Source: Echinarachnius parma
Lineage: Eukaryota; Echinodermata; Echinoidea; Clypeasteroida; Echinarachniidae
Length of the DNA stretch: 64,000 bases
Direction: 5' to 3'
Assembly (NCBI GenBank): GCA_037951105.1
Contig: JBAMJV010000888.1
Span: forward strand, 153,351 to 217,350
Each line of letters starts with the position of its first letter. Position 1 is the first letter of the stretch. The notes under the pieces were generated by a model. It made no database searches and had not been told where the DNA came from. It was given only the letters and a program-made list of their open reading frames with translations. The position numbers and the translations under genes are program-made. Positions 1-64,000 of the stretch are shown here, in pieces.

Positions 1-317
1 AAGAAGTCCTGGAAGGAATTTTCTTCAGCTGTAACCGTTCTAGCTTGTGTTTCCCTTGTTTATTTAGAATGTCCAAGTGATATTTTATTATGTGATATTT
101 AGAACAAACAAGCAATATATTCCTCGATATGAACGAAAACAAGTGGAGTGGTTTGTCAAAGGAGTTCAGTTACAGACAGTTTGTTTTGAGGGACATGTGT
201 TTTTAATTTAATTTCAGTTATGTACTCATTTGCCTGTATAATTTATTCATTATTTTATGTGCTTCCTAAGAAACTACTAACAAATTGCCCTAATTTTGCT
301 TTCTGTGTGTTTTCCAG

Positions 318-426
318 ACCGACTTTGACATGATCGACTACCTGAACGAGTTGCGGGAAGGCTGTCTGGAGGCCTACACAGGCATCGTGCAGGGTCTGAA
401 GGGAGACGACAAGCAGACTTCAAGCA
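318..426 (+). CDS. KPNB1: Importin subunit beta-1, antepenultimate coding exon
   Basis: The exon reads from the acceptor TTTTCCAG to the donor GTGAGT and gives [20 protein letters not shown] and then [16 protein letters not shown]. This is the near-C-terminal HEAT-repeat helix region of importin beta-1, very close to vertebrate KPNB1 (established knowledge). The protein carries cargo, directly or through importin alpha, through the nuclear pore and is released by Ran-GTP. The exon is 109 nt and ends after the first base of a codon, which the next exon completes as Asn. The earlier part of the gene lies left of the window. Confidence 0.93.
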
Positions 427-725
427 GTGAGTTGTCTTTCAATGGTACACAACAACTTAGTAATAATTCTAATTGCCTACACTCATAAAACCGCACTAGC
501 TTAGTTCCATTCCAACTTAGTTGCCAACTTAGGGTTAACTTATAGTTATTAGGTAATACCCACTTAGCCCTAGCATCTAAAAGAATGGAAGAAAGTTAGT
601 GTTGTTTTATTGAATATGGGTTCTAAAATGCAGGAATTGCTTTTACACGATTAAGAAGTAATCATATAATCGTTTACATCACAATTACTTTTGAATGAAT
701 TATTTTTAGTCTACAACTAAATGAT

Positions 726-1007
726 TTAACCCTATTTAACTGGGCTATTTCAGACCAGGTTTTTACTGGGGGGCGGGGGTCAATTTGCCCCCCCCCCCCC
801 CCCCAAGATTTCGAAGACCGATTGTCCGATTCGCGCACAATTTTGTATCAAAAGTTGCGCAAGACTTCAAAGAAAAAAGTCATGAAAGGAAAACTCGATA
901 TCTGCCGCGGTTCCAGAGAAGTTGCTAAATTATTACAGGGGAGGAGGGGGGGGGGGGGGGGGGGTCAAAATGACCCCCCCCCCCCCCCCCAGTTAACATA
1001 GGGTTAA
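726..1007. mobile_element. TTAA-bounded non-autonomous element, 282 bp
   Basis: The ends TTAACCCTATTTAACTGG and CCAGTTAACATAGGGTTAA are imperfect inverted repeats, each bounded by TTAA. Inside are C18-like and G19-like runs and the block AAGTTGCGCAAGACTTCAA, which recurs inverted at 32.7 kb. TTAA targets with CCC/GGG termini are typical of the piggyBac superfamily (inference). It lies in an importin intron. Confidence 0.65.
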
Positions 1008-1373
1008 AAGAAAACAGCTCCCTTAGTAAGCCGTTCAGATTCTGTCTACCATTTAAGCATGGTTGAAAGATAACTATATTATTTGTATGTGATCATACAA
1101 GATCGTACAAGATTACAGAACCACTGACAAAGCAGCAGACTTCACAACAGTGGTTACATAAGTCGTGTTTTGTTGGTGCATGCTCAGATGGTGTGACATG
1201 AGGAACCATTGAATAACATGGCAGCCTCCAGTGGTCAGTCAAAAACAGATATGAAAATACATTGATTAATTCCATTATTAGTGATATCCAAGAGGGGATA
1301 TGCGATTAGAAAATGGCAGTGTTTGGCTTCCCTTTCAGTTTCAATCCAGTTTTACCCAGATGTTTTGTTCCCT

Positions 1374-1810
1374 TTAAAGGGATCTGGTAACAATGTCAAA
1401 ATTGACAAAACTTACTTAGAACTCTAGCAGGTCTCACATATCTTATTGTATTCATATTAATTTAAGGGGCTATTTTGAAAATTAGGGGGCAAAATCGCCC
1501 TCAGCCTCCGTATATTTCCTACCCTGAGAAGCATGGAACAGGTTTCTGTTTTCCGAGTTTCCTTTTCTTTAGAAAGATTATTGCAATTGAAGTGTTCAGA
1601 TTTTTAATTATCCACTGGAAAAGTATAACTATGTACAAAGTCAGTGCAATGAGTAAGCGAATAACACTTTGCATTACTTGGTCATAATATGATATCCATA
1701 GTGATATTTCCAAACATAACTTAGTGGACTTATCGGATCACAGAAATACAAATTTTATCAACACTTTGTTAGTTTTTGCACATGTCAACAAAGTTACTAG
1801 ATCCCTTTAA
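1374..1810. mobile_element. TTAAAGGGATC inverted-repeat element, copy 1
   Basis: It begins TTAAAGGGATCTGGTAAC and ends GTTACTAGATCCCTTTAA. A second copy at 57.1 kb shares internal blocks (GTGTTCAGAT, CAGTGCAATGAGTAAG, TTTTTGCACATGTCAACAAAG). No coding capacity. It ends 49 bp before an importin acceptor. Confidence 0.65.
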
Positions 1811-1859
1811 CTGAGCTATATCATTTATTAATGTTATACTTTTTCCTCCCTGTTTCTAG

Positions 1860-1974
1860 ATGAGGTCAAGCTTGTATTCCCGCATGTCAACCACATGGTC
1901 AGTTTCATAGAACACCTTGCCGCCGATGATGACCACACGGACAGCAATGTGGCAGCCTGCTCAGGACTTATCGG
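1860..1974 (+). CDS. KPNB1: Importin subunit beta-1, penultimate coding exon
   Basis: Acceptor TGTTTCTAG and donor GTGAGT bound a 115-nt exon encoding (N)EVKLVFPHVNHMVSFIEH followed by LAADDDHTDSNVAACSGLIG. The DEDHTD-like acidic loop and the GLIGD helix start match the penultimate HEAT repeat of KPNB1. It ends two bases into the Gly codon finished by the final exon, so the phase matches. The intron before it contains two TTAA-bounded transposon-like elements. Confidence 0.93.
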
Positions 1975-2115
1975 GTGAGTCTCAAAACGATCCACTATTT
2001 TCCCTTCAAATATGCCAAGACGCTGACCTTCCTAAAGTTAGGCATCACCCTGACTTCATAAAGACAATGCATTGTTTACAATTTTGTATATTGGTTGTAT
2101 TTCCTGTCATGTACA

Positions 2116-2220
2116 TAAATTTGTGTGAGTATTTTTAGCTGAAATGCTGGCTTTCCTAGTTGGCACCATCAACAACAATATCTTGACAAGTGGCCACAGG
2201 TCAAAGGTCAAAGAGATAAT
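2116..2220 (+). pseudogene. Decayed copy 0 of importin terminal exon
   Basis: The stretch running through TTGTGTGAG, GCTGAAATGCTGGCTTTCCTAG, TTGGCACCATC and CACAGGTCAAAGGTCAAAG aligns with the head of the functional exon. The copy has no AG at the expected boundary and has lost the reading frame. It is the most diverged and most upstream copy of the array. Confidence 0.7.
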
Positions 2221-2414
2221 TTTTGCAATTCATAACTGTTATAATTGACCATGGGTCATTTATCTCTGCCTATAGACGAAGGATCTGCCAGATTCAAAGC
2301 TTGCGGCTACATTGACTTACATTTTTATTACACTTGCCTTTATAGTGGACAAGCAGTTTTCAGCAATTTTTATATTTATTCATAAAGTCTGTTATTGTTA
2401 CTTGCCTGGTACAG

Positions 2415-2631
2415 AGAGATGTGTGCAGAATTTGGAGCTGAGATGCTGGCATTCCAAGAGCGGGGTGCCATCCAGGAGCTACTGACGGAAGGTCAGAGGT
2501 CAAAGGTCATGAAGAGAATTGTTGGGCCAATGTTCATTGGTGCTGTTATGCACAAGTGTTGTATTTCTTGTCCTGTACAGAGATATATGTGCAGTGTTTG
2601 GAGCCGAGATGCAGGGATTCTTAAAACGTAG
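2415..2631 (+). pseudogene. Open copy 1 of importin terminal exon (possible alternative 3' exon)
   Basis: The acceptor GGTACAG is kept. Spliced to the penultimate exon it stays in frame as (G)EMCAEFGAEMLAFQERG, then [17 protein letters not shown], and runs on to TAG at 2629-2631. The copy lacks the [10 protein letters not shown] helix, so an mRNA using it would encode importin beta with a replaced C-terminus. No good donor is seen inside. Whether it is used is unknown; it may be a tolerated pseudo-exon. Confidence 0.6.
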
Positions 2632-2770
2632 CACCATCCAGGAACTGCTGACGGAAGGTCACAGTTCAAAGGTCATACAAATAACTGCTGTGTCAAAGAT
2701 CATAAAGCCAATGAATTGTTACAATCTAATAAGTTGTCCTTTAACAGAGATCTGTGTTCAGCGTTTGTAG
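2581..2770 (+). pseudogene. Open copy 2 of importin terminal exon (possible alternative 3' exon)
   Basis: The acceptor TCCTGTACAG is kept. The frame reads (G)DICAVFGAEMQGFLKRS, then [16 protein letters not shown], and ends at TAG 2768-2770. Conservation with the functional exon stops at the same place as in copy 1. This shows that each unit consists of intron tail plus exon head. It overlaps the read-through tail of copy 1. Confidence 0.6.
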
Positions 2771-2820
2771 CTGAGATGCTAGCACCATTCAAGCTATCTT
2801 GAACAGGTCAAAGGTCGCAG
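2748..2820 (+). pseudogene. Truncated copy 3 of importin terminal exon
   Basis: After the acceptor TTTAACAG it reads (G)DLCSAFVAEMLAPFKLS and then TGA at 2800-2802. It keeps only the first part of the exon, then runs into the AGGTCAAAGGTC region. Using it would truncate importin beta. Confidence 0.6.
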
Positions 2821-2873
2821 GTGAAAGGTCATAAAGAAAACTAACTAACCATTTCCTTTATTGTCATGTGCAG

Positions 2874-2960
2874 AGATCTGTGTGCAGCGTTTGGAGCTGA
2901 GATGCTAGCACTATTCAAGCTATCTTGAACAAGTCAAAGGTCGCAGGTCGCAGGTCATAA
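2874..2960 (+). pseudogene. Truncated copy 4 of importin terminal exon
   Basis: Its acceptor TCATGTGCAG is identical to that of the functional exon. It reads (G)[17 protein letters not shown] and then TGA at 2926-2928. It is nearly identical to copy 3, including the shared intron piece AAAGAAAACTAACTAA, which points to recent unequal duplication. It is the strongest competitor acceptor for the true exon. Confidence 0.6.
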
Positions 2961-3000
2961 AGAAAACTAACTAAACAATTTCTTTTATTGTCATGTGCAG

Positions 3001-3175
3001 AGATCTGTGTGCAGCGTTTGGAGCCGAGATGCTGGGATTCCTAGAACGTGGCACCATCCAGGAGCTGCTGACGGAAGGTCGCAGGTCAAAGGTCATGAAG
3101 ACCAAGACACTGGCCACCTGGGCGACCAAGGAGATCAAGAAGCTGAGAGCAGCACAGGACAACAAGACTCAATGA
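3001..3175 (+). CDS. KPNB1: Importin subunit beta-1, terminal coding exon
   Basis: After the acceptor TCATGTGCAG the exon continues the frame as (G)[52 protein letters not shown] and DNKTQ, then TGA at 3173-3175. The LLTEGRRSK and [10 protein letters not shown] segments are characteristic of the KPNB1 C-terminus. Together with the two exons before it this gives 132 residues. It is the only member of a six-copy exon array (2116-3175) that carries the complete C-terminal helix and the normal stop, so it is taken as the functional one. The segment coding RRSKVMK contains AGGTCAAAGGTCA, a perfect direct repeat with 1-base spacing. Confidence 0.93.
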
Positions 3176-3710
3176 GAACGCGGGTGAGTGTTCCTGCACT
3201 GCATGCTAGAAATACGTTTGCTCGTCTTTGTAGCCCAGTTGAGCAATTCAGGGTCAAAGTTTTTTAACCCAATCTGGACTGATTGATTTTGGAATAACAT
3301 GAATGTTCAATAGACCCAAGCCAAAGTATTTTCAGGGCCAGTCCAGGGCCCCGTAACATAAAGATTCAGGATAATAGTACGATCTCAATCAATTGATTAT
3401 ATGATTAATTGTGAATCTTTATGTTACGGGGCCCTGAACGGGTTAAATTTGAGTGGCTCAAATCCTGAATTGAATCTGGCGGCACTGAAAATTAGAAAAA
3501 AATATTATTGAGTCTCATATCTGTTTACCCGTTAAAACATGTGAAATTAGCACTAGTGAAATGTTGATGGCCCATTACATGACATGCTTTCATACCAAAT
3601 TGATAATTGTGGCTAAAACTTTTGACTATTACCAGGTCTATAGACAAACATTCATGTATGGCAACTCATATATTCCATCTCTGAAATAAACAGTTTTGTG
3701 ATTTGTCCTT
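3176..3710 (+). other. KPNB1: Importin beta-1 3' UTR (proximal part)
   Basis: Non-coding sequence follows the importin stop. AATAAA at 3685-3690 is followed by a GT-rich stretch (CAGTTTTGTGATTTGTCC), a plausible polyadenylation site near 3.7 kb. More AATAAA-like signals occur further on, so the real 3' end is not fixed. The UTR hosts a TTAA-bounded element at 3264-3446. Confidence 0.45.
3264..3446. mobile_element. TTAACCCGTTCAGGACTG MITE with nested fold-back insertion
   Basis: The outer element has TTAACCC... and ...TGAACGGGTTAA ends and the inner block TAGACCCAAGCC. It is interrupted by a palindrome with perfect 24-nt arms (3345-3368 and 3412-3435, core GGGCCCCGTAACATAAAG) around a 43-nt loop. 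Sits in the importin 3' UTR. Confidence 0.6.
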
Positions 3711-3974
3711 TGAAAATGTTCTCAAGTACATGTACCTGTAGAAGAAGTTTGCATTATTTTTTGTTCCTGTTTTATTTCCCATGTGCAGCCTCTGTGACTG
3801 ATACTATAGTGGCAAGTACCATCATGCACTCCACCACAGGTAGACAGCCTGTCCAGTCCTTTGATTGGCCCACTTGGCTTACTCACCCGCTACAATCACC
3901 CAATCACAATGCAGCATCCAGTAGCAGCCTCAGCAGCAGCAGCTGTGTAACATGTGGAGCACAGTTGTGCTCAA

Positions 3975-4170
3975 AATGTGAAAGAGAGAGAGAGAGAGGA
4001 AGAGAGTGAGTGTTAAAAAATAATGAGTGTGTGAAAGAGCGAGTGTGTTGAAATAGTGAGTGTTTTAAAGAGAGTGAGTGAGAGAAAAAGAGAGAGAGTG
4101 TGAGAGTTAGAGAGTGGTTAAGAGAGTGGAATATATGTGAGAAAAAGAGAAAAAGAGAGACTGAGTGTAA
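3975..4170 (+). repeat. GA-rich simple repeat
   Basis: An imperfect (GA)n/(GAGT)n tract from GAAAGAGAGAGAGAGAG through GTGAGTGAGAGAAAAAGAG. The long open frames on the opposite strand here are low-complexity artefacts. Confidence 0.75.
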
Positions 4171-5635
4171 GCGTATGTGTGAGATGTTCCTGTTGTAAAT
4201 GCTTCGATGAATGTGAGGTATGAAAAGGGTGAGTGTTTGAACCTGTCTGGAGTGGAATTGAGCATTGAGTTTGAATGTACGTACGAGCCCGCAAACAAGC
4301 GAACAAGCGAATGAACGTGTGTCTTTCATGAGATGTCGAGGCAAGAGAAGAGTGTGTGTATATGTGTCTGCAATCGTTTGTGAATCCTTGATTCAGTTCT
4401 AGTCTTTTCTTATTGAGAAACGGAAGGAAAATGGCAAAATTAGAAGAAACAAATAATAAATGCACCAGTACTTTTTTTCTTGCAAAATTGTAAACAAACA
4501 AAAAAAAACTCAGGAACCTTTAATATGAAGGTTACTATTAATCGAAGGTGAGACCCCTTCACCATTATAATTGAGAAAAAAGCAGCTTAAAATAATGTCC
4601 AATAATGATCATAATATCGAGAAATAATGTGACTTTATTGGTGATAAAATGTGCTATTTAACTAAATATAATTTTTTTTTTCTTCCTTGATGATATTTTT
4701 GTTATGTATTCTGGATTCCATGCCTTCCATGAAAAAGTCATTCGTGTTTATTTCCTACCTTTTTTATTACATAAAATGTTTGTAGATTTTTAAAAAATCA
4801 AAAGTTTTGTGTACCTTTTTTGCAATATCTTTTATTATTTTGTCAAATGACTGGAAAAAAAAATATTCAAATATAACTATTTGGGCTTGCAAAGCTGATT
4901 TAGTTGTAAACTGTATGAATGACCAAGTCTCAGTCTGGCCTTTTTGTGACTTGCGCATTTGGAGAAGGACAAACAAAGTTTCGTTTTTGCACAAGATTGT
5001 TTCATTGAATTATTAGTGATTGTTATGAAATGTTTTCTGAGAATATGTCGGGTGTATTTGTCAGGTGACATGTCCAAATTTGTCACGTGACGCTTCTGTA
5101 ATTGTGTTATGAATGTTTTTTGTATAATTTGTTTACATGCGACAGACAACATGCGGTGTCTTGTGTTGATGAATTTATGCTGAGAAACTTGTGGATGTTT
5201 TATAGTGGCAGTACAAACTCGGTGAGAAAGGGAGAAAGAGGTGAGAATAAAAGAGATATGCATAATAAACCCTGTCCTTATATTTCTTTAGACAACAACC
5301 CGTTAGTGTAAAATCCTGAAATGTCAGTCAATATTTCTTTTCTTTTTTGGACAAAAATATGTTGCATCTGTGTGGGAATTATTAAAGACAGAACCATAAA
5401 TGACTCTGTACCGTAATATGTGTGAGAGTTGTGCGTTGTGCATAACTGCGTTGGGCAAAAGGTTAAACTGTGAGACTGAGCAGATATTTGACAATGTGGG
5501 AGAGAGATTAAAATAATATTTTGTATTTCCAGTTTGTTATGGAACACCTTTATTTATCTTATTATTCCTTTTTTTGTTGTTGCCATCTTTATACTTCTTG
5601 TGTTAGTATTCAGTAGCCGTACACAGTGGAACCTC

Positions 5636-5851
5636 TATAGAGTACCGAAGTAGTGACGTCACATGCTTTTGTTATGGCATAGTAATGGTTCAACAACTTT
5701 TCCTTTCATACTGGCCTGTGGCAGTGGGTTGGAGCTGGACGAATGTCTTCTTAGCAACCGCTAGATCACCAATTCATTGCTTGCCTGACATTGTTTAGAA
5801 CCATCACCCATGGCAATGAATAGCTCTGACGTCACACTTCGGTACTCTATA
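5636..5851. mobile_element. TATAGAGTACCGAAG inverted-repeat element, copy 1
   Basis: Ends TATAGAGTACCGAAGTAGTG and CACTTCGGTACTCTATA, with TGACGTCAC near both ends. Its right end is shared with the next element. Related copy at 11.0 kb; a fragment with similar sequence lies near 10.67 kb. Confidence 0.6.
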
Positions 5852-6084
5852 TGTGACGGCTAAAGCAAAACCCTGCACTTTCACATTTTAAGTTCACATA
5901 ATGTGTGTAAAAAGACCTATGATTGTAAAAATTGAAACAATTGTATCACCGCCAATTATTGACCAATTTGTTAGAACAAAGCACCAAGTGAAAGCTTGTG
6001 AAGAGGCCTTTCTAATGATATGAACATCTACATTTCGATGTTTACCGACAAGTGCAGGGTTTTGCTATAGCCGGTCACATATAA
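5848..6084. mobile_element. TATGTGACCGGCTA inverted-repeat element
   Basis: Ends TATGTGACGGCTAAAGCAAA and GCTATAGCCGGTCACATATA, with CCCTGCACTT/AAGTGCAGGG continuing the arms. About 237 bp, no ORF. It abuts the previous element. Confidence 0.6.
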
Positions 6085-7433
6085 TAACAAGGAGCTTGGA
6101 GTCCATGAAAATCACCTAGTTATATCAGGTATCCTGTTATATCGGGGTAGAAAATCAAAAGAATATAAAGAGCTCAAAGCAGTGAAATTGCCTGGTTATA
6201 AACTGGTTTTCTTGTATCGGCGGTTCCACTGTATTACAGCCCAGCTTCTCAAAAGTTGGTTCCACTGTATTGCAGCCCGATTCATCAACAGTTGGTTAAA
6301 ATTAAACCTGGGTTATTCTCGGCACCGCATGTGATGTCATTTAATAAAAAGTAATTTCTGTACTAAGTTTGGTTTATACGGACCGCATGTTAAATTTAGC
6401 CCATGCACTGAAAAAATCTAGGGGTAATTTTAACCCCTAATGAGAATTCAGGCCTGTCTCTTTTTTATGCCTCCACCGTTTATAGGGAGATAGAGATAGA
6501 ACTCTGTAGTCTCCTCATGATCGTTTTATTTCACAAGTACATTCTAACCCGAGTAATAGCGGCCAACTGTCTATAGTGGCCACTACACGATTCCTCTGTA
6601 TAAAAAACAGGTGTTATAATAGAAGAACCTGTTTATTGTGGCCACTTCTTTGTTTGATTTGGGTGGTCACTATACACAGGTTTGACCATATTGAAGCTCC
6701 ACATGTGTTTAGGTGAGATACTGTAAGTACAAACTGGTTTATACTGAAGAACTAATAATTTTGATGATAATCCCTCTAAAAATACAACTTGATTTATATC
6801 TTACATGTACAATATAGAAGGACTTTCAACTAACGATTTTTATATTAATACAGGTATGAACAAGTTGTGTACGTAGTTACTTGGTCATCAGGCTCGGCTA
6901 TTTTATTAAAGAATATTGTCAACTTCTGCTAGCTACCTACTTACATGTACATGTATAAGACACACAGGGTCAAATTCTGTGGGTTAAATTATCTAATTTG
7001 ACAAAGTTTATCCAACAGACTTGGTAAATTTGAACCATATGACTAAAATTAACTTAGGTGTTAAATTTAGCCCACCAATAAGAATTTGTCTCAATTTTTA
7101 GCAGGGTACACCTACTGTATTAATCACTTCCTAAGCTAGCACGTTTTGGGAAATTTTCTTCCAGATTTCTTTTTGTCAATCCTGGATGATGTGTAGTTAG
7201 GAATTAACCGCCTTGAAGGGAAACTAAGTTGATAGTTCTGAGAAAATGCTTGCTCCAAAGTTTTCCCCCTTCATACCTTTCCTGAATTTGTGAATAGTTG
7301 ATAAATCAGTTTGTGTATAACCTATCCTGGTATATCAAGGTATATTTGCAAGAAAGCCGAGTGTTATATTATGAAGAACACTGTTACATTTCCCCCTTCT
7401 TTTTAGAGTGTTTTAGTCTAGTGGACAGCAATT

Positions 7434-7524
7434 TTAACCCGTTCAGGACTGGTCCCGAAAATACTCGGGCTTTGGGTCTATGGAGAATACATGTAACAAA
7501 ATCTGTCAATCTTGAACGGGTTGA
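7434..7524. mobile_element. TTAACCCGTTCAGGACTG MITE
   Basis: A 91-bp member with left end TTAACCCGTTCAGGACTG, middle GGGTCTATGGAGAATACATG and right end CTTGAACGGGTTGA. Ends are near-perfect inverted repeats. Confidence 0.6.
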
Positions 7525-8354
7525 AGAATACTTAACCCTTAATATTTTACATGGTGTGTAGCTTATATTTTGCAACATTCGCATAATGAATTTAGTGTGT
7601 GTACATGTAGAAAGACTTGGCCATTGACCTCAAGCCACCCATCCCGTTAAAATTATCCACATGTGTATGTAACTGGAGTTACAGTGTGGATAATTGAGAG
7701 ATAAACTATTTATTTAAACGTGTTAGAAATACATGACATGTGTAAATTATCTCTTTTTGTGTACTATTGAAAGCATTTGTAGAGCTCGACATAGTGATTT
7801 GGATGGAATTATTAAAATTTCAAACAAAAAATGTTTCTATGCAAACAAAACAGAATTGATTTTGTAGAAAACGAGACAATTTCAATTTGCTGTTATAAAG
7901 GAAAACGTGTGTATACATTTTTGTAGGCTCAATGTCTATTAACATAAAAGAGGAGAAAATGGTCCAGTCTTTTGCTATTTAAGTCAAGTAAAAAAAAAAA
8001 AAGGAACACATTGTTCTTGTTACTGTATAAACTTTTCTTATGGACATGAAGAAAACATTTTTCTTTTTTTTATATTTTCATTTCACAGAGTCGAAAGAAA
8101 TGTCTGTGTTTATTCTGAAAGTATGTGTACTTGTAGGGATTATTTTCATCTGCATTGCATCGCATCGCAAACTGCTTTGTGTTAATACATTCAATGTGAA
8201 ACCATAGCACAATAATGATTTGAAGAAGAAAAAAACAGCCAAGCTTTCTTGTTTAGAGCATAAAATGTTTTCTTCATTCGTGATCGGATAAGCAAGATCG
8301 TGAATGGAATTCTAAATATGAACAGTAGGTATTCAAGGAAGTAGAATGACGCTT

Positions 8355-8487
8355 CCCTCTTTTTGGTTTTCCAGTTTTCTTCGATTCTGCAGTAAAAAGT
8401 TTCCATGATACGATCATTTTCATAAGCATTCTTCGATTCTGCAGTATATATTTCCACGATTTGATCATTTTCATGAGCATTCTAAAT
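8355..8487. repeat. Short tandem duplication of about 67 bp
   Basis: TTCTTCGATTCTGCAGTA ... TTTCCATGATACGATCATTTTC occurs twice with small changes. Part of the convergent intergenic region. Confidence 0.6.
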
Positions 8488-9180
8488 GTAATTTTTTTTG
8501 TTTACAGACGATGATAGAAACAGAAATATGCCTAGCAATAGTAGTACATGTATGATTGGAAACCCTAAAACATGTTTTTTTTTTATATCTTGGTTTCACT
8601 TGGAAAGCATGATTTAAATATTAAACAAACTATTCATTTTGAAGTAAAATGCTTGTTGATATTAAAAGGTTGAAATAGAAAATAGGTTACTAGTATGTAA
8701 AAAAAAAAGTATCAGTACTTTTGGTACAATACAATTATTCAGCGAAGAGAAAGGTTTGAATAATTGGAATTGCTTTGCTTTCTTTTGATTGTTGTACTCG
8801 TCAAGCAAGACAGAAGTACAATGCATGTACAGTAATATGACTTCTAGTGTTCCAATGAATGTACCTTTTTTATTAGCGCAATTACTATAATCGCTGAAAT
8901 GATGCTCATGAAATTGGTCAAGAGAAATTTCCAAATTGAAAAAAAAAACTATCCTTCGAACATTCTTACCTCTACTGAGGACTTGTTTATAATTGGAACC
9001 ATCTGATGAAAATAAAATGGAACTATACATTAATTGATGAACATGTGTATGTTTTCATATTTTGTTGATGTTCTGTTGCAAATAGTGTTTATAAATAAAT
9101 AGCAGTGAAAACCTTCAAATGTATGCACATTCCTCTCCTGACTCCTAACTTGGAGACAAACTAAATTGTTCTTAGGAGAA

Positions 9181-9723
9181 GTTTCCCCACCTACAATTTA
9201 CTTTTGATTATGTTCTCTACACATTAAAACATAATTTCATGCAAATATGTCCAACGTTTGCCCTCTGAACAAAGGAGGGGCATCATTCAAAGTCAATCGC
9301 TGTATGGGCTAACCCCATTCATCGCGTACAGCATGGAGGCTGCCATTATACGTTTTTAAAACCCAGATTTGTAATTGCTCGCGCTAAAATGTTATGTCGT
9401 ACCTGAACTAACAAGCTCAGGCTCTTTTTGTTAGCTCTCGCAGCTCGCAGGGATTGTGCACAAACACAAAAGAGTAGTTTGCGTTTGACGTCACATTTTT
9501 GAGCGAACCATTCTAAATCCGAGGTTCATAAACATCAATGGGAGTCTCCATGCTGTATGCAATGAATGGGATTAGCCAGTACAGCGAGTGACTTTGCATG
9601 ATGCTCCGTCCTTGCCCAAAGGGTCAATGTTGGTCGTATTTACATGAAATTCGGTTTTAATGTGTAGGGAACTTTATCAAAAGTAAATAAACTTATTAAA
9701 AAGTAAATATATGGTGGGGAAAC
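9181..9723. mobile_element. Long fold-back element
   Basis: Left arm blocks GTTTCCCCACC, TTCATGCAAATATGTCCAAC and CATTCATCGCGTACAGCATG recur inverted on the right as GGTGGGGAAAC, CGTATTTACATGAAATTC and CATGCTGTATGCAATGAATG. Arms of about 180 bp flank a unique centre. No transposase ORF. Confidence 0.6.
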
Positions 9724-11018
9724 TGTCCCTTTAATAATACTATTCAACACAGCCAAGGAACCCAGCTTCATACAATGTAATTAGACGTTTTTTAATGTTT
9801 ATATTTCACACAATGGTAATTAAAGGGATAGTTGAGTATTGGTCAAACTTAACTTTAGTAACCAAAACCTGCACGATTACGGTACAAACTAATAGTTATA
9901 ACTTCACCATGCTCAAAAAGTATACACAATTACAAACGACAAAGTAAAAACCCCTGTTATCATTCAAAAAGAGCCGTTACAACACGAAGTGTCAAATTAA
10001 CTCTAGAGAACGCCAGAGCGAAGCACTAACGTTCTAGGTCCTAATACGGGACTGTAGTGCAGTGCGCGGTAATACCGTATAATAGTACGTGTAGTATGTA
10101 TTGCAAGGCCAGTATAGTATGTGTAGTATGTATTGCAAAGACCCGTTCGTTCGCCTTTCGTTCGCGCTAATACACGGAGAGATGTCCATGAGGCGCATGT
10201 ATATCGCTGATTTTTTGCAGAATGGAGGGAAAAATCATAATCTTAATCCACCCGATAGTTGGATCACATATTGGAGAGTGAATTGCTGGTAAGTACCGTA
10301 TCATATGTATAGTTTTAAGCACAATTAGCGTGCACAAACATATTTAGTTTCAGTTTTCTTTATGGAGGACCTAGATCGCTAGCGACTCGCGCTAGCGTTC
10401 TCTAAAAAGTGATACCCGGGCGTCAACCACTTTTATATAATATTTTGAAAGCAAATTTCACAACAATTAGAGCATTTCAATGGGAATTATTATTATTTCC
10501 CATGTTTTTTTTCGATGATCTTTCATATGGAATAGAAATCAGCCAAATCCGTTACAATTTTTGTTTGGGGGGCACTTTGGAAATTACCAAAACTCACCTT
10601 TGCCTTTAAGTCTACAACAGAACACCTCACACATGAGTTTGACTCCCAAACCATATGTGCACCTATCGAGTTCCGCAGTGTGATGTCAGCCTTTCATTTG
10701 CCAAGGGATTATAGCTGTTCTAAACAATGTCAGTACACACACAAACGGACAAATTACAAAGATTCCTCCATTTTTTATGACAATTTTCAAGTTTTTATTG
10801 CATAGTTATGTGATCACAGACATTGCAATCAGATAATCTTCAAATTCAATGTTGCTGGGGTTTATAATAAAGAAAGGCAGTACATTTCAGGAATTTGGCT
10901 GAGTTCATTGCAAAGAGCATCATGATACAATCACATAATTATATAATAATATTATATGTAGAGTAACAAACAAATACTACATTAGATCTTTAATACAGAA
11001 GGGTAAATGTAGAAAGGC

Positions 11019-11254
11019 TATAGAGTGCCAAAGTGTGACGTCACAGCTATTCATTGCGTTGTATTGGGTAATGGTTCTATACCATGTCGGGCAAGCCTGA
11101 AATGTCTGACCGAGCAGGTGCTAGGAAGACTATCGTCCAGTTCCATCCCAATACAAAATTATAGATTGAATCAAAGGACAAGTTGTAAAGAACTAAGTAT
11201 TGCTAATGTATGTTGTAACTAAAGAATGTGACATCAGTTCTTCGGAATTCTATA
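11019..11254. mobile_element. TATAGAGTACCGAAG inverted-repeat element, copy 2
   Basis: TATAGAGTGCCAAAGTGTGA ... TTCTTCGGAATTCTATA. Shares TGACGTCACAGCTATTCATTG, in inverted order, with the right end of copy 1. Confidence 0.55.
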
Positions 11255-14200
11255 CCATTTGATGGCCCAAGATCTCAACAGTGTGTAATATATATAGACT
11301 AAAATAACCTAGGGTTAAATTAATCCCTCTGACGAGCATTTGGGTCTATGGGTTCACCTGAATACTTTTAATATGACAACAATTTTCCTCTAAAAGATGA
11401 AAATGACTACTAGTGCATGTAAATTCACTACAAATCTTTGGATGAAATTTCACATGTGACAACAGTCAAAATGTCAATGTACAGCCTGTGAAATAATAAC
11501 AAATTAAGGCCTGCGATGATGAACACTTGTCTAACAATTGGAATTTTACTCTCTTACACATACCTAATACTTTTGGGAGTATAGTCAAAATTTGCCTTGG
11601 CGACCACCTGTCTTCTCTATAAAGGAACGCTAGTCTATAACTAAATGTAGTCTATAACTCAACAGCTACACTAGAAAGCATTTTAAATGGTCATAAAAAA
11701 AATACCTTTGGCTTATGTGGTCGGCATAACTGCACATTATTTGAATTACAATGTATAATAGCTGATAGTGTATTATGAAACATTTGACTGAAGAACAGGA
11801 GAAAGAAAACATCTAAAACATCTAAAAAAAAGTCACATGTTCATATTAATAGTTTTATACAATAACTACACATAGGGCATCTAGATTTAGCATTGTAATA
11901 CTACGATCATGAGTTGCATAGAAGGGAAGAGTTTAAACTCTCTTTAATCATTATTCATATCCTACTTTTATTAAAGTACATAACACCTGGCAAGCAATCA
12001 TTAAATAAAAAAATTCATAAGAAAGTTATGAACATAGTAAAAAAAAAAAATATTACGCATGTTTAGGTTTACACTACAGGTTCATTCATAATCAGAATTT
12101 GAATTCTATTTTGATTGGCATTCAATTACTGTCCCATGTGTTTCACTACTATACATTTGTCTAAAAACAAATCTCATTTTCGTTGATAAAACTCTTACAA
12201 TACACATTGTTTCATCAAAATCACTCTCTATGTACATTTTGAACAATAAAAAACAAAACTAAACTGAGGAAAAAAAGATGGGCTCCAGCTACAAAATGTC
12301 TAATCATTTCACTTTTACACTATAACAAATACTTGCAAGGCAAAAAGCACCATATATTCAATTTGAGATGTCCTATACAAAAACTTGCTAATAATTTAAT
12401 AAACTGATTAAAAACAAGTACCAGTATTTTGAAAAACATGTAATTCTTTAGATATCAATTTTCTCCATAAAACCGATGGCCAATTCACTATATAAATGCA
12501 CAATAAAGCAACCTACGATTGTTTCTTGAATAAATTCAAATTTGCTGATAAATTGGAAATATACAAATGTACTATATGACTGATGTATAATTCACACTGC
12601 TAAATAAAGCAACATAAATTAGAATTGTTCTTCTTTTCTAAATGACACGATTTGGTAGCTTCAGTAACATGATCAATTATAGCAATTTCTAGCCAGAGAA
12701 TTTACAACAATGAGCGCATAGTTGAAATACTGCTAAAAATCTACATTGATACTCGTAAGTGTAGAAATGCAGCAAAACATATTGAGTGTAATTCATTAGC
12801 TAGCAATGTACACAATGAACATTCATTATTATAGTTGCAGGCACATAGCTTTAGGCTTTAAATTAATACATTATTGTAACATCTGTTTACTAGCAAAGCT
12901 CCTCAGACGAGGATTGCGACATATAAGAAGTTTAAAAAGATGATTTAAAAACATAAATATAGCACCAAATAACAAGTTTTCGACCTACAAATTCGTAATT
13001 TCTGCAAATGCAATGAAGGCAGTATAGTTTTAAAAAGAGACATCTAAATATTATATGTACAACAGTTTTACTGTGTTAAAATCCGTACATATTTTGCGCA
13101 TTATCTTCACAAGTATAACATGAGTTGTGAACGTTCTTATAAAATACTATTTTGTGGTAAAAAATACAGATAACTTAAGGGCACTATTTATGTCACGTTG
13201 AATCTCCGATTACACTATTTTGCAAATTAAACATTGACTCTTTGCTAACGGCAATACTTTGGATCTAATACATGTACACTAGCTTTCCAAAATGGAGACT
13301 GTACTATAAAGAGATCTTAGAAAGACAATGTAAAATGCATGTACATATGAATAGTGCATATTCAAGTCACTTGCATGTTTAAGTTCTCCTATTTTCAGAT
13401 TTGTTATGATCGAGGTAAAATTGTAACACCTAATCAAAAACTCACAAAGTGACCAAAGAAAATACATATTGATGTTTTCTATATCTGAAAGTACACCCCA
13501 AGTGTACGAAAATTCTTCTGGAAAATAATTAGTTTCCCTAAACAATAGCACCATATGGTTACATAACTGGAAGGCAGTTGAACGTGGTGCTATAATTTGC
13601 ATTTCATAAATACTACACCTAAGAGAACGCTATAGATGGATTCAAAAAATTATGTGTTCTAAAATAAAAACATCATGATCTCTTCTATAAAACGTTTCCT
13701 ATTTCATATCAAAGGCACTACATAAACATGTACTGTAATGGTATTTACAGCTACTACAAAGGCACTTTATATATCATTACACCTCTTATGATTATAAATG
13801 TCATCCTAATATAATCAATATTATCATTATTCCTATTATTATCATCATTAATAATAATACTATTATAATGACAGTTAATAATATACTCATGATCCTACAG
13901 CAATTAACTCTGGAAAGTTAACAAAAATGTTGCAGCATAGCCTTCGATCCTTTCAACTGAAGCTCAAATTGTATGGAACAAACAGATTTCAGTACATTGA
14001 TCTCAAATAAATCATGTTGATCATAATTATGATCAATTGATGTCGGGTAGATTTATTGTACGATCAGTTACCTTATATCGTACCGTCAATCATATAATCC
14101 TTTGTTTTACTGTGTCCAAATCGTTCACTGTATCTTAATGTGTTTTAATAAAACAAAATGTGTTGTTTTTATTTGAGAATCATTTTGTTCCGTTCATTTG

Positions 14201-14464
14201 AGAATTCTTGAGCTCCACATTAAAAAAAAACTTAGCATAGATGGCGATTTCCGTTTATCCTTCCTTCAATAAATTATATTATACATCTTAATACGCGGAA
14301 GGATACAACCATCACGTTTGTTCATTTACGGCTCTGCATCATTATTCACATTATACTACACACGTACCTATACATACAAAACAAACTTTCATGGTACATG
14401 TACCACTACCATTTAGAGTCATTTAATTTTCCACTCATTCATACTTATATTCATGTACAATATA

Positions 14465-15000
14465 TCAGGCAGGCTTCTTTGATATCTCATGGCATCATCA
14501 AGTGAACATATCTATCAAGATATATATCAAGTGAACATATCTATCAAGACAATAAGGCTCCAGTCAGATACAAATTGTGCTTATGAAACAAATAAGGCAC
14601 TTTTAAATTAGCACCAACAGAAAGTCACAAGTTGATGGCATCATCAAGATATCTATCAGGATATCTACCAAGACAATACGGTTCAAGTCGGCTATAAATT
14701 GTGCTTATGAAACAAATTAGGCACTTTTTAATTAGCACCAACGCAGGGTCAAAACTCAAAAGGCACTTTAACTTTTATTTAGCTCTTCATGTAAACATCC
14801 AAGGGATATTTACCATGCGCAATGGCACCGGCACAGAAAGACCAGTATGTGGCTACAAGCCATATCATCCATAAATACACGTAGATAGACAAATTTGAGC
14901 AAATTTCACAACACATTTGATTAAAAATGCTTGATGGCACAATATCATAAACTTAAAACATACATATATATTCAAAACGAGACCTAATAGTGTTCTGTTT
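14465..15000 (-). other. Collagen 3' UTR (proximal) with tandem duplication
   Basis: Sequence after the collagen stop. A direct duplication with about 124-bp offset covers roughly 14490-14740; blocks such as TTGTGCTTATGAAACAAAT and TTAGCACCAAC occur twice. A minus-strand AATAAA lies at 14774-14779 and more follow further on, so the mRNA end is not defined. Confidence 0.45.
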
Positions 15001-15211
15001 TTATTTTCTGGCGTTGAGTTGCGCCGCTTGTACGCAGAGTAGAGCGAATGAATTATTACAGGGGAATTCTTCTTGGCCGAGTAGTTTGTGGGCGCCCAGG
15101 GGGCTGGCCTGGCCGCGGGAGAAGTGGTTGGTCGCCCGCCACGCATCGCAGAAGCTCTCTGACATGCGGTTACCGTTGGGGTACGACCCGTGCCACACGT
15201 ACTTGTCGGGC
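15001..15211 (-). CDS. Multiplexin exon 34: endostatin C-terminal half and stop
   Basis: 211 nt: [69 protein letters not shown], then TAA at 15001-15003. VWHGSxPNG, the SFCDAWR cysteine, GQASxLGxxxLLGQ and the last two cysteines complete the four-Cys pattern. Acceptor CTTCTTGCAG. Confidence 0.96.
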
Positions 15212-18200
15212 CTGCAAGAAGAGAGGAGAAAGAACTTAACATTTATAGATCTGGCCACATGGCAGAAACGGAGGAAAATCATGATACAAAGTTCACTTAT
15301 ATCATCAACAACATCATCATCAGCACCATCTTCACCATTATCGCCACAAGCATCACTACCATCATCATCATCATCTTCATTATCACCACCATTATCATCA
15401 CCATAACCTTCATTAATATCCTCATCATAAATAAATGGGTCAGGTGTTAAATTAGCCTGTAGCACTCTTCATCATAGGGCAGCTTGGGCTAGTATGCTCC
15501 CCTGGGAGTTGAGATGGTGCACAAGATAATTGTGCGGGTTTGAACTGTACCTGATGACCAAGGGTAATAATGTACCTCTGAATAGGGCACCTAGATACAT
15601 GGCGCTCTATAAATGCTATATATTATTTTTTATTATCATCATTATATATAACCACAACCATAATCTTCAGTGTCAATGTCAATATTTTCATCATCCCTTG
15701 CCATCAATGTCATTAGATCATCATCAATATTTTCAATGTCATTCTAAAACTGCCATATCATTGACATTATTTCAACATTGTCATTACCATCAACATCATC
15801 GTTATCATGATTTTGATGATTATGATAATAATAATAATAATATGAACATTTATATAGCGCAGCTACTATAAATATATACTCTACTGCCCTTAAATAATTA
15901 TTTAATGATGATAATGAAAATCAACCTGTTTTTTGGTAACGATACGTTCAATACACTTATTTGAATAACTATAATTGAAATAAAGTTGCATACCATAAAT
16001 CATCTGACATGATGTCCCTGCCGTCAAATGAGTAGATGTGGACGTTGCCGCCAAACGGAGCCTCCCTGTCTCGCTCAAACAGCTTCTCCCATGAGGAAAA
16101 CAGTACCTCTTGCTGTAGGGCCAAAGGAAAAGGAAGAAAAAAAGAATATATTAACATATATTATAGCAAAAGTTATATTATTATTATTATAACAAAAATG
16201 TTAGTCATCTCATACAATTTGGGCATCGATCATTTGCAACATTTACGTCCCCAAATCAAATCTATCTTCTTACATACAATGTACATGTATCTATGGACAA
16301 TTGAGAATATACGAGACACCAATATTTTGACTTTTACATTTGTAAAAGGGCCCCAATCTACAAGCTCCTGCTTCTATGGGGCCCAAAACCATTTTGTATA
16401 TTTAGTTATCAAACTGCCATTTATATTTGTTATTTCTGTTTTATGGTTTGAATAAACTGAATCTGAATCTGACTAATCGAGTTTGACTGATACTAGTAGT
16501 TTGATGTCAAACGCAACTCTGCATTTGATCCATGAGCTAGTGCAGAGTAGGATTTGAAATCAGCAGTAAACTTGCGTTTCATTCATTTGCAAAGTTGGGT
16601 TTATTGCTAAGCTGCAATTGAACCAAACTCAGTTTTGTGCAACACCCCCATCACATGGTCTTTATTGTTGATCTTTTTTTTACCATGCAAATGATGGCGA
16701 AGTGTGTATCATTGACTGACCTTGGCATTGGCAATGGGCAGTCCCTGGTCCTCTTTCCTCACGATGGTCTTGATGTCTTGCAGGTGTGACGACAGGAACG
16801 CCCTGTAGGTGCCCTTCAGTCCTGCCGCTCTAGCATCTCTCCAGCACCGCACATCGGCACCACTGATACCACCCAGGTATCCCTCCACGGGGCTGTTCAA
16901 TGCATACATGTATAGCTGAAACAAAAGCACACCAATTCAATGTATATTAGTTCCTACTGAGTCGGTAAAAAAAGATTATTTCAAAGAAAGTTGATATTTT
17001 TCAGCAATGCTCTGCACTGAGGTGCCCTTCAGGCTGGCCGCCCTTGCCTCTCTCCAGCACCATCACTTATACCACCCAGATATCCCTCTACGAGATCTTC
17101 AATGCATACATGTACATGTAGAGCTGCGACAAAAAAGATAAATAATATCTGAATAGTTCCACTGGCCTAGCTTTGGTTCAGTTTTACACAGTTTGCCATT
17201 TTCTGTCAAGCCTCTCTCCACTACGGTTCATTGCTAGTCAGCACCACTAATACCAACAAGGTATCCATCCACAGGGATGTTTGGTGCGTACACCTAGAGC
17301 TGAAAAAAGATTAAAAACAAACAATATCTAATCTAATCTAATCTAGTTATCCCATTGCTTTGAACTTGGTTTGCTGAGGGTATGATAAACTAAAACATGT
17401 TCTGGATAACTCACCCGAGACAAACACTGTCTGCATGCAATAGACGTAATATGAAACATTTATAAATGACTTGAATATATGCATTGGTACTGTTCTTACT
17501 TTGAGCTGGTCCGAGACCCGTAGGTCTGGCCCCAGGACCACGGATGACAGAGGCCTCTCTGAAGAAAGGCAAAATACTTTAATACTGTCTATAACCGACA
17601 CTACATTCATTGTGTTTGATTTTAAATAGGGTTAAATCCCTAGGTACTATAGTCCTGATCTTACCATGGGCTGGTCTGAGACCGGTAGCTCAGGTCCGGG
17701 TAGCTCTGGTCCAGGTCCAGGACCTGGGATGACGGGAGCCTCTGTGAACCTGGGGACAAATGGCTCCAACTGTACAGACAGGGTTGAGGGAGAAATAAAG
17801 TACTAAATTAGTGAATGAATACATGCTCATGTTAAGTTAAAAATATAACCGTACAAAATCTCTTTGTTAGAGTGGGTAAAGACATTAGTTTTTTTTTACA
17901 AATATGTTTGATTCTGTAATACCCGCAACTGAAATATGCTTTATTTTATGATATATGCTGAAACTGGTCAGTGGGATCTAGTGTCTTTAAAATGTTCCCA
18001 GAATAGTCTGCTAGAAATATAAGCAGCAACACATGAAAATCATTAGTCTATAGACAGCTACATGAACAGTTACATGCACAAACTTACAGTACTGAAACCT
18101 TTGATCGACGGTGAACTCTTGCTAATTCATATACATGTAGTTATATAAAGATGAATAACCATTATCCATACAAAACAAATTTAGGTTGTATATCATTTTC

Positions 18201-21200
18201 TTAAGTTTTCTAAAGTAATCCTTCATTTATAAAGGGGTCCCTATAGGATACCAAAGACATCAATTAAATACATGATGCATGGATAATGATGCATATGAAT
18301 CTAACATCTAGGTGATACAAGTTTAATGTGACAGTACTACTATATCTGCATTATATAGAGTATACAACATCTACAAGTTTGTGTAAGACAAAATCACCAA
18401 AACTATAATATAGAATGAAATCAATCAACATACATACTGTACATGTATAAAAACAAAAAATAAATACAAATAACCACATACAAGTAAATACACAATGGAC
18501 ATCAAAACATTAACCAATAAAATTCCTAAAATAAATCCCTACTTTGTCTTCAACATTCTAAAAATAAAATATCACACATAACTTGTGTTTGGTCTACTAC
18601 AGTGTATGTATTTATTAGCTGTGGAGATCGCTTTATAATTGGGTTTAATATTAAAAAGCAGAAATTATATTACACTAAATGGTGGTGTTCTAGCATTGAT
18701 TATATCAGTAAATGACTTTTAGGGGGCCTAGGGGTGGATTATATCTCTAACTGTGGTTGGGAAAGGGTAGGTTTTTGTCGGTTGTCACTTGATTAAAGGA
18801 ATTGATCAACATTTATAAAAAGGATTTTGGAAACATATACATCTCCCACCAAAGTGAAATTTGGGAATATTATCTTGTTCATATATTTTGTATTCACGTA
18901 CAACATGATAAATAATAAATTGACATGGGAAGGAAAGACCATACAATTTAAAATAATAAGTTTTGTTGAACTTACCAGTACTGCTTGTCTCAGTAGTTAA
19001 ACTTAAATTAAGATCCCTTTAATAATTTCATTTTAAAATGACCTCCTAGTAGAAATTTGATTCAGGGTTATTTATTTTAAACTTTGAATCACTGATAGCA
19101 TAAAATGAAAATGAAAGAGATACAGAAAACGTTTTTTTAAGAGTGAAAAATAAGATAGAGACATAAAACAAATAAAACACAAACACATACAATGAAAAAT
19201 AAAACATGATACATGTACATAACAATTAATACAAGAGGAGGTGAAGTGAGGAAAGGAAACATCGTTTTGAGCACTGTTTGAAGTACATGTACATTCAAAT
19301 GATCGCATTAACAGACATCTAAAGCATTCTGCAGACAGATCAATCGGGCTAGAGTTGGGCCCGGTCGGTCGGATCCGATTCATCGTGTTGAATCGGCACC
19401 AACTAGCATCCGACTGTCTCTCGAATGGCAAAATGTGTGTCGCGAGGCACTGAAAACTGAGCCGATCCGAATGAAAACCAGTCGAATCGGGTCGCGTCGG
19501 CTCTGTCTGCAGAGGGCTTTGCATAAAAGAAATGGAAGGAGATACAGAAAGCATTCTGAACCCATTCAGGACTGGTCCCGAAAATAATCTGGCTTGGGTC
19601 TATAGCAACATCAATCAGTCCTCAACGGGTTAAATACATGTACATGTATGAAAGAAGGAGGAAGAGCAACAAAAAGAAATAAGAACATTAAAGGAAAAGT
19701 GAGGAAAAGAGGAAAACGGCAGAATTTGTAGATACATTCATAGGACAGCAAGGAAGAAACATAAGGCTGACTACATGACTAGGAAATTACAAAATACAAA
19801 GTTAAAGAAAATGATGCACATGAAAGGAATACAATAGAAAGACACTACAAAAAAAAAAAATCCTTCCCAAAATAATAAAAAAACAAGAACAAAAGTACAC
19901 TGAAAGAACAAAACTAGGTCAAACAAATATAACAACAAAATAAACAAATGATAGGAAGAAAGAAAAAAAAATGGAGCACAAAGACTAGAATAATGAAAGT
20001 TGTTAAAAAGAAAGAAAAAAAATCATAAAGAAACCTGAACAAAAATAATAGTATATAAACAAAAATTGGAAAAGGGAAATCTAAATAAATGAAAAAGAAG
20101 GAGAAAGAGAAAAAAAAACACACAAAATGATCTGTTCTGAAAACTAAGCAGCTACTAGAACTGGATTCTTACAGTGGTTGTGGGAGTTAATGTAGTAGTA
20201 GTAGTTGATCTGGATGAGATGGGTGGTTGTGGGCGTGGTGGTAGCACAGAGGGTGGCGGTAGTTTAAAGGTTGCTCCAAGCTGTAGGGAGGAAGAGATTA
20301 AGGCATCCAGTAATGCGTTACGCTCGTCTTTCCGTCCTTCAATCACAGTTATCGTTAGTTCGGTTTCCAAGCTAAATGTACATGTGTAGTAGGCTCCTTT
20401 TTTTCTATCGCTTTGTTGCCAGATTCATGATTGAAAGCTGATATTTGGGCCCTTTTCCAAAGATTTTTTTTTGGCTTTTGCCGTGTTTGCGTATTTCAAT
20501 CAAAAGAGCTGATACTTAGAGCTTTTTACATGCTCATTGATTTTGTGACTAAGTATTATAAGCAAAAGTGCTACTAAGTGCATAAATTAATGGATTACAT
20601 TCTGGAAAATATGGTCTCAGAAAGGCATGCTGCACAAGAATCTGACATGTACCTTCCCATCAGAATTTTAGAAGGAGCCTTCACTGTTTGTTCCCTTCTC
20701 ATAAGATGAGCATTAATCCAATATTTTTCTCATTCGCAACAGATAAGGAAACAGTAATTGCACTGGAGACTAGGGCCCATGTTCATGAAACCCTGCTAGC
20801 TTAGTTTGATGCTAAGCTGATTTTGCATGAAAGTGCGAAGTATGCAACAAGTGGTCTTTTTGGTTGCCAACTAGGGTTACCTTACAAGGTAACATACATG
20901 TAGGGCTGGCCTAGCTGACCCTAGTTGGGGACTAAGAAGACTACATCAGTGTGCTTGTTGCTTACTTAGCGCTATCATCTTTAAAAGACTTAGCATGGAA
21001 CTCAGCTAGCAGGGTGCACATTATATGGGCCAGACAAATCTGTCCATGTAGAGAAGTTCCTAAGGAACACGCTAGACTTGAAAACCAGGCTAGATGTATG
21101 TGGTATACCATATTTCTAATGGGTGATCTATTGTATAATTGCACAAGGGTATACCAGGGGTTACAAGTTCATCATATATCAAAATAACAAAGATAAATAA

Positions 21201-23405
21201 GGAACATATTAAACATATATTTCATATGTACATGGGGGCCAAAAGGGGGGTTCAACTATTCTTAATCATGGGTATAAACAAATTTTTGCAAGTTGAATTT
21301 TCAAGGGGAGGTTTGCTACCTAAATATATTGGGTAACATGAAAGGGGAAATGCGAACCATACATGTATAATATATATACAGATAAATATACATATATATA
21401 ACAAATTTCTCGCAAACATTACTGAAGACCTTATTAGAATATAAGAGTGAATATGACAAAACAAAAAGAAACTGAAAAATAGTAATGACAGAAAAAATAA
21501 ATGTGCTGTTTAAAATGACTATTACAGATAAAAGACTAAAAAAAAAATGAACTCAAAAGTATAGATAAAATATTGAATTACTAATTAAAAACAGAAATAA
21601 TGAATTCACAGATAAAGATAAGTTTGTAAAAATGTGACACCCAAGCGTCATGCAAAGAACTAGCTAGAATAGATAATAGATCATCAGCCAATTTACAAAG
21701 AAAATAAAATGTGTTCACGATAATGCCACAAAAATAAAATGAGATAGATAATCAAAATGACTATGACAAATGACAATGGTGGAAATGTACAGATGAACAC
21801 ATAATTATGAATATCCTGTATTTTGTCATTGAAACATCTACATGTACCTTACGCAAGTTATTTGTTTGATTCTCTTGTGTCATAAACTTACAAAACTTTC
21901 TAGTATATACATGAAGATAGTTAATCCATTATTCCACATTTGCATTTTTTTAAAAACAGAATTACACTTTTTGTATGACTATAAGAATGTGAAAACTCAT
22001 AAATTTTATGAGCCGTGCTAGTCCTAGCAGTGAAAGTAAAACTATCAATAGTATGATCTATATTTATTGATTGTATAATTAACTTGTTCCCTTCGATAAT
22101 CTAACATCCCCATAGATCGACTCTTTGCATAACCATCCAGGTTCCTATAGGCAAGGGGTTAAATAGAATTCAAACCACCACTAACATTTAAATATGTAAA
22201 TTCATTTTCATATTTACATTTCATAACGAGACAAAATATATAAATCCAATTATTGTTCTACGTGAAGGACTTACCAATACTTGTTGTACTCCCTTTTCAG
22301 TTCTGATGTAAAGCTCTTGGAAGCTATCTACGAAGGCAAACTGACCAATCACAAGCTCTCTACTAGCTTGAATCATGTCGTCTATGGTAGAAAACTTCTT
22401 CATCTATAAAATAAAACAAAATTTAAAAAGAGGGGGAAATTATAACCACACTGCAGTGCAAAGAACAATGAGGAGACTGAATAGTTAACAAGATACACAC
22501 ATACATATAAAAAACATAATTATATGAACAAATATTAACAAACATATCTCTAGAAGCTCACGTACTGTCTGATCATACACTCCATAATACCTTATACTAT
22601 GTTGTTGATGGTATCAAACCACTTTGGATGACATAAAACAGTGCTCGAAATTAACTTGTTTTGCTGGTGGCCCGGTCGGGCCAGTAAAATTAGCATTTTT
22701 CCAAATTTGGTGGCCCGAAACCAAAATCTACTGGCCCGAAAAAAAAGAGGAAAAACAAAAGTAAAATTAATACAATAACCATATTGATAGTTTCAGGGTA
22801 CTAGGCAATACTTTTTTCATTCCCCTTTGTTTCATTGTAAGATGAATTGAACAAACATGAATTAGGATGAATGTGACGTGTGTGTGTGTCATGTCTTTTT
22901 ATTCATTATCTTCATCAAAAAATCACAGATATTGAATACACACGAGTGACAATTACACTTCCAGTCATACATAGCCAGGGTCTAGGTGACAAAACAAAAA
23001 TTATATAAAAGGAGAAAAGGAGAAAATTCAAAAAAGACAAAAATTGCACATTTATTGGTTAGTTGTACTTTGAGCAGAATATTCATGAGCAGCATATATG
23101 AATATTTAATAAATATGCATATATGCTGCTCATGAATATGATGCTCACTTGATATGAAAAATATGCAAATAACTGAAATTACTAATAAAGATTTTTAATA
23201 TGAAATTTTTGTTTACAACTGGTTAGAAAATGAGTATGGCTGCTCAAGAATGTATGAATATTCATTAGCAGCAGTATTACTTGCTCAATTTACTTGCAAC
23301 TTTTTAACAAACCAATATTTTGTATGTGAGAAAAGGGTATAACTTGCTGAATGCTACATTTAAAAGCAAGCTCTTGTCATGCCATAAACATGACTGGGTG
23401 TCTGC

Positions 23406-23437
<32 letters not shown>

Positions 23438-26400
23438 TTTTTTTTTTTTTTTTTTTTTTTGCTGGCCCTTTTGGGCCACCAAATATTTGTTTTACTGGCC
23501 CGGCGGCAATTTTTAGTGGCCCCGGGCCATCGGGCCTATGCTAATTTCGAGCGTTGCATAAAATTATTAGTCTGCACAAACTCATGAGGAAATCGAGTTA
23601 CATCAACAGAAGCTGTTAAACAAGCTCATGACCGCCTTAAAGTGAACCCTATGTAATAACAAACTTTGACCAAAAAACAAAAACAACAGCAAACATTGAA
23701 TAAATCAAATATTAAAACAGAGATGTGTGACTTGTATTTATTGTATGTGTATTCATTTGCAAATAGTTATTCAATTCATGATTTCAATCAAGGCAAATTT
23801 GACCCACTTCAAACCCTGTAGGTATTGTATGTTACATTGCAAGTACTGTATAAGTAGTATATGTATGTACTCTACTAACCCTCGCTACATCCTCCCCTAC
23901 AACTGCCCCAACTCCCCACCATGTGGATCCTGGTACAGGTAAACCTTGTATACACCAGGGAGCCAAACCCTTTAAGCATTGCATGAGTAGTATATGCATG
24001 TACTCTACCCTCCCTATATCCTCCCCTCCAACGGCTCCTCCCCTCCAGCAGCCCCTCCTCCTCCTCCACCTCCTCCTGGTGCTGGTAGCCCTGGTAGACC
24101 AGGATCCCCAGTGAACCCAACACTGTAAGCATTGCATGAGTAGTATATGTATGTACTCCACTAACCCTCGCTACATCCTCACCTACAACAGCCCCTCCTC
24201 CTCCTCATCCTCCACCACCTCCTCTTAAAGACACTGGTGCTGGTAGCCCTGGTAGACCAGGATCCCTAGTGAGCCCAACACTGTAAGCATTGCATGAGTA
24301 GTATATGTATGTACATCTACTCTACTTACCCTCGCTACATCCTCCCCTATAACGGCTCTATCTCCTCCTCCTCCTCCTCCACCACCTCCTCCTAGAGACA
24401 CTGGTGCTGGAAGCCCTGGTAGACCAGGTGCTCCAGGGAGACCCTGGGGTCCCTGCGAACCCAAGCCTCCAGTTGGGCCTGGTTCTCCATCCCGGCCCGT
24501 TGGGCCTGATATGCCAGGGGGACCGCGAGGCCCTCTGTGCCCATCGTAGCCTGGTGGACCCTGGGTACCGTCTCTGCCTGGGAGCCCCGGCTCACCCGGC
24601 TCACCCTGTCAGAGGAACAGGCAAAAACTAAAATTAACATTCAACAGTTATTGATTATAAAATCTCACTCATTGATTATATTTAGAGCAATCATTGAACA
24701 CACACCAAATAAGGGAAAGAAATCTTGCTTTTACAACATTTTGAATTGTATTACCTTATCAAAAATAAATTTGTAAGCAATTTCTCCATCGGCTCTTTTG
24801 GCATAAAAATGCAAAAATTCCAAAGACTTGATAGACATTTTCATTGACTAACTATACATGTAAATTTCTATTCATTAGGTGCTAGGCTACTCTAGTCAGA
24901 TAAATCAAGAAAAAGATGAACAACATGTACGACTGATAAACTGACCTTGATACCGAAGTCAATGCCATTGGGGTATGAGTCGGTGCCAGAGTTACCAGGG
25001 GGGCCTGGAGGACCGGGAGGTCCTTCGGAGCCGGGGTTGCCATCGCGGCCGTCTCTGCCCATGGGGCCCTCAAACCCGTAGCCCGGCTCTCCCTTCTCTC
25101 CATGTATACTCTCGCCGGGACGACCCTGGGAAAAACACAAAAATACATAATCTTTTCTGTTGAAAACTTTACAAAGAATGTATCTAAGAATAAAAAAACA
25201 TGAGCATATATCCAGTTGAATCTTTCCTGGTAACAGTGATAAACTAGATGGATCTTCGACTGCGCGCAGTCGAAAATGATGCCTCCGCCATTACGCAATT
25301 TATTTATATCAAGCCCAAATCAACATGTACACAGAATTAATTCTGTCAACTCAATTTTGATGGTACTCTGTCTTTTAGATCTTGATGTATCACAATTATG
25401 AGCTATAAGTGACCTTGACCTTTGCCCTCATGACCCCAAAATCTAATGACTACAATTGTTCCCTATTATACATTCAGGTATCAAATTGGATTGAAATCTG
25501 ATATTCAGTTCTTGAGATTCCCAATCTCAAGCTACTTTTACATATAATGAGCCCTGTGACCTTTGACCTCATGACCCCCAAAATCTAATCAGTTCATTGG
25601 CTCTCCAAGGAACATACATGTACCAAGTTTGGTCAGAATCTGTCAATCCCTTCTTGAGATAACGCGATCAGAGCTATTTTTGCATATATAATGAGCTGTG
25701 ACCTTTGACCTCATGACCCCAAAATCTAATCAGATCATCGGCCCCCCAAGATACATACATGTACCAAGTTTGGTCAGAATCTGTCACTCCCTTCTTGAGA
25801 TAACGCGATCACAAGCTATTTTTGCATATATAATGAGCTCTGTGACCTTTGACCTTTGACCTCATGACCCCAAAATCTAATCAGATCATTGGCCCCCCAA
25901 GATACATACATGTACCAAGTTTGGTCAGAATCAGTCAATCCGTTCTTGAGATAACGCGATCACGAGCTATTTTTGCATATATAATGAGCTCTGTGACCTT
26001 TGACCTTTGACCTCATGACCCCAAAATCTAATCAGATCATTGGCCCCCCAAGATACATACATGACCCAAGTTTGGTGAAAATCCGTCAATCGGTTCTTGA
26101 GATAACGCGATCACGAGAACGGGACGTACGTACGTACGTACGTACGTACGTACGGACGGACAACCCGAAAACATAATGCCTCCGGCTACTTCGTTGCGGA
26201 GGCATAAAAACATTTTCACATTATCTAAACACTGCAAGTTAATAATATGCCACTAGGCCAAATTTTGGGAGGTTCAAATTGAGGTTTAATATACTCACCT
26301 TATTAACAAATTTCAACCCAACCCTATAAAACCATTACCACTAAACCCACTCTTGCAAGTCCAATCTGCACAATGTAGAGAGGTTAGAGTTCATTTTATG

Positions 26401-26518
26401 TCACAATATAGAAGGGTTATACTCACATCTCTACCTGGAGTCCCAGGCAGGCCGGGAGGTCCAATGAACACCTCATCATTCACATAGAAATCACCAGGCT
26501 CTCCCTGTAATACAATCA

Positions 26519-26583
<65 letters not shown>

Positions 26584-29500
26584 AATTATTATTATTATTA
26601 TTATTATCATTATTATTTTAAAGCTTAGATCATACAAAATTCTTATTACTACTGCAAATGTTCAAGTAAACACAGACACATTTTATTAAATTGAATGAAC
26701 TGAAGTTTCCATCTTAACTTATACATGATCTCATTCTGGCAATTTACTGTTTTTACACAAGGTCATTAAAGTTAGGTGGCAAATTCAGGCACCTCTGAAT
26801 GGTTGAAACAGATACATTTGTCAAATAAGTGATGTGGATAAAACATCAACAGGTGCATTTACATTTCAGCGTTATTTTCTTATTAAAGCAAGAACATTAC
26901 ATATCATACTATCTGAAATTCTATGGCGTGAGGGATGAAAGGGGGTTGGGGATGAGGAGAGAAAGGGGGATTTAGTTTTACCTTTTCACCCTTGACCCCA
27001 CCGGATCCAGAGACACCAGGAACACCAGGGGCACCCTGCACCAGGGGGAGAAGGGTAAGCACCCATTTAATAACATCAATGAGAAAATAGTTTGTATACA
27101 GTCGAAATATAATGTTAAAGAATGTATATCGTATATACAAGAAATACCTACAATAAGTCCTTACAATAATTGTTTACTGCACTGTGTTCCTTTCAGGATT
27201 ACAAGTCAAATGTAATAAAGAAATCACTGAAATAATTATTCAATAAGGAAATTTATTCAAAGTGAAGTGGTACATGAACACAATAGTCGTCTTTAGCAGA
27301 GCTACCGGCATTGAAATTCAACAGTTGGGAAGATTTAGGGAAATTTCATCAACAAATCAGGGAGATATAATTCATATATATCAAATGCATACAACCTAAT
27401 GACAATAATATTTCAATAATCCGGGAGATTGGGCCGAGAGGATGAAATCTGATGCATTAATCTAGGTATATGTTCAGTGAGTCTCCTGCGAAATCAGGGA
27501 GACTTGGCAGCTCTGCCTTAGGATATAGTAGTATTATGATATACAGGGTGGCCCAGAAATAACGGAACGGGGCACTTCCCAAAATAAAGCAACACAATGA
27601 ACATGTCCATCGGATAGGGTGTCCTTTCCAATGAACAACGATACCAAGAAAAGTAATTTTGGGCGTGTAGTTTTTGTTTTAGGGCGCTTTGAGTGAGACC
27701 ATGTCAGGTTCTTATTTTTGTAAATTTTTTCCAAGTCAGTGTCTGATAAATGAGACTTACTGCCCGCCATACTATTTACCAATTATGTCCATTCTCTCGG
27801 CACCGCTCGGCACACAGCTGAATGCACACTAACAATGGCGCGCGGCATACTCGCGTGTACAATGGTATGTAGGGCAATAAGTCTCATTTATCAGGCACTG
27901 ACTTGGTAAAAATGGACAAAAATAGGGACCTGACATGGTCCCACTCAAAGCGCCCTAAAACAAAAACTACACGTCCAAAATTACTTTTCTTGGTATCGTT
28001 GTTCATTGGAAAGGACACCTTATCCGATGGACATTTTAATGTTGTTACTTTATCTTGGGAAGTGCCCCGTTCCGTTATTTCTGGGCCACCCTGTATACTA
28101 GTATTAAATGTATAAACATGGTCAAATAAAAGTGTCTGTCAATAAATTGTCTTACGGGTCTGCCATCACGTCCATCTCCTCCCGTTTCTCCAGTGAAGCC
28201 TTGCTCTCCCCTCAGTCCAGAAACACCTGGCAAACCTGAAACATATAACAAATAACAGACAATGCGTCATTTAAGTACTGACAATGTGTAACTACAAGAA
28301 AAGGTATGAACATCATTAATGACTGAACTACAATTCTTCAACATATGCAAACACCTGGCAAACCTGAAACATATATCAAATAATATGCAATACTTTGATT
28401 TGAAGGAAAATAACAAACAACAAACAAATATCTTGCAAGTGTCTAACAATCCTATAAAAACATACATGTACATATCAAATAGCATACATAGATCTATTTA
28501 AATGTAAACAAGAATAACCCTAGCATCTAAAACAGACCTAGAAAACATATCAAATAACAAACAATTCATTGACTGTAAAGGTAGCAACAATGACACAAAC
28601 CTGGCAATCTCTGAAACACATATCAAATAACATACAATTTACTGATTTAAATGGAAATCTTTATAAATCTTTCCCCGTAAAAAATAAAAAGTATGAGACA
28701 ATAATGAATTTAAAAGGGCATTCATATCATGATAGTGCAAGGTACAACTACATGTACATGTAATTTAATCAATAAAGTATCAACCATCAGCTCTAAAGAT
28801 AAGACGGTTTATGTTCGCTTGGTCTACACTCAGTTGGTCATTTGGTCTACTACCTGATGCCTTTAACTTCAATTTCCCCAACTCCAAACATGATCCCTAA
28901 CCTAAAACCTAACCCTAACGCTAATCCACACCCCTGACCCTAATTATAATCCCTAATTAAAGTCATACGACCTTTAATTTATAATTTTCTAGTAGACCGA
29001 ATGGGAGTAGACCAAATGGCTGTAGACCAATCGGCAAGTTACCGATAAGACTACAGATGTACAATATCGTTTAAGATCAAATTTAATCATACAAGGATCA
29101 ACCATCAGCCCAAAACATGAGATTGATAACATATATATAGTTTCAAACTCTAGTAGGTGATAAAATACATTACCTGGGGCTCCTGGTAGGCCCTGCTCCC
29201 CCTGAGTTCCTGGCTGGCCGGGGTCTCCCCTGTCCCCCTTGGTGCCAGGGGGGAAGATGGATGGTGGGAACGTGGTCGGGTCGCACTCACAGCCCTGAAA
29301 CATTATAACAGAAATGCATCATTTCAAGTTATTTTGTGTGGCACTATCGAGCAAGCAAAATCAGGACTATGCTTTATATATCAAGTTTTGGTGGCCAGAG
29401 AAAATTTTGCTTTTATATGAAGTCTTTAGCTTAATTTGTCTTCTACCTGCATGATGCCCAAAACTTCAATTTCCTAATCTGTATATTTCACCCCCAAACT

Positions 29501-32500
29501 TAAACCAGCCTTGCCACAAATTTCCCAACCCTAAACGAAACCCAGAAAACAGCCCAACTCGAACCCTTAACCCCACATTCTATGCCTCTGAACTCTGAAT
29601 TTGCTAAGAGAGAAACGTTAGTTGACTAAATGGGTGTAGACTTAATATCAGCAATTGACTACTGTTGATAATGTAGTTGATTTCGCCGTTAGACAAAATG
29701 GGAGTCAATCGAATGTGTGTAGACCAAGCAGATAGTAACTGCTCTTGCTAATGTACAATGTACTTACAGTTGCTAGTGGTCCAGGTGGTCCAGGGGGTCC
29801 CTCTGGTCCGGAGGGTCCCTCAACACCATGATCACCAGGCTGGCCCTAGGAGAGAGAGAGAGAGCATGGGTAACGTTAGACACACAATATAATTTCATAA
29901 AATGATGCACATGTACATGTATTAATTGACTTCATGCACATAAATTAAGGTTTAATATTGAATATTATTTCCAGAATGCTGCTTGACACAACCTTGAAAA
30001 AAAAATCATCTACGTGGTTTTGAAATTTAATTTGAAATATAATTTGAATTTGAATTTGAATTTAAAAATGAAATTGATCTTTAATTCATGGAAATGGGTA
30101 ACAGAAATATTTTGACTTACTGGTCTTCCTGGAATCCCAAACTGTCCCTTGGGTCCCTTCTTGCCTCGCTTGCCTCGATCTCCCTGGTCTCCCTTCAGCG
30201 TCAGCAATTCACCTTCAGCAGGTACGTATGGGTCACCCTAACAAAAGAAAACAATAAAGTACAGTGTATACATAACATGCATGCAACAGAAGGTAAATAA
30301 CTAATTATTATCTACATTATTTACTCATTGACATAATCATAATACGATGATACAGAATCAAAGAGTGTTGATTACAAAACAAGTGAATCTAGCTCTGGTT
30401 GTGAAAATACATAGATGCCTTCTTAAAGAATGATAGATTCCTAGTACCTGGCTTCTTTTATATGGATTATGTGTGACTGTCTTAATACACAAGATAGCTT
30501 AATGTACTAATATTGTCGTATTTATTAAAGGGGTGTGTCATTCTGTAGACTCAATTCCTGCATTTTATGAAACACCAGGGGAAGGCATATTTAGATAGTA
30601 ACCAATGCTCAACTTTCGATAGAAGCCAGCATATTCATGGTAGGATTTAAACTACTGTGAAAGAACTTGGGCATAAATGAGCTGAATTTACTAAAATATA
30701 TAACTTGTATCATGCCTAACTCTTTACTTTGTTTAAACTAACTGTATACATACATGTACTTCTTTCTCTTACATGTATATTGACTTTCACTGCTTTCTCT
30801 TACCTTGGGTCCTTGGAGTCCCCTTGGTCCACTGATGCCGACATCTCCCCTGTCTCCCCTATCTCCCTTGGTTCCCTGTAAAACAAGCAATATAATAATT
30901 AGATACAAAACTAGCTGAATGCCATCTGAAATCAAATTAACATTTACAGCCGTATCTACCCACCATACAATTTCCCAGAGCTAAACAAAATCTTAATACT
31001 GTAGGCCTAATGTTCGATGTCTGATGATTTGTGAAATAAAACTCCAGGATAATTCCGCCATGTTGGACTAACAGACTTATACTTGAATCTTACATCATAA
31101 ATCTAAAATCGTGAATATTAATCTAGAATTTTAAAATGATTACTCTTAAATTGTGAAGCTTAAATTAATCATAGATCTTGATTTGTTAACTTAACATTGA
31201 ATCTTACATTGTTTCCCTGAGGTCCGATCATGCCCTGCGGTCCCATCGGTCCTGGTTCTCCGGTAGATCCCATCTCACCATCAATGCCTGGCACACCATC
31301 AAAGCCCATCTCACCCTGAGCAACGCACAGGGAGGAAAACAATGTTTGAATGGTAAGTGAGCAATATATACTATATTGAGATAAATGAAACTTTCAAAAG
31401 AAACCGTTTAGAAACAAAATCCGACTCAGTGTCAGTGTTCCAAATACAGTGGAACCTGTTCTAGCAACCACCTGTGTATAAGAACTATCTGTCTATAAAG
31501 ACCACCCGCTTACTACTATTAAGTAGTCTTAGTTAACTGCTGTAACTGTACTTGAAAATAACTTTGAGTGGTTACTTGACGAAACATAGTATAATAATGA
31601 AATAAAATCGTAAACATCAAGATTATGCACTCTTTACTGAAATATAGTAAAACCTTTTCTAGCAAGCATCTGCATGCGATATAAGACCATTAATATACAT
31701 GTATAAGACTCTCTATGAAGACTTTGCATATCAATGAACCTGATTATTGTACTGACAACCCTGATGCGAAAAACCACTTTTTCTGAGTCCTTTTGTTGCC
31801 CTTACAATTCTATACATGCGTACGTTTGGAGACAATAGAACCACGGTAGAAACATATGTCCTAGACAATGGACTAGTCTTTGTCTGCAAACCCATGAACA
31901 TTTACTGTACATGTAGTATCGTGATGGAAACCAATTTTACCGAACTGGTTGGTTGAATTGATATAAGTATATTATTTTGGGGCAGTGGTTCCCCTTTATT
32001 AAATGAACGATCATACATTTGAGTAATCACCTTTTCACCCTTTGTGCTCAGACTTGGAATAATAAGACCGCCATCTCCCGAGCCCATTTCAGCCAATTGC
32101 TGCAAAGAAAGAAGAAACATGGATAATATATAAACTGATTACATCATCTACTTTCAATATATATACGATTGCACACTACAGTGAAATATTTCATCTTGAC
32201 TTTCCTCAATATTTGTAACCCTTCAAGAAAATGTAAACATGCATCATCATGGTTCTTTATGTTGATCTTAACATTAATGTGATTTGTATCTGTAATTATT
32301 TGCTAACTTGCAACAACGCAAATAATAAACGTTTTTCATAATAATGTAATCTCTATAATAAGAATTAGTTAAAAGACGGTTAGCTTTACAATGATCTACT
32401 AGTTTGAGAAACATTATACAAATTAATCAGCTTTATACCTACTTTGTTTTATGTAAATCACTTTAAATGATTTCATTAATTCATTTATCTTCTTCTCCAA

Positions 32501-35500
32501 CATAATAAAACTAGAAAATTGTAATGGAAATACCAAAAATAAATACACATATTAAGTTTTCCTTTTATTAACCCATTCAGGACGGGTCCAGACAAATATT
32601 CAGGCTTGGGTCTATGTAGAATACATTTTAATGCACAATCTTAACCCTTACCAGGCCGGGGGGGTGGAATCCACCCCCCCTCGACTTTTCGCGCGATAAT
32701 TCCGCAACGCGCGCAGGTATTGCCGCGCGACTTCATGATTTTTTTCATTGAAGTCTTGCGCAACTTTTGAGACCAAATTTGCGACGACCGGGTATACCGT
32801 TCTAAAGTCACGTGACCTTTTGTAAGTGAGCGTCGGCCCGAAAATCGCAAAATTTTGTGATTTGTGTACAAATCCTATGGAAATTGATTTTTTCCTAGAA
32901 TAGACAAAACCTTCATTATTTTTCATTTTAATCACTGCAATCATTTAATTTTGGGCTAAAAATTGTTATTCCATTAAAAAACTAGATGGATCTTCGACTG
33001 CGCGCAGTCGAAAATGATGCCTCCGCCATTACGCAATTTATTTATGTCAAGCCCAAATCAACATGAACACAGAATTAATTCTGTCAACTCAATTTTGATG
33101 GTACTCTGTCTTTTAGATCTTGACGTATCACAATTATGAGCTATAAGTGACCTTGACCTTTGCCCTCATGACCCCAAAATCTAATGACTACAATTGTTCC
33201 CTATTATACATTCAGGTATCAAGTTGGATTGAAATCTGATATTCAGTTCTTGAGATTTCCAATCTCAAGCTACTTTTACATATGAGCCCTGTGACCTTTG
33301 ACCTTTGACCTCATGACCCCCAAAATCTAATCAGTTTATTGGCTCTCCAAGGAACATACATGTACCAAGTTTGGTCAGAATCTGTCAATCCCTTCTTGAG
33401 ATAACGCGATCACGAGATATTTTTGCATATATAATGAGCTCTGTGACCTTTGACCTTTGACCTCATGACCCCAAAATCTAATCAGATCATTGGCCCCCCA
33501 AGAAACATACATGTACCAAGTTTGGTCAGAATCAGTCAATCCGTTCTTGAGATAACGCAATCACGAGCTATTTTTGCATATATAATGAGCTCTGTGACCT
33601 TTGACCTTTGACCTCATGACCCCAAAATCTAATCAGATCATTGGCCCCCCAAGATACATACATGTACCAAGTTTGGTCAGAATCAGTCAATCCGTTCTTG
33701 AGATAACGCGATCACAAGCTATTTTTGCATATATAATGAGCTCTGTGACCTTTGACCTTTGACCTCATGACCCCAAAATCTAATCAGATCATTGGCCCCC
33801 CAAGATACATACATGACTCAAGTTTGGTGAAAATCCGTTAATCGGTTCTCGCGATCACGAGAACGGGACGTACGTACGTACGTACGGACGTACGTACGGA
33901 CGGACGGACAACCCAAAAACATAATGCCTCCGGCTACTTCGTTGCGGAGGCATAAAAACAATACAAAAAAAAGTAAAAAAACAAAGAAATACATAAGAAA
34001 TTACAAAAACAAAGAAATACATAAGGAAAATTTTGGCTGTCGCAATTTTTAATGTTCAAAACCTGTTAATTAAGTCATACAGAATATTCATGCACAAAAT
34101 TAGCATATTCTGAGCAATATTTAGTGATTTACAGACAAAAAGGGGATTTCTGCATAAATTTGCATAATTAATTAAAAATTGATTATTTTCCAAAAAATAA
34201 CAATGCAATCTTGTAGATTATGTTGCAAGCTATCTGCGTGCCAAATTTTGTGGCGGCCGCGCGTTCGACGGCCGAGATCTCGGGGGGGGGGGGTGGAGAG
34301 CATAGCCAAAATAACCCGGCCTGGTTAGGGTTAACCCCGCTTCAATAGAGATCATGATCTGCTATCCTACCTCAGTCAGAGCCAGGACCTCAGGAGGGAT
34401 AGGCCCGGGTGGTCCTGGATCTCCTCTGTCTCCCTTGAGTCCCTGGACCCCTCTTGGTCCTGGTAGACCAGAGTCTCCTGGTGGTCCTTCTACACTCAGC
34501 CCCATAGGTCCTGGTGCTCCCTGTGATACAAGCATAGAAAGAAACATTAATATTACAAACTACCTCCCTTTTTTGAGTCCTTCTCATAATTATTACTTTG
34601 CAAAAGAACATCTATTTCCTCATTTATCCACTTCTCTTTCTCTCTTTTAAAATTTTCTTTCAACAGAGTGATAATGAAAACTTTATCAAAAATAACTATC
34701 ACATATATTTACATATACATGTACATGTATATCATTTGTGACCTTACACCACAAAACGACCAATACGTCGGGAAAACTGATTTTGCTGATTTTCATATAA
34801 CATTAAAATAGGAGCCATTACCTTTAAAATGTTATATAATTTGTCATATTTGGACTACGCACATCCTTTCAAAATGAACACCAAAGATTTGGAATATGGC
34901 TGAAGCATTTTTAAAATAAGTGAGAAACGGGCCATTTAAAAGATCAGTTTCCATTAAAGCGCTGCAATACGATCATATAAATTAGATGAAAAAATAATAT
35001 TTAAACATGATTTCCAACGCTCAAAATGTTACAGAAGCTAGATTAAAATATGCTTATTCAGGAAATACCAAAATCCTAAATCTCATATTTTGAACAAAAT
35101 TTGACTATTTTAGCTAATAAAAAAGAAACTACCACAGCGACATAACGGTCGTTTTGTGGTGTAAGTTCACATTTTATTTCATCTTTATGAACAATCAGCT
35201 ACATTATCATCGCCATTGAAATTGTTGTTGTCAATATAGTCACCATCATCTACATGTACATGTATATCATCAAAGTTAATATTGTTATCGCATTCATCAC
35301 AATAAAAATATTCAATACAAAATGTTGACGAATTACACTTACTTCCACTCCACGTGGACCCTGTAGACCTTGGTCACCCTTACCACCCTGTAAATTGGGA
35401 GGGAAAAGAAACACACAATTGTATTTCACTGACAATGATAGCAATAACGTATTCATATCTACTTGAGATCAAGATAATTATCCAAAGACCAGTCATATTT

Positions 35501-38500
35501 CCTGTTATACAGGGTGGGCCCACAAAAACGGAACGGGGCACTTCCAAAAAAATAGTAACAAAACGATTATGTCCATCGGATAGAGTGTCCTTTCCAATGA
35601 AAAACAATACCAAGAACAGTAATTTTGGAAGAGTAGTTTTTGTTGTAGGACGTCTTAAGAGAGACCATATCAGGTTCTCATTTTTGTAATTTTTACCAAC
35701 TCCCTGCCTGATAAATCGCACTTCCTGCCCATCATATGATCGGACAATTGTGCCCATTCTCTCGGGACACAGCTGAATGCACACTAACAATGGCGCGCGT
35801 ATTGTTCGTTCTTCAATGCTATGAAGGGCAGTGAGTGCGATTTATCAAGCACTGACTTGGTAAAAATTGACAAAAAGGGAACCTGACATGGTTCAAAAAA
35901 CAAAAACTACACGACCGAATTGACTGTTCTTGGTATCGTCTTTCATTGGAAAAGAGACCCAATCCGATGGACATAATCATGTTGTTACTATAATTTGGGA
36001 AGTGTCCCGTTGCTTTGTTACATGTTTTAACAATGAAGTCATGTTTATTTACAGTGTTACCGAACCATAACTTTGAAAGCGATTTTCTCTGTATTTTTTT
36101 TCGCCGCTGGTTATCTATTCCACATTCAAATGGGTTGTTTCTCGGCGCTCAAGCCACCAAAAATTATGATTTAAACATCAAATTAAAGCTTAAGACATGG
36201 ACAACAAGACGGTATACATAACTCAAACATGATCAATGTCAAGACATGTCTCAATTTTGGCTAGCCGGTCACATATCCCATATCCAAATAAATATGGTAT
36301 GATATAAAGACAATGGTAAGACTATAAGACTCAAACTGAAAGAAATATTCACCTTTGGTCCTAGATCTCCCTCTGGGCCAACCTCTCCCTGTAGAAACGA
36401 AATGGAAATGAATATTACATCAATCAAAAAATATTCCATAATAAAGACATCAATCATTCAAATCTTTAAAATGGTGTTTTGTATTCATACACAATCAATG
36501 CAAACAAATTCAGAACTACATGTAATGCATATTACAAAATGAGATTGCATTACCATATTTTTTCAACGAGGAAAATAAGTTGTCATTATATCAGCATTTT
36601 GTATCATTACACAACTTCCTGCCAATGGAGGGCAAATCTGAGCGCTACGTCATTGGCCTCTGCCAGATCTTTGATTGTGCACATTCCATGTACCAGATCA
36701 CAACTAAGCAGGTGGTCCATGGTCTGAGGGCATTAACCGCACTCACGATCTCCTGCGCCTTCGATGCTCCCCCAGTTCAACATGTTGGACTTGCATCTTC
36801 CCAGTAGCCCATTCATCATTTCAAGTTTGAATTGCATTTGTACCTAATATTAATGCTTTAAATTTGGAATCAGATACAAAAGTTTAACAGAATTACTAGT
36901 AGACTGGCTTCCATCAGGAGTTTTAACTACTGATGTGTACATGTATAGTACAAATGTGTGCTAGGGCTTAGACTAGAGATACTGTAGGCACATTCCAACG
37001 ATGCGCCCTAACGACACTGCAGGAAGGAAGGCCTTCACTTGTCCTGAATGACCAGGACAGGGAAGCCAGTAAATGAAATGATGAAATAGGTCGAGCGCCT
37101 GAAAACTATGGCAAGATACCTGGTTTATGCAGCCAAAAATTCAAATGATCCTGAAAATAAAATGAACATGGTCTGAATACAGAATGTTGCATTAACATTG
37201 TCATCTCTGATATGATCATGTCTGTGGTGTACCTACAGTATATACAGGTGGGCATGGTGCACAAGCCTCCACCCCATCCCCTAAATAATTTTACCCAAAA
37301 GACCAAAAACATAAGGGGGAAATCTGTTATAAAATAAAGAAATACATAGAGTGTGCCCCCCCCCCCCCGATCAGTCCGACTACAGTTAATAGGCACTAGA
37401 TCATGCTGTATACTCACGGTTAGCCCCCTAGGTCCAGGCATTCCCCTCTCTCCCTGGTCTCCCCTAGGCCCAGGCATACCAGACATGCCTGGTTCCCCTG
37501 GAGTACCCCTCTCACCATCCATACCTGCATCCCCCTCTGGACCCTGTGGGCCTGGCGGGCCCTGTGGTCCGGGGGCACCGATGAATGTCTGTAAAAAAAA
37601 AGCAATAGGAAAGTATAAAGAAGTTATAAATCTGTTTGAGAGCAGTCTAAAATATATTTAGAGTGTGAAAGTATTCTTGTTTTTATACAACCCTCTCGCC
37701 ATCCATACCTGCATCCCCCTCCGGACCCTGTGGGCCTGGCGGGCCCTGTGGTCTGGTGGCACCAATGAATATCTTTTAAAAAAACAATTGGAAAGTACAG
37801 AGAAGTTATTAACCTATTCAAGTCTACGCAAGAATAAATTGGACGTGATAAGTATTTTTGGCTATTATCTACATGTACATGTACACCAGCCTATCACCAT
37901 TCATTCTGCGCTCCCCCTCATGACCCTGTGTGCACTGGGACACCAATTTGTCAAGGTTTATCACACCAAAGACGTAGTCAAAATTGTTAACTAAACCATT
38001 AATTAACCAATTGGTTCCCAGATGGATGGGAACATATTGTTGTATAGCACAGTGCTAAATTTCACATAAGTGGAGTGAAAGAGTGCTAAATTTCACATAA
38101 GTGGAGTGAAAAAGTGCATTTTCAGTACAGGATGATTCCAATGTGTATCTGCTATGGTAAAAATAATGTAAAATAAGGGTAATGAGTGCTATATCATAAA
38201 CCTGTGATGTTTATTTTTATCATGACTAAATAATATACTTACAAGATTTTCATTAAAGTCTCCACTCCCATCGACCTCCTTGTTCTGTAAAAATATTCAC
38301 CAGAAAATATATATTAGAATTTGTATTGAAATGTGGTTACAATAAAACAATTATTCTTTCTTTATAGTTAAGCACTACTTAAAGAGCTCTGCAGTTTTGG
38401 GTTGGTAAGGACTTCAGCTGCAAAATATCATGTATGGGCACGACTTTTAAGGAGGGGAGCTAATGTCCTTTGCCCAAATACAATCCCTCCTGCCTTCAAG

Positions 38501-41500
38501 AAAAATGAGGTGATTTAATCGAAATTAGCCCTGTAACATCAGGACTTCATACAAACAAAATATATATTTTGTGTTAACAAAATTACAAATTCAATAAAAA
38601 GAAAGGGAAGTATCTATTTTGTATTTTTTGACTGTGTGAATTGTACTTACCAGGTTGACGTTCCAAGGGAATCCCGGTGGCAGTAGAGGTGACGGTCCTG
38701 GGGGTCCAGGGGGCCCTGTTAACCCTGGGTGTCCCCTGGGTCCCGTGTGGCCTGGCTCTCCGGGGATGCCCGATAGTCCAGGGATCCCTGGGATACCATT
38801 CTCACCGGTGTCGCCCTACAGAAAAAACAAATACTGTACTTTAGTCTTTGTAAAGTATTTCATTATTGCATTGATGTAATAATATTGTTTTAACCTTACA
38901 TGTATGTAAAGCCAATTTTAAATTCATGTTCAAATTGATTCTAGAGCGATCTATGACTGCCATGCAGACGAAAGGCCACTTCATTGTGGAGGCATACAAA
39001 ACGTTTAATATTTCCCTTACCATTTTGCTATGGAAATAAGCAGTTAAAAATTTGTTATCAATAAGTCATTAAGAAACTTGAGTAAAAAAAACAGAAATTA
39101 AATATTTTAGGATGTTAACAATTATATCTCTACAATCTTTGACTTTTGTCTTTACCAAGATGTTCTAAACGTGCAAACAATGTATAAAATTCGCTCCCTA
39201 TACATCAATCATTATAAAACTTTACCTTTACTCCCTGATCTCCATCGACTCCAGGTACGCCATTTGATCCCTACAAGATTTTTTAAAAAGGAAAGATTTT
39301 AAGTCAATTTACAACGTCGAAAACTTGGTGTGTTATGTAACGACAAAGAATATTATGAAATTTTATAGTTTGCCCTTGTACGTTGTTGAAAGTTCATCCT
39401 TGAATGGCCTTTAAATAAAAACTTGGAAATATTTTGGTCTTTGAGAAGATAATTCTCCAACCCTGATGAATGTTTTGCTTGTCCATGTTCATCAAGCTGC
39501 TGTACAGAGCCACTAACAGTACAACAGTCCAGACCGACTGTGATGTCAATGAAAGGCAGCTAAGTTTGTAAACTGATTAAGCCCACATCTATGTTAACCC
39601 GTTTACTACGAGATTCTGAAATCCCCATAGACTTTGTACATAGCCCACCCAGTTCCCGTAAGCAATGGGTTAAAATCCATGACAAAAAGTTTAAAATCAC
39701 CAGTTACCCCATCCACTAGATTGCATGTTGTCATAATATGCATTCTCCAGCCGTAACCATAACCCTAAGCTCAGACTGGATCTGTTCGGGACCACTGGCA
39801 GAGTCCTGGGGGGGGGGGGGGGGTGTTTCACAAAGATCCTAAGTTGATCTTAGCACTAAGATGGTCTTAAATATTATGGAAAGCCATTAGTGTCTTGAAA
39901 CAGTTTTATAAAAGTTATATTGAAATGCATAAAATGTTGATTCAAATCATATATATTTTCTAATTATCAACGAGATTCATAATCTTTACATAAAATTCAT
40001 GAAATCTCTTTGATAATTAGAAAATATATATGATTTGAATCAACATTTTATGCATTTCAACATAACTCTTATAAAAATGTTTCAAGATACTAATGGCTTT
40101 CCATAATATTTAAGACCATCTTAGTGCTAAGATCAACTTAGGATCTTTGTGAAACACCCCCCTGAGCTGTTTAACCCATTCCATACTACATTATGTAATT
40201 GCCATAGAGTAGATGCATGGCACACAGAGTTCTCATTGGCAATGGGTTATTTAAATATGGGTTTAGAAATGTAGAAGTTCTCACCCTCTCTCCTTTCTCT
40301 CCCTGCTGTCCATCTGCACCAGGCTCTCCCTGAGGACCAACTGCACCCTGCAAGGTAACAAAAGAACACTGTTATCGTCAACTACTATCATGATAATAAA
40401 TAAGGAAAAATGAACATGTGTACATACAAACTTTTACACAAAATAAAACAGGTCTACAAAGTTTATACAATGCTTTATACATATTCTAATACAAAAAAGT
40501 GTGATTTCCACATGCTTTAGGCAAAGTTACCATATTTGTAATAACATTAAATCATATCATAAATCCCTCAAAATCGTACATATACATGTAGGTCACAATT
40601 AGTTGATGAATTTGTTCTAACCATGGATGTCAAACATAAAATATTACTAAAATACTTATACTCATATATGTAAACAGAAACAGAATTAGGACAAATTAAT
40701 CATTATACATTTAAAAACTTTTCAAAGCATATAGCTACTAAGAAAATAATGAAAGAGTCAATTTTCAGGATCTAAGTAAAAGCATACAAATTTTGATTAT
40801 AAGATGCATGTATGTAGCGGCATGTGTACTTACAGGTAGCCCTGCGGGTCCCCTGGAGCCGTTGAATCCCTCCTGGCCAGAGAACATGTCAAACTCGGCA
40901 GTCAAATTAGCAATCTCTTCAAAGATCAGCTCCTCCTCTATCTCTCCCGGCTCTCCCTTGGGTCCCGTCAGACCGTCTAGACCAGCACTGCCCGGTAGTC
41001 CTGGACTACCATCCCGGCCCGGCTGGCCTGGGTCACCTAACTCACCCTTAGGACCACGTGGACCCATAGGCCCGTGTGGACCAGGTAGACCTGGCTGTCC
41101 GGCTGGCCCCTACAGGTCAGAGGACAAAATAAAAAGAAGGGTTTATATTTTGAAAATAAGATGATACATCTATTGGTTCCACTTCAACATACCAGTAGTT
41201 TGAATTAAACCATTTGGAAATGAGAGTAATGCAAAATATGTGATCATTGTAATCATATCTTCAGAAACATAACTTGATATGCAATGAGTAAGGATATGTT
41301 GCATGATTTAAGTAGTTTTAATTTTACAAAATGTAAAATGTCTTGCTATGGATTTGCATTTTAATCCTTCTTATGCATAAATGGATTCATTATTTATTTA
41401 TTTACAATTTATCAAAAAAATTCAAATTTGTATTGTAGCAGCATATAAAAAAGTACAATTAAATATTCATTGAATATTTTTTTTTAATTCTATGTTTTCT

Positions 41501-44500
41501 TTTAGATATAAAAGATATGCCCATTTTAAAATGTAAATATGACATTTTCTGGGAAAATTAGTTGCTTATTTCTTTCTTTTCATTATAGAACATAATTAAG
41601 CTCATTTCCTGTGTAATTATACATTATGTTATAAAATACAGTTTTGTTTTTGATAGACACAACAATCTGAAGAAATAACTCATTGAACTTACAACTAAGA
41701 GATCCAATCCTGAGCCTTCGATATTCATACCCTGAAAGAAAGAGAAGAATGGCGTAAAATATAAAATGTTTACCTATTATTATTAATTATTTCTACAAAA
41801 ACTAGAATTCAAATATCAAAAGGTACACATACATGTAATTCCAGAGAGTAATAACAATCATCCATTTCTGTTCATTCATGATTTGTTTGTTTGTATAAGA
41901 AAAGATTTCTGATGAAGTGTAAATGAACTAAGACTTGTATTACATTGGCTTTAGCCTTGCAGCATTGACTATTAAAGTAGACAGGCATAAATGTGGAATA
42001 CATTCCTGTCAATTAACCATGTACTCCACCTGGGAGTGGGTAATTGAACCCATGACCCTCTTATTGAAGGACAAAAGGCTTGAACCAACAAACCACACCA
42101 TGCATTTGGGGGTATATGGGACTAAACAGACTAAACGTACCATGCCTGGAAGTCCAGGTTTACCCAGTAGTCCAGGCCTGTTCTTCAGACAAGCCTCAGA
42201 TTGGGAACTGAACCCATGACCCTCACAATGGAGGATGGATTGGGCTGAAAGTTAACCAACATACCACTGCACTCTAATGGGATTCAAATAAATTTAGTCC
42301 ATAGGAAGGAGCAAATTAAAGGGTGTGCTACTTACCATGCCTGGCAGTCCTGGTTTACCCTGTAGTCCCTGTTCCCCTTGCAGGCCTGGTCTACCCGGTG
42401 ATCCTGGTAGCCCTGCTCCTGCATCACCCTTCAGGAACAATCATGAAACAAACCAGATTAGTTCAGCACAGTAGATCTGTATTCTAATATACATTTAGCA
42501 TAACATTTGTTATCACATTAACCCGTTCAGGACTGGTCCCGAAAATACTGGGCTTAGGTATATGGAGAATACATGTTGTAGCCAAATCAGTCAGTCCTAA
42601 ATGGGTTAACATACATGTACATGTAGATACTTCATGAAAATGAGCAAAGAACAAATTAAGCTTTTTATATATAAAATAACTTTAAACATAAGAAAACTGA
42701 CAACAAATATTTCTGAAATAAATTCAAATGAGTGAGGGAAATGGGTTTCCACAGGAATTGAGCCCGAGACCTTCAAATTGCTAGCCTGGTGCTCCAATTC
42801 AGTGATGTCAGTTATGATGATAATATATTAAATCAAGTCAAATCAAGTGATTACAGCACATGATAATGATAATAATCATCATAATAATAATAATGATAAT
42901 AACAATAATAATCATAATAAAAATGGGTTAGATATTTACAGCGCCTAATATGATACAATACCATCTCTCAATAATTGTAGCTGAGCTTAATACCTTTGAT
43001 CCCTTCTGCCCATCTCTGCCAGCGATGCCGGGAGGGCCCAGTGGACCGGGGTTACCATCAGGTCCCTGTATGCCAGGAACTCCAGGATAACCACGTTCAC
43101 CCTATATGATGAAAACCAGGGTTAAAACATGAAATTACATCACTTTTATGTATTAATCTTACAAATGAATCATATAACAAAGATATATAATTAAATAGAT
43201 AGATTAAATGCATATGAAACCCAGAGGACCTCCATTGCCATCAGGTCCCTGTATGCCAGGAACTCTGGGGGAGCCAAGTTCGCCCTGTAGGACAAACACA
43301 GTGCGAAAACATGAAATAACATTGACTGGACGATTAATTGAATAAATTATCAACATGACATTAATCATCAAATCATCATAATTGAAATGCAAAGGAATCC
43401 CAGAGTGGGGCCTGGGTTGCAATCAGGTCCCTGTATGCCAGGGACTCCGGGGTAGCCACGCTCACCCTGTAGGGTGAAAACAGGGGGGGAAAAAATCAAA
43501 TAATTTGGACTTGAATCCAACCATATTCAATAGATATTTAACATAACTTATATATACAAATCATAAACGTGTAAATGTAATACAAGACTACAACCAAAAC
43601 AGTATGCAATATAACTTTCTTAATTGACCCGTTGAATACGGGTACCGGGTGGGTCGTGTACAAAGTCTATGGAGATGTCTGAATCTCAAAGGAAACGGGT
43701 TAATCAGAATGAACGTTTCGTCTGTGGTAGCTATACATAATGATCCTGACCAACATCAGGGCTCCACACTCAACTTTTTTTGTCAGTGGCCTGATCGGTC
43801 CAGTAAAATAACTTATTTCCCTATTCTGGTGGCCCGAAAGAAAAATTACTGGCCCCGACAGGCCCCGACAATGTTATTTCATGAGTAAACTTTTTACTAT
43901 TCAATATATCACTCTTTCCTATTCAAACCATGACATAGAAGAAAACAAGATTTTTCTCATTTTGTCAATGTAAGGTTGAAAATCTGCTTGCCCGAATCGG
44001 GCCACCAAAATATTACTTTTATACATTTTTGCTGGCCCGAAGTGCAATTTCACTGGCCCCAGGCCAGCGGGCCAGTGCGAGTGGCCCTGCCAACATACCT
44101 GTTCCCCCTGAGGTCCAATGAGGTCCATGAAGTTGATGGTTGGTACAGGGCCTGGGGGTCCCTGGATGCCCACTCCTGGGACACCCTGGAAGGAGATAAG
44201 GACAATTGGGAGGCGATAAATACTCAGTAAAAATCACTATCTCTTCCTATCTATTCAGATGTACACTGTACTACATACTTATGTCAAACATTCAAGAATA
44301 ACATGGAAAACATTCCTTTGGCACATACATGTATGTATACAATAGGTCAATATTGTGATAATTCCTCTTTTTTTTAATGAAAGAGTTTTTTACTTCCTAC
44401 AAATTTTACACGTCACTGGTTTGTGTACTTATACTACTCAAAAGCCTCAGATTCAAGACATGAAATACGAGGAATTAGGAACAAATCATTCAAGGCGTTC

Positions 44501-47500
44501 CTTTGGGATTGCCTTTGAAACAATACTATGCACTAAAACACATTTGTATTGATTGAAAGTGGACCTCCTTGAGGTTGCATCATTACTCTAATTGCTAAGA
44601 TTCTTAGTACCTGGTCTCCTTTAGGTCCAGTATCTCCCTGGTCTCCCTTATCGCCCTGGATCCCTGGATCCCCCGGTAGTCCCACTACTCCTGGCAGTCC
44701 ATCCTCACCGACTGGGCCCATTGAACCTGTCACTCCCTGGTCGCCTGGGTAATAACAATATAATACAGATAATAAGAATAAGAATAATCTGCGCCCGGAC
44801 CAAGGGATCACCCGGTGGTCCTTCTACACCAGGCAGTCCATCCTCGCCGACTGGACCCATCGAACCTGTCACTCCCTGGTCGCCTGGGTAATAACAATAT
44901 AAAACAAATAATAACAAGAATAATCTTGGCCCGGACCAAGGGATCATCCAGTGGTCCCACTACACCAGACAGTCCATCCTCACCGACTGGGCCCATAGAA
45001 CCTGTCACTCCCTGGTCGCCTGGGTAATAACAATATAATACAAATAATAATAACAATAATAATCTGAGCCCGGACCAAGGGATCACCCGGTGGTCCTTCT
45101 ACTCCTGGCAGTCCATCCTCGCCGACTGGACCCATCGAACCTAGCTGTCACACACTGGTCGCCTGAATAATAATAATAATAATTATAATAAGAAGATAAT
45201 AATCTGGGCCCGGACCAAGGGATCACCGGTAGTCCCACTACACCAGGCAGTCCTCCCCGACTGGACCCATCGAACCTGTCCCTCCCTGGTCGCCTGAATA
45301 ATAATAATATAATACAAAATAAAAAGAATAATAATTATCTGGGCCTACACCAATGGATCCACCAGTGGTCCTTCTACTCCACGTAGTCTCTCATCACCGA
45401 CTGGGCCCATAGGACCTGTCACACCCTGGTCAACTGGTTGGGAGAGAGTGGGGGAAGAATAATTATTATTTTATTAATGGAATAATATGTACCAATAACA
45501 ATCTGGCCCTGGACCCCTGGATCCTCCATTGGTCCTGTTCCTAAGGGAGCAGGACCTGAAATACATGTATGATGAACATAATTGTTGTTGTCTGTGTTTT
45601 AAATATTATTTCAATTAATTTGTCTGAAGAAGCATGAACAAGTTTACAAATGTATAACTGTCTTGATAATTTTAATTGAACGCATGCATCCATTGTCAAG
45701 TTATAAACTTTGGATATACATGTACACCATAGCTGATTTGTATACGCAATTCTTGCTTATGATGTTGAAGATAATAATAAAGTATCAACAGGAGTATACT
45801 TGAAGTATGAATATTCGTTTATTAATTCTGAACATATATAGATACAATATATGAAAGTGAACATGCAATTAACATGCCATAAGTAGCATGAAATAAATCA
45901 TCAATGCTGTTGATCACAATGGTGGGATAAAAAACATAATGTTGATACTACAAAATCAAGTAAGGTTAATCAAAAGAATCTACAATTAGGGAAAATTGCT
46001 TGCAGGAAAATATTACGTAGTAATTGCTTTTAACAGTTTTTTTAAATTTTCAAAGCATTCTTTAATACACTGCTGATATACTAATAATATTACATGCTAA
46101 AATATGGAAAAACTTGGGAAATACACGTACATGTATGATAGGAAGGAAAAAACAAATAAAGTTCATGCAAAACACTGATAAAAAGATACATAATCAATGC
46201 ATAAGACAAATAGGTTCTTCAATGAAGATACATTAAATTTACTATTGTGTTGAATCAAATCAGGGCTGATCCTTTAGAGAATATGTTATTATCTGAAATC
46301 AGCTCCTCTTCATTGGGTTTAAGACCTTCAAGCCTACAAATAGAACATCTTCCCACTTCATTTTTCTCTTGGACGATGAGCAACAGGAAATGTTTGGGGA
46401 GATACTTTTGAGGAGTTTTGTTGCAAAAAGCAATAACTCAATTTTTCACTATTTTGAGAAATTTACGCTTTTAAAAAGATGAAATATAAAGAGGATAATA
46501 AACAAAAAAGTGATACCATTTATCCTAACTTCAAAAGTGCAGTTGAAACAAATGTATGTGCAAAGTACATGCACATTTGAATTGAATTGTAGTGATGACC
46601 AAACAATTAAAATGTTTAAAAATGGACTTTACTGCATTTTTACAATAAAACTCTTCATTTGAATCGGTAGATTATTTGTCCGAAAGTGTGTCAAATCATT
46701 CCAGATGACCAATTGGGGCCCATATGGAGCCCATGATATGATTAATTCTCTTCCTTAAATATGGGTGGTAGCTCGAGGCGTATGGAAGCAAACTGGATAT
46801 TCCTACATAATGGAACAAAAACATTTGGAGTCGGATGATGATATTTGAGTCATAGGAATTTTTTAGATTCGAGGTATTTATTTTTTTAAAGAAATCATGC
46901 AAGAAAAACAAGATATATAATACATAACATCTGTTTAACCCCCCTGAAGTCAACTTTTCTACACGTGGGAAGACACAATGTCAAATAAATAGATATGACA
47001 TCCAAGTGTGGTGGATTCAAATCTGGTCTATTTGTTCTACATCAAGATCAAGTACGTCTCATTTGGTCTTCCTTAAGATGCCTAAAAACCTCCTATTTTT
47101 CCAACTTAAAAACTCAACCCCCAACCTAAACCTAACCCTAACCCTAACCCTAATCGGAATACCAAACCAGAATCCTATTCATAATCTTAATCCATAATCA
47201 TAATCTATAATCCTAATCCTAAAACCTCAAAATTGTTATTTTAGTAGAAGACTGCATGGTTGTGGAACATATTGTAAGCTACGGTGTGGGAAATGTTAAA
47301 ATTAAATACACTTAAATCAAATATTGCTTACATATGTGTAGCAATAATCAAACTGTCATTATACCCTTTTTAGGTGCTGACTGAGATATATATATAAATC
47401 TAGCTTCAGGGTATATTTGGAATCGGCCTACTCACTCTATCATCATTTCCTTATATCAACCTGCCCCCTCAACTAACAAATTGGCCAACCCCTTATGCAG

Positions 47501-50500
47501 AATTATCTCTCTACATATACCCAACCCATGAGATATATGCCTCATAATTATAGTCAGTTAGAGATATTTTTGGTGCTGCTCTTCAAGGCTAGGAGAAGGG
47601 TAGACCTGTTTAATACATACACATCTTGATGTTGTTGTTGTTGTCGTTAAAATGTTAGCGTTGCATTCAATTTATAATATTTTACGCCAGATAAATCTTG
47701 AATCACATTGAAGACAATTTAAAACAAATTATGTGGAAGAAACATATAAAACATATATATGATTTATGAAACGGTGATATGAAATATGATGTATAAACTA
47801 TAGGCAAAATCATAATGATGACCAACGAATGAATAAAACAAGTTGTGAGATTGGTGTCCAATGAGAAGTCACATTTTAAGTAAAAGAAGATGACACTTTG
47901 CATCTAGTACTGTCTGTGCGGGGGAACATGATGGCATGAGTTATGAAGCATAGACATTAGGTTGACTCTTTATGAGCAATGAAGTAAAATGGAGAATGAA
48001 TTAAATTTAAACATAATGTATATTCAGATTCAGTATTAAATTTTTAAAAATGAACATAGCTCCAACGGTTCATGAAATGAATGTATGACATAATTATGAC
48101 GTTCAAACACCATGTTGATTAATCAAATCTGACCAATAAGAACTCACCTTTCAGGCCCTGTGGCCCGGCCTCTCCCTGTGGGCCTTCGGGACCCTGGAGA
48201 CCTGTGGAGGCAAGAGATACACAGCAGGAGGAGGGAGGGGAGACAGGGAGGGTTAGATAAAGATGCAGGAGATACACTAACTACATTTATAATGCAAACA
48301 GCAGGATATATAAAGTCTCAAGGTCTACTTTAACCCATTCAGGACTGTACCCCGATAATACATAAGTCTAGATGGAGAATGCATGTTATAGCAAAATCAA
48401 TCAGTCCTGAACGGGTTAAACGGATATGTGGAGATTTGAAAGCCCAAACCGATGATTCACACAATACGTTCCATATGTACATGTAGCCCAGGGCAATGGG
48501 CAGTATATGGCATGACTAGCTTTTCAGTATTTCTTCTATCATCATGGCCTTTAAAATGGGGTCTTTCTTTTTGTCACTGACAATACTGGATAATAATTTT
48601 TAAACAAATTAGACATTCAAAACATTATGGATGTGGAAATTTTGGGAAGAATTGAAATGCTTATTTTTTTTTTTTACTAATAACAGTTATTTGTAAATTT
48701 AAATTATCATACAAAAAAGTGCAAAGTTGTTGACACCAAACAAGAAACACACAAACAAATTACAGTTCTGATTTTTTTGTTTTTTTTGCATGTGTGAATC
48801 AGCGAAATTGTGGACATTTCTCACAATATCACATTCCATTTTGAAAGCATAACAAATATCTTGTTTCTAAACAACCAGTTAATATATACACCACATCCGA
48901 CATTTCACTCTTTTAAACACAAGAGCACCTTAAATACTTAATTAAATGTCAAGCAAGCATTCAGATACAAGGTTTGTAAAAAATATCACAAAAATAGGGT
49001 AATATTATTTGTATTTTATAACACTATTCAGGATCTCTAGTAAAAGTCTACAATTATTATAAAAGAAAGTAGCATTTTCTATGTTAGTGTCAGTCTATAT
49101 ATTATTAATAAATAGGTATTTATCAAATATACAGCATGTGTTATTTGACCTCTTCAAATATCTAGGCAATAAAAGGTCATTATTTGTTCTATAAGGTTTT
49201 AAAAAGATATAATACAAGGCAATTTATATTGCAAACTAAGTACTTGAAAATGTATACAATTGCGAAAGGTTATGACACTTGCGTAGAAGAGAATGACTAC
49301 ATAATATAACAATTAATACTAGCCACCTGTCTATATACACATAGCTGCCAACATTTGAAAAAAAAACAAAAAACAATCGTTTTTTTTTCTTCTTCAAAAT
49401 TCGTAATTATAGAAGGAGTATTCGTAATTTCGTAAAGAGGGTGGGAAATTCGTAACAATTACAAATTTTTCGTAACAGTTGGCAGCTATGTATACAGCCC
49501 CGACTTATCTAGTTTTCTCTTTTATAATATGTTCACTTGGTCTACACTCAGTTGGTCTACAACTCATTTGGTCTACTACCTGATCCCTTTAACTTCAATA
49601 TCCCCAACTCCAAACACGATCCCTAACCCAAAACCTAACCCTAACTCTAATCCACACCCCTAACACTAATTATAAGATAATCCCTAATTATAATCATACG
49701 CCCCAAATTGATAGTAATTTTCTAGTAGACCAAATGGGAGTAGACCAAATAATGGCTATAGACCAATTGGCAAGTTACCCATAGATGTAATAACTAGTCC
49801 AGGGCTAGTGAGTAGTTGCTCACCTGTTTCTCCTGGAATACCAGGATAGCCCAGGGTGCCCTGTTCTCCCTTCTCCCCCTTTAATCCCTCCGGTCCCAGC
49901 ACAACGATGGGTGCATCGGTGGGCTCCCTGAACCCTGGCGAAGAGCCAGTGACGGGCGATTCCGTAGCTCTAAGGACCTGCTCTGCTGGCGGCTGGATCG
50001 TGGCTGGTAACTGAGGGATACAACACTTGATTTTTTACAATATATATATAGTTAAAATATAACTGAGAAACAAAGGTCAATCATTCATTTTCAAGTCAAC
50101 TGTTGAACCTGAATAATTATACATTTGTGATGCTGTTTTTGTTATTGTTTTTGGTGTCGCTATATATAGCTGTTGCTGTTGATGTTGTTGTTGTGGTTGT
50201 GTTGGTGATGGTGGGCGTTGTCTACAGAAATGATCTTTCTTGTTTATGGCAATTGCATATATGTGACCATACACCACAAAACGACCAGTAAGTCGGGAAA
50301 ACTGATTGTGCTGCTTTTCATAAAATATTGAAATAGGAGTCATTACCTTTAAAAATGGTATATCATTCATCATATTTGGAATAGCAAACCCTCTCAAAAT
50401 GAACACCAAAGATTTGGAATATGGCTGAAGCATTTTTTGTTAAAGCGAGAAACGGGCCATTTAAAAGATCAGTTTCCATTAAAGCGCTGTAATAAGATCA

Positions 50501-50879
50501 CATTTATTAGATGAAACAATAATATTTAAACATGATTTCCGACGCTCAAAATGTTACAGAAGCTAGATTAAAATATGCTTATTCAGGAAATACCAAAATC
50601 CTAAATCTCATATTTTGAACAAAATTTTACTATTTTAGCTAATAAAAGAGAAACTACCACAGCGACATAACGTTGTTTTGTGGTGCAAGGTCACATATGT
50701 CTTTTGTCATAAAGTCATCATTTAGTTCTATTCACAGATTGATAAGTCTTTTTCTATGGCAGTGTATGACAATGTCTCACCTGTGAGTTGTCTGGAGATG
50801 CAGTGCTGCTCTCAAACTGGGTGAAGCGTGTGCGCGGCATCTCAGGCATCTGTGTGGTACCCTCTCCACTGCCAGAGAG
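15001..50879 (-). CDS. COL15A1/COL18A1: Multiplexin collagen (type XV/XVIII alpha chain) with endostatin, span of 34 exons
   Basis: Thirty-four exons, each with AG/GT boundaries, join in consistent phase into 1,297 codons plus TAA with no internal stop. The order is a Ser/Thr-rich non-collagenous segment, about ten Gly-X-Y domains with short interruptions, a poly-Gly run, a trimerisation domain, a Thr/Pro hinge and endostatin with its four cysteines. This is the architecture of multiplexins: basement-membrane-zone collagens that carry glycosaminoglycan chains and release endostatin by proteolysis (established knowledge). Invertebrates generally have one gene that corresponds to both vertebrate paralogues, so the symbol is given as a pair. 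The signal peptide and the N-terminal laminin-G/TSPN domain were not found and should lie beyond 50.9 kb. Many introns contain inverted-repeat elements and partial exon copies. Confidence 0.93.
15290..15430. repeat. CAT-type imperfect simple repeat
   Basis: ATCATCAACAACATCATC-like triplets within the intron between exons 33 and 34. Open frames here in all strands reflect the composition. Confidence 0.7.
15994..16112 (-). CDS. Multiplexin exon 33: endostatin middle
   Basis: 119 nt: [18 protein letters not shown], then [17 protein letters not shown] and SDDL(W). LFSSWEKLF and IYSFDGRD match the LFPSWEALF and IFSFDGKD segments of vertebrate endostatin. Phase 0 in, phase 2 out; the Trp codon is split with exon 34. 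Acceptor GCCCTACAG, donor GTATGC. Confidence 0.95.
16721..16915 (-). CDS. Multiplexin exon 32: endostatin N-terminal half
   Basis: 195 nt, 65 residues: [71 protein letters not shown]-x-x-G-A-D, the first Cys and [12 protein letters not shown] are hallmark endostatin positions. Endostatin is a C-type-lectin-like fold that binds heparan sulphate and inhibits angiogenesis in vertebrates (known). Acceptor TTGTTTCAG, donor GTCAGT. Two partial head copies lie just upstream. Confidence 0.95.
17000..17304 (-). pseudogene. Two decayed head copies of endostatin exon 32
   Basis: Copy at about 17015-17118: acceptor GTCGCAG, then [11 protein letters not shown] and a stop. Copy at about 17195-17304: acceptor TTTTTTCAG, then a Leu and TAG. 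In the same frame [19 protein letters not shown] follows. Both keep the acceptor and part of the exon head, so both add decoy acceptors before the real exon. Confidence 0.6.
17500..17558 (-). pseudogene. Decayed duplicate of exon 31
   Basis: Acceptor TTTCTTCAG and donor GTAAGA survive around 59 nt. One frame reads [19 protein letters not shown], similar to the tail of exon 31. The length is not a multiple of three and the homologous frame is not the one exon 31 would supply, so inclusion would shift the frame. Confidence 0.55.
17665..17769 (-). CDS. Multiplexin exon 31: hinge to endostatin
   Basis: 105 nt, phase 0: [16 protein letters not shown], then [19 protein letters not shown]. The terminal DQPM joins LYMYALNSP of exon 32, matching the QPVLHLVALNSP start of vertebrate endostatin. 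A histidine-rich zinc-binding start like the human HSHRD is not visible. Acceptor CTGTACAG, donor GTAAGA. Confidence 0.85.
19557..19633. mobile_element. TTAACCCGTTCAGGACTG MITE
   Basis: A 77-bp copy in the intron between exons 30 and 31, with GAACCCATTCAGGACTGG and CAGTCCTCAACGGGTTAA ends and GCTTGGGTCTATAG in the middle. Confidence 0.55.
20173..20280 (-). CDS. Multiplexin exon 30: Thr/Pro-rich hinge
   Basis: 108 nt: [18 protein letters not shown], then [18 protein letters not shown]. It links the trimerisation domain to endostatin. In relatives this protease-sensitive hinge is where endostatin is released. The Thr run is a likely O-glycosylation zone. Acceptor TCCCTACAG, donor GTAAGA. Confidence 0.85.
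22079..22162. mobile_element. 80-bp TTAA MITE, second family
   Basis: TTAA-bounded 84 bp containing CCCCATAGAT and ending TTCCTATAGGCAAGGGGTTAA. Shares ends and length with copies at 39.6, 40.2, 43.6 and 61.1 kb. Confidence 0.5.
22275..22403 (-). CDS. Multiplexin exon 29: NC1 trimerisation domain
   Basis: 129 nt, 43 residues: [36 protein letters not shown], then KGVQQVL. The pattern (a Met-containing helix, then G-x-F-x-F-V-x-x-x-x-E-L-Y-I-R, then G-x-x-x-V) is the trimerisation domain of collagens XV and XVIII. That domain aligns the three C-termini so the helix can nucleate (established knowledge). Acceptor TTTTATAG, donor GTAAGT. Upstream of it lies the 22.6-23.6 kb repeat. Confidence 0.92.
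22639..23557. repeat. GGCCC-rich inverted repeat with A/T homopolymers
   Basis: Left GTGCTCGAAATTAACTTG and GTGGCCCGGTCGGGCCAGTA. Right TTTTGGGCCACCAAATATT and CTAATTTCGAGCG. The arms are inverted copies. The centre holds about A31 and then T26 (23406-23460), which could itself fold back. The related 43.8-kb copy ends a few bases from a splice donor. Confidence 0.55.
23870..24292 (-). pseudogene. Three tail copies of exon 28 with donors
   Basis: Copies near 24170-24292, 24000-24125 and 23870-23975 repeat the exon 28 tail (CTACCAGGGCT, CAGCACCAG, GGAGGAGG and GGGGAGGATGTAGCGAGG). Each is followed by a donor-side intron head of about 50 nt that includes ATGCAATGCTTACAG. All are out of register or contain stops, and the donors have drifted (GTTAGT, GTAGAG). 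The unit is exon tail plus intron head, the mirror of the importin array. Confidence 0.6.
24330..24605 (-). CDS. Multiplexin exon 28: last collagenous exon and poly-Gly NC1 start
   Basis: 276 nt, 92 residues: [47 protein letters not shown] and [17 protein letters not shown]. The helix ends and LPAPVSL leads into a run of ten Gly coded by GGA/GGT repeats, then [11 protein letters not shown]. Acceptor TCTGACAG, donor GTAAGT. Downstream lie partial copies of its tail. Confidence 0.92.
24946..25125 (-). CDS. Multiplexin exon 27: long Gly-X-Y exon
   Basis: 180 nt: [32 protein letters not shown] and [15 protein letters not shown], then the interruption [13 protein letters not shown]. Acceptor TTCCCAG, donor GTCAGT. 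Confidence 0.92.
25243..26211. mobile_element. CTAGATGGATCTTCG element with internal minisatellite, copy A
   Basis: Starts ACTAGATGGATCTTCGACTG followed by an 18-bp palindrome (TCGACTGCGCGCAGTCGA). Ends GTTGCGGAGGCATAAAAACA, with TGCCTCCG/CGGAGGCA as a terminal hairpin. The interior holds tandem units of about 150 bp containing TGACCTTTGACCTCATGACC, then a GTAC/ACGT tract at 26126-26155. Lies in the intron between exons 26 and 27. Confidence 0.65.
26427..26504 (-). CDS. Multiplexin exon 26: interruption and Gly-X-Y
   Basis: 78 nt: [18 protein letters not shown], then [18 protein letters not shown] is an aromatic/acidic interruption. Acceptor TATTACAG, donor GTGAGT. Confidence 0.9.
26518..26625. 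repeat. (ATT/ATC)n microsatellite
   Basis: Runs of TTATTATTATT and TTATCATTATCATTATC in the intron next to exon 26. Confidence 0.8.
26982..27035 (-). CDS. Multiplexin exon 25: 54-nt Gly-X-Y exon
   Basis: Six triplets: [18 protein letters not shown]. Acceptor CTGGTGCAG, donor GTAAAA, phase 0. Confidence 0.9.
27542..28095. mobile_element. Palindromic TACAGGGTGGCCCA element, copy 1
   Basis: 554 bp with arms of about 215 bp, ends TACAGGGTGGCCCAGAAA and its complement, flanked by TA on both sides, as expected for Tc1/mariner-type insertion (inference). Both arms keep an outward open frame with [19 protein letters not shown] and [10 protein letters not shown]. No transposase. Lies between exons 24 and 25. 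Confidence 0.65.
28156..28235 (-). CDS. Multiplexin exon 24: Gly-X-Y exon
   Basis: 80 nt, phase 1 to phase 0: (G)[15 protein letters not shown], then [11 protein letters not shown]. Acceptor TGTTTCAG, donor GTAAGA. Fragments of its head and acceptor recur upstream near 28.34 and 28.60 kb. Confidence 0.88.
28803..29040. repeat. TTGGTCTAC element with telomere-like core, copy 1
   Basis: The left end carries TTGGTCTAC and TTTGGTCTACTACCTGATG; the right end carries inverted GTAGACCGAATGG, GTAGACCAAATGG and GTAGACCAATCGG. The core is AACCTAAAACCTAACCCTAAC. Five related copies occur in the window. Confidence 0.5.
29174..29294 (-). CDS. Multiplexin exon 23: cysteine-containing interruption and Gly-X-Y
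   Basis: 121 nt. It reads [17 protein letters not shown], then [12 protein letters not shown] and [11 protein letters not shown](G). The two cysteines in the interruption could form inter-chain disulphides (inference). It ends in phase 1. Acceptor GTTTCAG, donor GTAATG. Confidence 0.9.
29432..29750. repeat. TTGGTCTAC-type element, diverged copy
   Basis: GTCTTCTACCTGCATGATGCC, CAACCCTAAACGAAACCC and GACTAAATGGGTGTAGAC are recognisable. The core is degenerate C-rich sequence. Confidence 0.35.
29768..29845 (-). CDS. Multiplexin exon 22: Gly-X-Y exon
   Basis: 78 nt: [13 protein letters not shown], then [13 protein letters not shown]. The final LAT leads into the cysteine-containing interruption of exon 23. 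Acceptor CTCTCCTAG, donor GTAAGT. Confidence 0.9.
30121..30237 (-). CDS. Multiplexin exon 21: interruption plus basic Gly-X-Y
   Basis: 117 nt. It opens with the interruption [15 protein letters not shown] and continues [16 protein letters not shown], then QFGIPGRP. The dense KR patch [10 protein letters not shown] could bind heparin-like chains (inference). Acceptor TTTGTTAG, donor GTAAGT. Confidence 0.9.
30804..30875 (-). CDS. Multiplexin exon 20: 72-nt Gly-X-Y exon
   Basis: Eight triplets: [13 protein letters not shown], then [11 protein letters not shown]. Acceptor GTTTTACAG, donor GTAAGA, phase 0. Confidence 0.9.
31208..31315 (-). CDS. Multiplexin exon 19: 108-nt Gly-X-Y exon
   Basis: Twelve triplets: [16 protein letters not shown], then [15 protein letters not shown] and PQGNN. 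Acceptor TTGCTCAG, donor GTAAGA, phase 0. Confidence 0.9.
32031..32099 (-). CDS. Multiplexin exon 18: NC exon with Ser-Gly motif
   Basis: 69 nt: [18 protein letters not shown], then TKGEK. Largely non-collagenous with E-M-G-S-G-D-G, another glycosaminoglycan-type site. It re-enters Gly-X-Y at GEK. Acceptor TTTGCAG, donor GTGATT. Confidence 0.85.
32568..32644. mobile_element. Truncated TTAACCCGTTCAGGACTG MITE
   Basis: Left end TTAACCCATTCAGGACGGG and middle GGCTTGGGTCTATGTAG are clear. The normal right terminus is missing where the larger TTAA element starts. Confidence 0.5.
32641..34334. mobile_element. Large TTAACCCTTACCAGG element carrying a nested insertion
   Basis: Ends TTAACCCTTACCAGGCCGG and CCGGCCTGGTTAGGGTTAA, bounded by TTAA. 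The block TTGAAGTCTTGCGCAACTTT is the reverse complement of part of the 726-1007 element. Without the nested 981 bp it is about 713 bp. It landed beside a small MITE (from 32568), sharing its TTAA. Confidence 0.6.
32979..33959. mobile_element. CTAGATGGATCTTCG element, copy B, nested
   Basis: Same ends, internal units and GTAC tract as copy A in the same orientation, with high identity. It interrupts a TTAA-bounded element. A short decayed end of the same family (ATTGTGGAGGCATACAAAA) lies at about 38940-39002. Confidence 0.65.
34371..34520 (-). CDS. Multiplexin exon 17: Gly-X-Y exon ending in NC sequence
   Basis: 150 nt: [33 protein letters not shown] and [17 protein letters not shown]. The triplets are interrupted at MGLSV, and the tail [11 protein letters not shown] starts a non-collagenous interval. 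Acceptor GTATCACAG, donor GTAGGA. The TTAA end of a 1.7-kb insertion lies 37 bp past the donor. Confidence 0.9.
34737..35171. mobile_element. TGTGACCTTACACCACAAAA element, copy 1
   Basis: 435 bp with ends TGTGACCTTACACCACAAAA and TTTTGTGGTGTAAGTTCACA. The interior AT-rich sequence is nearly identical to the 50.3-kb copy. No ORF. Confidence 0.65.
35343..35387 (-). CDS. Multiplexin exon 16: 45-nt Gly-X-Y exon
   Basis: Five triplets, [15 protein letters not shown]. Acceptor AATTTACAG, donor GTAAGT, phase 0. A palindromic element lies just upstream and a 435-bp element just downstream. Confidence 0.88.
35518..36015. mobile_element. Palindromic TACAGGGTGG element, copy 2
   Basis: Left arm starts TACAGGGTGGGCCCACAAAA after TA. 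Internal blocks (GTCCATCGGATAG, CACAGCTGAATGCACACTAA) match copy 1. The right terminus is lost near CCCGTTGCTTTG. Lies between exons 15 and 16. Confidence 0.6.
36353..36388 (-). CDS. Multiplexin exon 15: 36-nt Gly-X-Y exon
   Basis: Four triplets, [12 protein letters not shown]. Acceptor GTTTCTACAG, donor GTGAAT, phase 0. It is the shortest exon, supported by perfect register with both neighbours. Confidence 0.85.
36607..36812 (-). pseudogene. Remnant of a non-LTR retrotransposon reverse transcriptase tail
   Basis: The minus strand reads (stop)[41 protein letters not shown] and stop. C[10 protein letters not shown] followed by a short helix with a conserved W is the usual C-terminal zinc-knuckle-like end of LINE ORF2 proteins (established knowledge). 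Only the tail is present, with an in-frame TAA before it. Intronic, dead. Confidence 0.5.
37418..37588 (-). CDS. Multiplexin exon 14: long Gly-X-Y exon
   Basis: 171 nt: [46 protein letters not shown] and [11 protein letters not shown]. The acceptor follows a run of T (TTTTTTTTACAG) and the donor is GTGAGT. Two partial upstream copies of its head are present. Confidence 0.92.
37692..37772 (-). pseudogene. In-frame head copy 14b of exon 14
   Basis: 81 nt, in phase: [16 protein letters not shown], then [11 protein letters not shown]. The sequence before it ends AAAAG in place of ACAG, and the sequence after it (GTTGTA) is a poor donor. One Gly is Arg, a change of the kind that destabilises a triple helix. 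It is probably a recent tandem duplicate. Confidence 0.55.
37895..37962 (-). pseudogene. Degenerate head copy 14c of exon 14
   Basis: Pieces ATTGGTGTCCCAG, CACACAGGGTCATGAGGGGG and AATGGTGA align with exon 14 and copy 14b. No acceptor remains and the Gly register is lost. Confidence 0.4.
38243..38284 (-). CDS. Multiplexin exon 13: short NC exon with Ser-Gly motif
   Basis: 42 nt, [14 protein letters not shown]. It is wholly non-collagenous, and D-G-S-G-D resembles a glycosaminoglycan attachment site. Acceptor TTTTTACAG, donor GTAAGT. It was recognised because it fits the phase and closely resembles exons 8 and 18. Confidence 0.82.
38651..38815 (-). CDS. Multiplexin exon 12: Gly-X-Y exon ending in NC sequence
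   Basis: 165 nt: [31 protein letters not shown] and LTGPPGPPG, followed by the interruption [15 protein letters not shown]. Acceptor TTCTGTAG, donor GTAAGT. It opens a three-exon non-collagenous stretch. Confidence 0.9.
39226..39270 (-). CDS. Multiplexin exon 11: 45-nt Gly-X-Y exon
   Basis: Five triplets, [15 protein letters not shown]. Acceptor CTTGTAG, donor GTAAAG, phase 0. This is one of the two 45-nt exons in the gene. Confidence 0.88.
39594..39673. mobile_element. 80-bp TTAA MITE, second family
   Basis: TTAACCCGTTTACTACGAG ... CCCCATAGACTTTGTACA ... GCAATGGGTTAA. TTAA at both ends. Confidence 0.55.
39820..40161. mobile_element. Fold-back element with about 150-bp arms
   Basis: GGGTGTTTCACAAAGATCCT ... 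AAATATTATGGAAAGCCATT is repeated inverted on the right, ending AGGATCTTTGTGAAACACCC. The loop lies around 39.99 kb. A G16-like run abuts its left end. Confidence 0.6.
40171..40250. mobile_element. 80-bp TTAA MITE, second family
   Basis: TTAACCCATTCCATAC ... GCCATAGAGTAG ... GGCAATGGGTTA. Lies directly after the fold-back element at 39.8-40.2 kb. Confidence 0.5.
40285..40347 (-). CDS. Multiplexin exon 10: 63-nt Gly-X-Y exon
   Basis: Seven triplets: [16 protein letters not shown], then EKGER. Acceptor ACCTTGCAG, donor GTGAGA, phase 0. Confidence 0.9.
40834..41109 (-). CDS. Multiplexin exon 9: long Gly-X-Y exon with acidic interruption
   Basis: 276 nt, 92 residues. It starts [16 protein letters not shown] and holds about 18 triplets. 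An acidic interruption follows, [19 protein letters not shown], containing the sequon NLT, and then [18 protein letters not shown]. Acceptor CCTGTAG, donor GTAAGT. Confidence 0.92.
41693..41731 (-). CDS. Multiplexin exon 8: short NC exon with Ser-Gly motif
   Basis: 39 nt, phase 0, [13 protein letters not shown]. It is a non-collagenous interruption containing E-G-S-G-L-D, a candidate glycosaminoglycan attachment site. Acceptor TTCTTTCAG, donor GTAAGT. Confidence 0.85.
42000..42265 (-). repeat. Two tRNA-like SINE pieces flanking exon copy 7b
   Basis: The minus strand shows GGGTCATGGGTTCAATTACC near 42.05 kb and GGGTCATGGGTTCAGTTCCC near 42.22 kb, each preceded by a G-T-T-G-G-T-T A-box-like stretch. 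They bracket the 42-nt duplicated exon. Confidence 0.4.
42141..42182 (-). pseudogene. In-frame tail copy 7b of exon 7 (possible 42-nt exon)
   Basis: Between CTGAAG, the same acceptor motif as exon 7, and the donor GTACGT lie 42 nt encoding [14 protein letters not shown], phase 0. This copies the exon tail and donor side. A tRNA-derived SINE-like sequence abuts its acceptor. It could be skipped or used; no expression evidence is available. Confidence 0.45.
42336..42428 (-). CDS. Multiplexin exon 7: Gly-X-Y exon with imperfection
   Basis: 93 nt, phase 0: [18 protein letters not shown], then [19 protein letters not shown] breaks the triplet register by one residue. The acceptor is TTCCTGAAG and the donor GTAAGT. 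Confidence 0.88.
42518..42609. mobile_element. TTAACCCGTTCAGGACTG MITE
   Basis: A 92-bp copy with ends TTAACCCGTTCAGGACTG and CAGTCCTAAATGGGTTAA, in the intron between exons 6 and 7. Confidence 0.6.
42700..42802 (-). repeat. tRNA-derived SINE-like fragment
   Basis: On the minus strand GGAGCACCAGGCTAGCAATTT and GGTCTCGGGCTCAATTCC resemble the D-arm end, anticodon arm and B box of a tRNA. Too degenerate to fold as a real tRNA. Related to the 55.6-kb copy. Confidence 0.45.
42994..43101 (-). CDS. Multiplexin exon 6: 108-nt Gly-X-Y exon
   Basis: 108 nt (twelve triplets): [17 protein letters not shown], then [19 protein letters not shown]. Acceptor CATATAG, donor GTATTAAG. It is the complete copy of a triplicated exon; two head-only copies lie upstream at 43.2-43.5 kb. 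Confidence 0.9.
43204..43284 (-). pseudogene. Head copy 6b of exon 6
   Basis: Acceptor TCCTACAG. It reads [18 protein letters not shown], then GPLGFICI and a stop. One Gly has become Arg and the 3' half and donor are absent. Confidence 0.6.
43395..43466 (-). pseudogene. Head copy 6c of exon 6
   Basis: Acceptor CCCTACAG. It reads [17 protein letters not shown], close to exon 6 but with a Gly to Cys change. The copy ends in the same region as 6b with no donor. Confidence 0.6.
43624..43703. mobile_element. 80-bp TTAA MITE, second family (reversed)
   Basis: TTGACCCGTTGAATACGGG ... TGTACAAAGTCTATGGAG ... AACGGGTTAA, the reverse arrangement of the 39.6-kb copy. Confidence 0.5.
43757..44093. repeat. 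GGCCC-rich inverted repeat, second copy
   Basis: CAGGGCTCCACACTCAACTT ... GATCGGTCCAGTAAAAT ... CGGGCCACCAAAATATTAC ... GCGAGTGGCCCTG. Same family as 22.6-23.6 kb. It adjoins the donor of exon 5. Confidence 0.55.
44099..44185 (-). CDS. Multiplexin exon 5: Gly-X-Y with interruption
   Basis: 87 nt, phase 0. It reads [19 protein letters not shown], then [20 protein letters not shown] is a non-collagenous interruption. Acceptor CTCCTTCCAG, donor GTATGTTGG. A GGCCC-rich repeat (43757-44093) begins only a few bases inside the following intron. Confidence 0.9.
44611..44744 (-). CDS. Multiplexin exon 4: complete member of a duplicated exon array
   Basis: 134 nt, phase 1 in and phase 0 out. It encodes (G)[33 protein letters not shown] and [11 protein letters not shown], all perfect Gly-X-Y. 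Acceptor TTATTACCCAG, donor GTACTAAG. It is the only copy in the 44.6-45.6 kb array with the whole exon; the upstream copies stop after the GDP codons. Confidence 0.9.
44812..44883 (-). CDS. Candidate cassette exon 4b (in-frame copy of exon 4 head)
   Basis: The acceptor TTATTACCCAG is kept. A silent-type GGG to GGT change gives a possible donor, CCGG/GTGATC. The 72 nt between them are phase 1/1 and encode (G)[18 protein letters not shown] plus VEGPP, exactly eight Gly-X-Y triplets. Inclusion would lengthen the helix without breaking register. The intron to exon 4 would be only about 67 nt. No expression evidence is available here. Confidence 0.4.
44948..45019 (-). pseudogene. Copy 4c of exon 4 head, donor lost
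   Basis: The coding part is open and in Gly-X-Y register ([18 protein letters not shown]), with acceptor ACCCAG. The GGT has become GAT, so the GT of the putative donor is AT. If the acceptor were used, the exon would have to extend into the next unit. Confidence 0.5.
45087..45162 (-). pseudogene. Copy 4d of exon 4 head, frameshifted
   Basis: Acceptor ATTATTCAG and donor GTGATC are kept. A 4-nt insertion after GTGACAG shifts the frame, giving 76 nt in place of 72. Inclusion would disrupt the reading frame. Confidence 0.5.
45227..45293 (-). pseudogene. Copy 4e of exon 4 head, frameshifted
   Basis: It has the acceptor ATTATTCAG and a donor-like GTGATC, but short deletions (around GAGGATGGACTG and before the donor) leave 67 nt and bring a TAG into frame. 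Confidence 0.5.
45363..45555 (-). pseudogene. Copies 4f and 4g of exon 4 head, most diverged
   Basis: 45363-45433 has an acceptor AACCAG and reads [18 protein letters not shown] with the first Gly replaced. 45486-45555 keeps only the end of the unit (GGATCCAGGGGTCCAGGGC) behind an acceptor TATTTCAG. These are the oldest-looking, most upstream units. Confidence 0.45.
45556..48147 (-). other. Intron between exons 3 and 4
   Basis: AT-rich intron upstream of the exon 4 array. It holds the telomere-like repeat at 47.0 kb and a 60-codon open minus frame at 46258-46437 (contains RCSICRLEG) with no splice context. I see no exon. Confidence 0.5.
47008..47285. repeat. TTGGTCTAC-type element with CCCTAA run
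   Basis: TCATTTGGTCTTCCTTAAGATGCC precedes ACCTAACCCTAACCCTAACC, three telomere-like repeats in a row. The right end has decayed. Confidence 0.45.
48148..48201 (-). CDS. Multiplexin exon 3: 54-nt Gly-X-Y exon
   Basis: A 54-nt exon, the classic collagen unit of six triplets, with split glycines at both ends (phase 1/1). It encodes (G)[17 protein letters not shown]. Acceptor CCTCCACAG, donor GTGAGT. Joined to exon 4 the Gly-X-Y register is unbroken (GLKGDQGVTG). Confidence 0.9.
48330..48419. mobile_element. TTAACCCGTTCAGGACTG MITE
   Basis: A 90-bp copy with TTAACCCATTCAGGACTG and CAGTCCTGAACGGGTTAA ends, just upstream of exon 3. Confidence 0.6.
49524..49788. repeat. TTGGTCTAC element with telomere-like core, copy 2
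   Basis: Very close to the 28.8-kb copy: CACTTGGTCTACACTCAGTT, AAAACCTAACCCTAACTC, AGTAGACCAAATGGGAGTAG. Same orientation. Lies just upstream (in + coordinates) of exon 2. Confidence 0.5.
49824..50010 (-). CDS. Multiplexin exon 2: end of N-terminal NC domain and start of triple helix
   Basis: 187 nt. The first two thirds read [20 protein letters not shown], then [19 protein letters not shown]. The remainder starts Gly-X-Y repeats ([24 protein letters not shown]). It ends one base into a Gly codon (phase 1). Donor GTGAGC, acceptor CCCTCAG. Confidence 0.88.
50262..50695. mobile_element. TGTGACCATACACCACAAAA element, copy 2
   Basis: 434 bp in the same orientation as copy 1, sharing long blocks such as AATGAACACCAAAGATTTGG and CATATTTTGAACAAAATTT. 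It lies in the intron between exons 1 and 2. Confidence 0.65.
50781..50879 (-). CDS. Multiplexin exon 1 of those seen: NC segment with Ser-Gly site
   Basis: The 99-nt exon lies between acceptor ATTTGCAG and donor GTGAGA and encodes [18 protein letters not shown], then [15 protein letters not shown]. It is acidic and rich in Ser, Thr and Pro, with an SGSGE motif typical of glycosaminoglycan attachment. It is phase 0 at both ends. It is not collagenous, so assignment rests on phase and on its position next to the first Gly-X-Y exon. A second frame is also open through it. Confidence 0.72.
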
Positions 50880-52432
50880 CTGCAAATAATCAGAAAAGAA
50901 AAGAAAACAATGTCACCACATGGACACGTACAAATTTTACAAAACATTAAACATAACCCTTATACCCTCCATAGCATTGCACAGTGGAAGGAAATTCAGC
51001 CATAGGTGTGCATAAAGTATTCTTACATTGATCAATCGTGGCTCTGTGGAGTGGAACCTATATACATGTATACTTCTTTGTTGGAACCTACTAACTTAAT
51101 TAAGGTGAAATCAGAGGACTGAGTTTACAATACAATACAATATAGTTACTTAATATATAATAAGTATAGGAACTTTCTAAGTTATACAGGCTGTTTCGCC
51201 TTTTGAGCTAGGCTCTTCAGTAACTAAACTTGCAGTACAGTGGCGAACATGTATATACCCAGAGAGGGTGTAAAAAAAAAGGTGTATATAAAGGGGGATA
51301 TATATTTAATATATTTAATATACTTATATAGCGCTATATACATGTACACAAGGTTTCATAGCGCTTTACACATACAAATGAAGAACAAAATACAAATTAA
51401 AGGGCATCAAGCGTGGGGATGCTACACAGCGGGTCGCCATTTTGAACTAGGCTAGTTTGCGCGCACCGCATGACAGTGAGCTAACGTGCATCACGCACCG
51501 TGCGCAACGCGTACGCAAGATGGCGCCGCGCATCTGATTTGACGAATCTGAATTACCTTTAAATACAGTGCAATCAATAACTGTGTGATAAGATGAATAA
51601 CTATTGTTTTATTAACTTTGAAAATATGGATAAGTAACCTTGGTTGAAAAACTGCTGCACATGTGCATCTGGTCAGCAATTACACACAATAACATGTGAA
51701 TATTGCATTACAAATACAGGTAAAGCAATACCATATGACCAAAAATTAATTACAACAGGATTTACATTATTTACAAAGATCCCCAATTCTCCATGACCAC
51801 TGAAGCAAATCGAATAGGGTTTTCTGCAAGATGTAGGTAATAAGTGATAGTTTCATACCCTGAAATATCATTCTGATTGATCTACTATCTTTAAAGTTAT
51901 CGTTGCAGAAAATCCAGTTGTAATTAATTTTGGGACATACGGTATGTAAAGTTAAAAAACAAATGATACAATACAAGGACAAACAATTATGGTAATGTAA
52001 AAAGAAGAAAATGCCGTCTTTTATACAAGTATTTGGCTTATTTCAGACTTGCAGAAGATATCACCGGGATACCCGAGGTCAATGGAATATAAAGCCATTA
52101 TTTCTTTGTTAAATATCTACAACTACAAGTAATTTGGAAAAAACAATAAAAACAATAAAAAAACATTGGGGAACATTGGGGGAACATCTTTTAAAACAAA
52201 GAATTATATAAGGTGTGACCCCGCTGCTGTCCAACCACTCTAGGCCACTGACAGTATGCATTGGTAGACATGTATTTCTCAAATCTTAGTTCAATAACTA
52301 AACATATTTATTTTAATAACCACATAATCTGTCTACATTTCCTTCTATTAATGGGAATGACAGCCTGTTTTTCCTGGTGACTGCCAAACATTGTACTTTA
52401 TTGTATCACTACTCCTGTCCTGATCATGGCCA

Positions 52433-52706
52433 GGGCTCAACGCTAGCACTTGCCCTATTGCCCAGGGCAAGACAAAATTGATGTCGGGCAAGTCAAATCT
52501 CATAAATGGTCTAATTTATTTGCCCGATCGGGCAAGTAACATTTCATCAACAAGAGACAAATTTGCAAAGCAGATCAAGCTTACCTAGCAAAGTTATTTT
52601 TTGTTCTCATTGTTTTTGGGCAAGTTAATTTTCTGTTTGGGCAAGTCAAACTCGGACATTCCTGATTTTGCCCGTGCCCGAAAAGGCAAGTATGGAAGCA
52701 AAGTAT
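52433..52706. repeat. TTGCCCGGGCAAG inverted repeat, copy 1
   Basis: Contains CAGGGCTCAACGCTAGCACT, TTGCCCAGGGCAAG, TGATGTCGGGCAAGT, GCCCGATCGGGCAAGTAA and, inverted, TTGCCCGTGCCCG. Organised like the GGCCC family but with a different core. Confidence 0.5.
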
Positions 52707-52972
52707 AGTGGAGGCTGATCATGGCATTATCCCTACTTGAAAGAACAGAGTGTGAACACTGTGTTTCACAATGAGGATCACAGTGTGAAGGCAATGTGTG
52801 GGCTTTGTGAAAATTGGAACATAGTGACAACCTAGGGTGTCAACACTCATCACACTGTGAACCCACTGTGAGCAAACTGTGAGCACACATTCATAGCAAT
52901 GAGGTGTATTAGAAAGACCTTGGTCATAGTAATCACACTATTTAACCCACACTGTGAACACATAGGGTGCAT

Positions 52973-53152
52973 CACAGTGTGATCCCACTGACTTCACAGT
53001 GTGATCCCACTGACTTCACAGTGTGATCCCACTGACTTCACAGTCTGATCCCACTGACTTCACAGTCTGATCCCACTGACTTCACAGTGTGATCCCACTG
53101 ACTTCACAGTGTGATCCCACTGACTTCACAGTGTGTTCCCACTGACTTCACA
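52973..53152. repeat. 22-bp minisatellite
   Basis: About eight tandem copies of a 22-bp unit containing CACAGTGTGATCCCACTGAC, with a few single-base variants. The preceding 230 bp carry scattered CACAGTGTG/CACTGTG motifs from which it may have expanded. Confidence 0.8.
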
Positions 53153-54454
53153 TAATAAAATGTTTCATATTTCACAACAATCATGTCAAAACAATGTACC
53201 TACATGTATATCCCTCTTTTTCTCATCTATAAGGGAGAGATATCTATCTAAAAATGGATATTCACAATAACACCACATCCCTTGTAACGTACATCATCAT
53301 ACACATTGTCAGCCAAAATCAGCTTGGCAGGTATTCTTCTTTTGCAGGAAGGTATATGTTTAATAACTTTTTTTGATGAAAGTCATAATGAATACTTCCG
53401 CAAATCTCTGATGAATCATAATTCCTCTTTTATAAATGTGGCCTGTGTCTACATAAAACTGTAATGTGTTACTGTTGCAATGATTAATGGCCAGGAAACT
53501 ACAGTTACAAATGCTGACCCATTTTTAAAATGAACTATTAAAGAAGAGTAATAAGATTCAGAAGAAGTCCCAATTAAAGTCTTGCAACATACAGGATTAA
53601 TCACTGCAGACAATATTATCTTCGAGATGTTATTATAATGAGTATGTAACCTAAGTCTAAGACTACCACCCCCCCCCCCCCCCCAATCAACATGCCTACT
53701 GCAGGCCAATGGAGGGGGGGGGGGGCTGCAAACCTCACTAGAATTTGGAAACACCAATATTCTGGCAAACATAACATCATATTTGGGAAACAAACATCTG
53801 ATTTTAGTCCAAGCACCTTTTCAGCAAGATCACCACATTTTTTGCCCAACATTTGATAATTTGGGGTTAAAATCAACTCATTTTCAGTCAGCATATTTTC
53901 GGGCAAAATCAACAAATTTTTGCTCAAGACAGACAGGAAGGATATATTAATCTACGAACAACTTTGCTCGGGCCCCCTCGAAAAGAGATTATCTATGCGC
54001 CAATGCATGCCACCTTCTCTTTAATATTTCCAACAACTGCCGGTAACTGGCCCCCTGTCAGACTATATGTTGCTGTCAATCACACAGCTACCTGCAGAGA
54101 CTGTCTGTATTGACGCAGTGGTTGGACTGATTGGAAGGCACACACATTACTGGGGGAAGGGGGAAGGGGGAAGGGGGGGGGGGCACACCTTATGTATTTC
54201 TTTAACTAATATAGTTTTTACCCTTATGTTGTTATTGTTTTGGTTCAATGTTAATCTGCAAACAACCATAGGGCACAGGCCCAGTCAAAAAGAGATCGTC
54301 TATAATGATATAAGCGAACGCATCATCTTCAATATTTCCAACAACTTATTCCGCTGCACCGCCCTCCCAAGGCGCTACGTCACTGTTTAGACCTGCCATA
54401 CAGCACCATGCACAGATAATGACATTTCATTCTCTGATCATAACATACATTTGG

Positions 54455-54925
54455 TATAAAGGTTCATGATCAATTGGTCTACACCCATTGTCTATGGTAT
54501 ATGCTGCACTTGGTCTAGCTCTAATGCATGAATGAAACTTCCAGTGACAGTCTGCATAGACTGCACTGAAGTAATGACATCACATTCTTCGCTTATAATA
54601 TAACGTAACATACATTTGGTATTAAAGGTTCATGGTCGTTTGGTCTGCACCCATTTCGTCTATTAAATGCCTGAAACTTCTATTTCCCAAACTTCACATC
54701 CAACCCTACACCCAACCCTCAACTCAACCCTGAACCCAATTCTAAATCCAACCATAAACCCAATCCAAACTTTAATCCAATCCCTACACATATTCCTAAA
54801 AAAGGTTAATCTATAATCCTAATGAAAATCCCAAGCCTCTGAATTTTGACTTTGCTAGCAGATGTGATATACCAGTACGCAAACAAATGGCTGAAGATCA
54901 AGCGACAAGTTACTGTCATAGGGCA
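54455..54925. repeat. TTGGTCTAC-type element, diverged copy
   Basis: Contains TTGGTCTACACCCATT and CATTTCGTCTATTAAATGCC, then a run of CCAACCCT/CAACCC-like repeats and a decayed right end (GCAAACAAATGGCTGAAGATC). Confidence 0.35.
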
Positions 54926-55639
54926 CCATAAACGTAATGTAATCATATTTGTATCTATTCGTAACATTCATGAATGAATAAATTGTCCCATGATTTGGAT
55001 ATATACATTATATTTTTGAGCTAGCCAATTGCCTTCATGTCACTGCTACATCACAACTTATTTGCTTGCCTGACCATGCTGACATTTGTTTGAACTATTA
55101 CATTATAAGCTAGGGGTTAGGGGCTGTAGACCCCCCCCCCCCCCCCCTTATTGATAGTTTTGAATATGGCGGTAGTAGGGTAAATTTCATCTCAAACTCT
55201 AGTTATCATTACCCCAAAAATGGAAAAACATTGCAGTAAAGCAAGTAAGGAGGTGTTAAAAGCCAAAACATGCATACATGATTGGCATACCTGCACATCA
55301 CTTACAGGCTACCCCCTAGACAACATCAAGGCATAGACACCTTTATATACCATAGTGTTCTCTTATCAGCTGTTGACATTCTGTCATGATGCTTATATAT
55401 AATATATTTACATCATTTGCACATCCAGTGAGAGACCTTTCATATTTTCAAAGCTGAATTTAAAAGTTAGTGTACTGTATTCACTCAAAAATCAAGCAAG
55501 CTAGTGAACTCAATTTCATAATAAACTGTCAGAGAAGATCGTATATAAATGCTAAACTGATTACAAATTAATTTTGTAGGCTTTAAAACAAAGTAAATTC
55601 AAACATAGTGGAAACTGACAAGAAAATGTATCCCTGAGA

Positions 55640-55735
55640 ATCAATTTCACCCAAGACCTCTGGATTGCTACACTGGTGCTCTACCAACTGAGCTAGAAAG
55701 CTCAAAATTGTGATGGTTGTCCCTCCCAAAATTAT
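55640..55735 (-). repeat. tRNA-derived SINE-like fragment
   Basis: The minus strand has TAGCTCAGTTGGTAGAGC, a perfect A box, then CACCAGTGTAGCAATCCAG and a degraded B box. The anticodon and T arms do not pair, so it is a tRNA-derived repeat rather than a tRNA gene. Confidence 0.5.
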
Positions 55736-56314
55736 TTGTCAAGGCTCGAGCTAGTCGACAGATGTCGCTTTTAAATGAAAATATACATTTGACCTGGCCC
55801 TGATGTATTTACTGTGAGGATATAAGGCATGAATGTTTGAAGCTCCATGTTTTAATTGACAGTTCCAGAATGATGATTTATATATTTTGAATCAAACATT
55901 CTCAACATACTGTACATCCTTGAAACATGAGTCTTGAGGTTGACCCAGGCCTAACCTGATCTACAGCTGCAATTCCCCCCCCCCCCTCCCATTCCAACAT
56001 GTTTTCCATACATAGATATAGGAAGTGGAGGGGTTAGGGGTCTTCAGTCCCCCCCCCCCAAAAAAAAAAAAACATTAAAAAACAACAACAACAACATCTC
56101 ATTGGGAGAGTTATGAAAACACCAATATTCAAGCAAAAGGCACCTTCGACTTTGAGACAAACATTTTGTTCAAACACATTCTTCTACAACTGATTTGATT
56201 TGCCAGAAAGTACATGGTTTTTCCCCCCACCCTTCCCTGCACATGAATATCACCATAGAACTCCTGTAACCCTCTATACCCCATCCCCCTCTAACCCCTC
56301 CGCCCCCCTCTCTG

Positions 56315-56675
56315 AAGGAGTGGTCACATTGGACACGACTCCCCACGACTAGACTCACGAATGCAGTACGAATTGGTACAAATCAATGGCAAGCTGTTTT
56401 TAACATTTATTCCTATTTCTTGATATCACAAAATCAAATTCTTGATATCAAGAATGCATTTCTTGATATCAAGAAATGCATTCTTGATATCAAGAAATAT
56501 ACTTTTCTGTATTGGTAATACTTGATATCAAGAAATAAACTGATATCAATAATTCAATTATTGATATCAAGAAATAGGAATAAATGTTAAAACGGCTTGC
56601 CATAGATTTGTACCAATGCGTACTGCATTCGTGGGTCTAGTCGTGGGGAGTCGTGTCCAATGTGACCACTCCTTT
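56315..56675. mobile_element. Palindromic element with TTCTTGATATCAAGAA cluster
   Basis: Arms AAGGAGTGGTCACATTGGAC and GTCCAATGTGACCACTCCTT, with GACTCCCCACGACTAG and its complement continuing inward. The interior repeats the perfect 16-bp palindrome TTCTTGATATCAAGAA and variants about seven times. Confidence 0.6.
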
Positions 56676-57112
56676 ACCTCTTTACCACTATGATACACTA
56701 CTTCCCCTCCTCCTCTTCTCTTACTGGTCAGGGGTATAGGGCTATGGGTTTAAATTCTTGCAAATCTACCTGTGCTGGGACCAGAATCTTGTTTTTTGGG
56801 GACAAACTCATTTTCACTTTCTTGCAAAATCATAGCTTATTTTGGGTTAAATGTAATGTATGCTAACAACAGGAAAGATGACATACAGGCAATAGGTATC
56901 AGCCCCCTAAGAAAAGTTTCCCCATATGCCCATGTTCCCATGTATCTACAGCAGAGGGGCACCGGGTCAGAATAAACAGATAACTTTTCATGAGGCGGAA
57001 TTATATTCCTGTGTGAAGGTGATGATTGATGATTGGTAGCCCAAGTTCGCAGGCTTTCGCTACCTCCCCTGCATCAGACAGAAACGTTCCCACAATGACA
57101 TGCATGTATATG

Positions 57113-57504
57113 TTAAAGGGATCTAGTAACATTGTCCAAATCCTCAAAATCCAATTGGAATTCTAGCAGTTCCGTCATACATGTACATTGTTGTATTCGT
57201 ATTAACAATGGAAGCATGGGACAGGTTTCGGTTTTTCAAATTTCCCTTTCGTGCAAAAGATATTTATGATTGGAGTGTTCAGATGTTAAACTATCCACTG
57301 GATAGTCGTAACCGTTTTCAAAGCCAGTGCAATGAGTAAGTGAATATCACTTTGCATTTTTGCTCATTACTTGGCCATATAATGTCCATTTAATTTGAAA
57401 TGTTCACACAATACCCAGTGGACATATCATATAACAACAATATACATTGTATCAACCATTCATCACTTTTTGCACATGTCAACAAAGTTACTGGATCCCT
57501 TTAT
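57113..57504. mobile_element. TTAAAGGGATC inverted-repeat element, copy 2
   Basis: Same termini and internal blocks as 1374-1810 in the same orientation. The right-hand TTAA has mutated to TTAT. About 45 bp shorter than copy 1. Confidence 0.6.
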
Positions 57505-57549
57505 GTTGTCAGGCGACAGGATAACTTTCAGCGCTTAGAAACATTTGTA

Positions 57550-57641
57550 TTAACCCGTTCAGGACTGATTGATCTTGCTACAATATCTGTTCTCCACAGA
57601 CCTAGCCCAAGTATATTTAGGACCCGTACTGAATGGTTTAA
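57550..57641. mobile_element. TTAACCCGTTCAGGACTG MITE, opposite orientation
   Basis: A 92-bp copy with the middle reversed (ACAGACCTAGCCCAAG) relative to the copies at 7.4 and 42.5 kb. TTAA at both ends. Confidence 0.55.
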
Positions 57642-58029
57642 GCGCTATGTAAATGCTAGGTATCATTAGAGGTGTCGATTTCGGGAGTATTTACCTCCCG
57701 GGACTCGCACTAAATTTTTGGGCGAGTCACGGGTACCCGAAATTTACCCATTTGTTGATTTCGCTATCGGCATGTCACGCCAGCTGGGAAAACATGTTCA
57801 TTCAAGTGACAAAAATGCAGCGCATTTTTGTCACTTGAATGAACTTGATAACTCTTGCGTTCAATGAGGGGACTTTTGCTTTTTTTTCTCGGGATATCGA
57901 GTATTGATTTTTGCGCCCGGGACTCGACATTTTTCGGCGGGACCCGAGTACCCGTGACTCGTCAACAGCCCTAGGTATCATGTACTAGTATTATTTATAA
58001 GATAACAATTATTCATTGATAGCAATATT

Positions 58030-58178
58030 TATATAATATTGACTGGCCTTGAGTGGTATATCAGAAATATTGCATTCGCTAGGATCATATTGTACGAGTC
58101 GAAGACGAGTGCAATATGATCCTAGCGAATGCAATATTTCTGATACATCACGAAAGAACAAGCCAGTCAATATTATTA
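58030..58178. repeat. Perfect 32-nt inverted repeat
   Basis: Arms 58061-58092 and 58112-58143 are perfectly complementary (core GCATTCGCTAGGATCATATT) around a 19-nt loop. Outer arms AATATTGACTGGC and GCCAGTCAATATT extend the structure. Confidence 0.65.
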
Positions 58179-61111
58179 TTATTATACATACTATCCAGAG
58201 GGAAACATAAATAAACAAAAACATTCATTTTAATCCGTCTTGTTCATGGAAGAAGACCAATGCATTGAATCTCAAATTACTAATTAAGCATTTTCAACTC
58301 ATGAGTAAACGTGTTCATACGTCATAATTAGACATGCGCAAAACCATTCATACGTCATTGATAAACGCGCGTATGAATTTGCGCACATACGCGCTGGATT
58401 GAATATTCAGCTCCATGGAGGGGTAATATCGTCTGATATTGACTCGCAAATACACATTTGTAGAGCTGCATAATACACGTTACGATAGTAATATCATAAC
58501 AATAATGACCGCTATGAAAGACAAACCCAAGACGAAAACAAAATATGTGATTTATTGAATTGAATCACTGGCCTGTATGTGTAATAATTTCCTGCAGCTA
58601 TTAATTGCAATGAATGGTTGATGATAAAATATGGCTGTCAAATGTCACTTTTCAATGAATACATCAATGTTATAATTGAACTAATCATGATTAAATTAAA
58701 TACTATTATGTTACATGAAATCAATTTCACATGCTATTTTTGGCACTTCTGGGGAGGGGGGGGGGGGGGGGGTCCAAAACTCCAGTGTATTACTTTTAAT
58801 GATTGACACAGGTTATTTAATGGTGTGTGTCATAATATCCGCCCATCCCCATTTACATACATTTCCGGATCTCCCACTATCTGTGTGGTGAAGAATGATG
58901 ATGAATTCATTGCCTTTGAGACAATAAATTCTTATTATTGGAGGCTTATTTCTGTCCTGAATCTGTTCAATCAACAGTCACTGCACAGTAATGTATTAAA
59001 GCTCCTATTCACTATTGATACCACTCCAATCATTCTTCTTCTTTTTTTCTTCTTCTTTTTTTTTAACCAGTAACAATCAAAAAAGCATACTACTGATACA
59101 AAATTAATTGTTTGTCTCAAAATTTGTACTACATTTTTGCCAAATCTGCTACTTTTTGTCTGATACTAAAGACACACATTGTGTACTTTTAGTAAATAAT
59201 GATTCTACCTTCCTTTCTTGAGACCAATGGCTAATTCATCTCATCCATGCTGAATATATTTTTTTAGTATGATACTCCTTGTCTTCAGTTTTGTTTCAAA
59301 TCAGAGAAAAAAATCACGTTAAGTTCTTTTATTTTTCAACCGTACGCAGTATTAATTGTGCTACACATGAAATAGCTTTAGATCTACTCTAGCCTAGCTG
59401 CTTGTCATGGGCGGAATTTTTGTTGATGTAGGACGCATACTTGACTTCTAGTTTGAATCCAGTAAGTCTATAGCTCTTCTAAACAAATCCCTACTCTCTC
59501 CTGTCATAATATTGCACAGCTATCACCTCTTATAAACAAATCCCACCTCTCACCCAACCAAACATTGTACAGCCTTTGCAATGATACCCTACAGGGGCAT
59601 ACAGATAAAAATTTAGCCTGTGGGGCAGAGGTCTTTTATCAGAATTTCCCCCGATAATTAAGAGCACAGCAAAGTTTTTTCTACATGCACTTCCATTATT
59701 TAAGTTCAGAATATCATCCTACCCTATTCCTCCTGACAAGCAAAGCAAAGATCTTCAATAAATTTATGAGTTAACACTATCGTTCTCAACCAACCAAACA
59801 TTGTACAGCCTTTGCTTGATACCCTGCATGGGCATGCGTACATGCACATTTCTGCCTGTGGGGCCGAGGTATTCTAACCAAATTTTATTCTTTCAGTATA
59901 TCACACAACATATATTTCGCTCCTCTATGATTTAATTTGCCAGAGATTTCAAGCTAACATCCCCCTCAAAAATAAATAAAAGAAGATTATATAACCCTGG
60001 AACTCCTGGCAACCCTCTAGTCCCACCCCCCCCCCCCCCCCACCCCACCTTCCCCCAGCCCCAACCCCCTCTTGCCCCAATGGTACCAGGCATGTACATT
60101 ATTTCCCCTCCTCAACTCATCTGCCAAATAAAATCATTCCTGTCTCCTAAATGTGAACCTTTACCCCCAAATTAAACAACTTGGCCCAAATATGTGACAG
60201 CTTAAATACCTGTATGTATTTACATGGAAGTTTTTTTTTTCCTCAAAATGTGAGGAACTTTTTGCCCAAATACTGGTGTTCATATTAACCTTTGGGGGCT
60301 GCAACCCACCCCTTAGAATCCCTAGCCCCCCTGCTGTATCCACCAATGACCAGGGGGTATATCTCATATCCCTGCTATAGCCCAACCCAAAGTCCTCCTT
60401 CATCCTCATCCCCATCAATGGATCTTCAATCTGTCCTGCTACATCCAAGACAAGTTGATGTGAAGGCAGGAGGCAAATAGATGTTGGATCTTAGTCGTGA
60501 AACACTTTTCAAACTATCCTTTTTTCATATCCCCTGAAATAACTGATGGGTTCAAACTTTGACCCACTTTCAGTCTGCATTTCATTTTTGCGCAGAAGTG
60601 AAGATAGATTTTATACTATAGGAAATATATTCTAACTTAAAAAAACAACAACTGAGTAAAAGATTTATAAGGGAGAATATGTGTTTCTTTAAAAACGAAA
60701 CAGTTGTCTTTATTTTCATAACCCTATTTTCCTAATCAGTATACACCCATCATTGGTAACTAGTATTGTATGTGTATAAGTAGTGCACTGTATACAGTTT
60801 TCTATAATAATGCTCACTAACGGACATATTTCTGTAAAAAATTAACTCAGAAAAAATAATGCTAAAAAGATAATCTAAATATATATCATTCATACTTTCA
60901 TTGGCTGAATTATGTGGGTGACACATTTCCTGACAAGAGCCATTAGGGGTTCTCAGAAACAGTTTGGGCAAAAATAATTTATATTTTCCTGTGCCAAATT
61001 ACATTTTTTTTTTAATACCTACGCGTAATTCCCCCAGAGACTGACCAGAGTTATCAATTCATCATGACTGATATCGGAATCATATCAAACTGTTTCATGA
61101 ATGAAAGAAAT

Positions 61112-61191
61112 TTAACCCGTTACCAACTAGATTTTGCAAGTCTCATCAAGTTAACACAGGCCCCACAAGGTTCCCATAGGCAATTGGTTAA
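61112..61191. mobile_element. 80-bp TTAA MITE, second family
   Basis: TTAACCCGTTACCAACTAG ... TTCCCATAGGCAATTGGTTAA. 80 bp. Confidence 0.5.
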
Positions 61192-62552
61192 TAATATTAA
61201 AAATATGTGATACTGATAGACTGGATAAACTTTAATGAATTATAATAATATTAATTAAACTCAAGAAATTTAAATCTGAAGATGTCATACTGATAAACTA
61301 ATCTACTAAGTAATGTGAATGCCATTAAAAAAGCTACTTAATAACATTGACTAAATCTTCATTCCAACTGATGTTGTTAGAAAGTTGGCAATACCTGAAA
61401 TGTGTCATATCAAAGGCACAAGTTAGTAATATTGGCCTTTAGTTGGATAATCTTTGATTAAATTGTTTGTTTTCATTCTTCAACCCCCCCCCCCCCCCCC
61501 AATCAGTAAGCCCCCCTGTACTACGCCCCTGGTGATAAGGATGTGAGGGAGATCACACACCCAATGTGGGTGGACAGTGGGGTATCATCCAGGAATCTAT
61601 GGTATGTAGGATGACCCATCCATGGGGGGCATGGCAGTGAAAAGGCACACAAGGGGGGTGTGGGGTGAGGGATCCTGTAAAATGCCTGAAAGATCCCCCA
61701 AATTTCAAAGAAAGGGTTATCATTATGGGTGTAGGATTACATTTTTCTCAGGGGGCCCCCCCCCCCGAGTTCTTTTGCCCAAATAATTGTCATTCCCGTT
61801 TTCACATGACAAGTAACACTATTAATATGAAATGTTTTGCCCGAATATGACATGTTTTGCCCGAATGTGAGGTGCTATTTGCCCGAATAAAGCCATTTAA
61901 AAAACTTCAGGGGGTGCAGTCTCTATAGCACCACCACCCCCCCCCCCCCCCCCACCCCCCTGCCTCCTATGCCTATGGCTATCATGAAAGTAAACAGGAA
62001 TTGACTTAATAACCCCTCCCCTGCTCCTGAATACCCCTAGCTACCTCAGTCCAGCACCCCATCCCCACTGCTTTACTTCACACCTCTGTGGGCACTGTTA
62101 AATGATCACCCTCTGTAACTATGTTAAAGGGGTAATTGCATTGTACATGTATGTTTGAGTTTTCAATTACACTGTTTTGGTGTCCTCCTTACACGTGAAA
62201 CTCCAAGTACAGTATAACTTAAGTTTCTGAAATATCCATGTGCTATTTTATTTTATTTCTGATGAAAATGTTTAACTTGATTTCTGTATTGTATTTTAAA
62301 CTAAATAACAACCAGATAGGCCCTTTCCTTGATTTCTACATTTCCAAAGGTGGTTATTTTTATGTACGGTTACCACTAATATTTATGTATGTTAAGGATC
62401 ACCATTTTTAGGACCAAGGCAATTAAAAGTCACCAATTTGTTATGTCCCTAATGTTGGAAGTGTATCTCAATAAGTAGAATGTAAGTTTGAACTAAACAT
62501 AATACTTATCACTCACTTGTAATCACCATTTCAGGCTTGTGATCACTATGTA

Positions 62553-62582
62553 AGGGGGACACCATTTTTTTGGTGTCCCCCT
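62553..62582. repeat. GGTGTCCCCCT hairpin and associated motif
   Basis: AGGGGGACACCA and TGGTGTCCCCCT form a perfect 12-bp stem with a T6 loop. GGTGTCC(C/T)CCT(T/A)ACACGTGAAA also recurs at about 62171 and 62940, marking a small repeat family. Confidence 0.55.
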
Positions 62583-63225
62583 AACACGTGAAATTAGAAT
62601 TAAATTTTAAGGCAATGAAAATTTGTTGTGTACTTTTGCATGTAATTGTACATTAAAATGGTTCAGTTGTTCATATACTGTGACTGAGATTGAATTATCC
62701 TTTAGAGTGGCAAAAATTGTTGTGTCCACAGAGTTTCTTCTACCATATGTGTCAAAAATTCCAAATTTACGGTACATAATGGCTAAAATGTTGAGATTTA
62801 TTTTTCTTTCTTTGAAAATGACTCAAACAAAAAGTTGTTTAATGTGAAATGGCATCAAAAACAGACATGAAAACAGAAAAAAAACATACAAATGTAAATC
62901 TCTTGAAACCAATCTGACACTTTGACACCTTAGGTTTGGTGTCCCCCTTACACATGAAATCTGTCAGAAGCGTGCATACTTTGGACCAGCCCCACTTTGA
63001 TGAATTGTATAAAATGGTGAGAATTTGTTTTTTTTCCGAAAATTCAGATATATAGGAAATAAAAAATTGTATTTTGATGCATAAATACATGAATCTAAAA
63101 TTTGGCCCCTATGTCACACACTGGGGTCCTATTTTATGGAAATAGCCATATATGATTATACTAATCACCTTTTCTGCATGATATTAATCATCATCAGAAT
63201 CAGATTTTGAACATGAATAACAGGG

Positions 63226-63590
63226 CCGGGCTTGACTCTAACACTTGCCCTATTGCCCTATTGCCCTGGGCAAGTCAACATTGATGTCGGGCAAGTACAT
63301 TTTAATTAATGGTCTAATTTGGTTGCCCATTCGGGCAACTAACATTTCTGTTCAACTATGAGAGAAAATGTAATTCCATGTGAGTACATCTCATCTAAAA
63401 TATATAAACAAGCAAGAAAATTTGCCAAGCAAATCCAGTTACCTAGAGTGATTAAATGTTCTTTTGTTTCACATAAGTTTTTTGGGGGGCAAGAAAATTT
63501 GTTCTTCGGGCAATTGAAATCTGAAAATCATGAATTTACTTGCCCAATTGGGGAAAAAGAAAATAAATTTTATGTGGTGGCTTGAACAGG
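63226..63590. repeat. TTGCCCGGGCAAG inverted repeat, copy 2
   Basis: Shares ACACTTGCCCTATTGCCC, TTGATGTCGGGCAAGTA, AATGGTCTAATTT and TTCGGGCAA motifs with 52.4-52.7 kb. Confidence 0.5.
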
Positions 63591-63665
63591 GCATAGTAAA
63601 ACATAAAAGTTATGTGTCTTACACCTTCGCTGCTTCTCCCCCCCCCCCCCCCCCCCAAATCATAC

Positions 63666-63698
63666 CTCTACTTGTTCCGGGGCTGAGCATCTAATCTC
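63666..63698 (-). CDS. Possible upstream multiplexin micro-exon (weak)
   Basis: On the minus strand, acceptor GATGCTGCAG and donor GTATGA bound 33 nt reading EIRCSAPEQVE, phase 0, compatible with an upstream exon of the collagen gene. There is no good pyrimidine tract and no recognised domain, so this could be chance. Confidence 0.2.
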
Positions 63699-64000
63699 CT
63701 GCAGCATCCCATCCAATTTTTGACCTTATATTCATGTGGGCATGTTCCCTCTCCCCTGTACACCCCCCCCCCCCCCCCCCCCCCAATGTCCCCTTTCTTC
63801 TCAAGGGCTATTTATCCCTGGATTCGTTATGACTTGTGGTCACATTTTGAGTCACATTAGAGATGTTGTTATGTAATATACACCCTGGCAAATGACACAC
63901 TTCCAAGCTAATAACAGTTCTGTGCATGCTTCAGTGTAACCAGGGAGCTCAATAATCCAACTATAGCCTAGGCCTGTACGTATTGCCCAAACATATCAAA

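Follow-up and report, generated by a model that had tools for sequence, protein, structure and literature searches.

The window analyzed here (the whole stretch of 64,000 nucleotides) contains exons of two genes. The plus-strand gene encodes importin subunit beta-1, with a TPR_IMB1 match on an upstream exon, and the minus-strand gene encodes a type XV/XVIII-like collagen with a C-terminal endostatin. The intact exons that have part-copies beside them are as follows:

3001..3174, plus strand: importin beta-1 terminal coding exon (PDB importin beta-1 residues 824-873, E 2e-13)
44611..44744, minus strand: collagen exon 4
42994..43101, minus strand: collagen exon 6
42336..42428, minus strand: collagen exon 7
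37418..37588, minus strand: collagen exon 14
28156..28235, minus strand: collagen exon 24
24330..24605, minus strand: collagen exon 28
16721..16915, minus strand: collagen exon 32, where the endostatin domain begins (PF06482, E 3e-20)

According to the self-comparison of the window in BLAST, 50 local matches of at least 32 bits were present, versus none in one locally shuffled control. When the matches were assigned to exons, a local partial copy of at least 36 bits was found at 8 of the 34 annotated importin and collagen exons (24%), namely, the importin terminal exon and collagen exons 4, 6, 7, 14, 24, 28, and 32; for collagen, this count covers the annotated exons from exon 4 onward. Copies of exon heads lie upstream of the importin terminal exon and of collagen exons 4, 6, 14, 24, and 32, and copies of exon tails lie downstream of collagen exons 7 and 28:

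2116..2211, plus strand: head of the importin terminal exon, the most diverged of its upstream copies, acceptor AG gone (70.5% over 112 columns)
2415..2515, plus strand: upstream head copy of the same exon, acceptor AG at 2413-2414 (86% identity)
2581..2676, plus strand: upstream head copy of the same exon, acceptor AG at 2579-2580 (88% identity)
2748..2837, plus strand: upstream head copy of the same exon, in a 126-bp tandem array
2874..2963, plus strand: upstream head copy of the same exon, in the 126-bp tandem array
44745..45431, minus strand: head of exon 4 repeated five times upstream, in an array with a period of ~139 bp (offsets 139, 275, 418, 549, 689)
43220..43330, minus strand: head of exon 6, first upstream copy (offset 183), borders approximate
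43404..43514, minus strand: head of exon 6, second upstream copy (offset 365), borders approximate
42135..42173, minus strand: tail of exon 7 copied downstream together with the donor, offset 195 (90% identity)
37691..37818, minus strand: head of exon 14 copied upstream at offset 184 (93% in the exon part, 83% in the intron part)
28349..28391, minus strand: head of exon 24 copied upstream, short, chiefly intron tail
28599..28638, minus strand: second upstream head copy of exon 24, more decayed
23834..24261, minus strand: tail of exon 28 copied three times downstream, GT and intron head included (offsets 167, 326, 450)
17020..17114, minus strand: head of exon 32 copied upstream, offset 202-213
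17500..17575, minus strand: possible copy of the exon 31 tail, downstream, below 36 bits, seen in alignment only and left out of the counts

A second, weaker copy of exon 32 is visible near 17220-17300, in the alignment only. The earlier note on this DNA had listed the same exons together with exon 31 and had seen a hint at exon 24; the list holds apart from exon 31, which stays below 36 bits with its tail alignment visible, and exon 24 passes the threshold. Outside the window, the same partial-copy features recur in the importin gene's upstream half.

The search was widened to 92 importin, collagen, myosin, and kinesin exons of the same 1.2-Gb genome, and copies no more than 1 kb away were counted from 36 bits upward. 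For myosin and kinesin, the loci were the 30 best-scoring matches per profile and not a random draw, with profile-match borders serving as exon borders; 18 of the 60 fetched loci were dropped because they overlapped or belonged to contig pairs. Upstream importin exons were located using a protein as guide, and low-complexity matches (trinucleotide entropy <4) were removed. Partial copies within 1 kb were detected at 33 of the 92 exons, including 11/22 myosin, 10/20 kinesin, and 5/16 upstream importin exons. The latter three subsets are less biased, because the finding originated from exons of the window, and the overall count favors the claim that the process is genome-wide rather than local.

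All 63 copies of this sample are direct and none is inverted. The rule that heads lie upstream and tails downstream is obeyed by 61 of them (46 and 15, respectively); the two discordant copies, L015 and L059, resemble fragments of larger copies. No copy covers 85% or more of its exon. The nearest offset has a median of 193.5 bp, with 30 of 34 values within 100-266 bp and 25 within 139-222 bp. In a piece of a CCT gene, picked since the match table already hinted at an array, the head/tail rule also applies at two of three profile matches, the exon borders being doubtful there because one of the three holds six stops. An asymmetry between heads and tails (16 versus 6 loci in the myosin/kinesin set) was dropped; fully annotated introns contain 15 heads and 13 tails.

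The two geometries had been described for the window and ascribed to tandem duplication between a breakpoint in an exon and another in an intron; both the description and the ascription are supported by the head/tail rule in the wider sample, and the latter also by the lack of inverted copies. The accompanying proposal that the geometries represent survivors of a filter for complete exons has to be corrected. Whenever exactly one breakpoint of a tandem duplication falls within an exon, an intact exon is left over, and the geometry alone is therefore no sign of selection. Whole-exon copies are absent, compared with approximately 25% of exon-touching events expected (P ~0.03 over 12 exons), and this absence is a weak sign of a selective filter.

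The copies had also been described as containing an intron part. In many copies it can no longer be recognized: it aligned over at least 30 bp in 10 of 28 boundary cases and over less than 30 bp in 18, with the exon part 73-100% alike. In L053, L055, and L058, similarity ends ~8-20 bp beyond the splice site at an exon identity of 90-93%; after a simple tandem duplication, the intron part is expected to be still visible at such identity. In L044, a 98.7% copy lies 858 bp off and the spacer is not duplicated; therefore, not every copy is tandem. This copy and those without a recognizable intron part resemble short-range insertions, as would be produced by break-repair capture of nearby DNA (templated insertion, known from primates) in place of tandem duplication. 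Such capture is expected to be free in orientation and position, and inverted copies should be harmless in introns; it offers no evident cause for 61 of 63 copies being bound to their side and none being inverted, and is an unlikely origin for the set. In a human study of repair-mediated duplications, proximal duplications measure up to 619 bp, some include splice sites, and one inverted exon copy is described, yet partial exon/intron donors number 4 versus 278 intron donors (PMC2671141).

Among exons with placed borders only, the acceptor AG is retained in 17 of 18 head copies reaching the exon edge and the donor GT in 5 of 5 such tail copies. The exon part is often better kept than the neighboring intron, and copy-exon differences at the three codon positions number 51, 55, and 147, a pattern more third-position-biased than anticipated for a purely neutral copy. 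The AG retention, the better-kept exon part, and the third-position excess would suit half-exons selected as decoy or regulatory splice sites, or remaining from mutually exclusive exons. We consider this quite improbable: by our own estimate, the AG retention is not clearly above that at ~10% neutral divergence, stops (4/22) or frameshifts (6/22) disable the copies at 9 of the 22 loci of kinesins and myosins, every copy falls short of 85% of its exon, and the presence of copies differs between probably allelic contigs.

These contigs form 15 pairs with paired exons 95.5-99.6% identical; judged from similarity, the members are probably alleles, with old paralogy as the alternative. Copy content differs clearly in three pairs (L060/L063, L038/L039, and L059/L061) and weakly in two, five share copies, and five have none. 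L063 is without a copy; its intron tail fits copy 1 of L060 (0.962) and its exon head fits the L060 exon (0.963), versus 0.837 between the two tails within L060, and L063 therefore reads as a recombinant after repeat-mediated deletion at the acceptor. In this one pair, itself probably allelic, a copy was thus probably lost through recombination at the acceptor. Many contig pairs look like uncollapsed haplotypes, which would suit copies being artefacts in which allelic pieces were lined up in a heterozygous assembly. This explanation is hardly credible: the copies differ from their exons by a pooled 13%, above the divergence of paired exons, some contain stops, and the breaks fall inside exons at near-constant spacing. 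Copies are present in both members of 5 of the 15 pairs, which is evidence against local assembly error.

The note had named the lack of an excess over random intronic tandem duplications as grounds against its reading; in fully annotated introns, 67 in number, an excess is seen. By unit placements, 25 of the 33 events there are located at exon-intron boundaries and 8 are intron-only, with 27% at boundaries expected (P 8e-9); these numbers were obtained by recounting 28 versus 9 in 69 introns after the C8152 and C1423 intervals were removed as pair duplicates. An event in importin intron 12, scored as intron-only, may belong to a local tail array. Part of the boundary excess is detection bias, and it is weakened by other controls, since little or none of it appears in cruder tests.

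The strongest competitor is uniform local tandem duplication, in which exons are merely slow-changing anchors that keep old copies recognizable; its chance is only somewhat below even. Control windows are far from empty: matches of at least 36 bits occur in 11% of all non-exon windows (7% without two 151-bp arrays) and in 26% of collagen intron windows (10% without these arrays), as well as in 28% of same-length flank windows of the myosin/kinesin loci, the flanks including unannotated exons. Five usable random 6-kb pieces yielded 0 to 34% of windows matched, L073 being excluded as mostly N. When spans of repeat clusters were shuffled, importin spans touched exons in 9 of 9 cases versus 5.3 expected (P 0.006), and collagen spans in 7 of 11 versus 6.4 (P 0.44), or in 7 of 9 versus 4.9 without arrays (P 0.11). 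With exon bases masked, span shuffling left no excess (importin 3/5, collagen 3/9). The span test includes placements that are impossible for a tandem duplication, and masking strips much of every boundary copy. The unrecognizable intron part in 18 of 28 cases also agrees with a uniform background. Against it, the 25 of 33 boundary events require a detection bias of approximately 4- to 6-fold (P 0.04 at 4, 0.26 at 6), whereas the bias in a simulated steady state was 1.2 to 1.4-fold, probably an underestimate because the model has small indels only.

Taken together, the copies are likely to be decaying products of short local tandem duplications that occur genome-wide and that, at these exons, were broken once inside the exon and once in the intron beside it. 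The sequence support consists of the direct orientation only, the head/tail rule, the lack of whole-exon copies in the sample, the stops or frameshifts of some copies, the AG and GT kept in most copies reaching the exon edge, the occurrence in unrelated genes, and the single loss of recombination type between two probably allelic contigs. Part-copies adjoining about a third of the sampled exons suggest that short stretches keep duplicating side by side, leaving spare splice sites. Short duplications, spaced mostly 140-220 bp, would arise across the genome; with breakpoints in exon and intron, each would leave the intact exon and either an upstream unit of intron tail, acceptor, and exon head or a downstream unit of exon tail, donor, and intron head. 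Lacking the opposite splice site, the copies would be neutral and skipped, whole-exon copies would be missing since exon doubling is selected against, and recombination between repeats would clear the copies. Boundary copies may outlast intron-only ones because recombination at a boundary is viable mainly with exchange near the splice site; this longer survival predicts that boundary copies are older than intron-only copies.

More tentatively, and with clearly less than even confidence, short tandem duplications of this lineage can be proposed to favor exon-intron boundaries, either in their origin or in their persistence, with a unit of ~190 bp (approximately the nucleosome repeat), about a third of exons continually gaining and losing spare splice sites. 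Judging by copy spacing, the unit may be linked to nucleosome length. If the proposal is true, exon edges are duplication hot spots or selective traps, and a standing supply exists for alternative splicing and intron change. In a genome with part-copies at about a third of the sampled exons, in strict geometry and with differences between probably allelic contigs, one could quantify how surplus splice sites are born, what they cost in splicing, and how they are lost; gene predictors and RNA aligners will encounter decoy exon halves in such genomes.

As for known systems, mutually exclusive tandem exons are whole, usable exons. Their origin by tandem exon duplication likewise yields tandem exon copies within genes (PMC9013439, PMC5740500), whereas all copies counted here are partial. 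Partial exon duplications are otherwise known from individual disease mutations or as rare relics (PMC2718932), and no report of partial exon copies at the present frequency was found among the titles and abstract beginnings listed by searches of an open-access library. Mammalian pseudogenic exons (Morais and Harrison 2009, PMC2718932) are also located near the parent exon and decay; they are disabled by stops and frameshifts, which here occur at 9 of 22 loci. They are present in 0.4-1.0% of genes, with 12-22% on the opposite strand, in contrast to 33 of 92 exons, no inverted copies, and none covering 85% here; the comparison is only indicative because the criteria differ.

Repair-mediated capture (Pace et al. 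2009, PMC2671141) similarly produces short local duplications, mostly of intron DNA and sometimes of exon edges, which add to variation among humans; most examined breakpoints have deletions, filler, or microhomology. Unlike these, the present copies are bound to one side of the exon and never inverted, and only L044 looks captured. Intron gain by tandem genomic duplication (PMC4974935) is another case of tandem duplication reshaping gene structure; in that system a new intron is created, whereas here an existing intron acquires a spare acceptor or donor.

The window represents the final 64 kb of the 217-kb contig C887 (assembly size 1.2 Gb) and contains parts of two genes:

importin beta-1 gene, 3' end; + strand
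collagen gene, type XV/XVIII-like, with a C-terminal endostatin domain; - strand

A total of 34 exons were located in the window using reading frame and splice sites, with collagen exons upstream of exon 4 excluded. According to self-comparison of the window, local copies lie beside eight of them, namely, the importin terminal exon and collagen exons 4, 6, 7, 14, 24, 28, and 32. All exons listed in the earlier note, including exon 24, were thereby confirmed, except for collagen exon 31, whose local copy was too weak to count.

Other repeats are present in the same DNA. Two collagen introns (window positions 25395–26117 and 33133–33862) contain stretches that resemble each other and include a 151-bp tandem repeat. 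These stretches probably represent one dispersed element; they served solely as an exclusion in the excess controls described below. By eye, apparently related dispersed elements occupy ~27540–28085 and 35525–36000, in two collagen introns, and a tandem repeat with a 22-bp unit (8.2 copies, matches 98%) is located at 52972–53152. An arbitrarily picked piece of contig C99 (L070) carries an array of ~155–158-bp units, 91–97% alike, at its positions 1385–2550.

The upstream part of the importin gene (pieces L033 and L032) provided 16 further exons, positioned with a human protein sequence; over the upstream and window parts, all nine local repeat clusters touch an exon. From myosin head and kinesin motor profile searches, the best-scoring 60 loci were used, and 42 exons were left when 18 duplicates had been dropped; partial copies were found at 22 of these 42 exons. 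A 3.1-kb segment from a CCT chaperonin gene was picked since its match table already hinted at an array; two of its three profile matches had partial copies. A single common exon-probe rule, applied to 92 exons with copies sought within 1 kb, detected 63 copies at 33 exons.

Exons with copies under the common exon-probe rule
Collagen: 6 of 31
Importin, window: 1 of 3
Importin, upstream part: 5 of 16
Myosin: 11 of 22
Kinesin: 10 of 20

Each of the 63 copies runs in the same direction as its exon, and no inverted copies were detected within 1 kb of the 92 exons. Exon heads lying upstream account for 46 copies and exon tails lying downstream for 15; the other two, both fragments, violate this rule. 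None of the 63 covers 85% of its parent exon. The median distance from an exon to its nearest copy is 193.5 bp (100–266 bp in 30 of 34 cases). The copies are best explained as decaying products of short local tandem duplications with one breakpoint in the exon and the other in the flanking intron, since such events predict this geometry. Because an intact exon remains whenever a tandem duplication has only one of its ends inside an exon, this geometry provides no evidence for selection of survivors, and the earlier proposal that only events preserving a complete exon survived gains no support from it. The class that selection would remove is whole-exon duplication, expected in ~1/4 of exon-touching events and not seen (P about 0.03, calculated over 12 exons).

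Some observations do not fit simple tandem duplication. The intron part is unrecognizable over 30 bp in 18 of 28 boundary cases, i.e., duplications taking in an exon–intron edge, and in pieces L053, L055, and L058 similarity stops ~8–20 bp beyond the splice site, the exon parts being 90–93% alike. These cases and the L044 copy described next would reflect either very fast intron rearrangement here, as suggested by broken alignments between paired contigs, or a different route for some copies. In piece L044, a 98.7% copy is found at a distance of 858 bp with no duplication of the spacer, and comparison of positions 544–669 with 1452–1541 gives two near-identical short acceptor copies with ~20 bp of exon, ~860–930 bp upstream of the exon; judged by this arrangement, the copy is dispersed, not tandem.

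An excess over intronic duplications, on which the earlier note had made its proposal depend, was found in the unit-placement test (67 fully annotated introns, 55.5 kb), with 25 boundary events versus 8 confined to introns and a length-based expectation of 27% boundary events (P = 8e-9). The counts were 28 versus 9 in 69 introns before pair duplicates were dropped, and 25 versus 6 without the two 151-bp arrays. Since exons change slowly, old exon copies stay recognizable longer; this detection bias was 1.2- to 1.4-fold in a simulation without large indels, and an assumed bias of 4-fold or 6-fold gives P values of 0.04 or 0.26. Other tests indicated little or no excess. In the window, match rates were 24% for exons, 11% for non-exon windows, and 26% for collagen intron windows (7% and 10% for the latter two without the arrays); flank windows of other loci matched in 28%, and the rate in random pieces ranged from 0 to 34%. 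When whole repeat spans were shuffled, importin spans touched exons in 9/9 cases (P 0.006), and collagen spans showed no significant excess (7/11, P 0.44; 7/9, P 0.11 without the arrays); nor did spans shuffled with exons masked (collagen 3/9, importin 3/5). The unit-placement test is preferred because the span test includes impossible placements, and an exon-edge excess of duplication events is considered likely rather than proven.

Fifteen locus pairs are present on two contigs each, with exons 95.5–99.6% alike, and their members are probably alleles. Copies are common to both members in five pairs, absent in five, clearly confined to one member in three (L060/L063, L038/L039, and L059/L061), and weakly one-sided in two. 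The L063 intron tail matches L060 copy 1 at 51/53 positions and its exon head matches the L060 exon at 79/82, the intron tails of the two copies within L060 being alike at 41/49. L063 can be read as a deletion through exchange between repeats at the acceptor, and the lost duplication as predating the split of the two contigs. The pooled difference between copies and parent exons is 13%; local assembly error is an unlikely cause of copies that are common to both pair members and so far off the exon. Separately, near-identical stretches (L022/L023, 100%; L028/L029, 99.8%) occur twice on contig C2768 with ~90 kb between them, which points to either very recent duplication or assembly duplication.

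Among 22 myosin/kinesin exon–copy pairs, stops were found in four, frameshifts in six, and either in nine. Differences by codon position (51, 55, and 147) were larger at third positions than we expected for a purely neutral copy, and this sequence pattern shows constraint on the exon side. The acceptor AG is retained in 17 of 18 head copies reaching the exon edge, and 15 of the 18 score at least as high as the weakest real acceptor in the set. Donor GT is retained in all five tail copies reaching the edge, three scoring at least as high as the weakest real donor. Owing to this retention, spare candidate splice sites exist at the DNA level.

In the open-access literature searched (titles and starts of abstracts), such frequency, strict one-sidedness, or apparent exon-edge preference was not found; the event type is already known. 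Mammalian pseudogenic exons occur in 0.4–1.0% of genes, with 12–22% on the opposite strand (PMC2718932), and human repair-mediated duplications include 4 partial exon/intron donors versus 278 intron donors (PMC2671141).
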